Assembly (NCBI GenBank): GCA_001464795.1
Contig: LNEB01000014.1
Span: forward strand, 62,001 to 126,000
DNA: 64,000 nt
Source: Bdellovibrionales bacterium Ga0074139
Lineage (GTDB): Bacteria > Bdellovibrionota > Bdellovibrionia > Bdellovibrionales > Bdellovibrionaceae
Direction: 5' to 3'
The notes under the pieces are model-generated. The model was not told where the DNA came from. It was given only the letters and a program-made list of their open reading frames with translations, and did no database searches. Position 1 is the stretch's first letter. Every line of letters begins with the position of its first letter. Positions 1 through 64,000 of the stretch are shown here, piece by piece. Made by a program: the position numbers and the translations under genes.

Positions 1-2
1 TT

Positions 3-1130
3 ACTAATCGATATTTACAACCCATTATAAAAGATTTTTTAAAAGAAAAGATGGTGTTTTTAGGTGGTCCAAGACAGGTCGGCAAAACAACTTTATGCCT
101 CAGTTTCCTTAGCCAATCCCACAGAACAAATCCAGACTATCTTAACTGGGATGATCTTGACTCAAAATCAAAGCTTCGCAAAGGCCAACTTCCCAATTCA
201 AAGCTTATCGTTATCGATGAAGTCCACAAATTCAAAGCTTGGCGAAATCTGATTAAAGGATTTTATGACAAACGTCATGATGATCAACAATTTCTTATCA
301 CAGGTTCTGCCAGGCTGGACCATTATAGGCGTGGTGGAGACTCGCTACTAGGACGGTATCGGTACTTAAGGCTTCACCCATTCAGCTGGAGCGAACTTCA
401 AACTAATAAATCAAACATTCAATTGGCAGATTTACTAAAATTTGGTGGGTTTCCAGAGCCACTTTTTGCAAAGTCAGAAAAAAAATTAAAACTTTGGAAC
501 CGTGAAAGACTTCATCGATTGATTCATGACGATATCCGAGATCTAGAATCAATTCGAGAATTTAATTTACTTGAAACTTTAGCTGAGGCCTTGCCCGATC
601 GAGTTGGTTCTATTTTATCAATCAAATCATTAGCTGAAGATTTACAAGTCAGTCCTCATACAATAAAAAATTGGATTGAAATTTTAGAAAAAGTTTATTT
701 TTGCTATAGAACATTACCATTTGGCTCCTCGAAAATTCGAGCCGTTAAAAAAGAAACAAAACTTTACCTCTGGGACTGGAGCTCCATAACCGAAATAGGT
801 GCCAAATTCGAAAATATGGTAGGTTCGCACTTACTTAAATACTGTCACTTTTTAGAGGACACTGAGGGTGATAATATGGAACTCAGGTACATCAGAGACA
901 CCGACGGCAGGGAGGTCGATTTTGTTGTCATAAAAAACAAGAAGCCACTTTTTGCAGTCGAATGCAAAGTTGGAGATTCTCAGCTATCTAAGAACATAAC
1001 TTATTTTAAACAACGAACGAATATTCCAAAGTTTTATCAAGTGCATTTAGGCACTCAAGACTATATTGCGGAAAAAAACTGCCGAGTTCTACCCTTCACT
1101 GTCTTGTGCGATGAGCTTAACCTTGTTTAA
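3..1130 (+). CDS. AAA-family ATPase with DUF4143 domain, 5' end outside window
   Basis: This is a P-loop ATPase of the AAA_14/DUF4143 type. The Walker A motif GGPRQVGKTT lies around position 64-93 and the Walker B LIVIDEVHK around 205-231. The C-terminal half carries the DUF4143 region, ending in a nuclease-like 'EVDFVVIKNKKPLFAVECK' stretch. An ATG sits at 51, but the frame stays open to the window edge. The upstream codons read T-N-R-Y-L-Q-P-I-I-K, which is the usual family segment just before the P-loop, so the true start lies outside the window. Members are often orphan, horizontally mobile genes of unknown role. It converges on the next gene with only 3 nt between the stops. Confidence 0.85.
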   Translation, partial: TNRYLQPIIKDFLKEKMVFLGGPRQVGKTTLCLSFLSQSHRTNPDYLNWDDLDSKSKLRKGQLPNSKLIVIDEVHKFKAWRNLIKGFYDKRHDDQQFLITGSARLDHYRRGGDSLLGRYRYLRLHPFSWSELQTNKSNIQLADLLKFGGFPEPLFAKSEKKLKLWNRERLHRLIHDDIRDLESIREFNLLETLAEALPDRVGSILSIKSLAEDLQVSPHTIKNWIEILEKVYFCYRTLPFGSSKIRAVKKETKLYLWDWSSITEIGAKFENMVGSHLLKYCHFLEDTEGDNMELRYIRDTDGREVDFVVIKNKKPLFAVECKVGDSQLSKNITYFKQRTNIPKFYQVHLGTQDYIAEKNCRVLPFTVLCDELNLV

Positions 1131-1133
1131 TAC

Positions 1134-1559
1134 TTATAAAAAGTAAACACCCTCAACAACAAACTGATCTTGAATTAATTCCTTAGAATCCTTATCGAAA
1201 GTCTTACGGTAAGAAACCACAATTTCTATCCACTGAATCCAAATGGAATGATTGCGATTCACAATGTAGTCTGTTCTAAAACTTGAAATTTTAGAATAAA
1301 TTTTACGCTGATAAATACGGCACTTTTCATTCACACAGTCTTCATAGTTTTGCACAGGCTTTTCGAATACTAGGCCTGGATCTTGGGTTTGAAATACTGT
1401 GATGCCAGGTAGTTTAACTGTATTTTTTAAATTAGAAATTTTCTTGTTCAGTTCAGAGTCATTGATTTCAAGTTGCTGGGAAATGAATTGATTGGCTTCT
1501 TGAAGATTGGGAAAGGCCAAGGCTTGAAGACTGATGAGAAGTAAGATGAGTGTTTTCAT
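1134..1559 (-). CDS. Small exported protein of unknown function
   Basis: A 141-aa protein with a clear signal peptide (MKTLILLLISLQALAFP). The mature part is charged, has two cysteines four residues apart ('DCVNEKC') and then beta-prone segments ending VEGVYFL. I do not recognise a family. It lies downstream of the beta-repeat gene at 1615 on the same strand, 55 nt away, so it could be the last gene of that transcription unit. The Cys pair could form a disulfide after export (inference). No strong Shine-Dalgarno was seen. Confidence 0.6.
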   Translation of the reverse strand: MKTLILLLISLQALAFPNLQEANQFISQQLEINDSELNKKISNLKNTVKLPGITVFQTQDPGLVFEKPVQNYEDCVNEKCRIYQRKIYSKISSFRTDYIVNRNHSIWIQWIEIVVSYRKTFDKDSKELIQDQFVVEGVYFL

Positions 1560-1614
1560 AGGAGCTAGATAACTTATTAGGAAAAAAAATGAAAGTGATA
1601 TTTAACTTTGTAGC

Positions 1615-3570
1615 CTAATCTGCAACTGTTCCACCTAAGAATGATCCATTAGCAATTGAGGACCCACCAACGGTTAAAACGCCAGAGCCGCTAGTGCCAG
1701 GAACATCCTTTTTGTGAACTGTATTGCCATTCAATGTGAGACCTTGAAGAGTCAAATTAAAGCCAGACATATAAATTTCACCACTGATCAAGTTCCAACT
1801 TCGTGTTGAATTTCCCCAATTTGAACCTAAGACAACCCTTCCTGCTCCTGATTGCTGAATAGTGAAGCCTCCTGTTGGGTAATTGGTTGTAGATGTAAAT
1901 ATTTGCGTACCCGATCCGGTCGCTTTAAGAATTGCTGTTCCACCCCCAGCTGTCACGCCTTGGACGTTGTAGTTTCCATTAAATTCAATGGATCCAATTA
2001 AAAATCCAAAACTTTGATTTAAGTTTCCTAAGACACGTATTGTACTGCCATTCATAATGTTAAACTCTTGAACGCCTCCACAGCCACTTCCACCCACCTG
2101 AGTAAATGTTAAATTATTAAACTCGAAATTATTAGGCACATTGATATTGTAGGTATAGGTCGTGCACGTGCCGATGGTTCCTGCAAAAGTTGTTGTTCCA
2201 CCATTTGGGTTGAACGTGGCACCAGAAGGAATGGTGAAAAGATTCAAAAATGTTAACTGCCCCATGCCAACAAAAAAGTTGCTCGATGGTGCTGTAAATG
2301 ATCCCGCTATGATTTCAAATGTTTGGGCACCAAAAGTACTGGCATCTAAAGGAGTTACTGTTCCTGATATGGGTTTATTAATCTTCACGTGAGTTGTCGC
2401 ATAGTCTACATTACCGCCTCCACCGCGGTAAGTTTGGTTAGCAAGACCGACAAACATCAGAACGGCTGTTCCTCCACCATAAGTGCCATTTCCAGAGTAA
2501 TAGTTTCCATGAAGATAAATCGTTCCACCATTGATTCCAGAGCGGCTTGAATTATCTGTAAAAGTTCCAAGGACATTAATAGCTTTCCCTTGATTGATAT
2601 TAAAGTATTGTGTGCCACCACAGCCACCACCTGCAGCATCTAAGTTGAAGTTATTAAAATTTTGATTATTAGGAACCTCCATAAAAAGTTCATAGTAAAA
2701 ACATTGTGCTGTGAATTTTCTTAAGGTTACTGTTCCATTGTTGTGATTAAAGGTTGCTCCACTATCAGGCATAATGAAAACTCTTGATGTCGTGTTAGAT
2801 TCCAGTGCCACTTGAAAATTTCCAGTGGTCGAAGTGAAAGTTCCCCCTAGAAATTGAAAACCAGCGTTTGCATTAATACTGATAGCACCAGTGCCACCGA
2901 CAAAGGTTCCGTTATACATGACCCAACCACGTGAACCCACTGTGATAGTGAAGGTACTTGTCTGAGTTATTGTACCCGTATACCCAGAGGTCATACGGAT
3001 ACCAAAAACAGAAATACTTGCATTAATTGTTGGATTACAATTACTCATACAAACAGAATTAAAAAGTGCTGTGTGTGTAGGACCAGGAGCTGTTCCACCC
3101 GACCAATTCAAACCCGTGTTCCAATTGGCATTTCCTCCACCACCCGTCCACACAAAGGGATTGGATTGAATCGTGGATGTTTGATTGGCATTTGAATAGG
3201 CCGTTGCACTGGCTGTTAATGTGGGATTACTGACTGCATTTTCTAAATAATAAAAACTTGCTGAATTTAAACCAATACCAATCGTGACTGATGTGAAGGC
3301 AACAGTGCACGCAGGATCTGAATAAAAAATCACAGACCCTGAAGAAGTCAAATTGACAACAAGTGGAGCACCCAAAACAACAGCAGGTGTTGATACGGTG
3401 GTAATTCCCGAGCAATTTCCGGCAAATAAAGTTTGAGCACCCGTGGAAAAAGTTAGTGAGGGCATTCTTCTTTTAAAAAAGGATCCACCTGCAAATTGTG
3501 CGTTTGCAAAACTGGATAGAAACAATGAGACAACTAAAATAAGATTAGTAGCCAGGAGTCCATGCCACAT
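1615..3570 (-). CDS. Exported beta-repeat surface protein (one Cys-paired module)
   Basis: 651 aa with a signal peptide ending SSFANA. Residues about 40-138 form an Ig-like stretch with two cysteines. Residues 141-249 (2824..3150) are one copy of a module shared with the genes at 9515 and 15721: WTGxGGNxNWN, NWSGG, a CxxxC pair, SGYTGTITQ, and VGSxGW. The rest is Gly/Thr/Asn-rich beta-strand repeat sequence of the right-handed beta-helix kind, ending GGTVAD. The start overlaps the fibre gene upstream by 26 nt, which indicates translational coupling. No C-terminal autotransporter barrel is visible. Function is inferred to be surface display or adhesion alongside the fibre. Confidence 0.8.
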   Translation of the reverse strand: MWHGLLATNLILVVSLFLSSFANAQFAGGSFFKRRMPSLTFSTGAQTLFAGNCSGITTVSTPAVVLGAPLVVNLTSSGSVIFYSDPACTVAFTSVTIGIGLNSASFYYLENAVSNPTLTASATAYSNANQTSTIQSNPFVWTGGGGNANWNTGLNWSGGTAPGPTHTALFNSVCMSNCNPTINASISVFGIRMTSGYTGTITQTSTFTITVGSRGWVMYNGTFVGGTGAISINANAGFQFLGGTFTSTTGNFQVALESNTTSRVFIMPDSGATFNHNNGTVTLRKFTAQCFYYELFMEVPNNQNFNNFNLDAAGGGCGGTQYFNINQGKAINVLGTFTDNSSRSGINGGTIYLHGNYYSGNGTYGGGTAVLMFVGLANQTYRGGGGNVDYATTHVKINKPISGTVTPLDASTFGAQTFEIIAGSFTAPSSNFFVGMGQLTFLNLFTIPSGATFNPNGGTTTFAGTIGTCTTYTYNINVPNNFEFNNLTFTQVGGSGCGGVQEFNIMNGSTIRVLGNLNQSFGFLIGSIEFNGNYNVQGVTAGGGTAILKATGSGTQIFTSTTNYPTGGFTIQQSGAGRVVLGSNWGNSTRSWNLISGEIYMSGFNLTLQGLTLNGNTVHKKDVPGTSGSGVLTVGGSSIANGSFLGGTVAD

Positions 3571-6500
3571 AAACGTCTGATCCCATCACAAGAAGATTAT
3601 AAAGTGTGTGTTTACCTGTTGTCGTAGCACCGTGATCAGGAGGCATCTTGACAGTTAATGGTGTTACACCTGCATCACTAAAGGCCGTGAAAGAACAAGT
3701 CGCAACAGCTGTGCCTTTCACTGCAAAAGTGTAGGCTCCACCATCTTTTAAATTATGAAATGCATAGGCAGCGCAATCACTGTTAGTGAATTGTAAATTT
3801 CCACCAGCAAAATTAATTGTGGAAGTTCCATTTCCTGTGGCTGGCTTTGATAAAATGGCACCGTTCACATCTAGAGCTGCACGAGGTGTTGCTGTACCAA
3901 TACCCACTCGGCCTGTACTAAAACCATCATAAGCCACAATCATAGATGGAATATTGGGAGAAGTATTTTGTGAGAAAAAAGCGATCGAACGTGGACTGGA
4001 ACCGACTTCTCTAGAATAGACTGTCGACCATTCATTGGTATTATCATAACCAAATGTAAGACCTTTATTAAGTGACGTTTGAAAAGTGGCCATCGAATAA
4101 TCAACTGGTCCTGCGGAAGCAGCACCTTGAACTTGAAACTTGGAAGTGGGAGAAGTTGTGCCAACGCCTACGTTACCACCCTGAGCAATTGTAAACCTTT
4201 GAGTGGCTGCATTGATGTTATTACCCTCTGTAATATAAAAGTTCTGATCTGCATTACCATTGTGAAGAATCCAAGAGTTAAAGCCACCACCACCACGACC
4301 ATCAATTTTAAGACCTGTGCGACCAGTAGCGGAATTCGAATAAACACGTATCAAGTTATCAAAATCAGATCCCGCTACAATAGATTCACCCACTCCTGTT
4401 GTGCCAAAAACTTCTAAGTTTGCACTTGGAGTAGGAGTGTTAATACCCACTCTTCCATCAGGCCGCACAGTCAATCTTGCTGAACCACTGGTTTCTAAAA
4501 CTAAATTTTGTGCATCATTCGTTCCCATTGTAATTGCAGCACCAGTTGTATTTCCACCATTTAAAATATCACCCGCACCACCCGCTGGAACTAAATCAGT
4601 GTAAGCTCCACCATCTTGCGAAACTCTAAATTTATTCGATGCTGAATCAAAATAAATTCTTCCTTGTCCTGCAGGTGAAACAGCAGGAGCCGATGCAAGA
4701 CCACGCTGAGTAACAGCTCCATTGATATCTAATTCAGAAGTTGGACTCGTTGTTTTTATACCTAATCTTCCAGTGGTTGTAAAAACTCCAGAATTTACGC
4801 TAGGAGAATTAATATTATTTGAAGGATTTAATAGAAGTCCTGAACTATTAAACAATAATTGCATCGCTGAATCACCAGGACGGCTGAATTCAAGGACAGG
4901 CCGACCTGAGCCATTTCCGCCCTCGATAGTCACTTGAGAATCATTCCATGATCCACCTTTGAAGCGAGCCACTAATTGATTCATGTCAGGTCCTGTTAAA
5001 TCAAATCCATAAATAGGATTAGAATTTCGAACACCAATATAATATCCATCATTTTTAAAAACCATTCTGGGTACGTTGTTGGTTTCAATAGAAAAATCAT
5101 TATTGTCATTGGTTCCAATAGTGGCTGCAGATCCAAAACTATTTCCACCATTTGTGATATCGCCTGCACCACCAGCCGTTACTAAATCGGTGTAGGCTCC
5201 ACCATTTTGAGAGACTTTAAATTTATTTTCAGCAGTGCTAAAATAAATTCGGCCTTGTCCTGCAGGTGCATTGGCAGGAGCTGACGCAAGACCACGATTA
5301 GAAATAGCTCCGTTCACATCGAGCGCAGTTGCTGGAAGATCAGTACCGATACCCACAAGACCTGCTGAACTGATTCGCATTTTTTCTGATAAACCAGCAC
5401 CATTGTTGAGTGAAGTTTGAAACACGATTGAAGTTGGCAAATTAAGTGATGAAACGGCTCCGTCAACTTGACCATAGATTCCAGCACCCACAACAGTACC
5501 TGATCCAAGCCCAGGAGTTGATAATCCACCCCACATAAATCCAGGCATCAAATCACCATTTTGCAAAGGTGTTCCTGAACCACCCCAGCTTCTTGCACCT
5601 AGTCCTACTAAACCGTAATTCAAATTTGACGTTGAGTTAGCAGAAATAGTTGTTATTCCAGCAGGCGTATCTCCAGAATTAAACCCAACGGATAAAGTAG
5701 GTTGATACCCAAAAGGATTATGTTGAATAATTCCCGCTGCTACATTTCCAGCTGTCCAACCAATATTAGTTCTACTATTAAGAAAAATATTTCCACCTAA
5801 TGTGGCAGCACCACCTCCTGTGGGGGCTGCATTTAAAACTATGTTTCCAGGTGAACCATAGTTGTAAGCTCGACCAGCAGTTAACACCACATCAGCACCA
5901 TTGTAACTGGGTACTCCCGATTGTAATGCATTTTGTGCCACAATATTAATTGCTTTTCCACTTCCAGTGGAGGAAGTGCCACCTTGAACATCAAAGAATG
6001 CAGTAGGCGTAAGCGAACCAATTCCCACACTTCCATCGTTAGTAATCGCCATCCGAGCAGTTCCATTTGTTTCAAAATTCATTCCGAAATTATCATTTGT
6101 ACCCAACGTACCTGCAGCACCGAAACTATTTCCACCATTCATAAAGCCACCCACTGTGACTTCTTGGTAGGCAGAACCATTTTGTGAAATTCTAAAAGTG
6201 TTTGATGTGGAATCAAAATAAATTCTTCCTTGTCCTGCAGGTGCTAAAGCAGGAGCTGCCATTCCACGTGCAGATATAGCACCATTCACATCAAGTGCTG
6301 TGGCTGGAGTTGTAAGGCCAGCACCGATCATTCCTTCAACTATTAAACTATCTGTAGGGGCCGCCTGAAAAGTTGTCCAACTCGACCATGAAGTTCCCAC
6401 AGTCATATTTCCACGAACGTTCAATCTTGAACCCATATGAAGACCCGCATTCGATCCACCCACATTTAGATTTCCTGTAGCAAAATCCATGTGCAATCGA

Positions 6501-8419
6501 CAGTTTTCAGTAGCCGTACCACTTCTGTTACAAATCTGAAAATCGCTTTCCATTCCGCCATTGCCACCATTGCCGCTGACAGATCCAACTCTCCAACCAA
6601 TAACTCCGGCTGATCCCCAACCAGAAGTCATATTAGGCCGAGTACCAAGCAAAAGCAGTGAGGGTTGAGCATAAGTTCCTGAATGAGTTGATAAAGCGAG
6701 ATATGCGTCGGTTGTTGTGTCCCCGGTAGGTACAGCGATATCTAAGAAGCTTTGCGGAGTTGTATTATTAATTCCAAGCCTTCCAGTCGTTGATAAGGTC
6801 ATTTTTGTAGTGCCAGCGGTTTCAAAAGCTAAGGCGTTGGCATCGTTAGTTCCTAAAGTTGCAAGACCTGCGAATGAATTTCCGTTATTAACAAACCCAC
6901 CGTTCGCACCAAAATCAATATTTTGGCAAGACCATGTATCACTGATTGTATTCCAATAAGGTGTCTGCGTGACCGAGCATGCAGCACCTGCCACATCAGT
7001 GGCGTAGGCTGTTTGTTGAACAGCTCCAATGATTCTAGCATCATCTCCTGCTGCTACGGTATTGGCTAAAACTCCCACATTCACAGTCAGCGCAGGAGAA
7101 GCTGGGATTGTATTATCTACTGTTAAATAAGAATTTGTTGAGCTGATGCCAGTTAATGATCCCGCCGAAGCAGCTATCCAACTCAGTTGGCCTGTGCCAT
7201 CAGTTGATAAGACATAACCATTTTGTGGAGCACCGACTGGCAAAGTTAAAGCGTATGATGTTGTGATATCAGCTGGAGCACGAACTGTAGCAGTATTCGT
7301 ATCATTGTCGTTGAGTATTAAATTTCGACCTGAAAAGTTAGTTGCAGCCACTGATGTAGCATTGGTGATATTTTGCAGACCCATATTGATCGAGCCTGTC
7401 ATCGTACCACCCAAAAGTGGTAATTTCGATGCATCATCAACAGCTGTATTAACCACTCCTGTTACGCGACCTTTCGTATCAGTTGTAATCACTGGAATTT
7501 GCGAAGCAGAACCATAGGTTCCAGCAGTGCCCACATTAGGTAAAGATAAAACTCCACCCGAAATTGTCAGTCCACTGACTGCTAAATCAGTATCGATCTG
7601 TACAACACCCTTTGCTGCGTAGCTTGCATCACTTGCAGAGCCACTGGAATCATCAGCCGAAGGAACCCAGCTTGTTCCATCAAATTTTAAAACTTGTCCA
7701 ATTCCAGGAGCAGTCGCAGAAACAGCGCGACCTTGAATGCCGTCCACAACAATAGAATTATAATTTCCCGATATATCACCAGAAAATGCAGTGCTTGGAC
7801 GCAAATACTGAGTATTGGTCCCTGCAATGATATCCACTAATGTGTTCACTTGCCCTGCACTTAACGGGGTATAAACAGCTAACGGATCAATTTTTAAAAA
7901 TTCACTGGCACGGTAGCCCTCAAGCTGAATGGAATTATAAGCTAAAGGAACATAGTTAATCGAAGCGGGTGGAAGCTCTTCCCAAGCAGCAGTTAAATTT
8001 TCTCGAAAGCGAATCTCAAATGATCTTCCATGGGTGCTAGCAGGAATGTAGGTACCCGAAGCATCATCACAATTAAGTCCTGACGTATAGGGTGAGCGAT
8101 TAGAAAAAACCTGTGGCAAAGTAAAATTACCACCTGTTAATGGATTAGCAATTGGTACTGGCACTCGAGTGGGCTCATCGGTGTCACCGATCGTGACAGT
8201 GAAAACTCCGCCTGTGGTGCTTAGATTCTTTGTTTGAAATTCTTCCCACATCAAACAACCTTCAGCACCTGGTGATTTGATTCGAATGTGAAAAATAGTT
8301 GTTGGTGAAACAAAAGGAGTGTTATCGGATCGCATGATTCGACCATGATAAGTAATACCTGAGGCTGAAAAGGCTTTTAAACTTACTAGTAATAAACTTA
8401 AAAGCAGAGTGATTTTCAT
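3545..8419 (-). CDS. Giant trimeric-type fibre protein 1 (MAT-like adhesin)
   Basis: 1624 aa with a signal peptide (MKITLLLSLLLVSLKAFSA). The N-terminal 250 residues match fibre 2 closely, starting SGITYHGRIMRS and including GCLMWEEFQTK and NCDDASGTY. The shaft repeats three kinds of unit: four 'GGN...GTND...ET' segments, several 'GIGT.TP.AALDVNGA' segments, and three 'PAGQGRIYF' segments near residues 725, 1050 and 1250. The last 110 residues form a separate tip-like domain with two cysteines and end VAWTPGY. From memory, this architecture matches the mosaic adhesive trimer fibres of Bdellovibrio bacteriovorus and phage tail-fibre shafts. It probably trimerises on or outside the outer membrane and binds prey or other surfaces. 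A phage origin is unlikely because no phage structural genes are nearby. Confidence 0.85.
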   Translation of the reverse strand: MKITLLLSLLLVSLKAFSASGITYHGRIMRSDNTPFVSPTTIFHIRIKSPGAEGCLMWEEFQTKNLSTTGGVFTVTIGDTDEPTRVPVPIANPLTGGNFTLPQVFSNRSPYTSGLNCDDASGTYIPASTHGRSFEIRFRENLTAAWEELPPASINYVPLAYNSIQLEGYRASEFLKIDPLAVYTPLSAGQVNTLVDIIAGTNTQYLRPSTAFSGDISGNYNSIVVDGIQGRAVSATAPGIGQVLKFDGTSWVPSADDSSGSASDASYAAKGVVQIDTDLAVSGLTISGGVLSLPNVGTAGTYGSASQIPVITTDTKGRVTGVVNTAVDDASKLPLLGGTMTGSINMGLQNITNATSVAATNFSGRNLILNDNDTNTATVRAPADITTSYALTLPVGAPQNGYVLSTDGTGQLSWIAASAGSLTGISSTNSYLTVDNTIPASPALTVNVGVLANTVAAGDDARIIGAVQQTAYATDVAGAACSVTQTPYWNTISDTWSCQNIDFGANGGFVNNGNSFAGLATLGTNDANALAFETAGTTKMTLSTTGRLGINNTTPQSFLDIAVPTGDTTTDAYLALSTHSGTYAQPSLLLLGTRPNMTSGWGSAGVIGWRVGSVSGNGGNGGMESDFQICNRSGTATENCRLHMDFATGNLNVGGSNAGLHMGSRLNVRGNMTVGTSWSSWTTFQAAPTDSLIVEGMIGAGLTTPATALDVNGAISARGMAAPALAPAGQGRIYFDSTSNTFRISQNGSAYQEVTVGGFMNGGNSFGAAGTLGTNDNFGMNFETNGTARMAITNDGSVGIGSLTPTAFFDVQGGTSSTGSGKAINIVAQNALQSGVPSYNGADVVLTAGRAYNYGSPGNIVLNAAPTGGGAATLGGNIFLNSRTNIGWTAGNVAAGIIQHNPFGYQPTLSVGFNSGDTPAGITTISANSTSNLNYGLVGLGARSWGGSGTPLQNGDLMPGFMWGGLSTPGLGSGTVVGAGIYGQVDGAVSSLNLPTSIVFQTSLNNGAGLSEKMRISSAGLVGIGTDLPATALDVNGAISNRGLASAPANAPAGQGRIYFSTAENKFKVSQNGGAYTDLVTAGGAGDITNGGNSFGSAATIGTNDNNDFSIETNNVPRMVFKNDGYYIGVRNSNPIYGFDLTGPDMNQLVARFKGGSWNDSQVTIEGGNGSGRPVLEFSRPGDSAMQLLFNSSGLLLNPSNNINSPSVNSGVFTTTGRLGIKTTSPTSELDINGAVTQRGLASAPAVSPAGQGRIYFDSASNKFRVSQDGGAYTDLVPAGGAGDILNGGNTTGAAITMGTNDAQNLVLETSGSARLTVRPDGRVGINTPTPSANLEVFGTTGVGESIVAGSDFDNLIRVYSNSATGRTGLKIDGRGGGGFNSWILHNGNADQNFYITEGNNINAATQRFTIAQGGNVGVGTTSPTSKFQVQGAASAGPVDYSMATFQTSLNKGLTFGYDNTNEWSTVYSREVGSSPRSIAFFSQNTSPNIPSMIVAYDGFSTGRVGIGTATPRAALDVNGAILSKPATGNGTSTINFAGGNLQFTNSDCAAYAFHNLKDGGAYTFAVKGTAVATCSFTAFSDAGVTPLTVKMPPDHGATTTGKHTLYNLLVMGSDVYVAWTPGY

Positions 8420-8426
8420 ACCTTAT

Positions 8427-8454
8427 TAATCGGATCAAACAGTCTGGACCTTAA
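8427..8454 (-). promoter_or_regulatory. Sigma-28 (FliA)-like promoter of fibre gene 1
   Basis: On the minus strand, TTAAGGTC (8454-8447), a 12-nt spacer, then TCCGATTA (8434-8427). The FliA consensus is TAAAGTTT and GCCGATAA. The spacing is identical to the elements before fibre 2 and the PilZ gene. The -10 ends 7 nt before the ATG, so the transcript would be leaderless or nearly so. Confidence 0.6.
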
Positions 8455-8503
8455 GTCAAAAAGATCGACAAAAAAGCGAAGTCTTATTCTGAGACAAAAA
8501 ATT

Positions 8504-9481
8504 CTATTTTTGAAACAACAAAGATAAAAACTCTTCCATAGAGTCTTGGGCTGAAAGTTCATAGCCATTGATGTAAAAAACAGGCCTAGGTACTATTTCT
8601 AACCGTCTAGCTTCAAAAAGGTCTTCATTCACAAGCTCGCGGTACTTATTTCCATCCAGACAATTTTTGAATTGAACACCGTCTAGACCTGCTTCATTAA
8701 CAAGTTTTAATAGCTGATCAAGGTCATTGGGTTTTTCTTTTGAAAAAATGTTGATGAACTGTTTGGTTTTATTTTGCTCAGCTGCACAACCTGTCCCCAT
8801 AGCGGATTGAAAAATAATTGAGCTTTCATTTTCTTGCATATTAAACCTGATCTCGAGGCTGACCTGTTCAGCATATTTATCTAAAATCAAATTAATTTTT
8901 TCATAAATTTGATCACAAAAAATACAGTAGTAATTGGTAAACAAAATAACTTTTGCAGGTGCATTCGCATTTCCTAGATTAGCTACAAAACTTTTTCCTG
9001 ACACTTGTTTTTTTACTTTGTAATGGATAGGGATTTTCCATTGAATATTATTTTTTAAATTCTGACTTTCACGAATTCTTGCTGAGTGAATTTTAAACAT
9101 ATTTTGAATATCAGCTTTAGCCTGGTCATTGAGCTTTTTTAGATCAATATTTCTTTCTTTTAAATATTTCTGAAACTCTTTTTCATCATCTTGGGTTTGT
9201 TTTGAGCTTACAATTAAAGCATCAATTCCCAGGCCTTTGATGTGATCTACAACAGCTTGTTTTTTTAATGCATATTCTGATCTTTTTAAGTTTAGTAGAT
9301 CTTGTCTGATTTTAGGCTCGACATCTGATGCTAAAATTTCTTTGTCACCGTAGATGGCATAAACAGTATCCAGGGGCTCTTGAAGATTTGAATTAAATTT
9401 ATTCTCAGCATTTTGGTAGCCGAAGTAGTAGCTTGCAGCAGTCAGAGCTAGTGAAATGATAGTAAAAAAGAACATCTTCAT
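8504..9481 (-). CDS. Membrane-anchored DsbA-like thiol oxidoreductase with SurA-like N-terminus
   Basis: 325 aa. An N-terminal membrane anchor (residues 3-20) is followed by a helical segment, about 38-95, resembling the SurA/PpiC chaperone N-terminus ('IYGDKEILASDVEPKIRQDL'). The thioredoxin fold then has the active site C186-I-F-C189 and a cis-Pro region at P300 ('PRPVFYING'). A second pair, C232 and C274, probably forms a structural disulfide as in DsbA-like Thioredoxin_4 proteins. It would act in the periplasm to make or shuffle disulfides. It lies between a beta-repeat gene rich in Cys pairs and a fibre gene with Cys pairs, so those are its likely substrates (inference). The paralogue at 19367 lacks the CxxC. 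Confidence 0.8.
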   Translation of the reverse strand: MKMFFFTIISLALTAASYYFGYQNAENKFNSNLQEPLDTVYAIYGDKEILASDVEPKIRQDLLNLKRSEYALKKQAVVDHIKGLGIDALIVSSKQTQDDEKEFQKYLKERNIDLKKLNDQAKADIQNMFKIHSARIRESQNLKNNIQWKIPIHYKVKKQVSGKSFVANLGNANAPAKVILFTNYYCIFCDQIYEKINLILDKYAEQVSLEIRFNMQENESSIIFQSAMGTGCAAEQNKTKQFINIFSKEKPNDLDQLLKLVNEAGLDGVQFKNCLDGNKYRELVNEDLFEARRLEIVPRPVFYINGYELSAQDSMEEFLSLLFQK

Positions 9482-9514
9482 GAAATAAATGTTAGTGAGG
9501 GATCAGCGTTTTGT

Positions 9515-12500
9515 CTACGGATTAACTGTTCCACCAAATAATGCACCCGTGCCGGCCGTGACACCGTTGACGATCAGTGAACCTGTGGACTTTGTCCATG
9601 TGTTGCCACCAAGGGCTAAGCTTGTAGTTCTAAATATTGAACCGGCCGTTTGACTGACGACTCCTGATATCACTTGCGTCGAGCCATTCACCCTTGGAGT
9701 TCCTGAAATGGAGACCGCATGACTACCGGTCGCAATCACAAGATTAGGAATATTAACATTCAATGGACCCGAAATGATTTGGCCGGCCGGATTTCCTGTT
9801 AACCTAACAGTGGCCGTTCCGGTAATAGCGTTGTAAGCACCATCAATGAGTATCACATTTCCACTGACCGCTAAAACGCCTGAATCAATATTGTTCGTGC
9901 CGTAACCACCACGTCGTAAAGTCAAATTACCCAACACATTCATGGTACCTTGGATGATAAAAGCTCCGTAATGATTTGGCATGATATCCACATTGTTATA
10001 GTTAACACTCCCAGGAACAATCGTGATTGATTCTGAATAGTAACCGTTTGTTTCAAAAAATAAAGTCGAACCAGTTGTAGTGAATGTCCCTGAGGAAATA
10101 TAAGTATAATTTCGACCAATTTTTTGTACACCTTGAATGGTAACAGGATGAACACCTGTATTGATCTCAAGATTTGCCATTCTTCCATTGGCTCCTGTGA
10201 AGGAAACAATTTGCCCTGCCGGTCTTCCAATTAATTCGATAACGTAAGTACCTTCAATAATTGCACCGTTGCCATTAAACTGACCCGTCGAAAGATTACC
10301 AGCCACTTTTAAACGAAGGTTGTTAAATATGGTTTGATAGCCAGGCATATCCATTGTTAAATCATTGGCTACGGTGACTTCGGTTCCACTCCACTCTACA
10401 CCTGTGCAGCTGTTTATAAATCGCACATTATAGAACGTATGCACACGGCTGAGGTGAGCTTTGTGATTAGTACAACTAAAATCAAAATTAAAAGTTCCAT
10501 TATTGTGCTGAAAGTTTGTTGATATCCCTAAACCTGCGTAGACAGGATCGTAAGGGGCACCAGAAAGAACAGTGGTTGTTGCTGATGTAGCTCTAAAAGT
10601 TCCCGCACCGAAGAAAACTCTTCGATACAGTGTCATGTTGGCATTACTACCTAAGAAAGATCCACCCGCTTGGTTGATACCAAAGGCACCGATATTGACT
10701 TGTACACTTGGTGCTTGAGTGATTGTGCCTGTATAATCAGGCATCATATACAGACCTCGAACATTGGGGTTCACGTTAAGAGTTGGGTTACAATTAGAAC
10801 TGCAATTGGCATTAGAAAATATTGCCACTTGAGTGGCAGAATCCACTGGCACCACTCCACCAGACCAATTAGCTGCCGTATTCCAATTGGCATTGGCACC
10901 TGCACCTGTCCAAAAATAGGGATAGCCTGCACAAGCCAAAACTGCCCCATCATTTTGAAAGGATGTATTGGTATAAGTTCCACCACGACAAACAATTCCT
11001 GTATAATTACTAAGATACATGGCACGCGTGTTTAAATTAAAGCCATTCAGATTGATGACTCCAGATAGCAACCGAAATATTTGTGCAGAAGAGTTCGTAA
11101 ATGTTGCAGCTGAATTCAAGGTCAGCATGGCTAGTTTCTCGACTGTTATGTCACCACTAACAACACTTGCCGATGCACCAATATTTAGGGTCGAAGCTGT
11201 TCCACCAAAAAAAGTAAGATTAGCAGAACCTGTATAACCAAAGTTAACAAAGTTAACGTTCCCATTAACTACTAGTGTTCCCGAATCAATACCGCCGGAA
11301 CCAGACACAGAATCACCGACATTCAGATTTCCATCGATAAAAACACTTCCACCGAACAATGAAAATCGGGCATTAGACCCTGTTAAATTAACATGATGAA
11401 AACGAATATCTTTCGAGACAATGTTTCCATTTGTTGCACCAGTGAAAGTGAAAGTTCCAAAATTACTATTAAATACGGGCCTGTTATTAACAGCAAATCC
11501 GTAGCCCGTGATAGTGGCAGCTGAGGTGGCTGTATAGGTTCCACCACTTAGTATGATATTACCGTTTAAATTGATATTCGCATTGGAGCCAATAAATTTT
11601 CCGTTGATCTGAACCCAACCTTGGCTGCCTATCGTCACGGGCACGGCAGACCCCTGGGTGATAGTGCCTGTGTAATCAGAAGCTAAACGAATTCCCTTAA
11701 CGTTAGGATCCACATTCAATGTGGCGTTGCAATTGCTGCCACAAAAAGTATTACTAAAAAGTGCAACATCATTGACACCAGGTACTACAGCACCAGACCA
11801 GTTGCTGGCATTATTCCAGTTAGAATTACCCCCGGCACCCGTCCAATTAAAACTTGTAGAGCTACAATCAAACACTCCATTGTTTGTTAGTGAAGCCCTA
11901 GTTAAAGTTCCCCCATTGCAAATAAGCGTTCCAGAGGAATCAATTGTTACGTTGTCGTTCACGGTAAGATCACTGCCAGCCATGTTTAAAGTTCCAGCTA
12001 TGACTCGAAGGTCAGCTCCGCCCGTGTTGAAGCCCAAATTGCTTGCTAAGGTGACGCTGGATCCAACGGATTTATCAACAGTAATCAAGCTTCCTGGGTG
12101 TGAAGGTATGCCACTGCCAGACACTTGTATAACACTGGATGTGGCACCCCGGAACTGCAACTGAGAACTTCCAGTCACTCCGTTATTAGAAATTAAAAAG
12201 TCTCCGTTGATTTCAAAAGTTCCAGTATTGATTTGCCAGCCGTAGAGTCCATCATGCCATAGCAGACCCGCTGTTTTTAAACTTCCAGTTAAAGTCGTCC
12301 CTGGTGATCCACGAGGACGCATTTTCACATCATTGTACATAGCGGGGCCAGGAGTAAATTGAGAAACTTCTAAAAGCTCAATTGACGAGGAGCCTGCATT
12401 TAATGTTCCTGTTGAGTAAACGATATTTCGATTTGTTCTAATATTACCAGATAAATATATGACTCCACCAGTTGAGGCAAATTCAATATTTGGAACCCAA

Positions 12501-15500
12501 TTATAATCCGAATAGCCATTACCCAGCAACGTCTGATCAGTCGATCCAACAAACCGAATAAGACCAGCACCCTTTTTTCCTCCGCGGTTTACAACCACGT
12601 CACCTGACGCCAAAATTGTTCCTGTTATTTCTCCTGCGTACTGGCCATTAGAATCATCAAGAGTAAGTGTTCCTAATACTGTTAATGATCCAATAATAGT
12701 TAAATTACTCTCTTGTCCAGCAAGTCTGACATGATTAAATGGAATTGAACCTGGCGTCCAAGTGGCATGATCAATATAGCCAGGATTAAAATCCACAGTG
12801 GATGTTCCAGCATTAACAGTTCCTGATGTATAAACTAAATTTTGATAAGCAGGAATTCTTCCAGTTAAGCTAGCGACTCCGCCTGATTTAGCAAACTCAA
12901 TACCAATTCCAAAAGCAGTTGATTCTCCAAAAATGGTTTGATTCACACTTCCGGATATAACAACAAAAGCCTCACCCTTCATGCCACCACCTAAGTAATT
13001 AACATCACCTCGTGATATTAATCGGCCAGGGCCTGACATATAACCACCATAAATTGAATGCTTTTCATGGAAGTTTAAAGTGCCACCAATAATTAAATCA
13101 CCGTTTAAAGAGACATCACCTTGGTTTGTTCTAAACGTCACATTTCCGTAAACTTCTGAACCGCCTTTTACAGTGATTGCTGCGGCATAATCAGGCTCAA
13201 AAAATAAAGTGGAAGCCGATGCTGATACAGTTCCAGAATTATGGGTGAAATTTCGATGCAGTCTAAAAATTCCTGTCATTGTGACAGTGCCACCTGTTGA
13301 ACTAATATCAAGACTGGGTACGTAAGGGTTATTGACACCAGAAATTGTGACACTTTGGTTACTTGAACCTGATATTTTAAGTGTCCCAGGGCTGGTCATT
13401 CCGTAACCTGCAATAGTCACATTATTCTTGGCAGAAATGACTCCACTTAGTAGCTGACTGGAATTTGGATGTGTACCCTCTAGGGTCAGTGGTCCTAATA
13501 CATTAAGCTCACCAGTTAAATTAATACTTGTGTAACTTCCTGTCACAATCACAGCCCAATAATTTTCCGTGCCGACCGCAATATTCGTCGTTGTGTTCCA
13601 AGACGGATAACTAAAATTAAAAGTTCCAGAACTGTGATTAAAAACAGCTGTGCCCGTGGTATTATAAGAAGTTGCGTTGATAGTTGTGGTTCCAGATGTG
13701 GCCGTGTAAGTACCACCCGACAAAGTAAAAGTGGAACCCACAGTTTTAGTCGAAGCGACTCCGTTATAAGTTCCACCGGCTTGGATATAGCCAGAAGTTC
13801 CTATTGTTACAGTTGTTCCTGCTGTTAATGTTCCTGGATAATCAGAATTGAGTCTTAAACCTCTGACAGATACAGAAGCTGGCATACTGGAATTACAATT
13901 GGGACCCGTGCATTTCGAATTAAATAGAGCCACATCAGAAGCCGTGGGCACAGTGTTGTTGGTCCAATTACCAACTGTCGACCATTGATTATTTGCAGCT
14001 AATCCAGTCCAAGTAATTCCAATCGAAGGGCCACAAGACACTTCACCGTTGATCACAACACTCGAATAAGTTGGTGTGCCACCATTACAAATCAATCTTC
14101 CGTTTACACCAATTGTCAGTGTGCTACCCACATTCAATCCAAAACCTGCCATATTCACAATACCGTTTGTGATTGTAAAATTTTGTCCACTTGAATTGAT
14201 GTTTGCGACTGTAGCCAAAGTTAAGGTTCCTGAAGCTTTATCAACTATCATGCTGCCCGCTAAGTTAGATCCTGCTCCTGATTTATTGAAACTTTGCGCT
14301 CCAGTACCATTAAATGTTAATGCCGTTGTTCCTGCCCCTGAATGGGCACCCGCCAAATAATTTCCTGACAAATAAATTTCACCGCCGTTAACGGTCACGG
14401 CTCCCGATCCGGCTTGAGTATTAGAAATTCCTAAATTTCCACTGGCATTGATTCTTGGTGTGGCACCAGCCAATGTCCAAGTGATAGGAGTGGCTGCAAC
14501 AGGCTGCCCTCCACCGAATGTTAGGTTCGTAACATTAAGTGCATTCGCTAGAGAAATTGTAAAATTAGTCCCACCGTCCGAGTAGCGCTCAAACTGCATC
14601 GAGCTTGAATTTTCTAAATAAGTCCCACCCGAAATAGTAAAGTTTCCTAGCACAATGAAACTACTGGGTGGAGCTGTAAAACTTCCTGATGTATTTGTGA
14701 AGCTCTCAACAGTTAAGTTGATAGATCCACCAAGTGGAGTGACCGCACCGCTGGGTTTATTAATAATTAAGTTTGGCAGTCTTCCTGATGTTGAAGAATA
14801 GGTTTGAGCACCTGTTCCATTCAAAATAACATTTGATGGATTGGTATTGGCTTCCAGCTTTGCTGAAGGATCTAGAATTAAATTTCCCTTTACTTCAATG
14901 CTACCACCCGAAGCATAAATAGTTCCCAGCGCCCCAGCCACTGTTAACCCGATTCTGAAATCACTTAGAACATTAAAACTTCCCGAAGCTAAATTAACTT
15001 TGTAGGTTCCATTGGACGAGTTATAGCCACCCGAGTACTGTAAATTCCATAATTCCAAATTTGCAGGTACACTGACATTAATAGTACTATTAGCAGCAAC
15101 AATTCCGTTGTTATCAAATCTTAATAATCCATTGTTATGAAGAAAAGTTCCACCTACACTGACAAAACCAGAGGTCACAAGCATCTGGGCAGATGTGCTT
15201 GTGAAAGTTCCACCAGTTAAACTAAAAGTGGAATTTATTGTGATGTTTGCGTTGTTACCAACAAATGTTCCACCCGCTTGAGTCCAACCTGCACTACCAA
15301 CAATGATGGCCTGACCCGGAGCTTGAGTGATTGTTCCTGGATAAGTGGCATCGACACTGATTCCACCAATACTGATACTTGTATTAATTGTGGGTGAACA
15401 ATTCGATGAACATGCTGAAGTTATAAATCTTGCAGTATCCGATAAACCGGGAGCTGCATTGTCAGACCAATTTTGCGGGGTTGTCCAGTTGGCATCTGTA

Positions 15501-15649
15501 CCATAACCCACCCATGTGTAGGGTTGTAATCGATCAATACCTAACATATGAAAAAAAACATGTTGAGCATGACTATTTAAAGAGAAATAAAAAAGTGAAA
15601 AAAATAAAAACAAAGCAGCCAAAAGCTTTGTTTTTAGCAGTGATTTCAT
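9515..15649 (-). CDS. Giant exported beta-repeat surface protein (four Cys-paired modules)
   Basis: About 2044 aa. The ORF opens at 15706, but I place the start at the ATG at 15649 because it gives a clean signal peptide (MKSLLKTKLLAALFLFFSLF...SHAQ) and follows a GCCGATAA element. It carries four copies of the WTGxGGN..NWSGG..CxxNC..YxGTITQ module, beginning near 15514, 14011, 11845 and 10912. Between them lie long Gly/Thr/Ser/Asn-rich beta-strand repeats ('GxLxVxGNLT') typical of right-handed beta-helices. Linkers before three of the modules have a 'CNGG/CRGG...NNG...C' pair. The protein ends FGGTVNP. It resembles a filamentous, haemagglutinin-type surface protein but has no visible secretion partner or barrel. 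Role inferred: surface fibre or matrix. Confidence 0.8.
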   Translation of the reverse strand: MKSLLKTKLLAALFLFFSLFYFSLNSHAQHVFFHMLGIDRLQPYTWVGYGTDANWTTPQNWSDNAAPGLSDTARFITSACSSNCSPTINTSISIGGISVDATYPGTITQAPGQAIIVGSAGWTQAGGTFVGNNANITINSTFSLTGGTFTSTSAQMLVTSGFVSVGGTFLHNNGLLRFDNNGIVAANSTINVSVPANLELWNLQYSGGYNSSNGTYKVNLASGSFNVLSDFRIGLTVAGALGTIYASGGSIEVKGNLILDPSAKLEANTNPSNVILNGTGAQTYSSTSGRLPNLIINKPSGAVTPLGGSINLTVESFTNTSGSFTAPPSSFIVLGNFTISGGTYLENSSSMQFERYSDGGTNFTISLANALNVTNLTFGGGQPVAATPITWTLAGATPRINASGNLGISNTQAGSGAVTVNGGEIYLSGNYLAGAHSGAGTTALTFNGTGAQSFNKSGAGSNLAGSMIVDKASGTLTLATVANINSSGQNFTITNGIVNMAGFGLNVGSTLTIGVNGRLICNGGTPTYSSVVINGEVSCGPSIGITWTGLAANNQWSTVGNWTNNTVPTASDVALFNSKCTGPNCNSSMPASVSVRGLRLNSDYPGTLTAGTTVTIGTSGYIQAGGTYNGVASTKTVGSTFTLSGGTYTATSGTTTINATSYNTTGTAVFNHSSGTFNFSYPSWNTTTNIAVGTENYWAVIVTGSYTSINLTGELNVLGPLTLEGTHPNSSQLLSGVISAKNNVTIAGYGMTSPGTLKISGSSNQSVTISGVNNPYVPSLDISSTGGTVTMTGIFRLHRNFTHNSGTVSASASTLFFEPDYAAAITVKGGSEVYGNVTFRTNQGDVSLNGDLIIGGTLNFHEKHSIYGGYMSGPGRLISRGDVNYLGGGMKGEAFVVISGSVNQTIFGESTAFGIGIEFAKSGGVASLTGRIPAYQNLVYTSGTVNAGTSTVDFNPGYIDHATWTPGSIPFNHVRLAGQESNLTIIGSLTVLGTLTLDDSNGQYAGEITGTILASGDVVVNRGGKKGAGLIRFVGSTDQTLLGNGYSDYNWVPNIEFASTGGVIYLSGNIRTNRNIVYSTGTLNAGSSSIELLEVSQFTPGPAMYNDVKMRPRGSPGTTLTGSLKTAGLLWHDGLYGWQINTGTFEINGDFLISNNGVTGSSQLQFRGATSSVIQVSGSGIPSHPGSLITVDKSVGSSVTLASNLGFNTGGADLRVIAGTLNMAGSDLTVNDNVTIDSSGTLICNGGTLTRASLTNNGVFDCSSTSFNWTGAGGNSNWNNASNWSGAVVPGVNDVALFSNTFCGSNCNATLNVDPNVKGIRLASDYTGTITQGSAVPVTIGSQGWVQINGKFIGSNANINLNGNIILSGGTYTATSAATITGYGFAVNNRPVFNSNFGTFTFTGATNGNIVSKDIRFHHVNLTGSNARFSLFGGSVFIDGNLNVGDSVSGSGGIDSGTLVVNGNVNFVNFGYTGSANLTFFGGTASTLNIGASASVVSGDITVEKLAMLTLNSAATFTNSSAQIFRLLSGVINLNGFNLNTRAMYLSNYTGIVCRGGTYTNTSFQNDGAVLACAGYPYFWTGAGANANWNTAANWSGGVVPVDSATQVAIFSNANCSSNCNPTLNVNPNVRGLYMMPDYTGTITQAPSVQVNIGAFGINQAGGSFLGSNANMTLYRRVFFGAGTFRATSATTTVLSGAPYDPVYAGLGISTNFQHNNGTFNFDFSCTNHKAHLSRVHTFYNVRFINSCTGVEWSGTEVTVANDLTMDMPGYQTIFNNLRLKVAGNLSTGQFNGNGAIIEGTYVIELIGRPAGQIVSFTGANGRMANLEINTGVHPVTIQGVQKIGRNYTYISSGTFTTTGSTLFFETNGYYSESITIVPGSVNYNNVDIMPNHYGAFIIQGTMNVLGNLTLRRGGYGTNNIDSGVLAVSGNVILIDGAYNAITGTATVRLTGNPAGQIISGPLNVNIPNLVIATGSHAVSISGTPRVNGSTQVISGVVSQTAGSIFRTTSLALGGNTWTKSTGSLIVNGVTAGTGALFGGTVNP

Positions 15650-15656
15650 ACCTAAT

Positions 15657-15664
15657 TTATCGGC
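15657..15664 (-). promoter_or_regulatory. Perfect GCCGATAA (sigma-28-type -10) before the 9515 gene
   Basis: GCCGATAA on the minus strand, ending 7 nt before the ATG at 15649, the same placement as at both fibre genes. The matching -35 is poor: the only TAAA lies 12 nt upstream of the -10 instead of 16. A weak or non-standard sigma-28 promoter is possible, and so is simple read-through from 15721. Confidence 0.4.
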
Positions 15665-15699
15665 TAAAATGATGATTTTAATGAGTAAATATATGACAG

Positions 15700-15714
15700 T
15701 TCTCAAATTGAGAA
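15700..15714. promoter_or_regulatory. 15-bp perfect palindrome between the two beta-repeat genes
   Basis: TTCTCAA and TTGAGAA arms of 7 bp around one central base, 7 nt after the stop of the 15721 gene (read on the minus strand) and upstream of the 15649 start. It could be an operator or a weak transcript hairpin. It lacks a T-tract, so a terminator is unlikely. Confidence 0.3.
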
Positions 15715-15720
15715 TCTCAA

Positions 15721-18700
15721 TTAGGGATTAATTGTTCCACCACTATTTGATAAAGCTTCGTAAGTGAGAGTTCCACCACCGCGGTTAATGACTGTACCAC
15801 TGGCAAGTTGCAAAATGTTATTGGTACCAACGGCCGTTCCAATGGTCATGTTGAAGCCAGCCATATTCAAAGTTCCAGATTGCAAAATGAGATCTGAATC
15901 ACCGTAATTGACTCTGAAATTTGAGGTTTGTGTCACTGTTGCCCCACCTGTTTTATTGATGATCAATGGTCCAGGGTTAATGGCAGTTCCACTAGCAGTT
16001 AGAGTCGCATTTGTTGAACCAACCATTTCAAACTCAGTGGTGGAAGACGATTCTATTATCATCAAATGATAATTTTTTGAGATTTGAATTCTTCCACCAA
16101 GCATTCTTGCCGAATTAAAATTTTTATCAATTTCCAAATTTCCTAAAACTTGCATCGTTCCTGAAATAGTCGTCGGCCCGCAGTTATAATACCTGACATT
16201 CTGAAATTGAATATTTCCAGGAGTATGGGTGTCCATATCCCAACAGCCACCAGGTAAATCCCTATTTCTAATATGAGTCCAAGAATCGTTAGCAAAACTA
16301 ACACCACCAGATTGAATATGCTGGTAACCAGCTAAAGTTGTATTACCCAAAAAACTCACCGTTCCAGAAGGTTTATCAAATATGACTCGTCCAACACGGG
16401 TGGAGGAAGCAGGAGGCAATCCTGACGTAGTCACTGTTTGATTGTTCGTTCCTTTAAAATAAATCAATGCATTCGTGAAGTATTCATGGACTGTAATAGA
16501 CAAGTTACCATAAAGATCAACGGATCCTTCAAGACGACCATTATAGGTTGTAAGTGAAAGGCTAAGATTACCTAAGACTGTTAATGGAGTGCCTAACGTA
16601 TGACCTCCATCACCTGTAAAGCTAATATTGTTTACACTATCACCTCCGAACTCATAAATCGTTTCTCCATAACCTGAATTTCGAGTCACACTGATGCTGC
16701 CGCTACCATGATTAAAAGTGGCTCCTGGGCTGACTAAAATGGCGGACTGGTTAATAGTGAGAGTTGCTGAGGTGGCTGTAAATGTTCCACCGGTTATTGC
16801 AAAAAATCCTGTGATGGATTGATTGACGTTACTTCCATTGAAAGTTCCTCCGGCTTGTCGCCAGCCCTGGGCGCCAATCGTCATTAAAATTCCAGCAGGC
16901 TGAGTGATCACTCCTGTGTAGTCACTTAAAATTCTCACTCCTCGGTTATTGGGATTAACGTTCATGGTCGCATTACAAGTTGATCCACAATAAGCATTAC
17001 TAAACGCAGGCACATCATTGATTCCTGGCGCAACGCCACCAGACCAATTGGCATTATTATTCCAGTTGGTATTTCCGCCAGCCCCGGTCCAATGAAATGG
17101 ATAAGTTGAATAACCTGGGCAATTGATTGTTCCGTTATTCACAAGTGTAGTAGCTTCAAATTCTCCACCGTTGCAAATCAGTGCTGTCCCTGTATTTAAT
17201 GTTAAAGTGTTGATATTTCGGAAACCAAATCCACTGAGATTGATGGTTCCATTCACCAACGTCCAATTTTGCCCCGTGTTTAAATTTGCATTGCCAGTGA
17301 AGGTGATTGTTGCACCCGGTTTGTCAGCCACAATATCGGGGGCTAAAAATGAATTCGCTGTTTTTTGAAATGAAATAGAATTGCTGCCTTCAAGACGCAT
17401 GGTCGTCGTACCCAGACATCCGTTATTATTTGAAATAACATCCCCGCGGGCGATGACCGTACCGCCGTTGATGACTCCGGTCGTTCCCGAAGAGCTACAG
17501 TTAAAGGATCCATTCGCTATTAATGTTCCAGTTATAGCACGAGCGCCAGAATTATGAGCCGTACTAAATGAAATATTAAAAAATTCAACGTAGGAATTAA
17601 TAATTATATTTTGAGTCGTATAGTCGATGAAAGGAAAATAGGCCGTTGAAGTACCGGGATTAATAGTTCCTGCATTATAAGTGAATGTTCTAGAAAATCT
17701 TAAAGTTCCTGACAAATTCAAAACACCACTGTGATTAATTTCAGTCACTGGAATATTCGCGCCGCTGACTCCAGAAATGGTGCGAGTGCTAGCTCCTTCA
17801 ATTAAAAGCACAGATGTTCCTACGCAACCAAGATTTGAAAAACTAAGATTGCCTCGAGCGCTAATCGTTCCAGAGTTAATTGTTCCTACTGCTGTTGTTG
17901 AACTGCACTCAAAAGTTCCATCGACGGCTAAAGTTCCAACTATTGTTTTAATCCCAGAGCTTCCAACACCAGAAAAATTGACGTTATTAAACTCAAGCAA
18001 ATTGGAAACGGTGATTGTGCGTGTGCCAGAGACAAATCCAAAAATTGCAGTTGAAATACCTGCATCCACCACACCGTTTGAATAGGTCATATTTTGACTG
18101 AAGAGTAATGAGCCTACGAACGACACAATCCCACCAGTTGAATTAATATCAATATTTGGAATGTGAGCTGTTGCTATTCCTGTGATGGATTGATTGGTAT
18201 TACCAGCGACACTGATCAAACCCGAGCCCATACAGCCAAGATCACCGAAAACCAGATTTCCGCGAGCCACTACAGTGCCTGTATTGATGTTTGCCGGCTG
18301 AGTAATAGCAGAACAAGTGAATGTATTATTAACAACTAAATTGCCTGAAACAATTTTTGTTCCATTGCCTGAACCTGCAATTACAACATTATAAAATTCA
18401 ATGGGCCCAGCTGATATTGTTTGAGTTGCATAAGCAGTCAGCACAAAAGTAATATTTGAGGTGCCTGCAACCACAGTCCCAGTTGTATGTGTTAAATTGC
18501 CAAGGATTGCGATATTTCCGACTAAACTGACGGAACCACCACTGGAATTTATGACCACATTTGGTAGGAAATTATTTGAACCTGAACCTGTAATCGACTG
18601 ATTGGAATTTCCGTTCAAAATAATGGATCCCGTTCCTTGGCAACCAGAATCTGAGGTCGTGATATTTCCGCGCACAGAAACTGTACCGGTATTAAGCCGC

Positions 18701-19374
18701 GGTCCTCCTGGGGATTGACCATGACAAAGTAAGTTTCCAAGAACATCAATATTTCCTGAGATATTGATATTCATATCATTTGAAATACCAAAAAAGTTTA
18801 CATTGTTAAACTGAGCACCAGATGTCGATACATTTCTTGTTGAGTACTGGGTTAAAGAAAAAAGAAAAAGTCCATTGTTGTGACTAAAAGTAGCCGCTGG
18901 TGTTTGAATAGTAACATCAGTCTGAGTTGAAAGTGTTGCAGTGGTCGACGTGAAACTTCCACCAGTTAAAGAATAAGGTCCAGTCACTGTTATATTGGCA
19001 GAGCCACCCACAAAAGTACCAGCGGCCTGTTGAAAGCCAACAGCACCTACTGCAATTGTATTAGATCCTTGAGTGATCGTACCCGTATAGCTTGCATCCA
19101 TCCTAAGCCCTGCAATCGACACATTCGTATTCACTGTGACGTCACACTGAAAACCTTGGCACTCAAAATTAAAGACAGCTGTATCGTTAATACCAGGTAC
19201 CACTTTGGTGGACCAGTTATCAACCGTCGTCCAGTTGGAATCTGCTCCCTTACCGACCCAAACGAATGATGCAGTTGCATTGGGTAGCAGATGAAATTGC
19301 ATATATTGTGCAAGTGCAGTTGTTGAAAACCATGCAGCAAAAGTAAGTGCGGTGATTATTTTCATTTTAATCAT
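15721..19374 (-). CDS. Exported beta-repeat surface protein (two Cys-paired modules)
   Basis: About 1217 aa. The ATG at 19374 is preferred over TTG 19380 because AAAGGGG lies 8 nt upstream. It overlaps the stop of the thioredoxin-like gene by 8 nt (coupled translation). The signal peptide ends TTALAQ. Module copies begin at about 19260 and 17091, each with W.G...NW, a Cys pair and SYTGTITQ / DYTGVITQ. The first half also repeats a unit of about 130 residues reading 'G.I.V.GNL.C......G.GNTNQSITG', each with Cys residues ('FTCSAI', 'GCMGSG'), so this protein is the richest in regularly spaced cysteines. It ends GGTINP. Likely exported and surface exposed; function unknown. Confidence 0.8.
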   Translation of the reverse strand: MIKMKIITALTFAAWFSTTALAQYMQFHLLPNATASFVWVGKGADSNWTTVDNWSTKVVPGINDTAVFNFECQGFQCDVTVNTNVSIAGLRMDASYTGTITQGSNTIAVGAVGFQQAAGTFVGGSANITVTGPYSLTGGSFTSTTATLSTQTDVTIQTPAATFSHNNGLFLFSLTQYSTRNVSTSGAQFNNVNFFGISNDMNINISGNIDVLGNLLCHGQSPGGPRLNTGTVSVRGNITTSDSGCQGTGSIILNGNSNQSITGSGSNNFLPNVVINSSGGSVSLVGNIAILGNLTHTTGTVVAGTSNITFVLTAYATQTISAGPIEFYNVVIAGSGNGTKIVSGNLVVNNTFTCSAITQPANINTGTVVARGNLVFGDLGCMGSGLISVAGNTNQSITGIATAHIPNIDINSTGGIVSFVGSLLFSQNMTYSNGVVDAGISTAIFGFVSGTRTITVSNLLEFNNVNFSGVGSSGIKTIVGTLAVDGTFECSSTTAVGTINSGTISARGNLSFSNLGCVGTSVLLIEGASTRTISGVSGANIPVTEINHSGVLNLSGTLRFSRTFTYNAGTINPGTSTAYFPFIDYTTQNIIINSYVEFFNISFSTAHNSGARAITGTLIANGSFNCSSSGTTGVINGGTVIARGDVISNNNGCLGTTTMRLEGSNSISFQKTANSFLAPDIVADKPGATITFTGNANLNTGQNWTLVNGTINLSGFGFRNINTLTLNTGTALICNGGEFEATTLVNNGTINCPGYSTYPFHWTGAGGNTNWNNNANWSGGVAPGINDVPAFSNAYCGSTCNATMNVNPNNRGVRILSDYTGVITQPAGILMTIGAQGWRQAGGTFNGSNVNQSITGFFAITGGTFTATSATLTINQSAILVSPGATFNHGSGSISVTRNSGYGETIYEFGGDSVNNISFTGDGGHTLGTPLTVLGNLSLSLTTYNGRLEGSVDLYGNLSITVHEYFTNALIYFKGTNNQTVTTSGLPPASSTRVGRVIFDKPSGTVSFLGNTTLAGYQHIQSGGVSFANDSWTHIRNRDLPGGCWDMDTHTPGNIQFQNVRYYNCGPTTISGTMQVLGNLEIDKNFNSARMLGGRIQISKNYHLMIIESSSTTEFEMVGSTNATLTASGTAINPGPLIINKTGGATVTQTSNFRVNYGDSDLILQSGTLNMAGFNMTIGTAVGTNNILQLASGTVINRGGGTLTYEALSNSGGTINP

Positions 19375-20344
19375 AATCAAGACCCCTTTGAATTAGGTCT
19401 TTGATTATTAAGATATCTTCTGTGGCAGGAATGATACGGTTATTAATAACTAGAACTGGCTCTAAAATCTTAAGACGAAGGGACTCGGCTTGATCTTGTA
19501 GAATAGAACTTTTGAAAAGTTGAGCTAGAATACAATTGTTGAACTCTTGTTGATCTAATTTAGATTCTTTGGCAATAGCAGCCAAATCAATTTTTTGATT
19601 AAAATTGATTTGCAGCAAATTCAAGTGAAAATCTGATAATTTTTTTTGCTGATTTGCACACAACAAAGACTGAAATATTTGATAGGCTAATTGGTCCTCT
19701 GAATCCTGACCTAAAAAGCGTAGCTCAAAATTCAGCAGGTTGGGAAATAACTCATTTAGTACTTTCACATTTTCAAAAATATTTTTCAACTGTGGCAATG
19801 AATAATTAAAAAATAAAGGAATGCTGATTTTTGCCGATTGAGACCCTAATACAGCTTTTCCTCTTGATTGAATCTGAGCCATTGGATAACTTGGAAGTGG
19901 GAAGTGATAGCGCAACTGGAGTTCACTTGATTTTCTAAGCATTATCTGGTTTTGCATCTCACGAGCTTTTTTGATCTTCAAGTTATCCAGAAAATTTTGA
20001 TACTCTGTTTTTGAAATGAGTTTTAAATCTTTATCAAAACTTTTAACGTAATCTTCGAATTCGACAGTTGTCACCTCAATGTCTTGTAAATTAAACCTAT
20101 CTTCACTAGTGCCAATAATTTGCTTTTTGAACCACTGATCTGCAAGATTTTTTTTTGAAAAATAAACAGATTTTTCTGCATCAATTATTCCAATACCAGA
20201 TGATTCGATGAGCTCTTGACTTTTCAACTTACCACCGGAATAGGTCGCAAAAAGATCAGGCTGAATTTCTTGATTTTTAGGTATAAAAAAACCTATCAAA
20301 ATTCCAAAAATTATTAAGCTTATGTAAATCATCCAGTTTTTCAT
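19367..20344 (-). CDS. Thioredoxin-fold paralogue lacking the CxxC active site
   Basis: 325 aa, the same length as the oxidoreductase at 8504. It has an N-terminal membrane anchor (residues 5-20) and a helical middle. Residues 172-200 align without gaps to the paralogue's active-site strand, 'LFFNYSLPQLKNIFENV' against 'LFTNYYCIFCDQIYEKI', so both catalytic cysteines are replaced by leucine (L183, L186). The second Cys pair, C229 and C271, keeps exactly the 42-residue spacing seen in the paralogue (C232, C274). A proline at the cis-Pro position (P296, 'EPVLVIN') is also kept. A redox role is therefore unlikely; a chaperone or docking role for fibre 2 or the beta-repeat protein is inferred. 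It lies 27 nt after fibre 2 and overlaps the next gene. Confidence 0.75.
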   Translation of the reverse strand: MKNWMIYISLIIFGILIGFFIPKNQEIQPDLFATYSGGKLKSQELIESSGIGIIDAEKSVYFSKKNLADQWFKKQIIGTSEDRFNLQDIEVTTVEFEDYVKSFDKDLKLISKTEYQNFLDNLKIKKAREMQNQIMLRKSSELQLRYHFPLPSYPMAQIQSRGKAVLGSQSAKISIPLFFNYSLPQLKNIFENVKVLNELFPNLLNFELRFLGQDSEDQLAYQIFQSLLCANQQKKLSDFHLNLLQINFNQKIDLAAIAKESKLDQQEFNNCILAQLFKSSILQDQAESLRLKILEPVLVINNRIIPATEDILIIKDLIQRGLDYD

Positions 20345-20371
20345 ATTGTAGCCCGCATTGTTGCTAAAATT

Positions 20372-23300
20372 TTATGGCTGGAATCCTGTCGACCAAGTGA
20401 CGTAACAATCCCAGTTACCACCTTTTTGTATTGTCATTAAACCATAGACTGTTCTTGTTCCAACAGCCGTCGGAGCATTAGCGGGTTTAAAGTAAGTCGC
20501 AGTACAACCTGAAAAAGTATAAGTTCTAGATACTGTGTCCTCTACAACGATATTATAGACACCACCATTCGATGGGTTTGTAACTGTGATAGTAGGTCCA
20601 CCAATGGATGCCAATGTGTGAGTATTCGAAGTTGCTAAATTAATTGTGGCACCTGATGCAATGGGGTTCGTTGCAGAAGCAATTGATCTTGTTGCCGTGA
20701 TCGTTGTGCCATTATCAACAATTGCTGAATCACCGATGGCTCCAGCTGCTGTAAATTTAGGAATTGCGTTTGTTGTACCTGTTCCACCAACAGCACCACC
20801 GTTAGGAATTAAATCCACATAAGCTCCACCATTTTGTGAAACTAAGTACCTATTCGAAGTAGAATCAAAATAAATTCTTCCTTGACCAGCTGGGGAAAGG
20901 GCAGGTGCTGCCATTCCACGTTGATCTAGTGCCGAAGCAATTGAAACTGGTGCCGTAGAATCTGTTGTATAAATTGAAAATTTGTTTGTTCCTTGAACGC
21001 TAGCGATGTGTAAACCATAAGCATTAGTAACAGTACCTGACCCACCCTGAAGTACAGAGGACCTAAATCCATAGGCATTAGTAACAGTGCCAGAAGTTGT
21101 ATTAAGTGTTACTTGAGAACCTGTTGCATTACCTAAAGTTCCACTAGGATAGAGATCCAATTCAAATAAACTACCCGTTGTTGATGAAGCTGCGTTGGCA
21201 GTACTACTCCAATCCATATTGGCGTAAATACCTCTCTGCGTAGAGTTATTTGCACCACCCTCAGTAGACAACTCTATCATGTTATTAGAGGCACCTGACG
21301 TTCGATAAATGAAAATAGATTCAGGACGAACTTGACCATTCACACGCAATTTTTGAGCAGGATTTGTTTCTCCAATTCCCACATTACCATTTGCAAGGAT
21401 CGTCATTTTGTTAGTACCTTGAGTTTCAAAATTCAAAGCATAAGCATCATTAGTACCAATCGTCGCATCAGCAGCAAAACTATTTCCACCTTGAAGAATA
21501 TCACCAATTCCACCGGTCGGAATCAGGTCTGTGTAGGCTCCACCGTTTTGTGAAACTCGAAACTTGTTTGATGTGGAATCAAAATAAATTCTTCCTTGTC
21601 CAGCTGGTGATAAAGCAGGAGCTGCCATTCCACGCTGTGAAAAAGCACCGCTCACATCAAGAGCTGTACTAGGATTTGTATTTCCGATACCGACGTTACC
21701 GCCGAAAGAAGACGGTGTCGTACCCGCAGTAAACACCCCGTAATTCACCGCGCCTTTAGTTAAATTTTCTATATACAATCCATATTGAGTATTTATAGTT
21801 CCAGTACCCGATGCGTTGCCAACAGTGAAACCACGTCGGTCACCGATAATGCCATTGGCTTGCGCCTGGCTACCAAAGCCGGACACCACTAAAGCTGTTC
21901 CACCGGGAGCGTTCGTGAAATTCGAAGAAATTCCAACCGTGCCGGAGAGATTAACACTACCGTAAACATTTTGGTTTAGATAAGCACCCCGCTTAGTATT
22001 GATATCTGAAACGGTATAGTTGCGGTTTATTTCTACCACACTGTCTGCATTTCCAGTGGCAACAGTGAGATCATTTGAAATTGTAAGCGGCGACGCAGGT
22101 GTTGTTGCTCCAACCCCCACATTTCCATTTTTCAGAATCATCATGGCATTGGATCGACCAGCACCAAGGCTTGTACCATTACCCACAACAAAAAGAGGAT
22201 CCGACGTAACCCATGTATTTGCAGACTCTCCACCTTTTGGCAGGTTGTATTGACCGATGGACATTTGAGCATAACTATCAGCTGTTGTGGTGTGACCGAA
22301 AGATTGAGAATTAATACCAATTGCAGTTGCAGCACCACCAGAAGCCATAGAATTGCTTCCAGTTGCTCGTGCAGAATCACCCTGCGCAAACGAGTACCCA
22401 CTTGATGCTCTAGAGTTGTGTCCTACAGTCAGCGATTTGTCGCCAAGCACAGCGTTGGCCTCTGGCGTGCCAATCGCAAGGGCTTGGGAACCACCGAAAT
22501 ACATGAGGCCGCTTGGTTGTGAGCTATCAGTGGGAACTGCGAGACTGAGCCTCTGAACACGAACGCCACCACTAGCAGTTACCGTAGGTGTCGAATAAAG
22601 ACCACGAGAAAGACCAGTCAACGTCGTTGCAGTTTTGCCACTGTAAGACATCAGTTCTTGGCCAACTCGAACAATTCCCGTTGCCGGATAGTTGGCTGTT
22701 GATGAAACTGTTAATGTAGTATCGGCTATCCCAAGATTTGCTGAGAGTGATGAATCAGCACCTGACATCGATGAAACTGTTAAGCTACCATCAACTTCTA
22801 ATTTCGATTTTGGTGAAGTTGTTCCAACACCGACGTTACCTGCTGGTAAAATCGTCATCTTCGTTGTGCCATCCGTTTCAAAATTCAAAGCGAATGTATC
22901 GTTTGTACCTAAAGTAGCGGCTGCACCGAATGTATTACCGTCATTAACAAATCCACCACCTCCAGAGATATTAATATTTTGACAGGCCCATGCCCCAGCC
23001 ACAGTGTTGTAATAACTGGTTTGTGAAGTTGTACACGAAGCCGCAGGCAAAACCTGAGCATTGTAATCAGCTGTTTGCAATGCTCCTGTAATTCTAGCGT
23101 CATCACCCGCCGCCACAGTATTAACAGCTGTACCCACATTTAAAGTTAAAACTGGAGTTGTTGTTCCAGTAGCGACAGATAGGTATGCATTAGCAGAAGT
23201 GACTTCAGTCACTCCACCAGCCGGAGCATCAATCCAAGAAACATTTGTTCCATCTGTGGATAATAACTTTCCCGATTGTGCCGCTTGAGTCGGTAATAAA

Positions 23301-25936
23301 TTATTAATAGCCGCTTGTGCAGTGATTGCGCCTGTACCACCACGAGCAATTGGTAAAGTTCCTGAAGCAATATTATCAGCATTGAGATTTGTTAAGTTCA
23401 CACCACTGACAGCTGGTAATTGAGAAGTTGCATTTAATTGTACGATCTGATTAGCCCCTACACCCACATCCACATTCAAGGTGGCAGAACCAGAAGTTGC
23501 ACCACCCGTTAAACCTGTACCAGCATTCACTTCTGTGATGTCCCCAGTTGCAGATGCTGAAGTTAAAATATCTGCGTAAGCCGAACCATTTTGTGAAATT
23601 TTGAAAGTATTAGATGTGGAATCAAAATACACTCGTCCCTGACCAGCTGCTGATATAGCGGGTGCAACCATTCCACGCATAGTCATAGCACCATTAGTAT
23701 CTATGGCTGAAGTTGGATCTAATAATCCAATACCTGCAAAACCATTGGCATCAAATTCAAACAAACGAGTGCCGTCGAAATCAAATCTCACACCCTTTTC
23801 AATGTCAGCATCGATATTAATACCGGTGTAATTGCCATTATCATTTTGCCTAATTCGCATAAGACCGGCCGATTGCTCGACATAAATTTGTCCTAGTTTA
23901 TTTGTATTCCCATCATTGATCTGAAGTCCGCCTTCAAATCTTGTATTCCCAGTGCTTAATAATCTAAGCATATTCTGATTATTTCTTTTCAAAACTAAAT
24001 CTTGATTATCATTCGTACCCAAAACAGCTTCAGCGCCAAAAGCATTTCCACCTTGCGAAAATCCTGAACCTGCCACACCCGGAGTAAACCACTCCCACTG
24101 AAAAGCTCCTTCATTCCAACGTAAAGATTGTCCACTTTGTCCAGCAGTAGGAGCAACTGAAGAGGAAGGAATTCGAGATGTCACATTTAGCACATCACCA
24201 ACTGTAGTAAATACAGAATTCGGAGCTGCTTTCGCCCAAGCAGCCACGGTAGGATCAGTTTCTACAGTCAATCCTGCATCAGCAGAAGGAACATAGTTAG
24301 TTCCATCAAATTTTAAAACCTGACCATTCAACGGCACAGTTGCCACAACATTTGTCCCACGTATTCTTTCAACCACTGTTGAACCTTGAGCACCCGTCAC
24401 ATCACCAGCAACAGTGATATTAATATTTTGGCAAGCCCACACACCACCCACTGAGAACCAGTAAGGAGTTTGAGCCGTTGTACAAGAAGCAGCTGGTAAT
24501 ACATCAGAGTTATAGTCAGCAGCCTGCAAGGCACCCACGATTCTAGCATCATTACCAGCTGCTACTGTGTTAGCAGCAGTTCCCACGTTCACTGTTAAAG
24601 CTGGTGTTGTAGGGACTGTATTGTCTACAGTTAAATAAGAATTAGTAGAGCTAACACCAGTTAAAGATCCAGAGCTTGCAGGAATCCATAACAACTGACC
24701 TGAAGCATCTGTTGAAAGCACATAACCATTTTGCGGAGCACCTGTTGGCAAAGTGAGATTGTAATTGGTTGTAATATCAGTTGGCGCACGAATTGTTGCA
24801 GTGTTTGTGTCGTTGTCATTTAAAACTAAATTTCGAGCTGAAAAACTTGTTGCTGAAACACTTGATGCATTTGTGATTGCATTATTGCCCATGTTAATCG
24901 CACCTGACATCGTTCCACCTGTCAGAGCTAATTTTGTTGCATCATCAATAGTCACTTGAGAAACGGAAGTGATTCGACCTTTAGTATCATAACCGATCAC
25001 AGGCACCGAAGAAGCTGATCCCGCAGATCCTGCGGTCACTAAATTAGGCAATGCTAAAACTCCATTGCTGATAAAAAGTCCACTTGTCGCCTGATCTGTA
25101 TTGATCTGAACGATACCTTTAGCTAAATAGCTGGCATCACCTGGTGATCCACCCGTGTCATCAGCTGAAGGCACCCAGTTGGTACCGTCATATTTTAAAA
25201 TTTGTCCAGGAGTTGGTGCTGTGGCCACAACGTTTGTGCCACGAATTCTTTCCACACTTGTTGATGTGGAAGTTCCCGTCACATCACCAGTGAAAGTGGA
25301 AACACCCGGACGCAAATATTGGTTATTTGTTCCAGCAATTAAATCAACCAAAGTGTTCACTTGTCCGGACGTTAAAGGCGTGTAAACAGCAGAAGGTGCA
25401 ATTTTTAAAAATTCGTTGGAACGGTAACCATCAAGTTGTGTTGAGTTGTAAGCTAAAGGTACAAAATTAATTGTAGCCGGTGGCATTGTTTCCCATGGTG
25501 CTGTTCCATTTTCACGGAAATAAACCTGAAACTTACGGCCATGATCTGTGGCCGGAGTATAAGTTCCTGAAGCATCATCACATGTTAAACCTGATGGGTA
25601 GGGACTTTTATTTGAAAACACTTGCAGCAATGTAAATTGTGAACCTGTCAGCGGATTAATAACAGTTACAGGTACGCGGTTTGGAGCATCAGTATCACCA
25701 ATAGTAATTGTGAACACACCTGCGGTGGCACTTAAATCTTTTGTCTGAAACTCTTCCCAAAATAAACAACCCTCATTACCAGGAGATTTAATTTGAATAC
25801 GAAATTCAGTCGTCTGCGAGGTGACTGGAGTATTATCGGAGGATCGCATAATACGGCCATGGTAGGTAATACCAGATGCCGCTAGAGCGTGGTTAGAAAT
25901 CAAGAGAAGTACAACAACGTACAGAATATTTCTCAT
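20372..25936 (-). CDS. Giant trimeric-type fibre protein 2 (MAT-like adhesin with YadA-like head repeat)
   Basis: 1854 aa with a signal peptide (MRNILYVVVLLLISNHALA). The N-terminal region parallels fibre 1 almost residue for residue (ASGITYHGRIMRS, GCLFWEEFQTK, TCDDASGTY, then LPASAVYTPL-type and GQVNTLVDLIAGTN segments). The shaft has 'GTND', 'GVGTTSP' and three 'GQGR(I/V)YF' units near residues 760, 1445 and 1683. Residues about 1167-1223 read as YadA/Hep_Hag head repeats ('SGYSFAQGDSARATGSNSMA'), which form trimeric left-handed beta-rolls, so trimerisation is well supported. The C-terminal domain differs from fibre 1 in most of its sequence but ends in the related VTWSTGFQP. Inferred to be a host- or prey-recognition fibre heading an operon with 19367 and 15721. 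Confidence 0.85.
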   Translation of the reverse strand: MRNILYVVVLLLISNHALAASGITYHGRIMRSSDNTPVTSQTTEFRIQIKSPGNEGCLFWEEFQTKDLSATAGVFTITIGDTDAPNRVPVTVINPLTGSQFTLLQVFSNKSPYPSGLTCDDASGTYTPATDHGRKFQVYFRENGTAPWETMPPATINFVPLAYNSTQLDGYRSNEFLKIAPSAVYTPLTSGQVNTLVDLIAGTNNQYLRPGVSTFTGDVTGTSTSTSVERIRGTNVVATAPTPGQILKYDGTNWVPSADDTGGSPGDASYLAKGIVQINTDQATSGLFISNGVLALPNLVTAGSAGSASSVPVIGYDTKGRITSVSQVTIDDATKLALTGGTMSGAINMGNNAITNASSVSATSFSARNLVLNDNDTNTATIRAPTDITTNYNLTLPTGAPQNGYVLSTDASGQLLWIPASSGSLTGVSSTNSYLTVDNTVPTTPALTVNVGTAANTVAAGNDARIVGALQAADYNSDVLPAASCTTAQTPYWFSVGGVWACQNINITVAGDVTGAQGSTVVERIRGTNVVATVPLNGQVLKFDGTNYVPSADAGLTVETDPTVAAWAKAAPNSVFTTVGDVLNVTSRIPSSSVAPTAGQSGQSLRWNEGAFQWEWFTPGVAGSGFSQGGNAFGAEAVLGTNDNQDLVLKRNNQNMLRLLSTGNTRFEGGLQINDGNTNKLGQIYVEQSAGLMRIRQNDNGNYTGINIDADIEKGVRFDFDGTRLFEFDANGFAGIGLLDPTSAIDTNGAMTMRGMVAPAISAAGQGRVYFDSTSNTFKISQNGSAYADILTSASATGDITEVNAGTGLTGGATSGSATLNVDVGVGANQIVQLNATSQLPAVSGVNLTNLNADNIASGTLPIARGGTGAITAQAAINNLLPTQAAQSGKLLSTDGTNVSWIDAPAGGVTEVTSANAYLSVATGTTTPVLTLNVGTAVNTVAAGDDARITGALQTADYNAQVLPAASCTTSQTSYYNTVAGAWACQNINISGGGGFVNDGNTFGAAATLGTNDTFALNFETDGTTKMTILPAGNVGVGTTSPKSKLEVDGSLTVSSMSGADSSLSANLGIADTTLTVSSTANYPATGIVRVGQELMSYSGKTATTLTGLSRGLYSTPTVTASGGVRVQRLSLAVPTDSSQPSGLMYFGGSQALAIGTPEANAVLGDKSLTVGHNSRASSGYSFAQGDSARATGSNSMASGGAATAIGINSQSFGHTTTADSYAQMSIGQYNLPKGGESANTWVTSDPLFVVGNGTSLGAGRSNAMMILKNGNVGVGATTPASPLTISNDLTVATGNADSVVEINRNYTVSDINTKRGAYLNQNVYGSVNLSGTVGISSNFTNAPGGTALVVSGFGSQAQANGIIGDRRGFTVGNASGTGTINTQYGLYIENLTKGAVNYGVFTAGTTPSSFGGNVGIGNTNPSTALDVSGAFSQRGMAAPALSPAGQGRIYFDSTSNKFRVSQNGGAYTDLIPTGGIGDILQGGNSFAADATIGTNDAYALNFETQGTNKMTILANGNVGIGETNPAQKLRVNGQVRPESIFIYRTSGASNNMIELSTEGGANNSTQRGIYANMDWSSTANAASSTTGSLFELDLYPSGTLGNATGSQVTLNTTSGTVTNAYGFRSSVLQGGSGTVTNAYGLHIASVQGTNKFSIYTTDSTAPVSIASALDQRGMAAPALSPAGQGRIYFDSTSNRYLVSQNGGAYVDLIPNGGAVGGTGTTNAIPKFTAAGAIGDSAIVDNGTTITATRSIASATNPIASGATINLATSNTHTLASIGGPTITVTNPSNGGVYNIVVEDTVSRTYTFSGCTATYFKPANAPTAVGTRTVYGLMTIQKGGNWDCYVTWSTGFQP

Positions 25937-25943
25937 GAATAAC

Positions 25944-25971
25944 TGATCGGACTTTTTGGTCTAGACCTTTA
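25944..25971 (-). promoter_or_regulatory. Sigma-28-like promoter of fibre gene 2
   Basis: On the minus strand, TAAAGGTC (25971-25964), a 12-nt spacer, TCCGATCA (25951-25944), then 7 nt to the ATG. Similarity to the fibre-1 upstream region extends about 45 nt further upstream (AGACTT.CG.TTTT.TGTC), so the regions are homologous. The spacer contains part of a GGTCTAGACC palindrome. Confidence 0.6.
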
Positions 25972-26036
25972 GATTAAAAGTTAGACAGAAAACGAAAGTC
26001 TCATTGTGAAACATCACTATATCAAAATAGACCATA

Positions 26037-26065
26037 TTGACATAATATCATAAGCGGCTTATGAT
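26037..26065 (+). promoter_or_regulatory. Sigma-70 promoter with 19-bp palindromic operator
   Basis: TTGACA (26037-26042), a 17-nt spacer and TATGAT (26060-26065) form a near-consensus promoter. A perfect palindrome with 9-bp arms, ATCATAAGC-G-GCTTATGAT, spans 26047-26065 and covers the spacer and -10. Transcription would start about at 26072, right before the ATG at 26074. This is the layout expected for autorepression of a toxin-antitoxin or defence pair. Confidence 0.7.
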
Positions 26066-26073
26066 CATTCTTA

Positions 26074-26340
26074 ATGAACTCTGAAATTAAAAAATATCTT
26101 TCATCGATTGGTAAAAAGGGTGGCTTAAAAAGTCGTAGAATCCTAACACGCGAACAAGCATCAGAAATGGTTAAGGTCAGGCAAGCCAAAAAGTATTTCA
26201 AGCTTTACTACAATCGATGCTTTTGGTCCTTCAGTCCCGACTACAAAGTGCAAAAAAAAGATATCCGCTGGGTGGCAGAGCAGTTGATGAAGAATGGGGA
26301 CCGAACACTTTGGGAAATTGGAACAAAACTATGCCGCTAA
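26074..26340 (+). CDS. Small partner protein of AbiEii-like nucleotidyltransferase
   Basis: 88 aa, basic at the N-terminus, with SIGKKGGLKSRRILTREQA, then 'RQAKKYFKLYYNRCFWSFSP' and 'IRWVAEQLMKNGDRTLWEIG'. I recall small proteins of this pattern placed directly upstream of AbiEii-like nucleotidyltransferases. The basic GKKGG segment could bind DNA, and the palindrome over its promoter makes autoregulation likely (inference). Its stop overlaps the next gene's start by 10 nt, so the two are translated together. No Shine-Dalgarno is available if the transcript is leaderless. Confidence 0.75.
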   Translation: MNSEIKKYLSSIGKKGGLKSRRILTREQASEMVKVRQAKKYFKLYYNRCFWSFSPDYKVQKKDIRWVAEQLMKNGDRTLWEIGTKLCR

Positions 26341-27125
26341 CGAAATTTCAAACACGTATAGCAAAATTAATAGCTAAAAACCGAAGTGAAGAAAGCCATC
26401 TTGCTGGCGGTGCAGCTCTTCATTTTTTACCACAATCCATAAGATACAGTTTGGATTTAGATTACTTTCATGATTCAGAACAAAGAGTGGCTCAGGCTTT
26501 TCAAAACGACAGTGTCACTCTTAATCAAAACGGCGTAGAAATTGAAGTGGAAATGAATCAACCTGGATACATTCGCTGCATTGTAAGGCAGGAAAATGAA
26601 TCCACAAAAATCGAATGGGCTCAAGACTCTAGCTGGCGTTTTATGCCTGTACAAATTGAAAAATCTATCGGCTATGTTTTGCATCCCATAGACCTTGCCA
26701 TCAATAAAATTCTAGCTCTAGTTGGACGCGATGAAGCCAGGGATTTTTTAGATGTTCATTACACTCATGAAAATATTTTGCCTCTAGGAGCTCAATGCTG
26801 GGCGGCCTGCGGAAAGGATCCAGGCTTTAACCCCATTTCATTGCTTGAAATTTTAAAACGCAGAGGCAAATATCAGCAAACTGATTTCGATCGTCTCCAT
26901 TTAAAAAAACCAGTGGAATTACAGCTTTTGAAAAAAAATTGGCTTAAAATGTTAGAAGAAGCAGAAGAATTTTTTAAGCTTGCACCACCAGAAGAAGTTG
27001 GGTGCCTTTACTACTCTTTAAAAAGAAAATCTTTTTATCAACCGACAGATTTTAAAAAAGATTCAGACAGAGTTCTACACTTTGGAAGACCTGGTGGCGT
27101 TTTGCCAAAAATTATTTCTGATTAA
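26331..27125 (+). CDS. AbiEii-type nucleotidyltransferase (candidate toxin)
   Basis: 264 aa from the ATG at 26331, preceded by GGAACAAAACT; the frame is open further upstream but only as an overlap with the partner gene. Motif I of the DNA polymerase beta-like fold is visible: 'LAGGAALHF' (GG at 26-27) and 'RYSLDLDYF' (D42, D44). The later 'INKILALVGRDEARDFLDV' segment matches the AbiEii family helix with K and R/D residues. Such proteins transfer nucleotides to tRNA or other targets and act as toxins in type IV-like toxin-antitoxin or phage-defence systems. It ends with a 4-nt convergent overlap with the MaoC gene. Confidence 0.8.
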   Translation: MPLTKFQTRIAKLIAKNRSEESHLAGGAALHFLPQSIRYSLDLDYFHDSEQRVAQAFQNDSVTLNQNGVEIEVEMNQPGYIRCIVRQENESTKIEWAQDSSWRFMPVQIEKSIGYVLHPIDLAINKILALVGRDEARDFLDVHYTHENILPLGAQCWAACGKDPGFNPISLLEILKRRGKYQQTDFDRLHLKKPVELQLLKKNWLKMLEEAEEFFKLAPPEEVGCLYYSLKRKSFYQPTDFKKDSDRVLHFGRPGGVLPKIISD

Positions 27126-27535
27126 GCCTTAGGGGCTGTCATCATAATCACTGCCTGGCCTTTAACACAGATGTCCCCATTGGATTTTCGCTTAGCGATG
27201 GTTTCCACTGTGCCAATGCCTTTTTCTTTTCTTAAAGCGACGAGCGTCATTGATATTTCTATTTCATCACCAACAAAAACAGGATTGGTAAACTTCATAT
27301 CTTGACCCAAGTAAATGCCGTTTCCCCCGAAGGTTTCCACAAGGCATCTAGAAAAAAAACCGCCCATCAACATTCCATGGGCGATGCATTTTCCGAATTT
27401 GGTTTTTTTTGCGTACTCTTCATCCACATGAATGGGATTATAGTCGCCGGTCACATCAGCAAATTTTGTGATCATTTCTTGAGTAATTTTATAATCAAAA
27501 ACTTTCGAGTAACCAACGTCATAAATCCAATTCAT
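27122..27535 (-). CDS. MaoC-like (R)-specific enoyl-CoA hydratase
   Basis: 137 aa with a hot-dog fold. The hydratase signature is present: 'FADVTGDYNPIHVDEEYA' with the catalytic D and H, followed by 'GKCIAHGMLMGGFFS'. Family members hydrate trans-2-enoyl-CoA to (R)-3-hydroxyacyl-CoA in fatty acid or polyhydroxyalkanoate metabolism. The length is normal for a single-domain MaoC/PhaJ protein. The next gene upstream on the same strand is PIN-PhoH (8 nt away), so they are probably cotranscribed; no functional link is evident. Confidence 0.88.
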   Translation of the reverse strand: MNWIYDVGYSKVFDYKITQEMITKFADVTGDYNPIHVDEEYAKKTKFGKCIAHGMLMGGFFSRCLVETFGGNGIYLGQDMKFTNPVFVGDEIEISMTLVALRKEKGIGTVETIAKRKSNGDICVKGQAVIMMTAPKA

Positions 27536-27543
27536 AAGATCCT

Positions 27544-28875
27544 CTATAAAATATTAGCTGCCAATTCAGCCAGCGGTGATCTTTCACCTTTTGTGAGAGT
27601 CACATGGGCTGCAATGGGATGACCTTTGAATTTTTCAACAGCATAGGTCAAGCCTGAATTGGCCGAATCAACGTAAGGATTGTCGATTTGATACACGTCA
27701 CCGGTCAAGACAACTTTAGTTCCCTGCCCCGCACGCGTTACGATGGTTTTAATCTCGTGAGGTGTCAAATTCTGAGCCTCATCCACGATCAAATACTGTT
27801 TGGGAATGGACCTTCCACGAATATAAGTTAAAGGCTCGATATTCAGCATCCCCTGATTAATCAATTCCTGAGCACGGCCGGCTGCTTTTTTATCAGCTCC
27901 CATTAAAAATTCCACATTATCAAAAATCGGCTGCATCCAAGGATTTAATTTCTGCTCGATGTCGCCGGGTAAATATCCTATGTCTCGGCCCATGGGAAAA
28001 ATGGGACGTGATACGAGTAGTCTTTGAAACTGACCCACATCTAAAGTTTTATGAAGACCCGCTGCAATGGCTAGCAAGGTTTTACCCGTTCCTGCTTTTC
28101 CAACCAGGGATACAAATAAGATCTCATCATTCAGCAAACAATCCATAGCGAAAGATTGCTCAACGTTTCTTCCGTGAATGCCCCAAATGCTATGATCAGG
28201 ACTGTTCAACGGAACTAAGGCTTGATCTTGAAATGAGTATCTGGCGATGGCCGAGTGATTGGGGTTCGATTTATCTTTCATGATCACATACTGATTGGCG
28301 ATTAGCTTCATGGCTGTGAACTCTAGTTTTTTGTTTCTGTAAAAACTATCGATCTGCTCTGGGGTGAGTTCGAGCTCGAGGTAACCCTCATACATATCTT
28401 CTTGAGAAACATTATTAGGTTCGTAATCTCTGGCAGGAATTCCGTAAACGTCAGCTTTAATTCTAAGGTTAATATCTTTTGTGATCAGCTCCACTTTGTG
28501 TCGAGGATGCTGCCTTTGTAGTCCAATGGCCGTCATCAAAATGCGGTTATCAGCTTTTTCTAAATCCAACTCAGCAGGAAGGCTTGCCATCATAATATCT
28601 TGGCTCACGTAAACGGTGGCTTCATTGTTATCCAGCTGAACACCTTGAGCTAAAGATCCCTTGCCACGAAGTACGTCAATGAATCTGGAAAAATGTCTGG
28701 CATTTCGACCATTTTCGCCCTGGTCACGTTTAAATCGGTCCACTTCTTCAATCACTGATATGGGAATATGAATGTCAGCATCCCCAAATTTTAACAGCGC
28801 CAAAGCGTCGAAAAGAATGACATTGGTATCAACAACAATTTTAGTTCGCTTTTGAGATGATCCGGTTTTAGACAA
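27544..28875 (-). CDS. phoH: PIN-PhoH family ATPase/RNase
   Basis: 443 aa. The N-terminal PIN ribonuclease domain (about 10-150) has acidic residues in 'VVDTNVILFDALAL' and 'EKADNRILMTAI'. The PhoH ATPase domain (about 230-443) has Walker A 'VGKAGTGKTLLA', 'FPMGRDIGYLPGD' and Walker B 'YLIVDEAQNLTPHEIKT'. Fused PIN-PhoH proteins are thought to be RNA helicase/RNases. The start is TTG at 28875 with a strong GGAGG six bases upstream. An inverted repeat GTGTGA-N7-TCACAC lies just before the ribosome site. Confidence 0.9.
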   Translation of the reverse strand: MSKTGSSQKRTKIVVDTNVILFDALALLKFGDADIHIPISVIEEVDRFKRDQGENGRNARHFSRFIDVLRGKGSLAQGVQLDNNEATVYVSQDIMMASLPAELDLEKADNRILMTAIGLQRQHPRHKVELITKDINLRIKADVYGIPARDYEPNNVSQEDMYEGYLELELTPEQIDSFYRNKKLEFTAMKLIANQYVIMKDKSNPNHSAIARYSFQDQALVPLNSPDHSIWGIHGRNVEQSFAMDCLLNDEILFVSLVGKAGTGKTLLAIAAGLHKTLDVGQFQRLLVSRPIFPMGRDIGYLPGDIEQKLNPWMQPIFDNVEFLMGADKKAAGRAQELINQGMLNIEPLTYIRGRSIPKQYLIVDEAQNLTPHEIKTIVTRAGQGTKVVLTGDVYQIDNPYVDSANSGLTYAVEKFKGHPIAAHVTLTKGERSPLAELAANIL

Positions 28876-28887
28876 TTGTGTCCTCCT

Positions 28888-28906
28888 GTGTGATTTAAGT
28901 TCACAC
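28888..28906. promoter_or_regulatory. CRP-like inverted repeat before phoH
   Basis: GTGTGA and TCACAC arms with 7 bases between. Canonical CRP/FNR boxes have a 6-bp centre in TGTGA-N6-TCACA, so this is one base too wide. It could be an operator for a CRP/FNR-family regulator or chance symmetry. Confidence 0.3.
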
Positions 28907-28933
28907 TATGGACAGACCAAAGTCTAACGAAAA

Positions 28934-29446
28934 CTAGCGGCTTATGAGGCTGGGGACTTGGATATCTCCCGTGTCTGTTTTCAAAGTGGTCGAAACATTT
29001 TCGATGAATTTTACGAAATGCTGAAGGGCCTGATCGTTCTGCCCCGCTAAAAAATCAGCACCACAACGAAAGACTCCTTCTGAAGTGATGTAGCGACGAT
29101 TACGCATTTTAACTACAAAAGGAAAATAAGTTTTATGATTCAAATAGACCCGCATCGCGACTTCTTGGCCATCTAAAAAGTGGCTCACATTTCCGTCCGT
29201 ATTAAAAGCCACACCGTTTTGTGAAATATCATACAAAGCCACTTTCAAAAGGCCTTTTTCTGGGATGACCGCAAAAGCTCCAACAAACTCTGTCAGCAGA
29301 GTCCTTTTAACGACGCGACGCTCACTGTTCAGGATGGCTTCCCGGGCTTCCACCATATCTAAAACATCAGCCGGCTCGGAAGACTTTGAAATCTCTTCTT
29401 TATTTCGACCCTTAAGACGCTTTGTAATATCTATGATTTGTCCCAA
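28934..29446 (-). CDS. PilZ domain c-di-GMP receptor protein
   Basis: 170 aa, cytoplasmic. The PilZ signature is visible: R-R-V-V-K-R near residue 43-48 (the RxxxR motif) and 'LYDISQNGVAF' (D/NxSxxG) about 25 residues later, both needed for c-di-GMP binding. The C-terminal part has the usual 'FRCGADFLAG' strand. The start is TTG at 29446 behind AGGGGG. A sigma-28-like promoter lies 26 nt upstream, which would tie expression to motility genes. In this window it may respond to the GGDEF protein at 47650 (inference). Confidence 0.85.
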   Translation of the reverse strand: MGQIIDITKRLKGRNKEEISKSSEPADVLDMVEAREAILNSERRVVKRTLLTEFVGAFAVIPEKGLLKVALYDISQNGVAFNTDGNVSHFLDGQEVAMRVYLNHKTYFPFVVKMRNRRYITSEGVFRCGADFLAGQNDQALQHFVKFIENVSTTLKTDTGDIQVPSLISR

Positions 29447-29472
29447 ACTGCCCCCTGACTAAGTATTATTTT

Positions 29473-29500
29473 CTATCGGCAGGTTCTAAAAAACACTTTA
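29473..29500 (-). promoter_or_regulatory. Sigma-28-like promoter of the PilZ gene
   Basis: On the minus strand, TAAAGTGT (29500-29493), a 12-nt spacer, then GCCGATAG (29480-29473). This is the best match to the FliA consensus in the window. It predicts a transcript start near 29466 and a 20-nt leader containing the AGGGGG ribosome site. Confidence 0.7.
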
Positions 29501-29547
29501 TCCCTTTCTCTCTTGATACTTCCAGCTGAGCGATTAAAAATAGAAGA

Positions 29548-30393
29548 GTGAAGTTGTCACTGGCCCTCACCTTAAGTCTAGTTGCCCATTTTCTGATCAC
29601 CACAGCGGTGACTTTGTATTCCCAGTGGAATCCAGAAAAATCACTGGCCCCTGTGGAAATTGTTTATGTGAACCCACCTGAAAATTTACCAAAGAATCCA
29701 CAAACTTTTGTGCCCCATTTACCAGTGCCTGAAAAATTAAAATTTGATGATAATTCTGAAGCCCAATTTGCATCACAGGAAAAAGTTCGCGTGCTACTGG
29801 AAACTCAAGCCCGCGAAAAAGGACTCACAAAAAACCGCGTCTCCGGGCCCAAGTTCCTGCAGCCTTTTCAGGATGAAATATCTGAATCCTCCGAGCAAAA
29901 AAATAAATTTGATCTCAAAGATCCCGATGGCTTTAAAGTATTTGATCCTAAAAAAGAATTGGCCCAACTGAATCAAATGCCGTCCACAGTCAGTGTGGCA
30001 CTTCCTGATAATATTGCTCTGGGATCCATGACAACTTTAAATACGGATCGGCATTTGTTTTATTCTTTTTATTCAAGACTAGAGTCACGGACCTATCCAC
30101 GTTGGTCAGATCTTGTGCACAAAACTTTTGAAAGTTACCCACCCACTTTAAGAAAAAAATTATTTGGCAGCCGAAAGCTGACCACTCAGGTGATTATATT
30201 ATTAAAACCTAACGGTGAGTTTCACCGCGCTGAAGTTCATTCCAGCTCTGGAATAAAAAAACTCGACATGACTTCGGCCTTGGCCTTTCAAGAAGCTCGC
30301 ATATTTCCCAATCCTCCAATGGAAATGATAAGGCCTGATGGTTTTATTCATATAAGTGCTAGTTTTACTGTGGACTTTAGACCTGTCCAGTAG
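29548..30393 (+). CDS. TonB-family energy transducer-like protein
   Basis: 281 aa. One N-terminal membrane helix (residues 5-25) is followed by a Pro-rich periplasmic spacer ('PVEIVYVNPPENLPKNPQ', 'VPHLPVPEKLKF'). The C-terminal TonB-like domain, about 190-281, includes 'TQVIILLKPNGEFHRAEVHS' and 'ALAFQEARIFPNPP'. TonB proteins pass proton-motive energy from ExbB/ExbD to outer-membrane receptors. No exbB, exbD or receptor gene is next to it here. The start is GTG. A small beta-barrel gene follows on the same strand. Confidence 0.75.
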   Translation: MKLSLALTLSLVAHFLITTAVTLYSQWNPEKSLAPVEIVYVNPPENLPKNPQTFVPHLPVPEKLKFDDNSEAQFASQEKVRVLLETQAREKGLTKNRVSGPKFLQPFQDEISESSEQKNKFDLKDPDGFKVFDPKKELAQLNQMPSTVSVALPDNIALGSMTTLNTDRHLFYSFYSRLESRTYPRWSDLVHKTFESYPPTLRKKLFGSRKLTTQVIILLKPNGEFHRAEVHSSSGIKKLDMTSALAFQEARIFPNPPMEMIRPDGFIHISASFTVDFRPVQ

Positions 30394-30429
30394 GGCCTTT
30401 TTAATAATTAATCTGCTATCATAATATCA

Positions 30430-30984
30430 ATGAAATCATTAATTTTTCTTCTACTTTTATCTTCTTTCTCTCATGCGATGAATTATGAACTTGGAGTTTC
30501 TTTTGCTAAAAAGAAAAACTCATTTGATAAGGATAATTATTTTGAAACAGAAAGCACCACGGCTTCTGTTTCTGTTTATTTCACAGAACAATTAGCACTC
30601 GAGATGAGCTACACCGACGCCAAAGCGATCCGCTATGAAAAACCACCGGGTGGGAACACCACGGAAACTTATCAAAAAACAGAAGTACTAGGGGCCGATT
30701 TAATTCTTGTCTTGGCGGATCGGAAATCTTGGCTTCAACCCTACATCAAAGGTGGAATGGCGCAGCTAAAACGTTCGCAAACAGTGAACGTATTAGAGCT
30801 TAATAACCCCCAATCTTTAGATATTGAAACCGCCATTATTCCCAGCTACGGAGTCGGTTTAAAAATCGGTATCACGAAAGCTTTGTCATTTCGGGTCTCC
30901 TATGATGTATGGCAAACACCCGTTGGTGGAGGCTCGACCAGTGATGACAGCCAAATCCGTGCGGGCGTCTCTTGGACATTGTAG
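30430..30984 (+). CDS. Small outer-membrane beta-barrel protein
   Basis: 184 aa with a short signal peptide (MKSLIFLLLLSSFSHA). The mature part has alternating aromatic/hydrophobic strands ('ASVSVYFTEQLALEMSYTDA', 'WLQPYIKGGMAQL', 'PSYGVGLKIGITKALSFRVS') and ends 'IRAGVSWTL', a usual C-terminal strand for an 8-stranded OmpW/OmpA-type barrel. Specific function not recognised. The aminopeptidase gene starts inside its last codons. Confidence 0.75.
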   Translation: MKSLIFLLLLSSFSHAMNYELGVSFAKKKNSFDKDNYFETESTTASVSVYFTEQLALEMSYTDAKAIRYEKPPGGNTTETYQKTEVLGADLILVLADRKSWLQPYIKGGMAQLKRSQTVNVLELNNPQSLDIETAIIPSYGVGLKIGITKALSFRVSYDVWQTPVGGGSTSDDSQIRAGVSWTL

Positions 30985-32006
30985 TCCGACTTAGTTTTTT
31001 ATTCTTATGTTTAAGTCTTTCAGGTTGTTACACTTTAAAAAGTGCCTACCATCAAATGTCATTACTCTCATCCACTGAAACCTATGAAAGTGTTTTAAAA
31101 AAACCAGATTTGACAATTGAACAGAGAAATAAAATTGAACTGGCCAGAAAAGTTTTAGATTTTGCAAAAAATGAATTAAAACTAAATTCCGAAGGTAACT
31201 ATTCAAAAATTGTGATGCTTGACCGCCCCTATGTGACCTATGTGGTCAGTGCGGCGGAGGCTTGGAAACTTGAGCCCTATCAGTGGTCCTTTCCCATTGT
31301 TGGGAAGGTTCCTTATTTAGGTTTTTTTAATCAGCAAGAAGCCCTCGATCAAGAGCAGGAATTAAAAAATAAAGGCTATGACACTTATATGCGAGGTGTT
31401 TCAGCTTATTCTACTCTAGGTTGGTTCAAAGACCCATTGTTATCTAGCATGCTAAGATATGATGATCACGTACTTGTGGAAACCCTTATCCACGAACTTG
31501 TCCACACCACTTTTTGGGTGAAAGATCATGTGGAATTTAATGAACGCCTGGCTACATTTTTAGGACGTAAAGGCACAGAACTCTTTTATCAAAGTGATCA
31601 AAATATCAATACAGTTATGAATAATGAAATTGCTGATGAAATTTTGTTTTCTAAATTTATCACGGATGAAGTTCAACAATTAAGTCATTGGTATCAATCA
31701 TTACCTGAATCTCAACAAAGGATAGAAATTAAAGAAGCCAGAATAAAAGAAATTCAAACTAAATTTCAGACTCAGATTATTCCTAAAATGAAAACTGATT
31801 CCTATCAAAAGTTTGCAGACTTAAAATTGAATAATGCCAGACTTGTCATGTACCGAACCTACTTGAAAGATGACGGTGACTTTGAAAGATTATGGGCCAA
31901 GTCAGGGCAAAACTTTGCCAAGTTTATTGAACTCTGCCAACCATTAGAAAATTCAAAAAATCCTGACGAAAGTCTAACAAAACTACTGGTCGATAACACA
32001 AAGTAA
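30972..32006 (+). CDS. Predicted zinc aminopeptidase lipoprotein
   Basis: 344 aa, beginning with TTG in the end of the barrel gene (13-nt overlap). The signal sequence has a lipobox, 'LSLSGC', so it is probably lipid-anchored. The zinc motif HELVH lies in 'VETLIHELVHTTFWVKDH', followed by 'FNERLATFLGRKG' with the downstream glutamate. This pattern and length match the predicted aminopeptidase family COG4324. It would act in the periplasm on peptides; relevance to prey protein digestion is a guess. Confidence 0.8.
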   Translation: MDIVVRLSFLFLCLSLSGCYTLKSAYHQMSLLSSTETYESVLKKPDLTIEQRNKIELARKVLDFAKNELKLNSEGNYSKIVMLDRPYVTYVVSAAEAWKLEPYQWSFPIVGKVPYLGFFNQQEALDQEQELKNKGYDTYMRGVSAYSTLGWFKDPLLSSMLRYDDHVLVETLIHELVHTTFWVKDHVEFNERLATFLGRKGTELFYQSDQNINTVMNNEIADEILFSKFITDEVQQLSHWYQSLPESQQRIEIKEARIKEIQTKFQTQIIPKMKTDSYQKFADLKLNNARLVMYRTYLKDDGDFERLWAKSGQNFAKFIELCQPLENSKNPDESLTKLLVDNTK

Positions 32007-32045
32007 ACAGTAGTCAGACGATAAGTAATTTGATTAAATTAATGA

Positions 32046-32528
32046 ATGTTAATCATAAATTTACTATTAAGCATCGTCATTTTACAATCGGCAGAAGCAA
32101 GTCAAGACATCCGTAAAATTGAAAAACTGTTTGCAGAAACTCCGTTTGTTACAAAAGATGAAAAATTAATAAATCTACCGAAAGGTGAAAAAATTATTTT
32201 TTTTTGGGCAAGCTGGTGTGAAATATGTAAAAACATAACACCTTACTGGCTTGATAAGGCAAAAACATTAGAATTTCAAAATTCACTTTTTTTTATAAAT
32301 GTTGATGAAAACAACTCGCTTTGGCAAAAAAACAAAAGCCAAATTAATCCAAATCAAAATCTATTTCCAAATATTAAAAACAAAAAGGATCTTATGATCA
32401 TTGAAAAATTGCCATTAGTTTATGTATTTGGGAAAAAAGATAATATCGAAGCCATTTATGCCGTTTGGAATGAACGAACTTCTAGACTACCCATCAATCG
32501 ATTCGTAAACATCAAGAGGATTAAATGA
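32046..32528 (+). CDS. Periplasmic TlpA-like thioredoxin
   Basis: 160 aa. The signal peptide (MLIINLLLSIVILQSAEAS) is followed by a thioredoxin fold with 'IFFWASWCEICKNITPYW' (C58, C61). The spacing and the cis-Pro region ('EKLPLVYVFGK') fit TlpA/ResE-type reductases. It shares an ATGA stop-start overlap with the rhodanese-like gene, so the two products probably work together in a periplasmic thiol or sulfur task. The A+T content is higher than in the neighbours. Confidence 0.8.
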   Translation: MLIINLLLSIVILQSAEASQDIRKIEKLFAETPFVTKDEKLINLPKGEKIIFFWASWCEICKNITPYWLDKAKTLEFQNSLFFINVDENNSLWQKNKSQINPNQNLFPNIKNKKDLMIIEKLPLVYVFGKKDNIEAIYAVWNERTSRLPINRFVNIKRIK

Positions 32529-33931
32529 AAAAAATTGACCCCCTGTTTATATTTTTTATATTTTCATCTCTTGTTGCCGCTTATGTCGGATACTCAAGGT
32601 ATCAAAAAAGAAAATTAGTCAATCAGCCAATTCCCACCGTCACATCAACAAAGCCTACAGTTGCTGCCACTAATATCCCTGCACCAGCAAAAGTAGAAAT
32701 CAGCAATCCAGTGCCAGAAGGATTGATTCCAGCAGATAAAGCTATTGAAGAATTTAAAAACTTAAGCGAGATCAAAGTCGTTAAGGATAATGATATTTTT
32801 TGCTTAAGAAAAAGCCAGAAAGTTTTCTTTCTACCTCGAGAATGGGCCGTACTCATTACTCGTGAAAAAAAACTTTCTGTCACGCTACCTAAGGAAATTA
32901 CAAGCTGTCTAACACCCGGCTCTTGGAAATTGTGGGTGACTGAATTTGATAAAATTTATCAGTTACCCTACCGGTATTACTTTCAAATTAATGTGTCGAT
33001 AGAAAGTTTGAAACCAGACCCAGCCCCCACCGCAGCTGAATTAAAAATAATTTCAGATTTATTCTCAACGCAAAATTTCACAGAAGGTAATGTTAAAGTT
33101 CAATTATCTTCTCCTACTTTTAGTGACTTTAGATTTCACCCCACTGCTCTTGGAAACTCTTTGTATGCGAACATTCAAGAAACTCAACAAGATCAAACAA
33201 CAGATTCAGCTAGTTTAGTTGAAAGCCTGAAAGATTCCCAAATCCTAAGAGGACAATATCTAAGTCCTTCTTCACCCCATCTTAATATAAAAAACTTTGC
33301 CACAACTGCAATCAATGATATTTTCTTGGATTCTGATTTAGATATACTAGCTGAAAATATATCTTTAGCTCATTTTTATCATAACAAAAAAATTGTTAAT
33401 GTTTATGTTAAAAAAGTTGAAAATCGCCATCGATACTTAAGAAAAGAAAAAAATATAAGATTTAATGACTTTTTGCGAAATCAAAACAACTTTGCGATTA
33501 TTGATGTGAGGACGAATAATATTTCTAAAAAATTAAGCCTCAAAGGAGCCAATAAACTTAGTTTTAGAACCTTTGGTGCCAACTATCCTTATCAATTAGT
33601 TAATGTTTTTAAAGGCCATCCTGCTACACAAAAGATAATTCAACAGGAAAAAGTAGCACAAACTGAAGTTCTTGAATTAGCTAATAAGAATCCCAATCAA
33701 AAATATTTAATATTATCTTCTGGAGACGGTGATATTTTTGCAGCTCGTTCACTTGAACTGTTAACTGAAAAGCAAAAAGAAAACTTTAGCATTTTAATTG
33801 AAGGTTTTCATCACGCTTTTATTTATAGCTACTTTTTTGGCGGACTTGAGTTCGAAACTTTTGATAATAAAATTATTAAAGCTGCAGATTTTCCTAATGA
33901 ACAAGACTTTTTACTTCTTGGTTTTTTTTAA
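32525..33931 (+). CDS. Membrane-anchored protein with degenerate rhodanese-like domain
   Basis: 468 aa with an N-terminal membrane anchor (residues 6-22) and a Pro/Thr-rich linker. The central part is unrecognised. The C-terminal third (about 325-450) follows the rhodanese order: 'NFAIIDVRTNN', 'LKGANKLSFR', 'YLILSSGDGDIFAARSLELL' and 'FSILIEGFHHAF'. The catalytic Cys loop is replaced by S-S-G-D-G-D, so sulfurtransfer is unlikely. Ribosome site GAGG lies 5 nt before the ATG. It overlaps the convergent HTTM-like gene by 21 nt. Confidence 0.6.
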   Translation: MKKIDPLFIFFIFSSLVAAYVGYSRYQKRKLVNQPIPTVTSTKPTVAATNIPAPAKVEISNPVPEGLIPADKAIEEFKNLSEIKVVKDNDIFCLRKSQKVFFLPREWAVLITREKKLSVTLPKEITSCLTPGSWKLWVTEFDKIYQLPYRYYFQINVSIESLKPDPAPTAAELKIISDLFSTQNFTEGNVKVQLSSPTFSDFRFHPTALGNSLYANIQETQQDQTTDSASLVESLKDSQILRGQYLSPSSPHLNIKNFATTAINDIFLDSDLDILAENISLAHFYHNKKIVNVYVKKVENRHRYLRKEKNIRFNDFLRNQNNFAIIDVRTNNISKKLSLKGANKLSFRTFGANYPYQLVNVFKGHPATQKIIQQEKVAQTEVLELANKNPNQKYLILSSGDGDIFAARSLELLTEKQKENFSILIEGFHHAFIYSYFFGGLEFETFDNKIIKAADFPNEQDFLLLGFF

Positions 33932-35284
33932 ATATACGACCAACATTAAAAATAACATTCCCATCCAAAGTATAAAAAATAGCATTCTTAAATAAGGGGT
34001 AAAAGGTTCAATCAATTTTTGAACTGCTAGTTTTTCAATAACTGGAGTTGCGGAAATCATTCCAACGGAAATGTTACCTGAGTATCCACTGATTTCATTT
34101 TTTTTGGGATATCCAACAATTTTCGTATTTTTTGTATTCAACCATTTGTTTTCACCCCACATCGAAAATTCAAGGTCACAAATATTTTTCTCATTAACGA
34201 GTTCGTAGAAAGGCTGACCATTCATTGATTTAATAAAGACTAATGATACTGGATGCTGATTTTGATCTTTTTTACATTGCTGTTGAGCTTTTAAAAAAGT
34301 TTTTCTTGGACTACAGCGATACATGGAATTGGTTGTTGAATAGCTTACTTTTTTTCTGTTGGTTTCAGGGCCATAGGAGTATTCATTAATGCATTGGTAA
34401 TTGGCATCGAACATATTAAAATGATAGCCTTCCCAGCGTAATGTTTGCTTAGGATTTTCATTGAATGTGTGGGGAACAAGCTGCATACAAATGACAAAGA
34501 TAATAAAGGCCCACGCTGACTTGTTCAATCGAGTATTGGAATTAAATGCTTCTATATTATTGTTGCCATTTAAATTAGGTAGAAATAATATCCAAAGATT
34601 TACGATACATCTTACAGGATAAAAAAAGCCAACCATAGTCACTGAATACACATGAAAAATAGTCCAAACCCCGACGGCTGCTTTTCTTGTTTTTGAGTAC
34701 AGCAAAGCCCATCCACCAAATATTTCAAAAATGATTACAGTCAAAGTCATCAATGGAATTAAATTGTCATGGAAAAGTGGCATACCTAATTTAAGAGCTG
34801 AAAAATAGGTCCCTTCGATCCATCCCTCATCAAACTTCACTATTGCTGAAAAACTATAACAAAGTGCCCACATCACTTGTGCACCAAATATTCGATTATT
34901 TCGATTTAATAGAAAGGCAATCGTTGGTAATAAATGAAAGAAGTAAAAATTATGCTGGCCAGAAAAAATCCAAAAATAAGCAATAAAAAGTTTTGTCAGA
35001 GTTAAAACCCAAATTAGGGGTATGTATATTTTTTCTTTATTTAAAACGATAAATCCGTAGGTGGCTAATATAACACCAAAGATTAACATAAAAAATATAT
35101 GCAAATTATAAGACTGGGGCAAACCATCAAGATAGGGAAGAATTTGATTGCAATCTACGAAATGGGGCCAGCAATTATTTTCTCTGCCCTGTGGATTACG
35201 TGTTACGAACGGGTGGAAATCAAACAAAAAAACGGAAGTTGTTCCTAGTGCAAAAAATCTTTCCCAATTTTTTTGTGAAATCAT
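33911..35284 (-). CDS. HTTM / vitamin-K-carboxylase-like membrane protein
   Basis: 457 aa with about eight to ten hydrophobic helices ('IFFMLIFGVILATYGFIVL', 'LIPLMTLTVIIFEIFGGWAL') and a periplasmic C-terminal part ending in one more helix and KKTKK. The helix pattern with 'FSAIVKFDEGWIEGTYF' and 'HDNLIPLMTLTVIIFEI' resembles the HTTM domain of gamma-carboxylase-like bacterial proteins. It follows three prepilin genes by 3 nt, so it is probably cotranscribed. A lipid or protein modification role is unproven. Confidence 0.6.
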   Translation of the reverse strand: MISQKNWERFFALGTTSVFLFDFHPFVTRNPQGRENNCWPHFVDCNQILPYLDGLPQSYNLHIFFMLIFGVILATYGFIVLNKEKIYIPLIWVLTLTKLFIAYFWIFSGQHNFYFFHLLPTIAFLLNRNNRIFGAQVMWALCYSFSAIVKFDEGWIEGTYFSALKLGMPLFHDNLIPLMTLTVIIFEIFGGWALLYSKTRKAAVGVWTIFHVYSVTMVGFFYPVRCIVNLWILFLPNLNGNNNIEAFNSNTRLNKSAWAFIIFVICMQLVPHTFNENPKQTLRWEGYHFNMFDANYQCINEYSYGPETNRKKVSYSTTNSMYRCSPRKTFLKAQQQCKKDQNQHPVSLVFIKSMNGQPFYELVNEKNICDLEFSMWGENKWLNTKNTKIVGYPKKNEISGYSGNISVGMISATPVIEKLAVQKLIEPFTPYLRMLFFILWMGMLFLMLVVYLKKTKK

Positions 35285-35287
35285 GCT

Positions 35288-36205
35288 TTATTGACAATCC
35301 CCTGCATCTCCACCGCAGTCTCCATCACTGTTTGTACCAAACCCAGGTAAAGCATCAGAATATCCACTTGGATAATTATTAGTACATGATGCGCCCAAAG
35401 GCAGACATTCAAATACACCACTTGCTGATACGCCTTTTGGGTACTGACCTAAGGGGCAAGATTGGTTATTAACGTAGGGACCACATGTTATAAGTCCTGT
35501 ACTTGAAATGCCAACGACAATCTGACCTTGCGGACAATTTGTATTAGAGCCTGCCATTGTACAAGTACTAAGGGCTGCATTAAACACCCCACCAATGGCA
35601 TCACATTGCTCTTTTGAATTATTCTGCACAACTCCACGGACAAATTCAAAACTAAAAAAGTCAGGATTAGGAATTTTTTCACTATGTGATGGTTTAACAT
35701 CCAATTCACCTATAATTCGAATCAATGGAAATCGACATAAAGCATTGTCACAATTAGGAACCCATCGAACACGAAATCGATAAACACAATTGACTGAAGT
35801 GAGGTAATTACAAAGCTGACCCTCTTGATCAAAACCCATATTGTTAATGTCATAGCCAGCCAACCGAAGCCCACCATTTCGAAATTCAATTAATAATTGA
35901 TCTCCTGAACCTGTGCATCCAGTCATGGAAGCGGCACGCAAACAATTTGTTCCGCCAGTGGGACTTGCCACATAAGGAGCCGCATTTGAATCTATGGTTT
36001 GTAACCAACCTTGAGTTGTATTAATCGAGCTAATCATTGAATTTCGAATACCAAGTACAACTTCAGAGGCTTGCTTTTTAGACTTTAAATTAAGTGCAGT
36101 GGTAATGGTGGCAAATGTCGTTCCAATAGAAAGACTAATCAAGGCAAGTCCTACAAGAGATTCTATTAAGGTGAATGCTTTATTATTTTTTAAAAAACGT
36201 CGCAT
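35288..36205 (-). CDS. Prepilin-like protein with Cys-rich C-terminus (third of three)
   Basis: 305 aa from ATG 36205; the open frame extends to 36262, but only this start places the type IV prepilin leader correctly: MRRFLKNNKA then FTLIESLVGLALISLSI, cut before F. The residue before the cut is Ala instead of the usual Gly. The C-terminal half has 'C.AIGGVFNAALSTC' and two 'CP.GQ...GIS..G...C' units. It would enter the inner membrane and possibly a type IV pilus or type II-like pseudopilus. The start overlaps the preceding prepilin's end by 16 nt. Confidence 0.75.
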   Translation of the reverse strand: MRRFLKNNKAFTLIESLVGLALISLSIGTTFATITTALNLKSKKQASEVVLGIRNSMISSINTTQGWLQTIDSNAAPYVASPTGGTNCLRAASMTGCTGSGDQLLIEFRNGGLRLAGYDINNMGFDQEGQLCNYLTSVNCVYRFRVRWVPNCDNALCRFPLIRIIGELDVKPSHSEKIPNPDFFSFEFVRGVVQNNSKEQCDAIGGVFNAALSTCTMAGSNTNCPQGQIVVGISSTGLITCGPYVNNQSCPLGQYPKGVSASGVFECLPLGASCTNNYPSGYSDALPGFGTNSDGDCGGDAGDCQ

Positions 36206-37056
36206 AAAAATGTATCTCCCGTAATGCCTGTCATTGCATTCCCTGCTGAACATCTTCGCCAATCCACTGCACTAAGTCCTACAAAATTTGTGTTTTTACA
36301 AACAGCATTGCCATCATTATCAACGTAATCCACCATTTGGCGACTATCCACCGAACAATGCTTTGGTGCGTATTGAAGCTGACAGTGGATACCTCCACCC
36401 GTTAACTGGGCAGGTAAAGTTTCACAAAAGACTTGAACTGAAGATTGTTGATCACCCCGGTCCATTTGAAAACCCGCAGAGTTAATATTAAGAGCACCTG
36501 CAATGTCATCCGTTGACGAACTGTAAGAAAATTCAAAAGTTATTCTTTGCGCGGGTATTTTTGCGAAAGGCTCAGTGGGTGATTTTACTGATAAGCAGGG
36601 TGGTGCACAAACGGGATCCCAGCGAATACGAGCTCTGTAAGTGCACCTGCCATCAGGAGTGACTATGCTATAGTTGTTACATAAAAAACCAGAGCGAGTG
36701 AATCCGTTGGTAATATCAATACTTGGTAGAAAGTCAGCAGCAGTGACCGTGGTAGCTGCATCAAGTTTAAGATCGATAAATCCACCACGTCCAGCACATG
36801 AAGTGTTATGAGTCAGTAAACAATCCATGTTAGATGGACCGACTGAATTGGCTTGAATGGTTGCAAGCCAAGAAGCTTCGTTTTCTATGATAGATTGCAA
36901 TTGATTCGTAATGGATTGAATAGCCGTGTGTTCAAAACGTGATGTTTCTTGTTTGTTATAAGTGTCTTCAACTGACTTTAAAGCGTATAAGCTCATGGTC
37001 ATAACAGCTGGAACAATCAACAAAGCATAGACTATGGCATTACCTTTTTGATTCAT
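36190..37056 (-). CDS. Prepilin/pilus-associated protein, Cys-rich (second of three)
   Basis: 288 aa. The ATG at 37056 is chosen because GGAG lies 6 nt upstream; the longer ORF to 37215 runs over the neighbour's His-rich shadow frame. The N-terminus, MNQKGNAIVYALLIVPAVMT, has a hydrophobic helix after a G but lacks the FTLxE residues, like PilX-type minor pilins. Six or more cysteines occur in the C-terminal 100 residues ('HCSVDSRQ', 'NAVCKN', 'WRRCSAG', 'FLCDVF'). Probably a minor pilin working with its two neighbours. Confidence 0.7.
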   Translation of the reverse strand: MNQKGNAIVYALLIVPAVMTMSLYALKSVEDTYNKQETSRFEHTAIQSITNQLQSIIENEASWLATIQANSVGPSNMDCLLTHNTSCAGRGGFIDLKLDAATTVTAADFLPSIDITNGFTRSGFLCNNYSIVTPDGRCTYRARIRWDPVCAPPCLSVKSPTEPFAKIPAQRITFEFSYSSSTDDIAGALNINSAGFQMDRGDQQSSVQVFCETLPAQLTGGGIHCQLQYAPKHCSVDSRQMVDYVDNDGNAVCKNTNFVGLSAVDWRRCSAGNAMTGITGDTFLCDVF

Positions 37057-37072
37057 TCTGAACTCCATAAAT

Positions 37073-38071
37073 TTAAGGCCCCCCATCACCATCACCATCT
37101 GGTGGCGGCGGTGGCGGTGGTGGTGGTGCTGCAGCCCAAGCTGATAAATGAGGATTAGCACCGCCAATACCTTGCCCAGGTACCCAAACCACATTAGTTG
37201 GGCAAGAACTTGCACCTGTCCAAAGATTAATCGTACAAGTTACATTCAGATAGCACCCAGGATTACATGTCATAATTCCAGAGGAACTAATTCCACCGAT
37301 AACTGTTCCCCTTGGACAAGACAAGGTTGATAAAGCTAAACAATTTTTTGTATTTGTTGCACTTAAGCCGACAAACAATGTACCAGCTGGGCATGGTTGA
37401 TTAATCCCCACATTACACGTTCGGGTTGCAGCATTATAAACACCACTTAAACTTTGGCAAACGGCTTGTGCTTGTTCGCCCTGAGCATCTTTAATAATTT
37501 CCACATTAAACAAATCTAGATTTAAATTAGGAGGCGGAGTACCACTTGCTATCAATCGAGCATTAAATCTATAGGAAGGGGCCCGGCACCTTGTTGTATC
37601 CGAGCCACAGATCGGAGTCCAATCGATAATATATCTTAAAATACAATTACTACCTGCAACCCCAAAAGTGGCGCAAGGTTCTCCTTTGATCGTAAAACCG
37701 CGAGTTCCTCCGGCTGAAGGAGGCTGAATAAATTCAGGGACTGCTTGTGCTGCTGCAGGAACTGGATTGGAATCCCAAATATTAAATGGTTGAGTTCCTA
37801 CAGTACAATTTGTGGACCGAGTTTCTAGACATTGCATCGAGCCTTCATTTAAAATTGTATTGAGGTGCGAACGAGGGTGCTTCATAAGCTGTTCGAGTCT
37901 TGATTTTAAATCAAATAATTCTCGGAAAGTATCAGCTTTACTGCTCATTGATTTAGTCACTTGCAAAACTGAAGTTCCAGTTAATGCGATAAGTGCAAAT
38001 ATACCAATGCCAATGATGGCTTCAGTCAATGTAAAACCATTTTGATTCAAACGCATTTTAGAAGTCGTCAT
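37073..38071 (-). CDS. Prepilin-like protein with Cys-rich units and poly-Pro tail (first of three)
   Basis: 332 aa. The type IV prepilin leader is MTTSKMRLNQNG then FTLTEAIIGIGIFALIALTG, with the expected Gly before the cut and Glu at +5. An alternative ATG at 38056 also keeps the motif. Cys-rich segments in the second half read 'CQSLSGVYNAATRTC' and 'CPAGTLFVGLSATNTKNC', matching the third prepilin. It ends in nine consecutive prolines and DGDGDGGP. It heads a minus-strand operon with 37056, 36205 and 35284, spaced by 16 nt, a 16-nt overlap and 3 nt. Confidence 0.78.
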   Translation of the reverse strand: MTTSKMRLNQNGFTLTEAIIGIGIFALIALTGTSVLQVTKSMSSKADTFRELFDLKSRLEQLMKHPRSHLNTILNEGSMQCLETRSTNCTVGTQPFNIWDSNPVPAAAQAVPEFIQPPSAGGTRGFTIKGEPCATFGVAGSNCILRYIIDWTPICGSDTTRCRAPSYRFNARLIASGTPPPNLNLDLFNVEIIKDAQGEQAQAVCQSLSGVYNAATRTCNVGINQPCPAGTLFVGLSATNTKNCLALSTLSCPRGTVIGGISSSGIMTCNPGCYLNVTCTINLWTGASSCPTNVVWVPGQGIGGANPHLSAWAAAPPPPPPPPPDGDGDGGP

Positions 38072-38113
38072 ATTGAATTGCCTTACTTATAAAATAGTTG
38101 CACATTTAATACT

Positions 38114-38665
38114 ATGACATATTTAAAACTTTTAACAACTTTTACTCTCATATTTAGCAGTCTTGGTCTTGCAGACGTCGGAGCTGAAGAAGTTCGTTTC
38201 AAAATGGGATGGAACTATAAAAACTTTCCTTTTGCTGTAAAACTTTATGAGGTTCCTCCAACCTCACCACTTTGGTCCATGGCTTCAGTCAAATCACTGC
38301 CAAAAGAACTCATTTTAAAAGAAATTCCAGATAATTTACTGATCGCACACAAAGGTCGAAGAAATAAATTCGCACTCGTCATTCATAATACTTCGAACCA
38401 AGTACAGTACTTTTTTGCCTCTCCACATTCGGCAGAACCAGCTGAACATTCAATTGGATTTAAATACAATTGCTTGTGCATGAATCACTCTTTTAAAATC
38501 CAACCCAATTCCTACTGGTACCGAACCGTTGAACTTCGAGTTTCCAACAAATATGAAGCCCCACCAAAGTCTAAGCCGTTGGAAATTACCCACGATATTA
38601 TCGGTTTGGATGTAGCAAAAGGAAAATTGTTACAAGATACAAAACTACCTGAAAGTGAAAAATAA
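38114..38665 (+). CDS. Exported CxC protein, possibly Cox11/CtaG-like
   Basis: 183 aa with a signal peptide (MTYLKLLTTFTLIFSSLGLA). The mature part has 'FALVIHNTSNQVQYFFASP', 'SAEPAEHSIGFKYNCLCMNH' and 'FKIQPNSYWYRTVELRV'. This order resembles the copper chaperone Cox11/CtaG, whose core is a CFCF motif followed by a strand with a Pro-Gly turn. The similarity is weak and seen by eye only. C-L-C plus Met and His nearby could bind copper (inference). The convergent gene at 38670 is a paralogue. Divergent from the prepilin operon by 42 nt. Confidence 0.5.
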   Translation: MTYLKLLTTFTLIFSSLGLADVGAEEVRFKMGWNYKNFPFAVKLYEVPPTSPLWSMASVKSLPKELILKEIPDNLLIAHKGRRNKFALVIHNTSNQVQYFFASPHSAEPAEHSIGFKYNCLCMNHSFKIQPNSYWYRTVELRVSNKYEAPPKSKPLEITHDIIGLDVAKGKLLQDTKLPESEK

Positions 38666-38669
38666 ATAA

Positions 38670-39143
38670 TTATTTAGCTTTTTGAATAAAAAGTTCAAGC
38701 TTTGTGGTTTTGGATGAAATTAAAGGCGTTACACGAAAATGATGAATCCAAAGTCTTTTAGCCGGCACTTCTATTGGTCTTTTCAAACACAAACACTCCC
38801 AAAGCCAGTTACTCTTACTTAAGACTTCATCTCCATCAGAGCGAATTACAAATTTAATCGGAAGCTCTGTTGTGTTTAAAAGCACAAATGCAAAATTACG
38901 TTCACTAGAAAATTTGACTGAGCTTAAAGAACTCATTGGAATTTTAGATAACTGACTATTTTTATAGGATTGCCAATCTAAACTAAGTGGATCAAAAATT
39001 TGATTTCCACCAACAAAGTATTTACGATCACCTAATACTTCATAAATTTCGACAGGTTGAGACACTGAATCATAATCAAACTTGAAAACTAACTCACTTG
39101 AATAAATAAAAAACGAATACATTAAAAAGAAAAAAAAATTCAT
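38670..39143 (-). CDS. CxC paralogue of the 38114 protein
   Basis: 157 aa with an N-terminal hydrophobic signal (MNFFFFLMYSFFIYSSELVF). It shares with the facing gene the order 'FAFVLLNTTELPIKF', 'WLWECLCLKRPIEVPAKRLW' and 'FRVTPL'. The CLC motif is kept, but the Met/His residues after it are not. Its start overlaps the stop of the 910-aa membrane protein by ATGA, so it belongs to that unit. The stops of the paralogues are only 4 nt apart, which suggests an inverted local duplication or a paired function. Confidence 0.5.
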   Translation of the reverse strand: MNFFFFLMYSFFIYSSELVFKFDYDSVSQPVEIYEVLGDRKYFVGGNQIFDPLSLDWQSYKNSQLSKIPMSSLSSVKFSSERNFAFVLLNTTELPIKFVIRSDGDEVLSKSNWLWECLCLKRPIEVPAKRLWIHHFRVTPLISSKTTKLELFIQKAK

Positions 39144-41872
39144 GGTTTGGCACCCGCTAACAAGTGAAAAGCAATGCCCAGATGGGCTAAAACATCCACT
39201 TGAAATTTGAATGATGAAGGTCTCATAAAAACTCCACCAATAAGATCATTTGATGCTTTGTAAAAGAAAGCATTCTTTTGATGAAGTTGTACCCGGCTAG
39301 CACACTTTGAAAGGCCACTCACAATTTTTTTGAAAATTGGCAACTGACTTACTAAATTATGATTCGTAAAGTGCGCAAGTCCCTCTAGTAGAAGTCCTGA
39401 TCTATGATCAAGGGCTTCAGACTGAGCAAAAAAATTATTATCAATGTAACAGCCATTCAAATCTGATGGATAACTATGGTTATAAATTAAATTTTGATCA
39501 ACGATATCAAGCAGTTGATTAATACTTTTTGAAATAGACTCTTTATAATTGGGGGATTTTTCAAAAGCGAAAAAAAGTAATGAGCTTGCCCATCTGACGA
39601 AAAATGCATTTTTTTCTTTCAAAAATTGATTCATATATTTTTCAGTTTCATCTTTAAGCCAGGGCAACTCTTGCCAAGTGAACTGGGAATTCAAAAAAGT
39701 AAGAGCCTCTCCGACATGAAACATATATTTTGATCCATTAATAATTGGCAGTGATGAATGATTAATATCGATCCATGCACTACGCTTAATATCATAAAAT
39801 TGAAGCACTCTATTTTTAATATTTTCTTTAAGTTCCAATAGACCATCTGACTTTCTTGTTGCTAACCCCAAAATTGCAAGTGCACCAAGATCAAGAGAGT
39901 CTAAATTCTGAACTTTTTTTATGTATTTTTGGCAATCAGCTTTATTAATAAAGCAGTAGTAGTACATTCCTAAAAAAATACGTGTTTGGGGTATTCCACT
40001 AGACTGAAATGGTTGATCATAATCATAGTAAATCCTTTTTAATTTTTTAGTTGAGGCCAAGTAAAACTGATCCAGTTGTTGAATAAAAAGATCTATTGGT
40101 TGATCCGGATGAAATCTTTCAATAAAAACCCATTTGTTATTTCTTTTAAAGTAAGGATATGTCCAAAATGGAATCCAATCCTGATCCGTTGAAACATTGA
40201 CTCCATTGATTAAAACTTGGTCAGCGGTTAGCCATTGTTTTGTTGATAGATTTTGATATGAAACAATTCCTTTAGACTCTTTTAATTTCCCAATTCTAAA
40301 CTGCTCAATTGAAATAGGAAACATACCAACTTTATGATTTGGTGATGGGTCAATAAAAACTAGCTTATCGCAATCAGCATTTGAATTAATACAGTTACCA
40401 ACCTTAATTTTATTATTTTCATATTCTAAGTAGCTGATTTTCGGTCTTACAAATTCATATAGTTTAAAGCTATCATCTTCATAAACAAGAATAAAAGGCC
40501 ACTTCTGAGTGTCTAATTCAGCTACAATCGATGCTGTTTTTTCTATTAGTAAAAAGTTAGAATTTAAAAAATTAAAAAAAGTATCCCAATCTTGATAGGT
40601 AATATTAAGAGGCTGATTTCTAATTTTTTCATATGTTGCTACAAAATTAGCATTATTATTGTATATAAAAGTAGACATGCCAGGCTCAGTGACTAATTTT
40701 GGATTGTAGTAAAATAAACTACTCCAATATTCCCACTTATAATTAATAATTTTTTTTCCATTGAGCTGACTGTTTTTGTACCAGTCAGAGAATTTTTTAG
40801 TTGAATAATTTGTGCTCTCATCTGCAATAATCGATGATCTTCCTGTCCAAGCAAGTATCAAACCAAACGTAACAACTAGAATCGGGAAAGCGAGTTTGAT
40901 TTTTGAAGTCATTTGATTAAGGAAATGAGCTATTACAAATAATCCACTTAATGTAACAGAAGTTATAAAGAATGGTAAAAAACGCAAATGTTTTATTGAT
41001 ATCAAAAAGAATAAAATCGCAACTAATGTAAAGTAGAAATAGGCTTTATTTTCTTTGTAGATAGATTTGAACTGGGTCAGTGATATTAAAAACATCGCAC
41101 ACATTGATAAATAAAATGGATTTACGTCCCGAACTGATCGCCACTCGCCTATCACATTATTGGGACTCAAATTAAATTTCAGCAAATCCACTAGATAGAT
41201 GATTTTATCAAAATTAAATGTTGGTAAATAAAGTGACACACCTAAGCCAATTAAACTGACAGCTAATAAATTTTTATTAAATTTAATTAGCGATAAACAT
41301 CCCACTGATAATATTGATACGACTAAGGTTTCAAAAGAAGCCATTCCCATCAATAGACCAGCTAACATCACTAACAGCGGTGTCCATTTTTTTGCATCGA
41401 CCAGCCAAAGTCTTGCAAACAGTGACAGGGAAAGAAGGCTTAAAATCATGGGACGTCCCCAAAAAACCCGGTTCAAGTCTGCTAAACAAAATCCTACAAA
41501 AAATACAGCTAAAGCCAAAAGTAAGAATCGATCTTTTTCTTTAACTAACTTGAGTGGCAAAGAAAAAGTAAGGGCTAAGCATAAACTAGTTAATATTTGC
41601 ACGGACATTTTGGGATCAAATAGAAGATTTAAAAAGGCCAGGATCAGGTGAAACCCATAATGCTGATCTACATACCCATTTTGAAACATTGAACTTTTTA
41701 GAATCTCAAGGCTTGAGTAATTGAAATCACCCGAGATCAAAGTTAGGGCAAACCGTGTATGATAGAAAAAATTTTGACTTAAAAAATCACCCATCTGAGC
41801 AGATAGAAATAAAAAATAAGGAAACAAAATTAAAAATGCCATTCGACTAGATGCGAACAAGGATTGAATCAT
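39140..41872 (-). CDS. Large multi-pass membrane protein, GT-C-like
   Basis: 910 aa. The first 350 residues hold about ten membrane helices, with an early 'FFYHTRFALTLISGDFNYSS' loop and 'NRVFWGRPMILSLLSLSLF'. This organisation resembles GT-C glycosyltransferases that use lipid-linked sugars, though I cannot point to a catalytic DxD with certainty. The remaining 550 residues are soluble. The last 250 look helical with repeated aromatic residues ('HVGEALTFLNSQFTWQELPW', 'ALDHRSGLLLEGLAHF'), as in alpha/alpha toroid domains. Function unknown; cell-envelope sugar transfer is a guess. Confidence 0.55.
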   Translation of the reverse strand: MIQSLFASSRMAFLILFPYFLFLSAQMGDFLSQNFFYHTRFALTLISGDFNYSSLEILKSSMFQNGYVDQHYGFHLILAFLNLLFDPKMSVQILTSLCLALTFSLPLKLVKEKDRFLLLALAVFFVGFCLADLNRVFWGRPMILSLLSLSLFARLWLVDAKKWTPLLVMLAGLLMGMASFETLVVSILSVGCLSLIKFNKNLLAVSLIGLGVSLYLPTFNFDKIIYLVDLLKFNLSPNNVIGEWRSVRDVNPFYLSMCAMFLISLTQFKSIYKENKAYFYFTLVAILFFLISIKHLRFLPFFITSVTLSGLFVIAHFLNQMTSKIKLAFPILVVTFGLILAWTGRSSIIADESTNYSTKKFSDWYKNSQLNGKKIINYKWEYWSSLFYYNPKLVTEPGMSTFIYNNNANFVATYEKIRNQPLNITYQDWDTFFNFLNSNFLLIEKTASIVAELDTQKWPFILVYEDDSFKLYEFVRPKISYLEYENNKIKVGNCINSNADCDKLVFIDPSPNHKVGMFPISIEQFRIGKLKESKGIVSYQNLSTKQWLTADQVLINGVNVSTDQDWIPFWTYPYFKRNNKWVFIERFHPDQPIDLFIQQLDQFYLASTKKLKRIYYDYDQPFQSSGIPQTRIFLGMYYYCFINKADCQKYIKKVQNLDSLDLGALAILGLATRKSDGLLELKENIKNRVLQFYDIKRSAWIDINHSSLPIINGSKYMFHVGEALTFLNSQFTWQELPWLKDETEKYMNQFLKEKNAFFVRWASSLLFFAFEKSPNYKESISKSINQLLDIVDQNLIYNHSYPSDLNGCYIDNNFFAQSEALDHRSGLLLEGLAHFTNHNLVSQLPIFKKIVSGLSKCASRVQLHQKNAFFYKASNDLIGGVFMRPSSFKFQVDVLAHLGIAFHLLAGAKP

Positions 41873-41910
41873 CTACGACAGTTTGTAATAAACTTAAGTG
41901 AATTACAATC

Positions 41911-42915
41911 TTAGTCAGACTGGACTAAAATCTGAATCCCATTTTTCACAGACATTGTATAAGAAAAGTATTTTTCTAAATCACCAACACTGACCCATTC
42001 CACACCTAAGTGGTAACTGGCATCTTTAACAGGTCTAGGGTCAAAGTATTCATCTTTCAATTGAGATTTGAAAAAATCTGTGCGACTCCAGTACAACTGA
42101 CCGTCCCACTCAAAATCATATTCACGAGTTAACTTTTGTTCAGGTTGAGCCAATACTTGATAACCGGTTTCTTCTAGTGTTTCCCTGGTGGCACATACAT
42201 GGGACTCTTCACCTTCTTCCACTTTGCCACCCGGCAAAAAGTGATAGTGCTTGTGATTGGTCGGATCCTTAGCTTTAAATGCTAGAATTTTGTTATTATA
42301 AACAACGACCGTTGAGGCCCGTCTGCGGTCTTGAATGAAGCTCCAAGAACCTGCTTCAAAATTCAATCTATAGGTCACACAATTAGGAATTGGAACCCCG
42401 TCTTTTGGAATTCCTTTTAATCCATGAGTCACACGGCGAATGACACCTCCGTGGGTAGAAACTGCGATACGTTTATGCTGGGGATTTTTTTTAATATAAC
42501 TTTCTAAATACGTCAGCACTCGAAGCCTGGTTTCTGCTTTAGTTTCACCACCGGGAAAACCAAAGTTTTCATCATTTTCGCCCGGTGAAACCCATTTCAC
42601 CCAATCAGGGCCTACAAGTTTGATCACTTCATTACGGTGAAGACCTTCGGCTTTTCCTAAATTCATTTCTCGAAGTTGGTCAGAAATCACAACAGGCGCT
42701 TGCCAATATTTTAATCCACCATCGGCTGTTTTTCGAGCTCGAATCAGATCAGAGGAAAGCACCACATCAGGATGCCAATCCTGAATTCGCTGACCTAAAT
42801 CTTCAGCTTGCGCTAAACCTTTTTGATTCAATGGGATGTCGGTGTGACCTTGAAAGATTTGTTGGTGATTCCAATCGGTTTCACCGTGTCTGAAAAATAA
42901 AAATTCGTATGTCAT
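41911..42915 (-). CDS. Histidine phosphatase fused to NUDIX hydrolase
   Basis: 334 aa from ATG 42915. The frame is open to 42963, but a terminator for the upstream operon lies in that stretch, so the shorter start is preferred. Residues 1-190 are a phosphoglycerate mutase-type phosphatase with 'FFRHGETDWN' and a distal 'VSTHGGVIRRV'. Residues about 200-334 are NUDIX with a complete box 'GGKVEEGEESHVCATRETLE' followed by E-T-G-Y. NUDIX enzymes cleave nucleoside diphosphates and RHG phosphatases remove phosphates, so the fusion could clean up a nucleotide in two steps. The substrate is not known. Confidence 0.85.
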   Translation of the reverse strand: MTYEFLFFRHGETDWNHQQIFQGHTDIPLNQKGLAQAEDLGQRIQDWHPDVVLSSDLIRARKTADGGLKYWQAPVVISDQLREMNLGKAEGLHRNEVIKLVGPDWVKWVSPGENDENFGFPGGETKAETRLRVLTYLESYIKKNPQHKRIAVSTHGGVIRRVTHGLKGIPKDGVPIPNCVTYRLNFEAGSWSFIQDRRRASTVVVYNNKILAFKAKDPTNHKHYHFLPGGKVEEGEESHVCATRETLEETGYQVLAQPEQKLTREYDFEWDGQLYWSRTDFFKSQLKDEYFDPRPVKDASYHLGVEWVSVGDLEKYFSYTMSVKNGIQILVQSD

Positions 42916-42929
42916 AAATCTAGGATGAC

Positions 42930-42971
42930 ACAAAAATAAAAGGGAGTCTGGTGATTTCTCCAAACTCCCTT
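42930..42971 (-). terminator. Rho-independent terminator of the sigma factor operon
   Basis: A minus-strand hairpin with AAGGGAGT and ACTCCCTT arms extended by one mismatch and three further pairs, and an 8-nt loop, followed by TTTATTTTTG. It lies 8 nt after the stop of the 67-aa gene and before the phosphatase-NUDIX start. Confidence 0.8.
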
Positions 42972-42978
42972 AAAAATT

Positions 42979-43182
42979 TTAGCGCCGTAGAAAAAATGAC
43001 TTTTTCATTGCAGCTACCGGATCAATTTTGAGATTCATAGGCATTTCATCCGAAACTTTCGGATCAATTTTTGCCATGATTTTTGCGTGCAGCCGATGAT
43101 AGTACTCCGGGTCCATCGGGAGTTCGACATCATCGCCTTCTTTCAACATTTGTTTTACGTCTGTTCGCGCTTGTGGTTTCAT
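42979..43182 (-). CDS. Small protein coupled to ECF sigma factor
   Basis: 67 aa, starting in the ATGA overlap with the sigma factor stop behind a strong AAGGAGG. It has 'ELPMDPEYYHRLHAKIMAKI', an amphipathic helix-like segment, and no membrane helix. Its coupling suggests a regulator of the sigma factor such as a short anti-sigma protein, but a conserved anti-sigma zinc motif (HxxxCxxC) is absent. The hairpin terminator directly after it shows that the operon has just two genes. Confidence 0.6.
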   Translation of the reverse strand: MKPQARTDVKQMLKEGDDVELPMDPEYYHRLHAKIMAKIDPKVSDEMPMNLKIDPVAAMKKSFFLRR

Positions 43183-43799
43183 CCTTCGGCCTCCTTAAGT
43201 GGGTAAAGTTCCATAAAAAATCCACCTGTCTCTAACGTCCAGGTTTTTAAATCTTGTCGATCGTTAAACGCTTCTTTGAGTTTTATAAGCGCATGACGGT
43301 AATTGGCTTTTGCTGTGTCATAAGGACACTGCATGATTTCAGCAATTTCTTGAAAGCTTAAGTCTTCATAAACTCTTAAGACCAGTGCTGTTCTTTGGCG
43401 AAACGGCAATTTTTCCACTTCCTTGTTTAATAGATCTTTAACCGCCGTGTGCACCATATCAGTTTCCACAACTGCAACGACTGACAAATGAGCATCCTCA
43501 ATGTCGACTGTTTCGCGTTTTGTTTCTCTGAGTTTGTTGCGTGCTGTATTCAGAGCAATTTGATAGAGCCAGCTTTTAAAGCTGGAGCGCCCCTCGAAGC
43601 CATCAAGCTTTTCATAGGCTTTGATAAAAGCCTCTTGAACGATGTCTTCCGCTGAATCCAGGTCCTTCATAAATCTCAAACCCAATCGCAGTAATCCTCT
43701 TTGGTGTCGTACTACAAGAGCAGAAAAAGCGGTCTTGTCCCCCAATTTCGCACTCTCGACGAGTTCGAGATCTGTGATACTTTCTAGATCTCGTGTCAT
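43179..43799 (-). CDS. ECF-type RNA polymerase sigma factor
   Basis: 206 aa. Region 2 is clear: 'FSALVVRHQRGLLRLGLRFM', 'SAEDIVQEAFIKAYEKLDGF' and 'SFKSWLYQIALNTARNKLRE'. Region 4 is 'LPFRQRTALVLRVYEDLSFQ' then 'EIAEIMQCPYDTAKANYRHA', a helix-turn-helix that reads the -35. Similar to RpoE-group sigma factors. The C-terminus has a 30-residue extension ending LYPLKEAEG that overlaps the 67-aa gene. The target regulon cannot be told from here. Two inverted repeats lie upstream. Confidence 0.9.
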   Translation of the reverse strand: MTRDLESITDLELVESAKLGDKTAFSALVVRHQRGLLRLGLRFMKDLDSAEDIVQEAFIKAYEKLDGFEGRSSFKSWLYQIALNTARNKLRETKRETVDIEDAHLSVVAVVETDMVHTAVKDLLNKEVEKLPFRQRTALVLRVYEDLSFQEIAEIMQCPYDTAKANYRHALIKLKEAFNDRQDLKTWTLETGGFFMELYPLKEAEG

Positions 43800-44128
43800 A
43801 TTTGACTCTCTTCTGTAAAAATTCGGTTAATCTTTGAATTTTTTTCTGAAAGTGCGATTTCGCACTCCCCCCTCTAAGTCCTGAAAACATCCTGTTGTTC
43901 CCATGACTTAGGTGCTTGAAAACTCTTTTTGAAAACAAGCACCGCATTCTTACTTTTATTATGTTGCAAAGAAGCCGCCAAAAACAGCGGTCGTAATGAC
44001 ACTAAGTATATGATTCTATTAATGATTTATTGATACTATAAGAAATATTTATGGTGATTTTTTTAACCGATTCTGTTTTAAGTATAAACATCTATACATA
44101 GTATATAATACATACTATACTATATACT
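43800..44128. other. Divergent intergenic region with three inverted repeats
   Basis: No gene is visible in these 329 bases between the sigma factor (minus) and the HTH-PRTase gene (plus). On the sigma factor side there is AGTGCGA-TT-TCGCACT at 43851-43866 and GGTGCTTG/CAAGCACC at 43911-43918 and 43936-43943. The 44092-44136 repeat lies next to the other gene. The middle (about 43944-44090) is AT-rich and holds nothing I can name. The first two repeats may be operators or leader hairpins for the sigma operon. Confidence 0.5.
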
Positions 44129-44136
44129 ATGTATAG
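44092..44136. promoter_or_regulatory. 45-bp inverted repeat over promoter and start codon of HTH-PRTase gene
   Basis: Perfect 16-bp arms, CTATACATAGTATATA at 44092-44107 and its complement at 44121-44136, around 13 central bases. A TATAAT (44104-44109) overlaps the left arm and the ATG at 44129 lies in the right arm. The left arm is at or before the expected transcription start, so it is more likely a DNA operator than an RNA hairpin. The gene it covers encodes a DNA-binding protein, so autoregulation is the simplest reading. Confidence 0.7.
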
Positions 44137-45118
44137 CCCAACAAAGTTGCAAATAGTCGAATTTATTAAGAAAAATGGCCACGCACAAGCTAAAGAATTG
44201 GTCGCCCACCTCTCACTTACTCAAGCTGCCATTCACAGAGCTCTTAATTATCTAATCGATAAAAAAGTGCTTATTAAAAAAGGAAAAACTCCTAAAGTCT
44301 TTTATTTCCTAAATCATGAAAACCGAAATCAAACTTCAGTTCTTCTGAGCAAAGAAGACTCACAAACTCTTGAAGATCACTATCTCTATATGACTCCAAC
44401 AGGTAAAGTAGAAACAGGAGTTTCAGGTTTTCTCAATTGGATGAAAACAACACAAAACAAACAAGCTCCAGAAAAGTGTATCCAAGATTACATTCAAATT
44501 TTGAACGAGTCACTTTCTCATAAAGATAAGAAATTAGATTTGATTGATGCTACTGATCGATTTCATATAATTTTTAAAAAATGTAATTTAGACCAAGTTT
44601 ACTATCATGACTTCTACAGCCTCATTAAGTTTGGAAAAACAAAATTAGGAAATTACCTACTTCATGGAAAGCAGGCTCAGGATAAAGCTATGATACAAAA
44701 AATTGCCGAAATCATAGCTCCTCAGCTTATCAATTTGATCGAAAAAGAAAAAATAGAAGCCATAGCTTGGACTCCACATTCGATTCCACGAAAAATTCCT
44801 TTTCTAAAAGAACTTGAAAAACGTCTTTCCATTCAACTTCCAAAAGTTGAAGTCCTAAAAGTTTCCATCGGAGAAGTTCCAATTGCTCAGAAGTCATTAG
44901 CAAAAATTGAAGAGCGAATTCAAAATGCCCGAGAAACCATGATTGTTGTGCCGCAAAAAATTTCTTTTAAAAAGATTCTTCTCGTCGATGATGCTGTAGG
45001 ATCAGGGGCTACACTCAATGAGATTTCAGAAAAATTAAAATTCAAAGGTGCCGATAAAGTTATCGGTTATGCTTTGGTAGGATCCTACAAAGGTTTTGAA
45101 GTCTTAAAAGAAATCTAA
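44129..45118 (+). CDS. Winged-helix regulator fused to ComF-like phosphoribosyltransferase
   Basis: 329 aa. Residues 1-70 form a winged helix ('TKLQIVEFIKKNGHAQAKEL', 'TQAAIHRALNYLIDKKVLIK'). The C-terminal part resembles ComF/type I phosphoribosyltransferases: 'EAIAWTPHSIPRK', 'QKSLAKIEERIQNARETMIV', and the PRPP-binding loop 'ILLVDDAVGSGATLNEI' at about 284-299. The glycine-rich loop has S where many members have T, which is common in non-catalytic or altered members. A regulator that senses PRPP or a nucleotide, as PurR does, is a reasonable inference. No Shine-Dalgarno precedes the ATG. Confidence 0.75.
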   Translation: MYSPTKLQIVEFIKKNGHAQAKELVAHLSLTQAAIHRALNYLIDKKVLIKKGKTPKVFYFLNHENRNQTSVLLSKEDSQTLEDHYLYMTPTGKVETGVSGFLNWMKTTQNKQAPEKCIQDYIQILNESLSHKDKKLDLIDATDRFHIIFKKCNLDQVYYHDFYSLIKFGKTKLGNYLLHGKQAQDKAMIQKIAEIIAPQLINLIEKEKIEAIAWTPHSIPRKIPFLKELEKRLSIQLPKVEVLKVSIGEVPIAQKSLAKIEERIQNARETMIVVPQKISFKKILLVDDAVGSGATLNEISEKLKFKGADKVIGYALVGSYKGFEVLKEI

Positions 45119-45175
45119 AACCGTCTCATCCTGAGAAAAGAATCAAAAAATCGACAGTATTTCTTAAAATAGGGC

Positions 45176-45203
45176 TCAAACCAACCGGTCTTTTGGCCGA
45201 TAA
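45176..45203 (+). promoter_or_regulatory. Sigma-28-like promoter of the Big-2/PA14 lipoprotein gene
   Basis: TCAAACCA (45176-45183), a 12-nt spacer and a perfect GCCGATAA (45196-45203), with 8 nt left before the ATG at 45212. The geometry equals the fibre elements; the -35 differs at one of its four key bases (TCAA for TAAA). Confidence 0.6.
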
Positions 45204-45211
45204 GTCATCAG

Positions 45212-47653
45212 ATGAGTTACAAAGGGGACTTCAACTTTTTTACAAACATCTTACGTCTATTCGGAGTTCTTTTTGTAGTGCTCTTGTTGTCGAACTGCGC
45301 CCCAGCCAAGAAAAAAACCCCCGAAGTCACTGCCGATCCCGTCGTCGAAGATATTGCACCCGTTGTTACTTATAGTATTTCCGGTCGAGTGCTGAATTAT
45401 TCCCATGGCACAATTCAATTAAGTTTATCTGGTACCGAGCAAATTAATTTATCAGCTGCAGGAGATTTTTCATTTTCAACCGAACTGGAATCAGGCGAGT
45501 CCTATACAATTTCCATCATTTCTCAACCGACCTCACCAGCGATCACCTGCCTCATTAACAATTCATCGGGAATTGTTTTAAATGATGTCGTTGACGTGGA
45601 AGTTACCTGTCCCAGCTTAAATACTTTATCTGTTAGCACCCCACAAAATTCACTGGCCAACCAGCGCAGACTTCAGGCATCCGTAGCTGGGCAGTTTTCT
45701 GATGGCAGCATCAGAAGTATGACAAGCTTTGTGACTTGGTCTTCCGATGATACAGGAATTTTTTCTGTGTCCACATCGGGTGAGGTTTTAGGCGTCAGCC
45801 CTGGAACTACAAATTTACGCGCTGATTTTGGTTTGATTTCTGCAACCAGGTCATTGCAAATCACCAACGCCACTCTGCAAAGCCTCTCCCTCACTCCACA
45901 ACAAATTACGATGGCTCAGTCGGCCCAAATTCCCATGCGTGCAACTGGAATTTTTTCCGATGGTACACAAATGAATTTAACTTCTGAGGTCACATGGAGT
46001 TCAGCTAATTCTATGGTGGCTTCTTTCACAAGTTCGACTCTATCGGCGGGAGCAGCAGGAGCCACCACTATAACTGCAACATTGGGAGCTTTAAGTAGCA
46101 CAACACCTGTCACAGTCACCAATGCCACTTTACAATCACTGCAAATCAGTCCCATTATTATTCGCTCTCAGTTGGGTTCCTTTGTGCAACTTTATGCCAC
46201 AGGTCTTTATTCGGATAATACCTTCCGCGATGTTTCTTCACTAGTCACATGGACAAGCGCCAACAATGCAGCTGTTTCTATTTCCACTTCAGGTCTTGCC
46301 TATGTTCAATTGGCAGGAACAGTGGTTGTGACCGCACAGCTTCAGGGCCAAATGGCTTTTGCGCAAGTGATTGGAGAAAGCAAAACCTTAAACTCAATCT
46401 TGATTGAGTCCCCATCTGCCACTTTGCCAGTGAATCAATCGATCAGACTGACTGCCATCGGTCAGTTCAGTGATGGAAGTGAGCAGGATTTAACCAACTC
46501 AGTCAGCTGGTCTTCTAGTTCTGCTAATATTGCGGAAGTTTCAATCCTTGATCCTGATAAGGGACTGGTGACCGGGCTCAACTCAGGAGTGACCAACATA
46601 CAAGCCCAGATGGGTGGTGTAATGGGACAAACTTCCATCACAGTCAATGCTGCAACACTGTCTAGCCTTCAAATTACACCGGCTTCGACTTTGATTTCAC
46701 GGTTAACAAATTTGAATTACAGAGCCCAAGGAACTTTCAGCGACGGCAGTGTTTTAGATATTACGAATTTAGTCACATGGACGTCATCGAATACTTCACA
46801 AGTGGTCATGACCAGCGGTGGTGATCAGGCGGGCCTGATGACTAATCTTTATAACGGTACAGCTTACCCCACAGTCACCATCACGGCTTCATTGTCGGGT
46901 CAATCAGCAAGCTCTCTGCTTACCATCACTCCCGCCACACTGACATCGATACAAATCAATCCCTCTGCTGCCACTTTGAACTCGCAATCGAGTCTATCAC
47001 TAAAAGCCTATGGATTGTTTAATGATGGTGCTGCTGTGGATTTAACGTCTGTGGTAACTTGGAAATCTGATAACAATAATTTGCTATTTGCATCCAATGC
47101 TTTTTCATCATCCGGTGAAATCACAGCTCTCTCTGAGGGCGTTACAAATGCTCGAGCTGAATTAGGGGCACTCAGTGGAATATCGAGTATTACAATTGAT
47201 GACTTAGCTGCTGAATCTGAAATTTCAACAGGAGTTGGTTTAACAGCCGCTTACTACACGGGGTTTGCTTTTAATACCCTTCGTGGTACACGCATCGATT
47301 CCGCAGTGAATTATAACTGGGCCACGGGACTAGCTCCATTGGGTGTAGGTGATTCTTTTAGTGTTCGCTGGACAGGATTTATCGAAGCTCCCACCACCGG
47401 AAACTACCAGTTTTGTACAAGATCTGATGACGGTGTCAGACTGCGAATTAATGGTGCTCTTGTCATTAACAATTGGACAGATCATGCCGAAGTGGAAAAC
47501 TGCTCAGGCCAAATTGCTTTAACTGCTGGATCTAAGAATAGCGTACTTCTTGAGTTCTATGAAAGAGGTGGTTACGCTGTCATTCGATTGAACTGGGTCA
47601 GACCTGGTTTTGCTCAAGAAAATATCGCAAAAGAATTTTTATATCCTTATTAG
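45212..47653 (+). CDS. Surface lipoprotein with six Big-2 domains and a C-terminal PA14 domain
   Basis: 813 aa. The signal sequence has a lipobox, 'LLLSNC'. Six bacterial Ig-like (Big-2) repeats of about 85 residues follow, each with 'FSDG', 'VTWSS' and a closing 'V.A..G'; repeat starts are marked by L-x-S-L/I-x-I/L-x-P. Residues about 670-813 are a PA14 domain ('GLTAAYYTGFAFNTLRGTRI', 'TTGNYQFCTRSDDGVRLRIN', 'INNWTDHAE'), which in other proteins binds carbohydrates. A lipid-anchored stalk presenting a sugar-binding head is the likely role, possibly in prey or surface attachment. The stop overlaps the convergent cyclase gene by 4 nt. Confidence 0.85.
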   Translation: MSYKGDFNFFTNILRLFGVLFVVLLLSNCAPAKKKTPEVTADPVVEDIAPVVTYSISGRVLNYSHGTIQLSLSGTEQINLSAAGDFSFSTELESGESYTISIISQPTSPAITCLINNSSGIVLNDVVDVEVTCPSLNTLSVSTPQNSLANQRRLQASVAGQFSDGSIRSMTSFVTWSSDDTGIFSVSTSGEVLGVSPGTTNLRADFGLISATRSLQITNATLQSLSLTPQQITMAQSAQIPMRATGIFSDGTQMNLTSEVTWSSANSMVASFTSSTLSAGAAGATTITATLGALSSTTPVTVTNATLQSLQISPIIIRSQLGSFVQLYATGLYSDNTFRDVSSLVTWTSANNAAVSISTSGLAYVQLAGTVVVTAQLQGQMAFAQVIGESKTLNSILIESPSATLPVNQSIRLTAIGQFSDGSEQDLTNSVSWSSSSANIAEVSILDPDKGLVTGLNSGVTNIQAQMGGVMGQTSITVNAATLSSLQITPASTLISRLTNLNYRAQGTFSDGSVLDITNLVTWTSSNTSQVVMTSGGDQAGLMTNLYNGTAYPTVTITASLSGQSASSLLTITPATLTSIQINPSAATLNSQSSLSLKAYGLFNDGAAVDLTSVVTWKSDNNNLLFASNAFSSSGEITALSEGVTNARAELGALSGISSITIDDLAAESEISTGVGLTAAYYTGFAFNTLRGTRIDSAVNYNWATGLAPLGVGDSFSVRWTGFIEAPTTGNYQFCTRSDDGVRLRINGALVINNWTDHAEVENCSGQIALTAGSKNSVLLEFYERGGYAVIRLNWVRPGFAQENIAKEFLYPY

Positions 47654-48588
47654 TTTGCGATAGTAACGCGGTTACGCCCATTTTGTTTACTGTTATACAA
47701 AGCCTTGTCCGCACGCTCGAATAAAACATTCCAAGTTGTTTCGTCTAGCTTTCTAGAAGCACAGCCCACAGAGACAGTGACTGGGATTTTAGTTTGTTCA
47801 AAAGTAAATTCACTTTCCTGAATGGTCTTACGAATTCTTTCTGCAATATCAATGGCAGCACTAACAGGAGTGCCTGATAAAATGAGAACAAATTCTTCAC
47901 CGCCGTAGCGAGCAAAGAAGTCATTGGCTCTGACAAGTTTTGTGGAGATAATACGGCTGAGTTCTTTTAATACAACGTCACCAGCTGCATGTCCGTAGGT
48001 ATCATTTACTTTTTTGAAGTGATCGATATCAAAAACGATAACACTTAAAGGTTCATTTAAAGTTTCGGATCTTTTAATCACTTCTGGTCCACGTTCAATC
48101 AATGCACCTTTTGAGTAAGCACCTGTCAGGGCATCCCTTGTGGCTTTTTCAAAAAGTTCTTTTTGGGCAAAGGCTTCGATATTTCCCTTATCCAAAAATT
48201 TAAAAACAACATTTCCCGTTTTCACCTGATCATTGTTTTTTAAAACAAGTGGCGCTAGTGGTGCTAAGGCATTGCCGTTAACAATGGTTTTATTAGTCGA
48301 TCCTAAATCCATAATAACAACTTCATTACTGCGAAATTCAATTTTTGCGTGCGACCGGCTGACACTGCCATCATCAATAAAGATTTGTGATTCTACGGCA
48401 CGGCCAACAATTGTGCCATCTATTAGTGACCACTGTTTACCCTGGTATCCTGCAGGTCCAATAAGCACAACTAAAACAGGCGATCCACCACCACCCGCCA
48501 TCTTGCGGTTCAAGGTCGTTTCACTGGCCACAATGGTTTTTTCTGTGTGGTCAGTTGTTTCTGAAGAATCGTCTTTTTCGTTGGACAT
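47650..48588 (-). CDS. dgcB: FHA-GGDEF diguanylate cyclase, DgcB-like
   Basis: 312 aa, cytoplasmic. A Thr-rich N-terminal tail (residues 10-26) precedes an FHA domain ('GTIVGRAVESQIFIDDGSVS', 'RSH', 'DLGSTNKTIVNG', about 55-130) and a GGDEF domain with G-G-E-E-F at 229-233 and an intact inhibitory site R-A-N-D at 220-223. It makes c-di-GMP. In B. bacteriovorus the FHA-GGDEF enzyme DgcB is needed for prey invasion and reads a phosphothreonine in its own tail; the Thr-rich tail here fits that (assignment by architecture). It follows a metallophosphoesterase and a coiled-coil gene on the same strand. Confidence 0.85.
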   Translation of the reverse strand: MSNEKDDSSETTDHTEKTIVASETTLNRKMAGGGGSPVLVVLIGPAGYQGKQWSLIDGTIVGRAVESQIFIDDGSVSRSHAKIEFRSNEVVIMDLGSTNKTIVNGNALAPLAPLVLKNNDQVKTGNVVFKFLDKGNIEAFAQKELFEKATRDALTGAYSKGALIERGPEVIKRSETLNEPLSVIVFDIDHFKKVNDTYGHAAGDVVLKELSRIISTKLVRANDFFARYGGEEFVLILSGTPVSAAIDIAERIRKTIQESEFTFEQTKIPVTVSVGCASRKLDETTWNVLFERADKALYNSKQNGRNRVTIAN

Positions 48589-48627
48589 GCATGAAAGTGT
48601 AGCGAAGCAATTTAACTAACTCAACTG

Positions 48628-49710
48628 TTATGACACAGCCACGTCTTCTTCAATTCGGTGATACCCACGCCATTCTTTGAGACGTCCCCTAGGCCTTCCG
48701 CCTTCTTCCGGGTATTCAATATAGACGTAAGTCAGTTTGGTAATTTTCCCAAGGGAAACAATGTCTAAAGAAGTCAGCTCCGTCCAAGTACCAGTATTAA
48801 AATACTCTTTGTCCGTTCCCCAATGTCTGTACTGATAAACATGGGTATGACCAAAAATGACGGTATGCACTCTGTCATCTTTCAGTATTTTTCTAGCTGA
48901 TTCACTGAGGTCTGGGAAAATAGCACTTTGTAGAGCAATCTTTAAAAGACTACGGATAGACCAATTTCGTCTAGGATCGTGTTGAAATAGAGTTTTTATC
49001 CCAAACATAAACAACTTCGAGAATGCCATCATCAGCATCCAAAATTCATTAAACAAAGCCCAACGCACCATTTTACCAAAGGGGCGGATCTTATCCACAT
49101 GAGGGTACTTCTCTTTAATCTTCAATACGAGTTCAATGAAAAAATGGGAGCCAAAAGGAAGGTTTAGAATGGGTTCTGGAAGATCTTTTTTTAAAAAAAA
49201 TCTTTTTGGATCTAAACGATTGGCTGCTTCATGCATATGACCATGCTCGATGTGCACACCATCAAAGTAGTAAACAATATTTTTATATCTGACAGAAGTT
49301 CCCACCACTTGATTAAAATAAGCTCGGCAAGCAGGCCACATCATGGCTTGATCATGATTACCAACGACATAGGTAATTGAATTTTGCGGCTTTGATGCAA
49401 ATTCTTTGAACGCACGAAACACATCTTCATGACCTTTGATCATAGATTTCAAAACTTCTAAAGCCACACTTTCAGTCACAACTGTAAGAAAATGCCCACG
49501 GTAATCCACCTGCAAGAAATTTAAAAAATCTCCATTTATGATGATTTCCACTTCTGCATCTCGAAAAGCTCCAGAGGAATAGTAATGGATAAATTCAACA
49601 AGCTTTTCACTAAAAAAAAATTCTTCTAAATGATTATTCGCACCGTCACCAAGCAGGCGACCTTTTCCTAGATGCAAGTCACTGATAACAACTTTAATTC
49701 TTCGAGCCAC
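48628..49710 (-). CDS. Calcineurin-like metallophosphoesterase
   Basis: 360 aa starting at GTG. The metal-binding motifs appear in order: 'VISDLHLGKG', 'INGDFLNFL', 'VVGNHDQAM', 'HIEHGHMHE' and 'IFGHTHVYQYRHWG'. LpxH-type enzymes of lipid A synthesis share these motifs but are shorter (about 240 aa); here there is an extra middle region of about 100 residues, rich in aromatics, that may contact the membrane. The substrate is unknown. It lies 39 nt from the diguanylate cyclase and 14 nt from the coiled-coil gene, so a joint operon is likely. Confidence 0.8.
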   Translation of the reverse strand: MARRIKVVISDLHLGKGRLLGDGANNHLEEFFFSEKLVEFIHYYSSGAFRDAEVEIIINGDFLNFLQVDYRGHFLTVVTESVALEVLKSMIKGHEDVFRAFKEFASKPQNSITYVVGNHDQAMMWPACRAYFNQVVGTSVRYKNIVYYFDGVHIEHGHMHEAANRLDPKRFFLKKDLPEPILNLPFGSHFFIELVLKIKEKYPHVDKIRPFGKMVRWALFNEFWMLMMAFSKLFMFGIKTLFQHDPRRNWSIRSLLKIALQSAIFPDLSESARKILKDDRVHTVIFGHTHVYQYRHWGTDKEYFNTGTWTELTSLDIVSLGKITKLTYVYIEYPEEGGRPRGRLKEWRGYHRIEEDVAVS

Positions 49711-49724
49711 AGTGAATACATCCT

Positions 49725-50861
49725 TTATTCATCTGAATTTTGTTGATCAGATTCGGGTTCCGTCAATTGTGATTCATCAATGGGTGAATCATGTTCAAGA
49801 TTTGATAAAGCGACCCTTAAAGCACGAACTGTTTTTCGCATTTGCTCTTGCTGATCTTCCATCGACTTATTAAGATCCTGCACTTTACTTCTATAGACAT
49901 CAAGTTCCGATTTAAACTGGTCAACTTTACGCTGCAGATCTAATATTCTTTCGTCTTTCGAACGCATCAAAGCTTGCTTTTCAGCACGTACAAGTTCGAG
50001 GCGATTTTCAAGCTCCCGCTCTCGAACACGAATCTTTTTAAAATCTGTTTTAATTCTTAAATCCAGGTCTTCTATTTGAGTTTTTGCTTTAGAAAGTTCT
50101 GTTTCTTTATATTGCAAATGACCTTTGATAATTAAGATTTCATTTTTCAACTGAGATGAAATTTCTTTTTTTTCTTTTTCAGCTTTTAAAGCTTTACCTT
50201 GAAGATCTTCTAGATTTTTTGAAATGATGTCTCCTGCAGAGGCCAAGTCATCATTATCTCGCCGTAGCATGTCCACTTCATTTTCAAGTTCATGAATTCG
50301 GGCTTGTGCTAATTTCAAAGTTTCTGACTGAGCAAGACTGGCATCAGCAGCAACATAAACATGACCAGGCCTAGATACTTTTGGCACATTTAAACCAGTG
50401 CTTGTTGACTCAACAACCACCTCTAAAGCAGGCTCACGCTTTCTTGCACCTGCCACAGCTACTGTTCTATCTGCACTTGTATTGGATGCAATCGCCTGTG
50501 TGGCAGCTTCTGTATCCGATTGCGGTTTTACATAAGGGGCCACTGTGGTTGCAACTGTAGGGGCCACTTTGGCGGCTGGTACTTTCATATCATGACTTAA
50601 ATTAATAAATGCTGTGGATTGATTTTGTAATTCAGGGCCTTCAGATTCAGAATCGACAGAATCAGGATTAAGTAGATCAACACGCTTAGCTTCTTTTTGA
50701 CTGCCAAACCCAAGCTCAATTCCACCACCGGCGGACGTGTTTTCCGAATCATCGTCGATTTCAATAGAAGTATCAGGGTCAATGGCTTTGACCTCATCAA
50801 TGAGATCTTTTAAGAACTCATTTTCTTCTAATTCGATATTTTTTTTCTTAGCCTTAGGCAT
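49725..50861 (-). CDS. Cytoplasmic coiled-coil protein of unknown function
   Basis: 378 aa without a signal or membrane segment. Residues 1-165 are acidic and low-complexity (DEVKAIDPDTSIEIDDDSEN). Residues about 165-355 form one long coiled coil ('LAQARIHELENEVDMLRRDN', 'LENRLELVRAEKQALMRSKD'). The tail is acidic (PESDQQNSDE). It could be a scaffold for the neighbouring cyclase or phosphoesterase. The ATG lies 7 nt after a TCCGATCT element. Confidence 0.65.
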   Translation of the reverse strand: MPKAKKKNIELEENEFLKDLIDEVKAIDPDTSIEIDDDSENTSAGGGIELGFGSQKEAKRVDLLNPDSVDSESEGPELQNQSTAFINLSHDMKVPAAKVAPTVATTVAPYVKPQSDTEAATQAIASNTSADRTVAVAGARKREPALEVVVESTSTGLNVPKVSRPGHVYVAADASLAQSETLKLAQARIHELENEVDMLRRDNDDLASAGDIISKNLEDLQGKALKAEKEKKEISSQLKNEILIIKGHLQYKETELSKAKTQIEDLDLRIKTDFKKIRVRERELENRLELVRAEKQALMRSKDERILDLQRKVDQFKSELDVYRSKVQDLNKSMEDQQEQMRKTVRALRVALSNLEHDSPIDESQLTEPESDQQNSDE

Positions 50862-50868
50862 AAGACTA

Positions 50869-50896
50869 AGATCGGAATTTTTCTATAACTTCTAAA
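50869..50896 (-). promoter_or_regulatory. Weak sigma-28-like element before the coiled-coil gene
   Basis: TCCGATCT (50876-50869) ends 7 nt before the ATG, the same spacing as at the fibre genes, but the -35 position reads TTTAGAAG, matching two of four key bases. It sits in the 38-nt gap after the PfkB gene. Could be chance. Confidence 0.3.
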
Positions 50897-50899
50897 GAC

Positions 50900-51814
50900 T
50901 TATGCGTGATTTCCTACAAATTTGTCATACTGGACCTTACGTTTTTCAAGTTCCGCAGGGTTCACTTTCATGACGCCCTTAAGACCAAAGTCCTGAACGG
51001 TGAAGCTGGCGACTGTGCTACCCACCTGACAAGCTCGTTTGAGGTCTTGGAAACCAGGTCTTGTTCCAACGTGAGACAAATATCCAAAAAATCCACCCGC
51101 AAAAGTGTCGCCGGCCCCGGTGGGATCAATCACTTCAGAAATTGGAAATGCAGGTAGCAAATACAGACCATGGTCGCGGTGATTCAAAACCAATCCATAT
51201 TCACCGCGCTTAATAACCACAGCTTCTGGACCCATTTGCACTAATTTTTGTGCGGCTGCGATTCCATTTGAACAACCTGTTAACATTTTCGACTCACCTT
51301 CGTTGATCAGAAGTATGTCGACTTTTTTAATAACCTGAAGAAGGCTTTCCTTTTGGGACTGAATCCAAAAGTTCATGGTATCCATACCGGTATAGACCGG
51401 AGACTTCACTTGATCCAAAACTTTCATTTGAAGATTGGGATCGATGTTAGCTAAGAAAACAAATTTTGAGTCTTTGTAGTGTTCAGGCAAAATAGGATCA
51501 AAATCAGCAAATACATTTAAATCAGTTTTTAATGTTTGTGCTTCATTTAAATTATCATCATAGAAACCAGCCCAATGAAAAGTCTTTCCTGGAGTCACTT
51601 TCATTCCGGCCAAATCGACTTTTCGAGATTCTAAAATCTGGCGGTCTTGCGGAGCATAGTCATCACCGACCACACCGACCACACGCACGGAACTTAAAAC
51701 AGTAGCAGCCACAGAGAAATAGTTAGCGGATCCGCCTAATGTTTTTTCGACAGAGCCCACTGGTGTTTTGATACTATCGTAAGCCAAGCTCCCGACGACG
51801 AGAATCTGTGACAT
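50900..51814 (-). CDS. PfkB-family carbohydrate/nucleoside kinase
   Basis: 304 aa with the ribokinase fold. 'LVVGSLAYDSIKTP' and 'LGGSANYFSVAA' form the N-terminal substrate-binding part, and 'DPTGAGDTFAGGFFGYL' is the PfkB signature with the catalytic Asp. It phosphorylates a sugar or nucleoside; I cannot name the substrate (adenosine- and ribokinase-like are both open). The ATG at 51814 has AGGGGG five bases upstream and lies inside the end of rlmN, with a 41-nt overlap. Confidence 0.85.
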   Translation of the reverse strand: MSQILVVGSLAYDSIKTPVGSVEKTLGGSANYFSVAATVLSSVRVVGVVGDDYAPQDRQILESRKVDLAGMKVTPGKTFHWAGFYDDNLNEAQTLKTDLNVFADFDPILPEHYKDSKFVFLANIDPNLQMKVLDQVKSPVYTGMDTMNFWIQSQKESLLQVIKKVDILLINEGESKMLTGCSNGIAAAQKLVQMGPEAVVIKRGEYGLVLNHRDHGLYLLPAFPISEVIDPTGAGDTFAGGFFGYLSHVGTRPGFQDLKRACQVGSTVASFTVQDFGLKGVMKVNPAELEKRKVQYDKFVGNHA

Positions 51815-53000
51815 GTTTTCCCCCTAATGCTGAATTGGAAATATCCATTTGTCCTGGATGTTCTTTGTATGCACTGGTTAACTGCCCGCAAGCTGCGAAA
51901 ATGTCACGACCCATTGTGCGGCGAAGAAGAACATGGGCACCCAAACGCATCAGTTCCTGCTGGAAAGCTGCGATAGTCACATCGTCTGGTCGAGCAAACT
52001 CACTACCAGGATGTTCGTTGAAGGGAATAATATTTATCTTACAACCAATGCCACGAGTGATGTTGTAAAGCTCTTTGGCGTGCGAAATTTGGTCAGTAAT
52101 ACCTTTTAATAATACATATTCGAAGGTGACCAGATCTTTTGTTTGTTGATTATACTTTCGGCACTCGTTTAGTAGTTCGAGTAAGTCCCAACGTTTGTTA
52201 ATGGGCATAATCTTACTACGGCTTTCATCGCTATAACCATTTAATGACACTGCTAATCTGGTTTTCGAAGCTGCGATTCTCCACATTTCAGGAACAATTC
52301 CAGATGTGGAAACAGTGATTTTACGACGAGAAAAATTAATTCCCCAATCATTGGATAAAATCTCAATGGTTTTAAAAACTGATTCTGGATTGTCTAAGGG
52401 CTCGCCCATACCCATAAAAACGATGTTTGTGATACGCCAGCCTTCAGGTAGCAAGGCTTGAGATTGCAAAAATTGACCCACAATTTCTTCTGGGCGAAGT
52501 CTGCGCTTTAATTTTTGTTTTCCAGTGAAGCAGAAGCGGCAGGCCATATTGCAGCCAATTTCCGATGATATACACAAAGTCATTCGGTCATCAGAAGGAA
52601 TCAAAACAGCTTCCACGGATTGACCGTCACCCATATCGAATAGAAATTTTTGTGTACCATCCACAGATTTCAAATGAGTCAATACTTTAGGAAGTTCAAA
52701 AGTAAATAAGGATTTTAGTTCATCCCGAAAGCTTTTTGATAGATTGCTCATGAGATCAAAGTCAGTGACTTTTTTTTCGTAAACCCATTTGTAAAGTTGT
52801 TGAGCTCGGTACTTTTCTTTTCCGTGGTGTTGAATGAATTTTTCTAAATCTAACATCGTCAGTCCAAAAAAACTTTGGGGACCTGATCGATCTAATTTTT
52901 CAGCAGGCAAAGCCGTCGACATATAATCAGAAAAAGTCATCTGAGCTGGTGCCCATGGGACTAATTTTTCACTTAAATCCTGATTTCGTTGATTCATCAT
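51774..53000 (-). CDS. rlmN: 23S rRNA / tRNA adenine-C2 methyltransferase RlmN
   Basis: About 408 aa. It is a radical SAM enzyme that methylates A2503 of 23S rRNA and A37 of some tRNAs. The cluster motif is 'GCNMACRFCFTGKQ' (CxxxCxxC near residue 150 of the product) and the second catalytic cysteine is in 'IFAACGQLTSAY'. Other hallmarks are 'IVFMGMGEPLDN' and 'SRRKITVSTSGIVP'. The ORF opens with GTG at 53009; ATG 53000 is preferred because AGG lies 8 nt upstream. The length is normal for RlmN plus about 30 extra N-terminal residues. Confidence 0.93.
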   Translation of the reverse strand: MMNQRNQDLSEKLVPWAPAQMTFSDYMSTALPAEKLDRSGPQSFFGLTMLDLEKFIQHHGKEKYRAQQLYKWVYEKKVTDFDLMSNLSKSFRDELKSLFTFELPKVLTHLKSVDGTQKFLFDMGDGQSVEAVLIPSDDRMTLCISSEIGCNMACRFCFTGKQKLKRRLRPEEIVGQFLQSQALLPEGWRITNIVFMGMGEPLDNPESVFKTIEILSNDWGINFSRRKITVSTSGIVPEMWRIAASKTRLAVSLNGYSDESRSKIMPINKRWDLLELLNECRKYNQQTKDLVTFEYVLLKGITDQISHAKELYNITRGIGCKINIIPFNEHPGSEFARPDDVTIAAFQQELMRLGAHVLLRRTMGRDIFAACGQLTSAYKEHPGQMDISNSALGGKHVTDSRRRELGLR

Positions 53001-53108
53001 TTTTGACACCTATTTTTAAGATGCCCATAATTAACAAACTATCACTCAAAAGAGGAGAAAAAGTGCCCACTAAGGACTTTTTTCAAAAAAGTGAGAGGTT
53101 CTAGCGTT

Positions 53109-53747
53109 TTATTTTTGCCTAAGATGCTGAGCCACCCAAGACTCTTGAATGGGGGGTCTTGATAGGTAAAGGGCTTTATCCAACTTCAAATTTTTAACGT
53201 AATCTGCGGATAGGTCCTCACCTCTCCAGGGGCTACCAATACACAAAGTCAATTTTTCAGACTCATCCAATTCCAAGCAATGGGGATGCCCCCCATCAAG
53301 GATATAACAAGTTTCATCATCAGGAACGTGGTGATGCTTGAGATCGGCATCCAAAAAGTAAAGTTTATTCACTTGTCCTGTTAGCACCAGACGAAACTTA
53401 TGCTGTAGGGTGCCCACTTCGCTGGGACTACAATCAATGTGAACTTTCATTTGTTGATGCCCTGGAGTTCGAAGAATGGTAATTCTTCCTTTCGGTTGCA
53501 TCCAGTGGATAATTTGTGATTGGATCAAATTTTTAAGCTCAGGGCACGACTGCATTAAATCGGTGTAGGCAAAACTTTGTGATTCATTTTCTTTTTCAAA
53601 AATATATAGAATGTCACAGTTTCGAAATGGGTTAAAACTCCAAAATGCAGACGAAACATTTTTAATTTCATTTAGAATTGTAGAAACTTGGTCTTTTGAA
53701 ATCTGTAAATTAAATGGACAATAAGTAAAATTATACTGATTTTGCAT
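53109..53747 (-). CDS. Putative 2-oxoglutarate/Fe(II) oxygenase-like protein
   Basis: 212 aa, no signal peptide. The second half has an Asp/Asn beta-hydroxylase-like order: 'HIDCSPSEVGTLQHKFRLVL' (HxD), 'NKLYFLDADLK', 'CYILDGGHPHCLELDESEKL' with a distal His, and 'TLCIGSPW'. This is the metal-binding arrangement of cupin-type oxygenases that hydroxylate amino acids or peptides. The similarity is judged by motif order only, so the call is tentative. A divergent gene starts 31 nt away. Confidence 0.5.
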   Translation of the reverse strand: MQNQYNFTYCPFNLQISKDQVSTILNEIKNVSSAFWSFNPFRNCDILYIFEKENESQSFAYTDLMQSCPELKNLIQSQIIHWMQPKGRITILRTPGHQQMKVHIDCSPSEVGTLQHKFRLVLTGQVNKLYFLDADLKHHHVPDDETCYILDGGHPHCLELDESEKLTLCIGSPWRGEDLSADYVKNLKLDKALYLSRPPIQESWVAQHLRQK

Positions 53748-53778
53748 TCAAACAAACATATAACTAAATTCAATTTTT

Positions 53779-54432
53779 ATGAAATACTTAATTTTACTTA
53801 TTCTATGTCTATCTCATGCCGGTCAAGCCCTTGAAAAACAGACCCAGTATTGGGGCTCACTAAGCCTGATTAAACCTGTCGATGAAAAATGGGTCACTTC
53901 ACTTGAGCTCATCAATCGCTATTCTGTGGATAACGGAGAATCCTTCGTTAAATCCACTCGCTTAGGTTTGGGTTATAAATTTGAAAATGCAGTGACCTAC
54001 ACCTTAATCCTTGAGGACCGAAGAACGAATCAATACAGAAACAATGAAAAGCGTTTGATTCATCAATTCGCAAAAAAATGGCCAATGAAGTACATCGATT
54101 TATCGCTACGCTACAGACAAGAACAAAGAAAATTTGAAAACAGCGAAGTGTGGATGAATCGCTCAATCATCAGGGCGCAATTCGATTTTATCACATTAAA
54201 AATGGGTTCAATTACACCCTATTACTCATCAGAGCATAAGTATATTCTCAATACTGTTGAAGGAAGAAAAGCAGGCTACACTGAAGCTCGAAACTTAATT
54301 GGTCTTGATATTCCTTTGAATAAAAATCTGACTGTGGATTTAGCTTACATGGACCGTAGAACCTTCACGCCTTCAAGCACTCAGGAAACTTTATTTCAGG
54401 TTGTAGTTGTGAGCGCAGCTTATAAGTTTTAA
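53779..54432 (+). CDS. DUF2490-like outer-membrane protein
   Basis: 217 aa with a signal peptide (MKYLILLILCLSHAGQA). The rest is a train of amphipathic strands ending in aromatic residues ('TQYWGSLSLIKPVDEKW', 'YTLILEDRRTNQYRNNEKRL', 'LSLRYRQEQRKFE', 'VVSAAYKF'). This pattern and the terminal YKF are those of DUF2490 barrels, found widely in Gram-negative bacteria without a known function. Likely a 10-12 strand barrel. Confidence 0.7.
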   Translation: MKYLILLILCLSHAGQALEKQTQYWGSLSLIKPVDEKWVTSLELINRYSVDNGESFVKSTRLGLGYKFENAVTYTLILEDRRTNQYRNNEKRLIHQFAKKWPMKYIDLSLRYRQEQRKFENSEVWMNRSIIRAQFDFITLKMGSITPYYSSEHKYILNTVEGRKAGYTEARNLIGLDIPLNKNLTVDLAYMDRRTFTPSSTQETLFQVVVVSAAYKF

Positions 54433-54545
54433 GAATTTTTGCCTGACCTTTTTCTAAAACTGGTCATTTTTATCAGGGCACCACCAGCATCCGTCCGAAT
54501 TGTCCGAACTTCGCTGATCACCTGACATTGAACCCTTTCCATCGC

Positions 54546-54602
54546 TGGGCACCGCCCCACTTGCTTTTTGCATTCACTGCTCTTTAAGAGGGGCGGTGCC
54601 CA
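54546..54602. repeat. 13-bp inverted repeat over the start of the transposase-like gene
   Basis: TGGGCACCGCCCC (54546-54558) and its complement (54590-54602) with a 31-nt loop. The right arm contains the A of the ATG at 54602. GC-rich against an AT-rich background. Could be an element end, a REP-type hairpin recognised by the HUH protein, or a start-codon-sequestering RNA hairpin. Confidence 0.65.
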
Positions 54603-55171
54603 TGCCAAAATCAAAACAACTGTCGTTTTTCAACAATCAAAAGCCTCAAAAAGCTCACGGTGGAAGTCTTGCCGTTGATAAAAGACGCTCAAAAAGACCA
54701 CTCAATATCAAACAAAGCCATCACATCACTATGAAGTCTCACCAAGCTGTTGGTTCAAGATCCTTGTTTCGCTATAAAAAAATCATTGTGCAGCTCATGA
54801 AAAAAAATGCCAGCAAGTTTAACATCAAAGTTTATGAGTACTCGGTTCAAGGAAACCATCTGCATTTGCTAGTTAAAGCCCAAAGCCTGGAAGGTTTACA
54901 GAACTTCTTCAGGGTCCTTGCAGGGCACACAGCTCAGCGAATTTTAAAAGAATGTCCAATAAAGCAAAGTGCGGGCAGTGCCTCTCAAAAGCAAAAAGGG
55001 TGTAAGAAGAACCAGCGTAAATTCTGGAGTTATCTTCTATTTTCTAGAATTGTCAGTTGGGGACGAGAGTTCCAACGTGTGATCAGTTACGTTCAAAAAA
55101 ATACTCTTGAGCTACTACAGGTGATAGCTTATCAGCCGAGATCAATGATTAAGAAAAGCAACACGAGCTAA
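54602..55171 (+). CDS. HUH (Y1/RAYT-like) transposase
   Basis: 189 aa from the ATG at 54602 (a GTG lies two codons upstream). Family features are 'HGGSLAVDKRRSKRPLN', the HUH motif H-L-H in 'VQGNHLHLLVKA', and a Tyr in 'RVISYVQKNTLELL' that would be the nucleophile. I recall proteins of this pattern annotated as transposases in deltaproteobacteria and Bdellovibrio. It looks full length. Y1 transposases cut single-stranded DNA at hairpins, and one sits at its start. Downstream (55172-55313) I see no matching hairpin, so the element limits are unclear. Confidence 0.75.
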   Translation: MPKSKQLSFFNNQKPQKAHGGSLAVDKRRSKRPLNIKQSHHITMKSHQAVGSRSLFRYKKIIVQLMKKNASKFNIKVYEYSVQGNHLHLLVKAQSLEGLQNFFRVLAGHTAQRILKECPIKQSAGSASQKQKGCKKNQRKFWSYLLFSRIVSWGREFQRVISYVQKNTLELLQVIAYQPRSMIKKSNTS

Positions 55172-55313
55172 ATGACCTGACCAGACATTTTACAGCAGCC
55201 AATAATTGTCAGCCTCAAGCCCTTCAAATCCATACAGCTCATTATGAGACGCCCCAACCACGTCTAAACACTGGCATGTTTTGTGTTATAGGAACAGATG
55301 TTGGAGGAAATTT

Positions 55314-55880
55314 ATGAAATCACTTTTAATGTCTCTTTTGAGTGTTGTAAGTCTTGTTACTCTTATCGGATGCGGTAAAAGTGGTGGCGGATCTTCAAAC
55401 ACTTCGGCTGGAACTGTAACGGTTTGTCCGGCAGGTGCAGTGAATACGCAGTATGGTTGCTTGAACCAAGCCGGCTGTCCTGTAGGTTATGGAATGTACA
55501 ATGGTGGACAATGCGTTCCACAGGTAGCAACGAACCAATGTCAGGCAGGATTTGTAAGCTCATCTTTATATGGTTGTTTACAACAAGGATCATGCCCAGT
55601 GGGTTACGGACTGCATAACAACAGCTGTGTCATCGCTGATGGTGGTGGAGTCAATGGTCACGTGAACGTTGGTTACCATACAGGTTACAACACGGGTTAT
55701 AACTATCATCAGCAACTGAACACGAACTACTATCCCAACTATGGTTACAATCAATATCCTAACTATAATTATGGATACGGTGCCGGTGCAGGACTTGGTT
55801 TTGGAATCAGCATTGGTGCTGGTTTTGGCTACGGTGCTAGTACATGTGGTTACTACTACGGTCAGTACATCTGCAGGTAA
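55314..55880 (+). CDS. Cys-rich, Tyr/Gly-rich surface lipoprotein
   Basis: 188 aa. The start is set by GGAGG six bases before ATG 55314. The lipobox is 'VTLIGC'. Two similar Cys units follow ('CPAGAVNTQYGCLNQAGCPV' and 'CQAGFVSSSLYGCLQQGSCP'), each with about four cysteines, then a Tyr/Asn/Gly tail ('YNTGYNYHQQLNTNYYPNYG', 'GFGISIGAGFGYG'). Unknown function. The unit 'CP.G.....GC' recalls the prepilin C-termini at 35288-38071. A strong bidirectional terminator follows. Confidence 0.75.
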   Translation: MKSLLMSLLSVVSLVTLIGCGKSGGGSSNTSAGTVTVCPAGAVNTQYGCLNQAGCPVGYGMYNGGQCVPQVATNQCQAGFVSSSLYGCLQQGSCPVGYGLHNNSCVIADGGGVNGHVNVGYHTGYNTGYNYHQQLNTNYYPNYGYNQYPNYNYGYGAGAGLGFGISIGAGFGYGASTCGYYYGQYICR

Positions 55881-55899
55881 TATTTAAATATTAAGAAAA

Positions 55900-55944
55900 C
55901 TAAAAGATGGAGTGCGGTATTCGCAAATAAACTCCATCTTTTAG
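55900..55944. terminator. Bidirectional hairpin terminator
   Basis: Perfect 14-bp arms CTAAAAGATGGAGT and ACTCCATCTTTTAG with a 17-nt loop. Both strands carry a T-rich run at the 3' arm (TTTTAG followed by TTTTCTT on the minus strand). It sits between convergent genes and overlaps the stop of the heptose kinase gene. Confidence 0.8.
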
Positions 55945-56927
55945 CTATTTAAAGCCTCTCGAAGTTCACCAAGATCACAAGGCACACAACCAATTTTTCC
56001 CACAACGATACCTGCTGCATAATTGGCTATGGCGCAACTGGAAACTAAATCTAAACCACCCGCCAAACCCAAAGCTAAAGCAGCAATCACGGTATCGCCT
56101 GCACCTGTCACATCGAAAACTTTCAAAGCCCGGGTTGGAACCTTTGAGATTTGAGGACCATCAAAAATGCTCATGCCGTCTTTACCTTGCGTCAGCACCA
56201 CTTGATGGGCTCCGGTTTTTTTCTGTAAAGCTCGTCCTGCCTGTTCAATTCGGTTAGGAATTTCCCTAAGTGAATCAAAATCAAGACCCGAAAGAAGTAC
56301 AGCTTCTTCGTAATTGGGTTTAATTAAATCACAACCTTCGTAAAAAGATCCTGGGTTGGTTCGACTGGGGTCAACAAGAAGTCGTTTATTATTTTTCTTA
56401 CAAAGTTCAGTCATTTTTTTGACTACTTTTTCTGAAACCACACCTTTTGCATAATCTTGTAAAATGACGATATCAACATCAGGTAGTTTTTTTTCAAATC
56501 CTTGCAACATCTGTGTTTCTGTTTTTTCTGATAAATATTTTCTGAGTTCATAATCGACACGAACAATGTGATGGGGCCCAGCCATAACTCGCATTTTCCT
56601 AGTCGTCGGCCGACCGGAATCAACAACTATAGAGTCCCAAGAGACTTGGCTTTTGAGACATAAATCTTTTAACTTCTGCGCCCCTTCATCAGAGCCCACA
56701 ACCGATAAAAGCACAGGTATTCCACCTAAGCTTTGAACATTTTGTGCGACGTTGGCAGATAAACCTAAGCGTAAGTCTTCCTGATTCACGTCTAGAACGG
56801 GAACAGGAGCTTCAGGTGAAATTCTTCTGACATCTCCAAGCACGTATTCATCAAGACCCACATCGCCCAGGATCAAAACTTTTTTATTTTTAAAATGCTC
56901 GAGTTTTTTTAATAATTCTTGATTCAT
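55941..56927 (-). CDS. hldA: D-glycero-beta-D-manno-heptose-7-phosphate kinase (HldA/RfaE domain I)
   Basis: 328 aa, PfkB fold. 'ILGDVGLDEYVLGDVRRISP' with 'PEAPVPVLDV' is diagnostic for the RfaE/HldE kinase domain, and 'FDVTGAGDTVIAALALGLAG' is the PfkB signature. It phosphorylates heptose-7-phosphate at C1 on the way to ADP-heptose for the LPS core. The adenylyltransferase domain found in the E. coli fusion is absent, so a separate gene elsewhere must supply it. Downstream of 56930 by 2 nt, probably cotranscribed. Confidence 0.9.
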   Translation of the reverse strand: MNQELLKKLEHFKNKKVLILGDVGLDEYVLGDVRRISPEAPVPVLDVNQEDLRLGLSANVAQNVQSLGGIPVLLSVVGSDEGAQKLKDLCLKSQVSWDSIVVDSGRPTTRKMRVMAGPHHIVRVDYELRKYLSEKTETQMLQGFEKKLPDVDIVILQDYAKGVVSEKVVKKMTELCKKNNKRLLVDPSRTNPGSFYEGCDLIKPNYEEAVLLSGLDFDSLREIPNRIEQAGRALQKKTGAHQVVLTQGKDGMSIFDGPQISKVPTRALKVFDVTGAGDTVIAALALGLAGGLDLVSSCAIANYAAGIVVGKIGCVPCDLGELREALNS

Positions 56928-56929
56928 AC

Positions 56930-58537
56930 TTAATTCCTAACAAAGGGCCAAGAGACTGTCATTTGAGATTTAACAGTATCCACATGAATTTTAAGATTCG
57001 TCGAGAACCACTTTTTTAAGACCGATAAAGTGAACACATCAATGGGTCCATTAGGAATTTTGAAATCCAGCTGGGATCTCTCGACTTTGAGTTTTTCTTC
57101 ACGGTTTCCTGATTTTAAAATGAGCTGTAAAGAATCTTCAGAGCCTGAAATCACATTTTCAAATTCCCATCCTGGTTCTGAAATATTTTGTATTTGTAGA
57201 CTGATTTCTTCCAATTGAAGTTTGGAATTTTGCAAAAGATGACTATTAAATAAAGCCTGTGTCACGTGAGGATGCCATTCCACGGGAAAACTGCAATGCT
57301 GACCTTGTGCAATCACCAAAGGCTGCAAATGATCCAAATTATTACTATTCAATTCAAGGGGTACGATTTGATCCTGGGCTGTCACCCAAGCTCTGACATC
57401 TTCTCTGGCTTCTGGGTCCCATTGGGTCAAATCATGAAGAAAATAAAAATCGTTGGAAGCTTTCATAAATTCAGGCTCAAGCAGTCCGTACTCAACGGCT
57501 GGCTTTTTAAAACTCTGCTGACTGGCTTCCAGCAGTCTTTGGGTCAATCCAAAGTCATAGGTGTATAAATCAGAGCGAAAATTTTGAATCTCTGAAAAAC
57601 GACTGCGAGCCCAAAATTCCAGGGGATATTTCAGTGAGTTTTTTATGAACAACTGATTAAATGTCTTTTTTAAATCCACCAATGGACATAGCCCTAAGTA
57701 AGACTGCACAGTGTTTTTTTGGGGTTGAGCAGGTGCAATCCAAGCAGAGGCCAAAACCCCCTGCCCACCCAAACTTAGGCCAATGAGATGCACACTTTCT
57801 ACCAGCTCAGATATTTTTTCTTCTTTTGATCGAAGCCTTTCGGCGATCCAAATATTTTGGTAGGCCTCTGAAACTCCTCCAAAATCCATGACTTTATTAT
57901 TATACAAAAAATCAGAACTCGTCAGATTTTCAACCAATAATAAATGGTAAAAACCTCTTTCAAATAAGTGATGATAAAAAAATCTTTCCGCGTAAGCCTC
58001 TTCGACATTTCCGGTAATTCCCATTCTCACAATCACAAAGGGGCGCTTTTTTTGATCTTTTAAAGCCAAGGCGGCTTTCAACTTTTGCCCATTCGGTAAA
58101 TGAATAACGGTTCTTCTTAAAAATGGGTTTTCATCCAGAGAGTACTTCATTGCGAATAATCCAAGTAAGCCCAAAAAAGGCGGCCGGTAAGCTTGCACAT
58201 ACTTGGATTCACACTTTTTTGCGTAATCTTGAAAGGCCTTATTATAAGTTTCAGCCGTTAAACTTTGGGTCAGATCTTTTTGTAAATCCTTAGCCGAACA
58301 ATCTTGAGGCAAAGGAGCCAAGGTGTCTTGGGGGTCCCAACTGACCAGATTATTTAAAAAGTAGCCCACTAGCCAAGGGTGACGACCCGCTGTGACAGTC
58401 TCGTAATTGGAGCCAGGACCAGGGAATTCAAAAACAGAAGACTGATAGACATTAACCCACCCTGGCTTAGACTCCGCGGCCCAGGACAGGTTGAGCGAGA
58501 GCATAAAAAATGTAAAAACCCTGATTCGAAATGTCAT
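56930..58537 (-). CDS. Exported alpha/beta hydrolase-fold protein
   Basis: 535 aa from ATG 58537, which gives a signal peptide (MTFRIRVFTFFMLSLNLSWA); the open frame goes on to 58597. 'VHLIGLSLGGQGVLASAW' is the nucleophile elbow (GLSLGG). An acid in 'VTAQDQIVPLELNS' and a His in 'VIAQGQHCSFPVEWH' could complete a Ser-Asp-His triad. Residues 400-535 are an extra C-terminal region with beta strands. It would be a periplasmic or secreted esterase or lipase; the substrate is not known. Linked to the heptose kinase gene. Confidence 0.7.
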   Translation of the reverse strand: MTFRIRVFTFFMLSLNLSWAAESKPGWVNVYQSSVFEFPGPGSNYETVTAGRHPWLVGYFLNNLVSWDPQDTLAPLPQDCSAKDLQKDLTQSLTAETYNKAFQDYAKKCESKYVQAYRPPFLGLLGLFAMKYSLDENPFLRRTVIHLPNGQKLKAALALKDQKKRPFVIVRMGITGNVEEAYAERFFYHHLFERGFYHLLLVENLTSSDFLYNNKVMDFGGVSEAYQNIWIAERLRSKEEKISELVESVHLIGLSLGGQGVLASAWIAPAQPQKNTVQSYLGLCPLVDLKKTFNQLFIKNSLKYPLEFWARSRFSEIQNFRSDLYTYDFGLTQRLLEASQQSFKKPAVEYGLLEPEFMKASNDFYFLHDLTQWDPEAREDVRAWVTAQDQIVPLELNSNNLDHLQPLVIAQGQHCSFPVEWHPHVTQALFNSHLLQNSKLQLEEISLQIQNISEPGWEFENVISGSEDSLQLILKSGNREEKLKVERSQLDFKIPNGPIDVFTLSVLKKWFSTNLKIHVDTVKSQMTVSWPFVRN

Positions 58538-58645
58538 TTTTTTACCCGTGACAGTGATAGTGACCTTCTCTACACTCACCTCACGAATTTGACTCAAAGT
58601 CTATAAATTTCAAACGCTTAACGGCGTCACTCAAGGATTATTAGA

Positions 58646-59929
58646 ATGAATACTCCATTTCCACCATCAGAATCTCACCTCGACGGTCCCTTGTTTCGCA
58701 ATGCTCTTCAGAACCTCGTGGATTGCGCAAAAATTATTAATTGCGATCCCAACGTTCTCGAGCGTTTAAAAAAACCTCGCAGATCCATAGTGGTTTCTAT
58801 CCCTGTGCGCATGGATGATTACTCTGTAAAAGTTTTTACAGGTTACCGCGTGCAGTACAATTCCACTCTTGGTCCCTTTAAAGGTGGAATTCGTTATCAC
58901 CAAAATGTGGATCTACCAGAAGTGGTGGGCCTTGCTGCATTGATGACATTTAAAAATTCTGTTTTAGGTTTACCCCTAGGCGGAGCCAAAGGTGGAGTCG
59001 CCTGTGAGCCTGGAAAATTATCAAGAACTGAAAAACAAAATTTAACCAGAAGATTCACCACTGAAATTTCTCACTATATCGGACCGACCCAAGATATCCC
59101 AGCTCCTGATGTGGGTACTGATCCACAGACAATGGCTTGGATGATGGACACCTACTCTCAGGAAAAAGGGGGCTACGCCCAGCCTGCCGTTGTCACTGGA
59201 AAGCCTGTGGAAATTGGTGGATCCCTAGGACGTAATCATGCCACAGGACTGGGCGTGGTTTATGTGGCTGAAAAAGCTTTCGAGAAAAAAGGCCGCACAT
59301 TAAAAGATGCAAAAATTGTGATTCAAGGTTTTGGAAATGTGGGCTCTTTTGCTGCTCAATTTGCCCATGAACGTGGTGCCAAGATTATTGCTGTCAGTGA
59401 TGTGAACGGTGGAATTTTTAACGGTGATGGTTTTGATGTGCCAAAATTGATGGACTACATGAAAGAAACCAAATCAGTAAAAGGTTACCCAGGTTCCACT
59501 CCTATTAGTAACGAAGCTTTACTTGAATTGGAATGTGATGCTTTATTTCCGTGTGCTTTAGAAAATCAAATTGATGAACACAACGCTGAAAAAATTAAAG
59601 CCAAAATCATCGTGGAAGGTGCTAACGGACCTGTCACAAACGTCGCCACTAAAATTCTTCACGACCGCGGGGTTTTCATTGCTCCCGACGTTATCGCCAA
59701 CGGTGGTGGTGTGATCGTTTCTTACTTCGAATGGGTTCAAGATATTATGTCTTTCTTCTGGGATGAAGACGAAATCAACGGCCGATTAAAAACGATTATT
59801 ACTAAGGCCTTTGAAAATGTTTATAAATTTCAGCAGGAAAAAAACATCGATATGCGCTTAGCTGCCATGTCTTGTTCAGTTCAGCGTCTTGAAAAAGCCA
59901 TGTTACTCAGAGGACTTTATCCTCGATGA
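58646..59929 (+). CDS. gdhA: Glutamate dehydrogenase (Glu/Leu/Phe/Val family)
   Basis: 427 aa. The substrate domain has 'YNSTLGPFKGGIRYHQNVDL' and the catalytic lysine motif 'LPLGGAKGGV', then 'DIPAPDVGTD'. The Rossmann domain has 'IVIQGFGNVGSFAAQ' (GxGxxG), and 'VEGANGPVT' closes the site. It interconverts glutamate and 2-oxoglutarate with NAD(P)H, feeding amino acid carbon into the TCA cycle, which would suit a predator that grows on prey protein. AAGGA lies 8 nt before the ATG. pyrD overlaps its end by 4 nt. Confidence 0.92.
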   Translation: MNTPFPPSESHLDGPLFRNALQNLVDCAKIINCDPNVLERLKKPRRSIVVSIPVRMDDYSVKVFTGYRVQYNSTLGPFKGGIRYHQNVDLPEVVGLAALMTFKNSVLGLPLGGAKGGVACEPGKLSRTEKQNLTRRFTTEISHYIGPTQDIPAPDVGTDPQTMAWMMDTYSQEKGGYAQPAVVTGKPVEIGGSLGRNHATGLGVVYVAEKAFEKKGRTLKDAKIVIQGFGNVGSFAAQFAHERGAKIIAVSDVNGGIFNGDGFDVPKLMDYMKETKSVKGYPGSTPISNEALLELECDALFPCALENQIDEHNAEKIKAKIIVEGANGPVTNVATKILHDRGVFIAPDVIANGGGVIVSYFEWVQDIMSFFWDEDEINGRLKTIITKAFENVYKFQQEKNIDMRLAAMSCSVQRLEKAMLLRGLYPR

Positions 59930-60924
59930 TTAAGCCTTGGCTTTGGATTCCTGCTTCGCTGGCTCATGCGGTCAGCGATATTGGTGTCCAAGCCTCTGCT
60001 TTTTTAGCTGATGATTGGCAAGATCAACCCGAATGTAAATGGAAGCCCTTTCGCTGGAACGGTTTTGAATTTAAAAACCGTTTAGGCATAGCTGGTGGCC
60101 TGGATAAAAATGCTGAAAACATTCAAGCCTGGCAAAAATTAGGTGCTGGATTTTTAGAAATCGGCACGGTCACGCCCCTGCCACAAAAATCCAATCCTGG
60201 ACAAATCATCGCAAGGGATCTTGAGCAAATGGCTCTTTGGAACAAAATGGGATTCCCCTCAAAAGGATACCGCTATGTTTCTGATGAAATTCGCTTTGCA
60301 GAACGAAACATTCCATTGTTTGTTAACATTGGAAAAAATCGCCAGACTCCCAATGATAAAGCTTTTGATGAATACGCCATGCTGACTGAAAACCTCAGAG
60401 CCCAAGCCGACGCTTTGGTTTTGAATATTTCTTCTCCTAACACAGCCGGACTCAGGGATTTGTTTAAAAAAGAATACTTGGAAGCAGGACTTAAAAAAGT
60501 TCTAAAGAAATCCATTTACACGCCTGTTTTACTTAAATTTTCTCCGGATATGACAGATCAAGAACTTCAGGAAGTGGTCAGAACTGCCATCGGAGTTGGA
60601 ATTTCGGGTTTTATTATGACAAATACCACCACTTATCGTGGGCCCCACTCCCCTTTTCCCACTGAAGGTGGAGTTTCAGGCGCTCCGTTGCGGGAAGCCT
60701 CTGTGCGTTGTTTTGAAAAAGTCCAAGAGTTCGCAGGTTCTGAAAGAAATTCGTTGCTACTTGTTAATTGTGGTGGAGTCATGACATCTGCAGATGTTTT
60801 TGACAGACTGAAGCGTGGGGCTGACTTAGTTCAGGTTTATTCAGCCCTAGTTTTTAACGGACCCGGCTTTTTGAAAGAAGTGGCACTCGAATGGAAAAAA
60901 CTCAACCACGTCGCACGAGATTAA
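59926..60924 (+). CDS. pyrD: Dihydroorotate dehydrogenase (quinone), class 2
   Basis: 332 aa. It oxidises dihydroorotate to orotate in pyrimidine synthesis, passing electrons to quinone. Family segments seen: 'GIAGGLDKNAENIQAWQKLG', 'GFLEIGTVTP', 'NKMGFPSKG', 'VFVNIGKNRQTP', 'NISSPNTAGLRDL' (active-site Ser loop), 'LLKFSPDMTDQE', 'NTTTYRG' and 'LVNCGGVMT'. The short N-terminal helix fits membrane association of class 2 enzymes. ATGA overlap with gdhA; the mutT gene starts inside its last 34 nt. Confidence 0.92.
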   Translation: MIKPWLWIPASLAHAVSDIGVQASAFLADDWQDQPECKWKPFRWNGFEFKNRLGIAGGLDKNAENIQAWQKLGAGFLEIGTVTPLPQKSNPGQIIARDLEQMALWNKMGFPSKGYRYVSDEIRFAERNIPLFVNIGKNRQTPNDKAFDEYAMLTENLRAQADALVLNISSPNTAGLRDLFKKEYLEAGLKKVLKKSIYTPVLLKFSPDMTDQELQEVVRTAIGVGISGFIMTNTTTYRGPHSPFPTEGGVSGAPLREASVRCFEKVQEFAGSERNSLLLVNCGGVMTSADVFDRLKRGADLVQVYSALVFNGPGFLKEVALEWKKLNHVARD

Positions 60925-61343
60925 AAAAAATCCAGTGGATACCTGTGGTCGCGGGGTTTTTAAAAAAAGACAATCGTATTCTTGTCGGCCAACGCCCTGA
61001 AAACAATTCCTTAGCCGGACTCTGGGAATTTCCAGGTGGAAAAATAGAACTCGGCGAATCACCCGAAGAAGCCTTAGCACGCGAACTGTCCGAAGAACTG
61101 GGCATTGAAGCCGAAATTGGGGAACTTAAACTCAGCGTGACTCACTCTTATAATGATGTGGGAATCGTCATCTTATTTTATGAGGTCCTTTTTTGGAAAG
61201 GTGAGCCCAAGGCCAAACATCATTTGATGTTAGAATGGATTTATCCTGAAGAACTGAAAGAAAGATCCATCCCTGAAGCTAATAAAAAAGTTTTACAAAA
61301 GATTTTTAAAGCACTGGGTGTTCCATGGCGCAAATCCTCTTAA
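60891..61343 (+). CDS. mutT: MutT-type NUDIX pyrophosphohydrolase
   Basis: 150 aa. The complete NUDIX box is 'GGKIELGESPEEALAREL' followed by S-E-E-L-G. 'ILVGQRPENNSLAGLWEFPG' before it is typical of MutT, which removes 8-oxo-dGTP to prevent mutation. The C-terminal 'LEWIYPEELKERSIPEANKK' also fits. Overlaps pyrD by 34 nt and the next gene by 19 nt, so the run is one operon. Confidence 0.88.
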   Translation: MEKTQPRRTRLKKIQWIPVVAGFLKKDNRILVGQRPENNSLAGLWEFPGGKIELGESPEEALARELSEELGIEAEIGELKLSVTHSYNDVGIVILFYEVLFWKGEPKAKHHLMLEWIYPEELKERSIPEANKKVLQKIFKALGVPWRKSS

Positions 61344-62362
61344 TCACCCGACATCTTGATGCTCAACTAGATTCTTTTCGTGCCAGTTTGCAATCGGAAC
61401 AACAATCAGTTTCCATTGTCACAACAGCTGGTAACAATACTCGTAGCCTGATTGAAATCGTTTCCACTTACTTGCGAGTTAAACCAGACCTTATTTATTT
61501 CGTGCTCGCTAACGAAAAAACCAATCGCTTGGAAAAGGTTCTTTTCGAAACTTTGGGACATTTACCAAATGTGAAAGTAGCTGTAAGCTTTATGGGGCCC
61601 TTTCAAACCACCCAGTCCAGATCACTTAAGCGCTTGTTGCAAACAGCTGAGCTTTTGACTTTTGCTAGCCGCCAGTGCCTCAGTGATATGCGTGGGTTTT
61701 CGACAAAAGCAAAAAAACAATTTCGTGCCCTGCTGAGCCCACAGGTTCCCATTCAAGAAGTCAGTGAAGACTTAGAACCTGGTGCCACCGAAATCATTAA
61801 ATATTTATCACGAGACAAAATCTGGGTGACCTTCGGCGATCCTGAGTATTTAACTCAACATGCTTCTTTTTTTGAAGGTATGGCCAAAGAAAAAACCTGG
61901 GTTTTTATTGGTGATCGAACCCACTGGAACTTCTCTAGGCATGAACAATTTCAAAAAATGACAGCTCTTTGGAAACATCAACCTGTTTGGTTTTCATTCT
62001 CAAAAGATATCAGTCTGTTGCAGTTGTTCAAACAAGCCGAAGTCTTTTTATTGGCTGATCACCGATTGAATCCGCTACAGCTCAGTCGCTATTCCCAGTT
62101 GGCGGCCCTTTCTGGTTTGTTTACAATTTTGGATACCCATCAAATCGAACCCCATTCCAGACTTTGGACTGTGGGTGAAAACTGTGAGCTGATCGAAAAA
62201 GACCAAAGTCGACAAATTTTTGAGAATACCTGGTTGAACAGACTGACTAAAAATATCGATTACAGAAAAAAACCCAGATCTTCAGCGCGAGCCACCGATG
62301 ATCAGTTGAATGAATTCAATCGTTGGATTGCTAAAACTCTAGCTGAGCCTCGCCGGATCTGA
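61325..62362 (+). CDS. GT-B-like glycosyltransferase-related protein
   Basis: 345 aa with a two-lobe alpha/beta layout. The N-terminal lobe begins 'MAQILLITRHLDAQLDSFRA'; the C-terminal lobe has 'KIWVTFGDPEYLTQ' and 'VWFSFSKDISLLQLFKQAEV', which is the strand-helix order of GT4 proteins. The usual E-x7-E acid pair is not evident ('YSQLAALSGLFTILDTHQ'), so it may be an inactive partner of the glycosyltransferase that follows 12 nt later. Assignment is by fold-like pattern and context only. Confidence 0.5.
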   Translation: MAQILLITRHLDAQLDSFRASLQSEQQSVSIVTTAGNNTRSLIEIVSTYLRVKPDLIYFVLANEKTNRLEKVLFETLGHLPNVKVAVSFMGPFQTTQSRSLKRLLQTAELLTFASRQCLSDMRGFSTKAKKQFRALLSPQVPIQEVSEDLEPGATEIIKYLSRDKIWVTFGDPEYLTQHASFFEGMAKEKTWVFIGDRTHWNFSRHEQFQKMTALWKHQPVWFSFSKDISLLQLFKQAEVFLLADHRLNPLQLSRYSQLAALSGLFTILDTHQIEPHSRLWTVGENCELIEKDQSRQIFENTWLNRLTKNIDYRKKPRSSARATDDQLNEFNRWIAKTLAEPRRI

Positions 62363-62374
62363 TAACCTAATTTC

Positions 62375-63655
62375 ATGAATCCATCTCGTATGAGGATCCT
62401 ACTTGTGGGATCTCGATTTCAAGTTTTAAGTCGCGCCTCTGATGGTGGATTTCTTTGGCCCATGGCTAGAAGCTTGGCCCGTAAAGGTCTTGATGTAACT
62501 GTTTTTTCCTCTAAAGGTTCAGTGGGAAAAAGCTTTATCGAGCGAGACGGAGTGAAAACTTATTTCTTACATAACTCAGATTCTCCTTATAAACATCTTT
62601 CTTTCGATGAAGCTTGTCTTAGAAAATTCACCGAACTTCACAATCAAAATCCATTCCATATTGTGCATGGCCTTGATAACGGTGCTTTGAAAATTGCCAA
62701 ACAAAAGCATAAATTTAAAATTGGTGTGGCCTTCGATGTGGAAGCGACTCACATGAGTCAGATATTTTCTATTCTGGGTCGCGGCCATGAAACTCTTGGG
62801 TCATTACTGCAAATGGGCCTTGTTTTAACCTATAAATTTTTAACAACTTTTTTTTCCACAGACCGGGAATTATTATTAACGGCAGATGGAATGTTTGTGG
62901 CTCATCCTCAGCAAAGATACTTACTTGAAAGATATTATCTTTACCCTGATTTAAAAACATACACTTTGCCCTATGGTTTGGAACTCAGCGACTTCAAAGG
63001 CCTTGAAGATCCCATAGCTGTGAAAAAAAAATGGAATCTTTCTGAAACATCGCAGGTGGCAGTTACATTTTCGGATTTAAATGAAATCCAAGAGATCATG
63101 CATTTACTAGCGGGTTTTGAAAAAGTGGCGGTTAAAAAACCATCCTCTTATTTGCTGATCATCGGAAATGGTCCCCTGCTTAAACAAGTGGAGTATGAAA
63201 TTTTACAACGAGCCCTGGGTAGCCGTGTTTTACTTTTAGGGGCGATTCCTGAGGATCAAGCCTTGGACCTTGTGGCTGTTAGTGATGTTTATATCAACCT
63301 CAGCTCTCGAACCACAGGCTTTGAAAGCTCTCTAATTGAAGCTATGGCTCAGAAGAAAGTCATTATCGGCTCTGAAGTCAGTCCTATTTCTCACATTATC
63401 GAAGACGGGGTGGATGGTTTTCTTTTGCGGCCGGCTGATAAAGAATCCCTTGCCAGCCTTTTGATTGAGATCTTCTCTGGCTCCATTCCTACCACTGAGC
63501 TAGGAGAAAGAGCCCGAAACAAGGTTTTGGAACTTTTTGACGTAAGAAAAATGACAGAACTCGCGATTAATGCATATCAGCAAATTCTTGTAACAGCCTC
63601 AGTCCGAGTGCCTGAAATAAATGCTTCGCATCAGCAAAAAGATTTACCTTTTTAA
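62375..63655 (+). CDS. Family 4 glycosyltransferase (GT-B)
   Basis: 426 aa. The N-terminal lobe has 'ILLVGSRFQVLSRASDGGFL' and 'PMARSLARKGLDVTVFS'; the C-terminal lobe has 'LLIIGNGPLLKQVEYEI', 'VYINLSSRTTGFESSLIEAM' with the E-x-S-S-L-I-E pair, and 'VSPISHIIEDGVDGFLLRPA', all of the GT4 type. It transfers a nucleotide-activated sugar in envelope polysaccharide or glycolipid synthesis; donor and acceptor are not known. It closes the gdhA-pyrD-mutT run. Confidence 0.85.
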   Translation: MNPSRMRILLVGSRFQVLSRASDGGFLWPMARSLARKGLDVTVFSSKGSVGKSFIERDGVKTYFLHNSDSPYKHLSFDEACLRKFTELHNQNPFHIVHGLDNGALKIAKQKHKFKIGVAFDVEATHMSQIFSILGRGHETLGSLLQMGLVLTYKFLTTFFSTDRELLLTADGMFVAHPQQRYLLERYYLYPDLKTYTLPYGLELSDFKGLEDPIAVKKKWNLSETSQVAVTFSDLNEIQEIMHLLAGFEKVAVKKPSSYLLIIGNGPLLKQVEYEILQRALGSRVLLLGAIPEDQALDLVAVSDVYINLSSRTTGFESSLIEAMAQKKVIIGSEVSPISHIIEDGVDGFLLRPADKESLASLLIEIFSGSIPTTELGERARNKVLELFDVRKMTELAINAYQQILVTASVRVPEINASHQQKDLPF

Positions 63656-63720
63656 TTGCGGCTCGTGTAGTTAAATTGAAGTCGATTCAATAACTTATCA
63701 TTGAAAACTATGGGGAATAA

Positions 63721-64000
63721 ATGACGATCACAAAAGCGGAACTGATCAATGTTGTCGCAGAAAAAGCGGGAATTACTCGGGTCAAAGCAGAGACCGTTGT
63801 GAACACTATTTTTGACTCCATGGTGGAAGCTCTCTTGCGTGACGACAGAATCGAAATTCGTGGTTTTGGATCCTTTGTGAACCGTGAATACAAAGCCTAC
63901 AAGGGGCGTAATCCAAGAACGGGCGAAGTCATTGATGTGGAAGAAAAGAAACTTCCCTTCTTCAAAGTTGGCAAAGAATTGAAAGACGAAATCAATAAGT
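63721..64000 (+). CDS. HU/IHF-family DNA-binding protein, 3' end outside window
   Basis: At least 93 residues: 'MTITKAELINVVAEKAGITR', 'IEIRGFGSFVNREYKAYKGR' and 'NPRTGEVIDVEEKKLPFFKV' are the HU/IHF helix and the DNA-binding arm with the P in 'GRNPRTG'. The frame is open at the window's last base. GGGG lies 5 nt before ATG 63721. It bends DNA as a dimer. The residues fit an IHF-beta-like or HU-like chain; I cannot say which. Confidence 0.9.
   Translation, partial: MTITKAELINVVAEKAGITRVKAETVVNTIFDSMVEALLRDDRIEIRGFGSFVNREYKAYKGRNPRTGEVIDVEEKKLPFFKVGKELKDEINK

Follow-up and report, generated by a model that had tools for sequence, protein, structure and literature searches.

What do two giant fibres, two thioredoxin-fold proteins and three beta-repeat proteins make together, and why should their genes lie side by side in the genome of Bdellovibrionales bacterium Ga0074139? 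A first-pass annotation of the window (the whole stretch of DNA analysed here, 64,000 nucleotides of contig LNEB01000014.1) had read the group as an export-and-folding system for disulfide-stabilised fibres. Our analysis leads to a different emphasis. We propose, at a probability of roughly 0.6, that the locus encodes two-part surface adhesins, each consisting of a MAT fibre and a separate, N-terminally tagged head that docks on it and contacts prey, with the thioredoxin-fold proteins as accessories.

Seven genes and two MAT fibres

All seven open reading frames were found on the minus strand within 24 kb, in the three gene types and the order first described: fibre (P0007), thioredoxin-like (P0006), repeat (P0005), repeat (P0004), thioredoxin (P0003), fibre (P0002) and repeat (P0001) (Table 1). 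Neighbouring genes overlap or are separated by at most 84 nt. The fibre genes do lie beside 325-residue thioredoxin-fold genes, with gaps of 27 nt (P0007 to P0006) and 84 nt (P0003 to P0002), and P0004 is followed by P0003 after 33 nt. The coupling reported for the repeat genes was likewise recovered: the P0005 gene overlaps the P0006 gene, and the P0001 gene overlaps that of fibre 2 (P0002) by 26 nt, so that a separate gene for a tip protein stands directly behind a fibre gene. Promoter and terminator scans of the window found sites no more frequent than in shuffled sequences and thus do not delimit the operon.

Table 1. Features of the seven-gene locus, in window coordinates and in order of transcription
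Feature	Coordinates	Strand	Basis and details
MAT fibre 1, P0007, 1,854 aa	20372–25936	minus	Signal peptide; Bdello_MAT_N domain 25400–25912; phage-like shaft; C-terminal tip domain
Tip domain of fibre 1 (P0007), last 95 aa	20375–20659	minus	Tip alignment; ends CYVTWSTGFQP
Pseudo-thioredoxin P0006, 325 aa	19367–20344	minus	N-terminal membrane anchor; thioredoxin fold; LPQL at 19787–19798 in place of the catalytic CxxC
Head protein P0005, about 1,217 aa	15721–19374 (ORF 15721–19380)	minus	Two WTG modules; mature N terminus QYMQFHLLPNA, tag 19276–19308
Giant head protein P0004, about 2,044 aa from ATG	9515–15649	minus	Four WTG modules; mature N terminus QHVFFHMLGI, tag 15536–15565
DsbA-like thioredoxin P0003, 325 aa, membrane-anchored, periplasmic	8504–9481	minus	CIFC active site 8915–8926
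MAT fibre 2, P0002, 1,624 aa	3545–8419	minus	Bdello_MAT_N domain 7889–8395
Tip domain of fibre 2 (P0002), last 95 aa	3548–3832	minus	Tip alignment; AlphaFold2 model; ends DVYVAWTPGY
Head protein P0001, 651 aa	1615–3570	minus	Tag 3466–3498 (mature N terminus QFAGGSFFKRR); one WTG module 2806–3156; beta-repeat body

Both fibres exceed the cut-off of 60 bits for the NCBIfam model Bdello_MAT_N (NF053851), P0002 with 83.7 bits and P0007 with 90.8 bits, and they are 68% identical to each other over about the first 500 residues. Residues 1010–1157 of P0007, in the shaft, match the crystal structure of a MAT protein (8OJN, Bd3182; E = 1.5 × 10−7). The genome, of 2.9 Mb, contains six MAT genes. Like the MAT fibres of Bdellovibrio bacteriovorus, P0002 and P0007 have a signal peptide, a conserved N-terminal domain, a phage-like shaft and a variable C-terminal tip (PMC10769870), and by this likeness they would be trimeric and exposed on the surface. 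The main text of Caulton et al. (2024) describes the MAT C terminus as itself the adhesive tip, whereas the tip in the window looks like a socket for a head with a gene of its own; the searched parts and the discussion of that paper make no mention of thioredoxin, operon or disulfide partner genes (PMC10769870).

A module marked by WTG and NW motifs and a cysteine pair is common to the three repeat proteins, and it occurs nowhere else in the genome. The pairs are spaced as CxxxC or CxxxxC in the seven WTG modules of the window, and because this spacing varies, the strict CxxNC pattern of the first-pass annotation does not hold. Each of the five large secreted proteins of the window has an even number of cysteines. 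An AlphaFold2 model of P0001 is all beta (pLDDT 70) and gave no confident match in the PDB; Pfam matches to Amnionless, Cadherin_pro and Reprolysin fell below the cut-off and were disregarded. The open reading frame of P0004 spans 9515–15706, with the ATG at 15649 as the likelier start. Inside its signal-peptide codons, between two head genes, a 12-bp stem is followed by a run of T (15605–15636), which may serve as an attenuator.

Fibre tips and the exported proteins encoded behind them

The arrangement is found again in another family. In the metagenome-assembled genome of Bdellovibrionales bacterium Ga0074137, a MAT gene, a gene for a 2,045-residue WTG protein, a thioredoxin gene and a second MAT gene form an operon with gaps of 38–50 nt, and both MAT genes exceed the NF053851 family cut-off. 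The WTG head is 53% identical to P0004 over 2,054 residues, and the thioredoxin (P0008, with YHCPYC) is 34–35% identical to P0003. Fibre 1 and its counterpart there are 85% identical in the tip and 81% in the distal 169 residues, against 25% in the anchor domain, and the proteins measure 1,854 and 813 residues, respectively. Conservation of the distal tip and head beside a diverged anchor and length indicates that exchange affects the rest of the fibre and leaves tip and head together. Since the order fibre, repeat protein, thioredoxin, fibre is kept with such short gaps in a second family, the cluster is not accidental, and its adjacency goes beyond chance.

Surveying the phylum of the window and then 141 genomes of its order, we found WTG proteins adjoining MAT genes in nine genomes (G000, G233, G021, G278, G272, G298, G266, G110 and G074); WTG proteins that carry a lipobox stand alone, with a possible exception in G266. 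MATs that have exported neighbours possess a common 95-residue C-terminal domain with an ending like YVAWTPGY or CYITWSTGF, and a profile of this tip matched in 61 of the 141 genomes. The tip of fibre 2 was modelled by AlphaFold2 as an all-beta domain of eight strands (pLDDT 93.4). Its predicted fold resembles the C-terminal domains of tail fibres of uncultured Caudovirales in BFVD (73 matches with E ≤ 0.001; about 1 × 10−5 for the window tip), which differ from it in their low sequence identity (about 10–24% among the matches listed) and in having no known partner. A Foldseek search of the PDB returned no similar solved structure. Equating the tip with the peptide-binding tip of Bd2133 (8OND/8OK3) was rejected for now, on the lack of a Foldseek match in the PDB and of a sequence-profile match; we remark only that TSGNLG, the peptide bound in the Bd2133 crystal, resembles the YNLGAFW tag described below.

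Loci were then chosen by the tip alone, with their neighbours unseen, which gave 39 (a fortieth, L185, was excluded for its partial tip match). In 29 of them the next gene follows in the same orientation at a distance of no more than 100 nt. In 21 of the 39, by eye, an exported protein is coupled directly downstream, always overlapping or within 18 nt, and at two further loci the head comes later in the same string of genes; about 16 have no head beside the tip, some of these at contig ends. MATs without the tip have an exported direct neighbour in about 4 of 57 cases, as against 21 of 39 (Fisher p = 3 × 10−7), a comparison in which the head calls, the cleavage sites and the tip-less count were all assigned by eye; a crude signal-peptide caller missed many heads, and its Fisher values are not used.

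The heads fall into many classes: RCC1, NHL, Kelch, DUF5122 and SBBP propellers, LamG lectin-like proteins, FGE-like, Gly-rich and Lcl_C proteins, and the window's own WTG proteins; Ig, BspA-like DUF285 or SPRY domains are present in tagged proteins elsewhere. As WTG proteins make up just one of many head classes, 'Cys-module proteins', named as the third type of the unit, was the wrong abstraction. The general rule is that the gene next downstream of a tip-bearing MAT fibre encodes an exported head with a tag at its N terminus. A search of the literature on Bdellovibrio with propeller heads found nothing.

A second MAT cluster in the same genome (C3:160001–200000; L007 and L008) includes DUF5122 propeller heads tagged QAPFSGPFNRG and QMPGAGPFNRG, as well as a head with FG-GAP-like repeats tagged QFVPFGFWKK. 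Elsewhere, LamG (concanavalin A-like) proteins of 261–321 residues are encoded directly behind tip-bearing fibres (L092 14412–15326 in G110, L105 4370–5155 in G021, L162, L166 and L179); these are candidate lectin heads of an easily expressed size.

The N-terminal tag and the thioredoxin pair

Heads of unrelated fold begin, immediately behind the signal peptide, with similar peptides, among them YNLGAFW, SPSFWKQ, VPFAFWQ, FRSNVGFWQ, SGAFWKK and HSFWKKK. Tags on heads of so many unrelated folds mark the system as modular. Across 369 genomes the YNLGAFW pattern matched eight times, in six genomes, and its reverse not once; all eight matches sit just behind the Sec or TAT signal of an exported protein. 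A tag expression fixed on earlier loci and run on new ones matched 5 of 29 direct heads and 2 of 156 other genes, both of the latter being exported tagged proteins themselves. A wider expression was discarded as too loose, with 19 matches among the 156 background genes. The tags are variable, and FFHLLGI, PFSGPFN and IPGTQTGL also occur.

Tag and tip vary together. Among 38 tip–head pairs, tag similarity correlates with tip identity when the comparison is limited to pairs that differ in head fold, in family or in both (r = 0.25–0.29, p = 0.0003), whereas the 13 residues after the tag (r = 0.03–0.07, p = 0.26–0.07) and the signal peptide (r = −0.1) show no such correlation; some of the pairs came from WTG and MAT searches and they are in part related by descent, although the signal holds between families. 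A WTG head of G278 and a LamG head of G110, which belongs to another family of the phylum, have GG.[IM]PF[LM]FMP in common on fibres with tips that are 78% identical, and YYNLGA recurs in three families, on WTG, RCC1 and SBBP heads. The match fails for P0007, L023 and several LamG heads, where the closest tip from a different fold goes with another tag.

The heads of the window carry Sec signals; TAT signals occur on some tagged heads elsewhere (L138 in G242, L142 in G062, L148, L150, L151, L174, L177, L180 and L182), which suggests that those heads fold in the cytoplasm before export.

The tag could instead be a sorting or anchoring signal for some other surface receptor, such as an outer-membrane component or a pilus tip, with adjacency to MAT genes reflecting shared regulation only. 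Tagged proteins that adjoin no MAT gene (G242, L027 and L028) speak for such a role, as do two that are encoded beside pseudopilin genes: the tagged WTG head QWLTPAFWKRH of G021 (L028) stands behind three large pseudopilin-like genes, and a YNLGAFW head of G216 (L140) behind one. From these two cases, tagged heads may also dock on pilus tips. As a general account, however, the sorting signal seems doubtful to us, because tag similarity follows the similarity of the MAT tip across head folds and families, most heads overlap the stop codon of the fibre gene, and adjacency depends on the tip domain and not on MAT genes in general. The window has three adjacent pseudopilin-like genes of its own on the minus strand (35288–38071; 324, 341 and 332 aa), with long C-terminal parts that contain cysteines.

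The putative oxidoreductase and pseudo-oxidoreductase of the first-pass annotation were both recovered. P0003 is a Thioredoxin_4/DsbA protein (E = 2.5 × 10−18) with its CxxC present as CIFC, and its diverged homologue P0006 (26% identity over 222 residues) has LPQL in place of that motif but keeps the structural cysteine pair 229/271. P0003 resembles DsbA-like thioredoxins (PF13462, PF01323) in fold, CxxC and membrane anchor; it differs from them in its fused N-terminal helical region, which is SurA_N-like only in distant relatives, and P0006 differs in lacking the active-site cysteines. A third full-length paralogue of P0003 is encoded away from MAT genes in the same genome (C1:146893–147816; L063 and L064), and the plus strand of the window encodes an exported thioredoxin-like protein of 160 residues near the locus (32046–32528; FWASWCEIC).

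Such a pair might be the reason for the clustering, as a dedicated export-and-folding unit that makes the disulfides of cysteine-rich fibres and Cys-module proteins. In two families a thioredoxin does lie beside MAT and WTG genes at short distance; cysteine counts are even in the large secreted proteins of the window, and one cysteine pair is missing as a pair in the orthologous head of Ga0074137. The genome also encodes VKOR, which could recharge a DsbA. We nevertheless consider this explanation unlikely. The full-length family adjoins a MAT gene in only 2 of the 141 genomes of the order, that of the window and Ga0074137, which leaves a general disulfide machine weakly supported; relatives in three other genomes stand alone (G276 and G274) or at a contig end (G229). 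Many genomes have cysteine-paired WTG modules, and tip–head pairs, with no thioredoxin linked to them, and P0006, devoid of CxxC, has no orthologue beside MAT genes elsewhere in the genomes searched. What had been put forward as a recurring triplet of fibre, thioredoxin and repeat protein is therefore a partly conserved cluster, present as fibre–WTG–thioredoxin–fibre in Ga0074137 and without the pseudo-oxidoreductase. A role in disulfide formation is plausible, given a redox protein beside cysteine-paired secreted proteins and a VKOR, but it does not define the system and is secondary at most. The thioredoxin pair is probably an accessory of the fibre–head system, and at these two loci the thioredoxin would stand where it could oxidise or isomerise the cysteine pairs in both fibre and head.

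Phage Tfa proteins are fibre-assembly chaperones, and their genes lie directly behind the fibre gene. The downstream proteins studied here occupy the same position, as does the gene for the T4 chaperone gp38 (PMC12892980), and might accordingly be assembly chaperones of the Tfa or T4 gp38 type and not structural heads. That is improbable for proteins that bear Sec or TAT signals, extend to about 2,000 residues of binding-type beta domains (LamG, propellers) and are too diverse for such a function. Chance clustering of duplicated genes for secreted proteins can be practically dismissed: the fibres and also the repeat proteins are paralogous, so local duplication contributed, but another family keeps the gene order with proteins 53% and about 35% identical, and unrelated heads show the association again.

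A proposed docking of heads on fibres

The domain assignments, the conserved operon, the linkage of tip and head, the shared tag and the covariation of tip and tag are direct results of the computation. We infer from them that the N terminus of the head docks on the trimeric tip, which is the most likely reading, by analogy with phage gp38 on gp37 or TcpF on TcpB. The MAT fibre, a trimer like a phage tail fibre, would be anchored to the cell by its N-terminal domain and would end distally in the 95-residue beta-sandwich tip. The genes next behind it, joined to the fibre gene by translational coupling or by a shared operon, would encode exported heads (fibre 2 with P0001, fibre 1 with P0005 and P0004). 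The first 10–12 residues of the mature head, an aromatic tag, would dock in the trimeric tip, leaving the large beta-rich head as the end that touches and presumably binds prey. The joint of tip and tag would be retained while heads and fibre bases are exchanged. The paired disulfides of both fibre and head are probably formed or isomerised in the periplasm by the thioredoxin, and its non-catalytic paralogue P0006 may hold clients.

Two known systems resemble this scheme. In T2-type phages a separate adhesin, gp38, sits on the gp37 trimer through its N terminus, and the shared principle is a trimeric fibre with a separate receptor-binding protein at its tip (PMC12892980). Phage gp38 is, however, a poly-glycine sandwich, whereas the heads described here come in many unrelated folds, carry Sec or TAT export signals and are cellular, not phage, proteins; Pfam gave no match to a gp38-like poly-glycine type II sandwich in the heads of the window, which are WTG-repeat proteins. 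In type IVb pili, TcpF and CofJ attach to a trimeric minor pilin (TcpB and CofB, respectively) through an N-terminal peptide in which aromatic residues are key, and here too a protein of the same operon would offer its mature N-terminal aromatic peptide to the tip of a trimeric fibre (PMC9565799). The differences are that their trimer is a minor pilin and that TcpF is secreted by the pilus, whereas a MAT is no pilin and the tag sequence is another. The proteins of the window belong to neither the gp37/gp38 nor the TcpF/CofJ family.

A wider reading is, to our mind, an even bet: Bdellovibrionota would carry a modular system in which the phage-like trimeric tip is a universal socket and the mature N-terminal peptide a plug. 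Heads of more than ten unrelated folds, with Sec or TAT export, could then be mounted on surface fibres and pass from one fibre or lineage to another as tip and tag coevolve.

It has long been asked how one predator can recognise many prey. MAT fibres have been put forward as the answer, but single deletions rarely give a defect (PMC10769870). Our results suggest interchangeable heads, clipped onto fibres to grip different prey. The redox pair bears on a smaller question, the folding of giant disulfide-bearing proteins. If the proposal is true, the prey-binding repertoire would include dozens of secreted propeller, lectin and repeat proteins that have had no assigned role, and sequence would show which fibre pairs with which head, through the subtypes of tip and tag.
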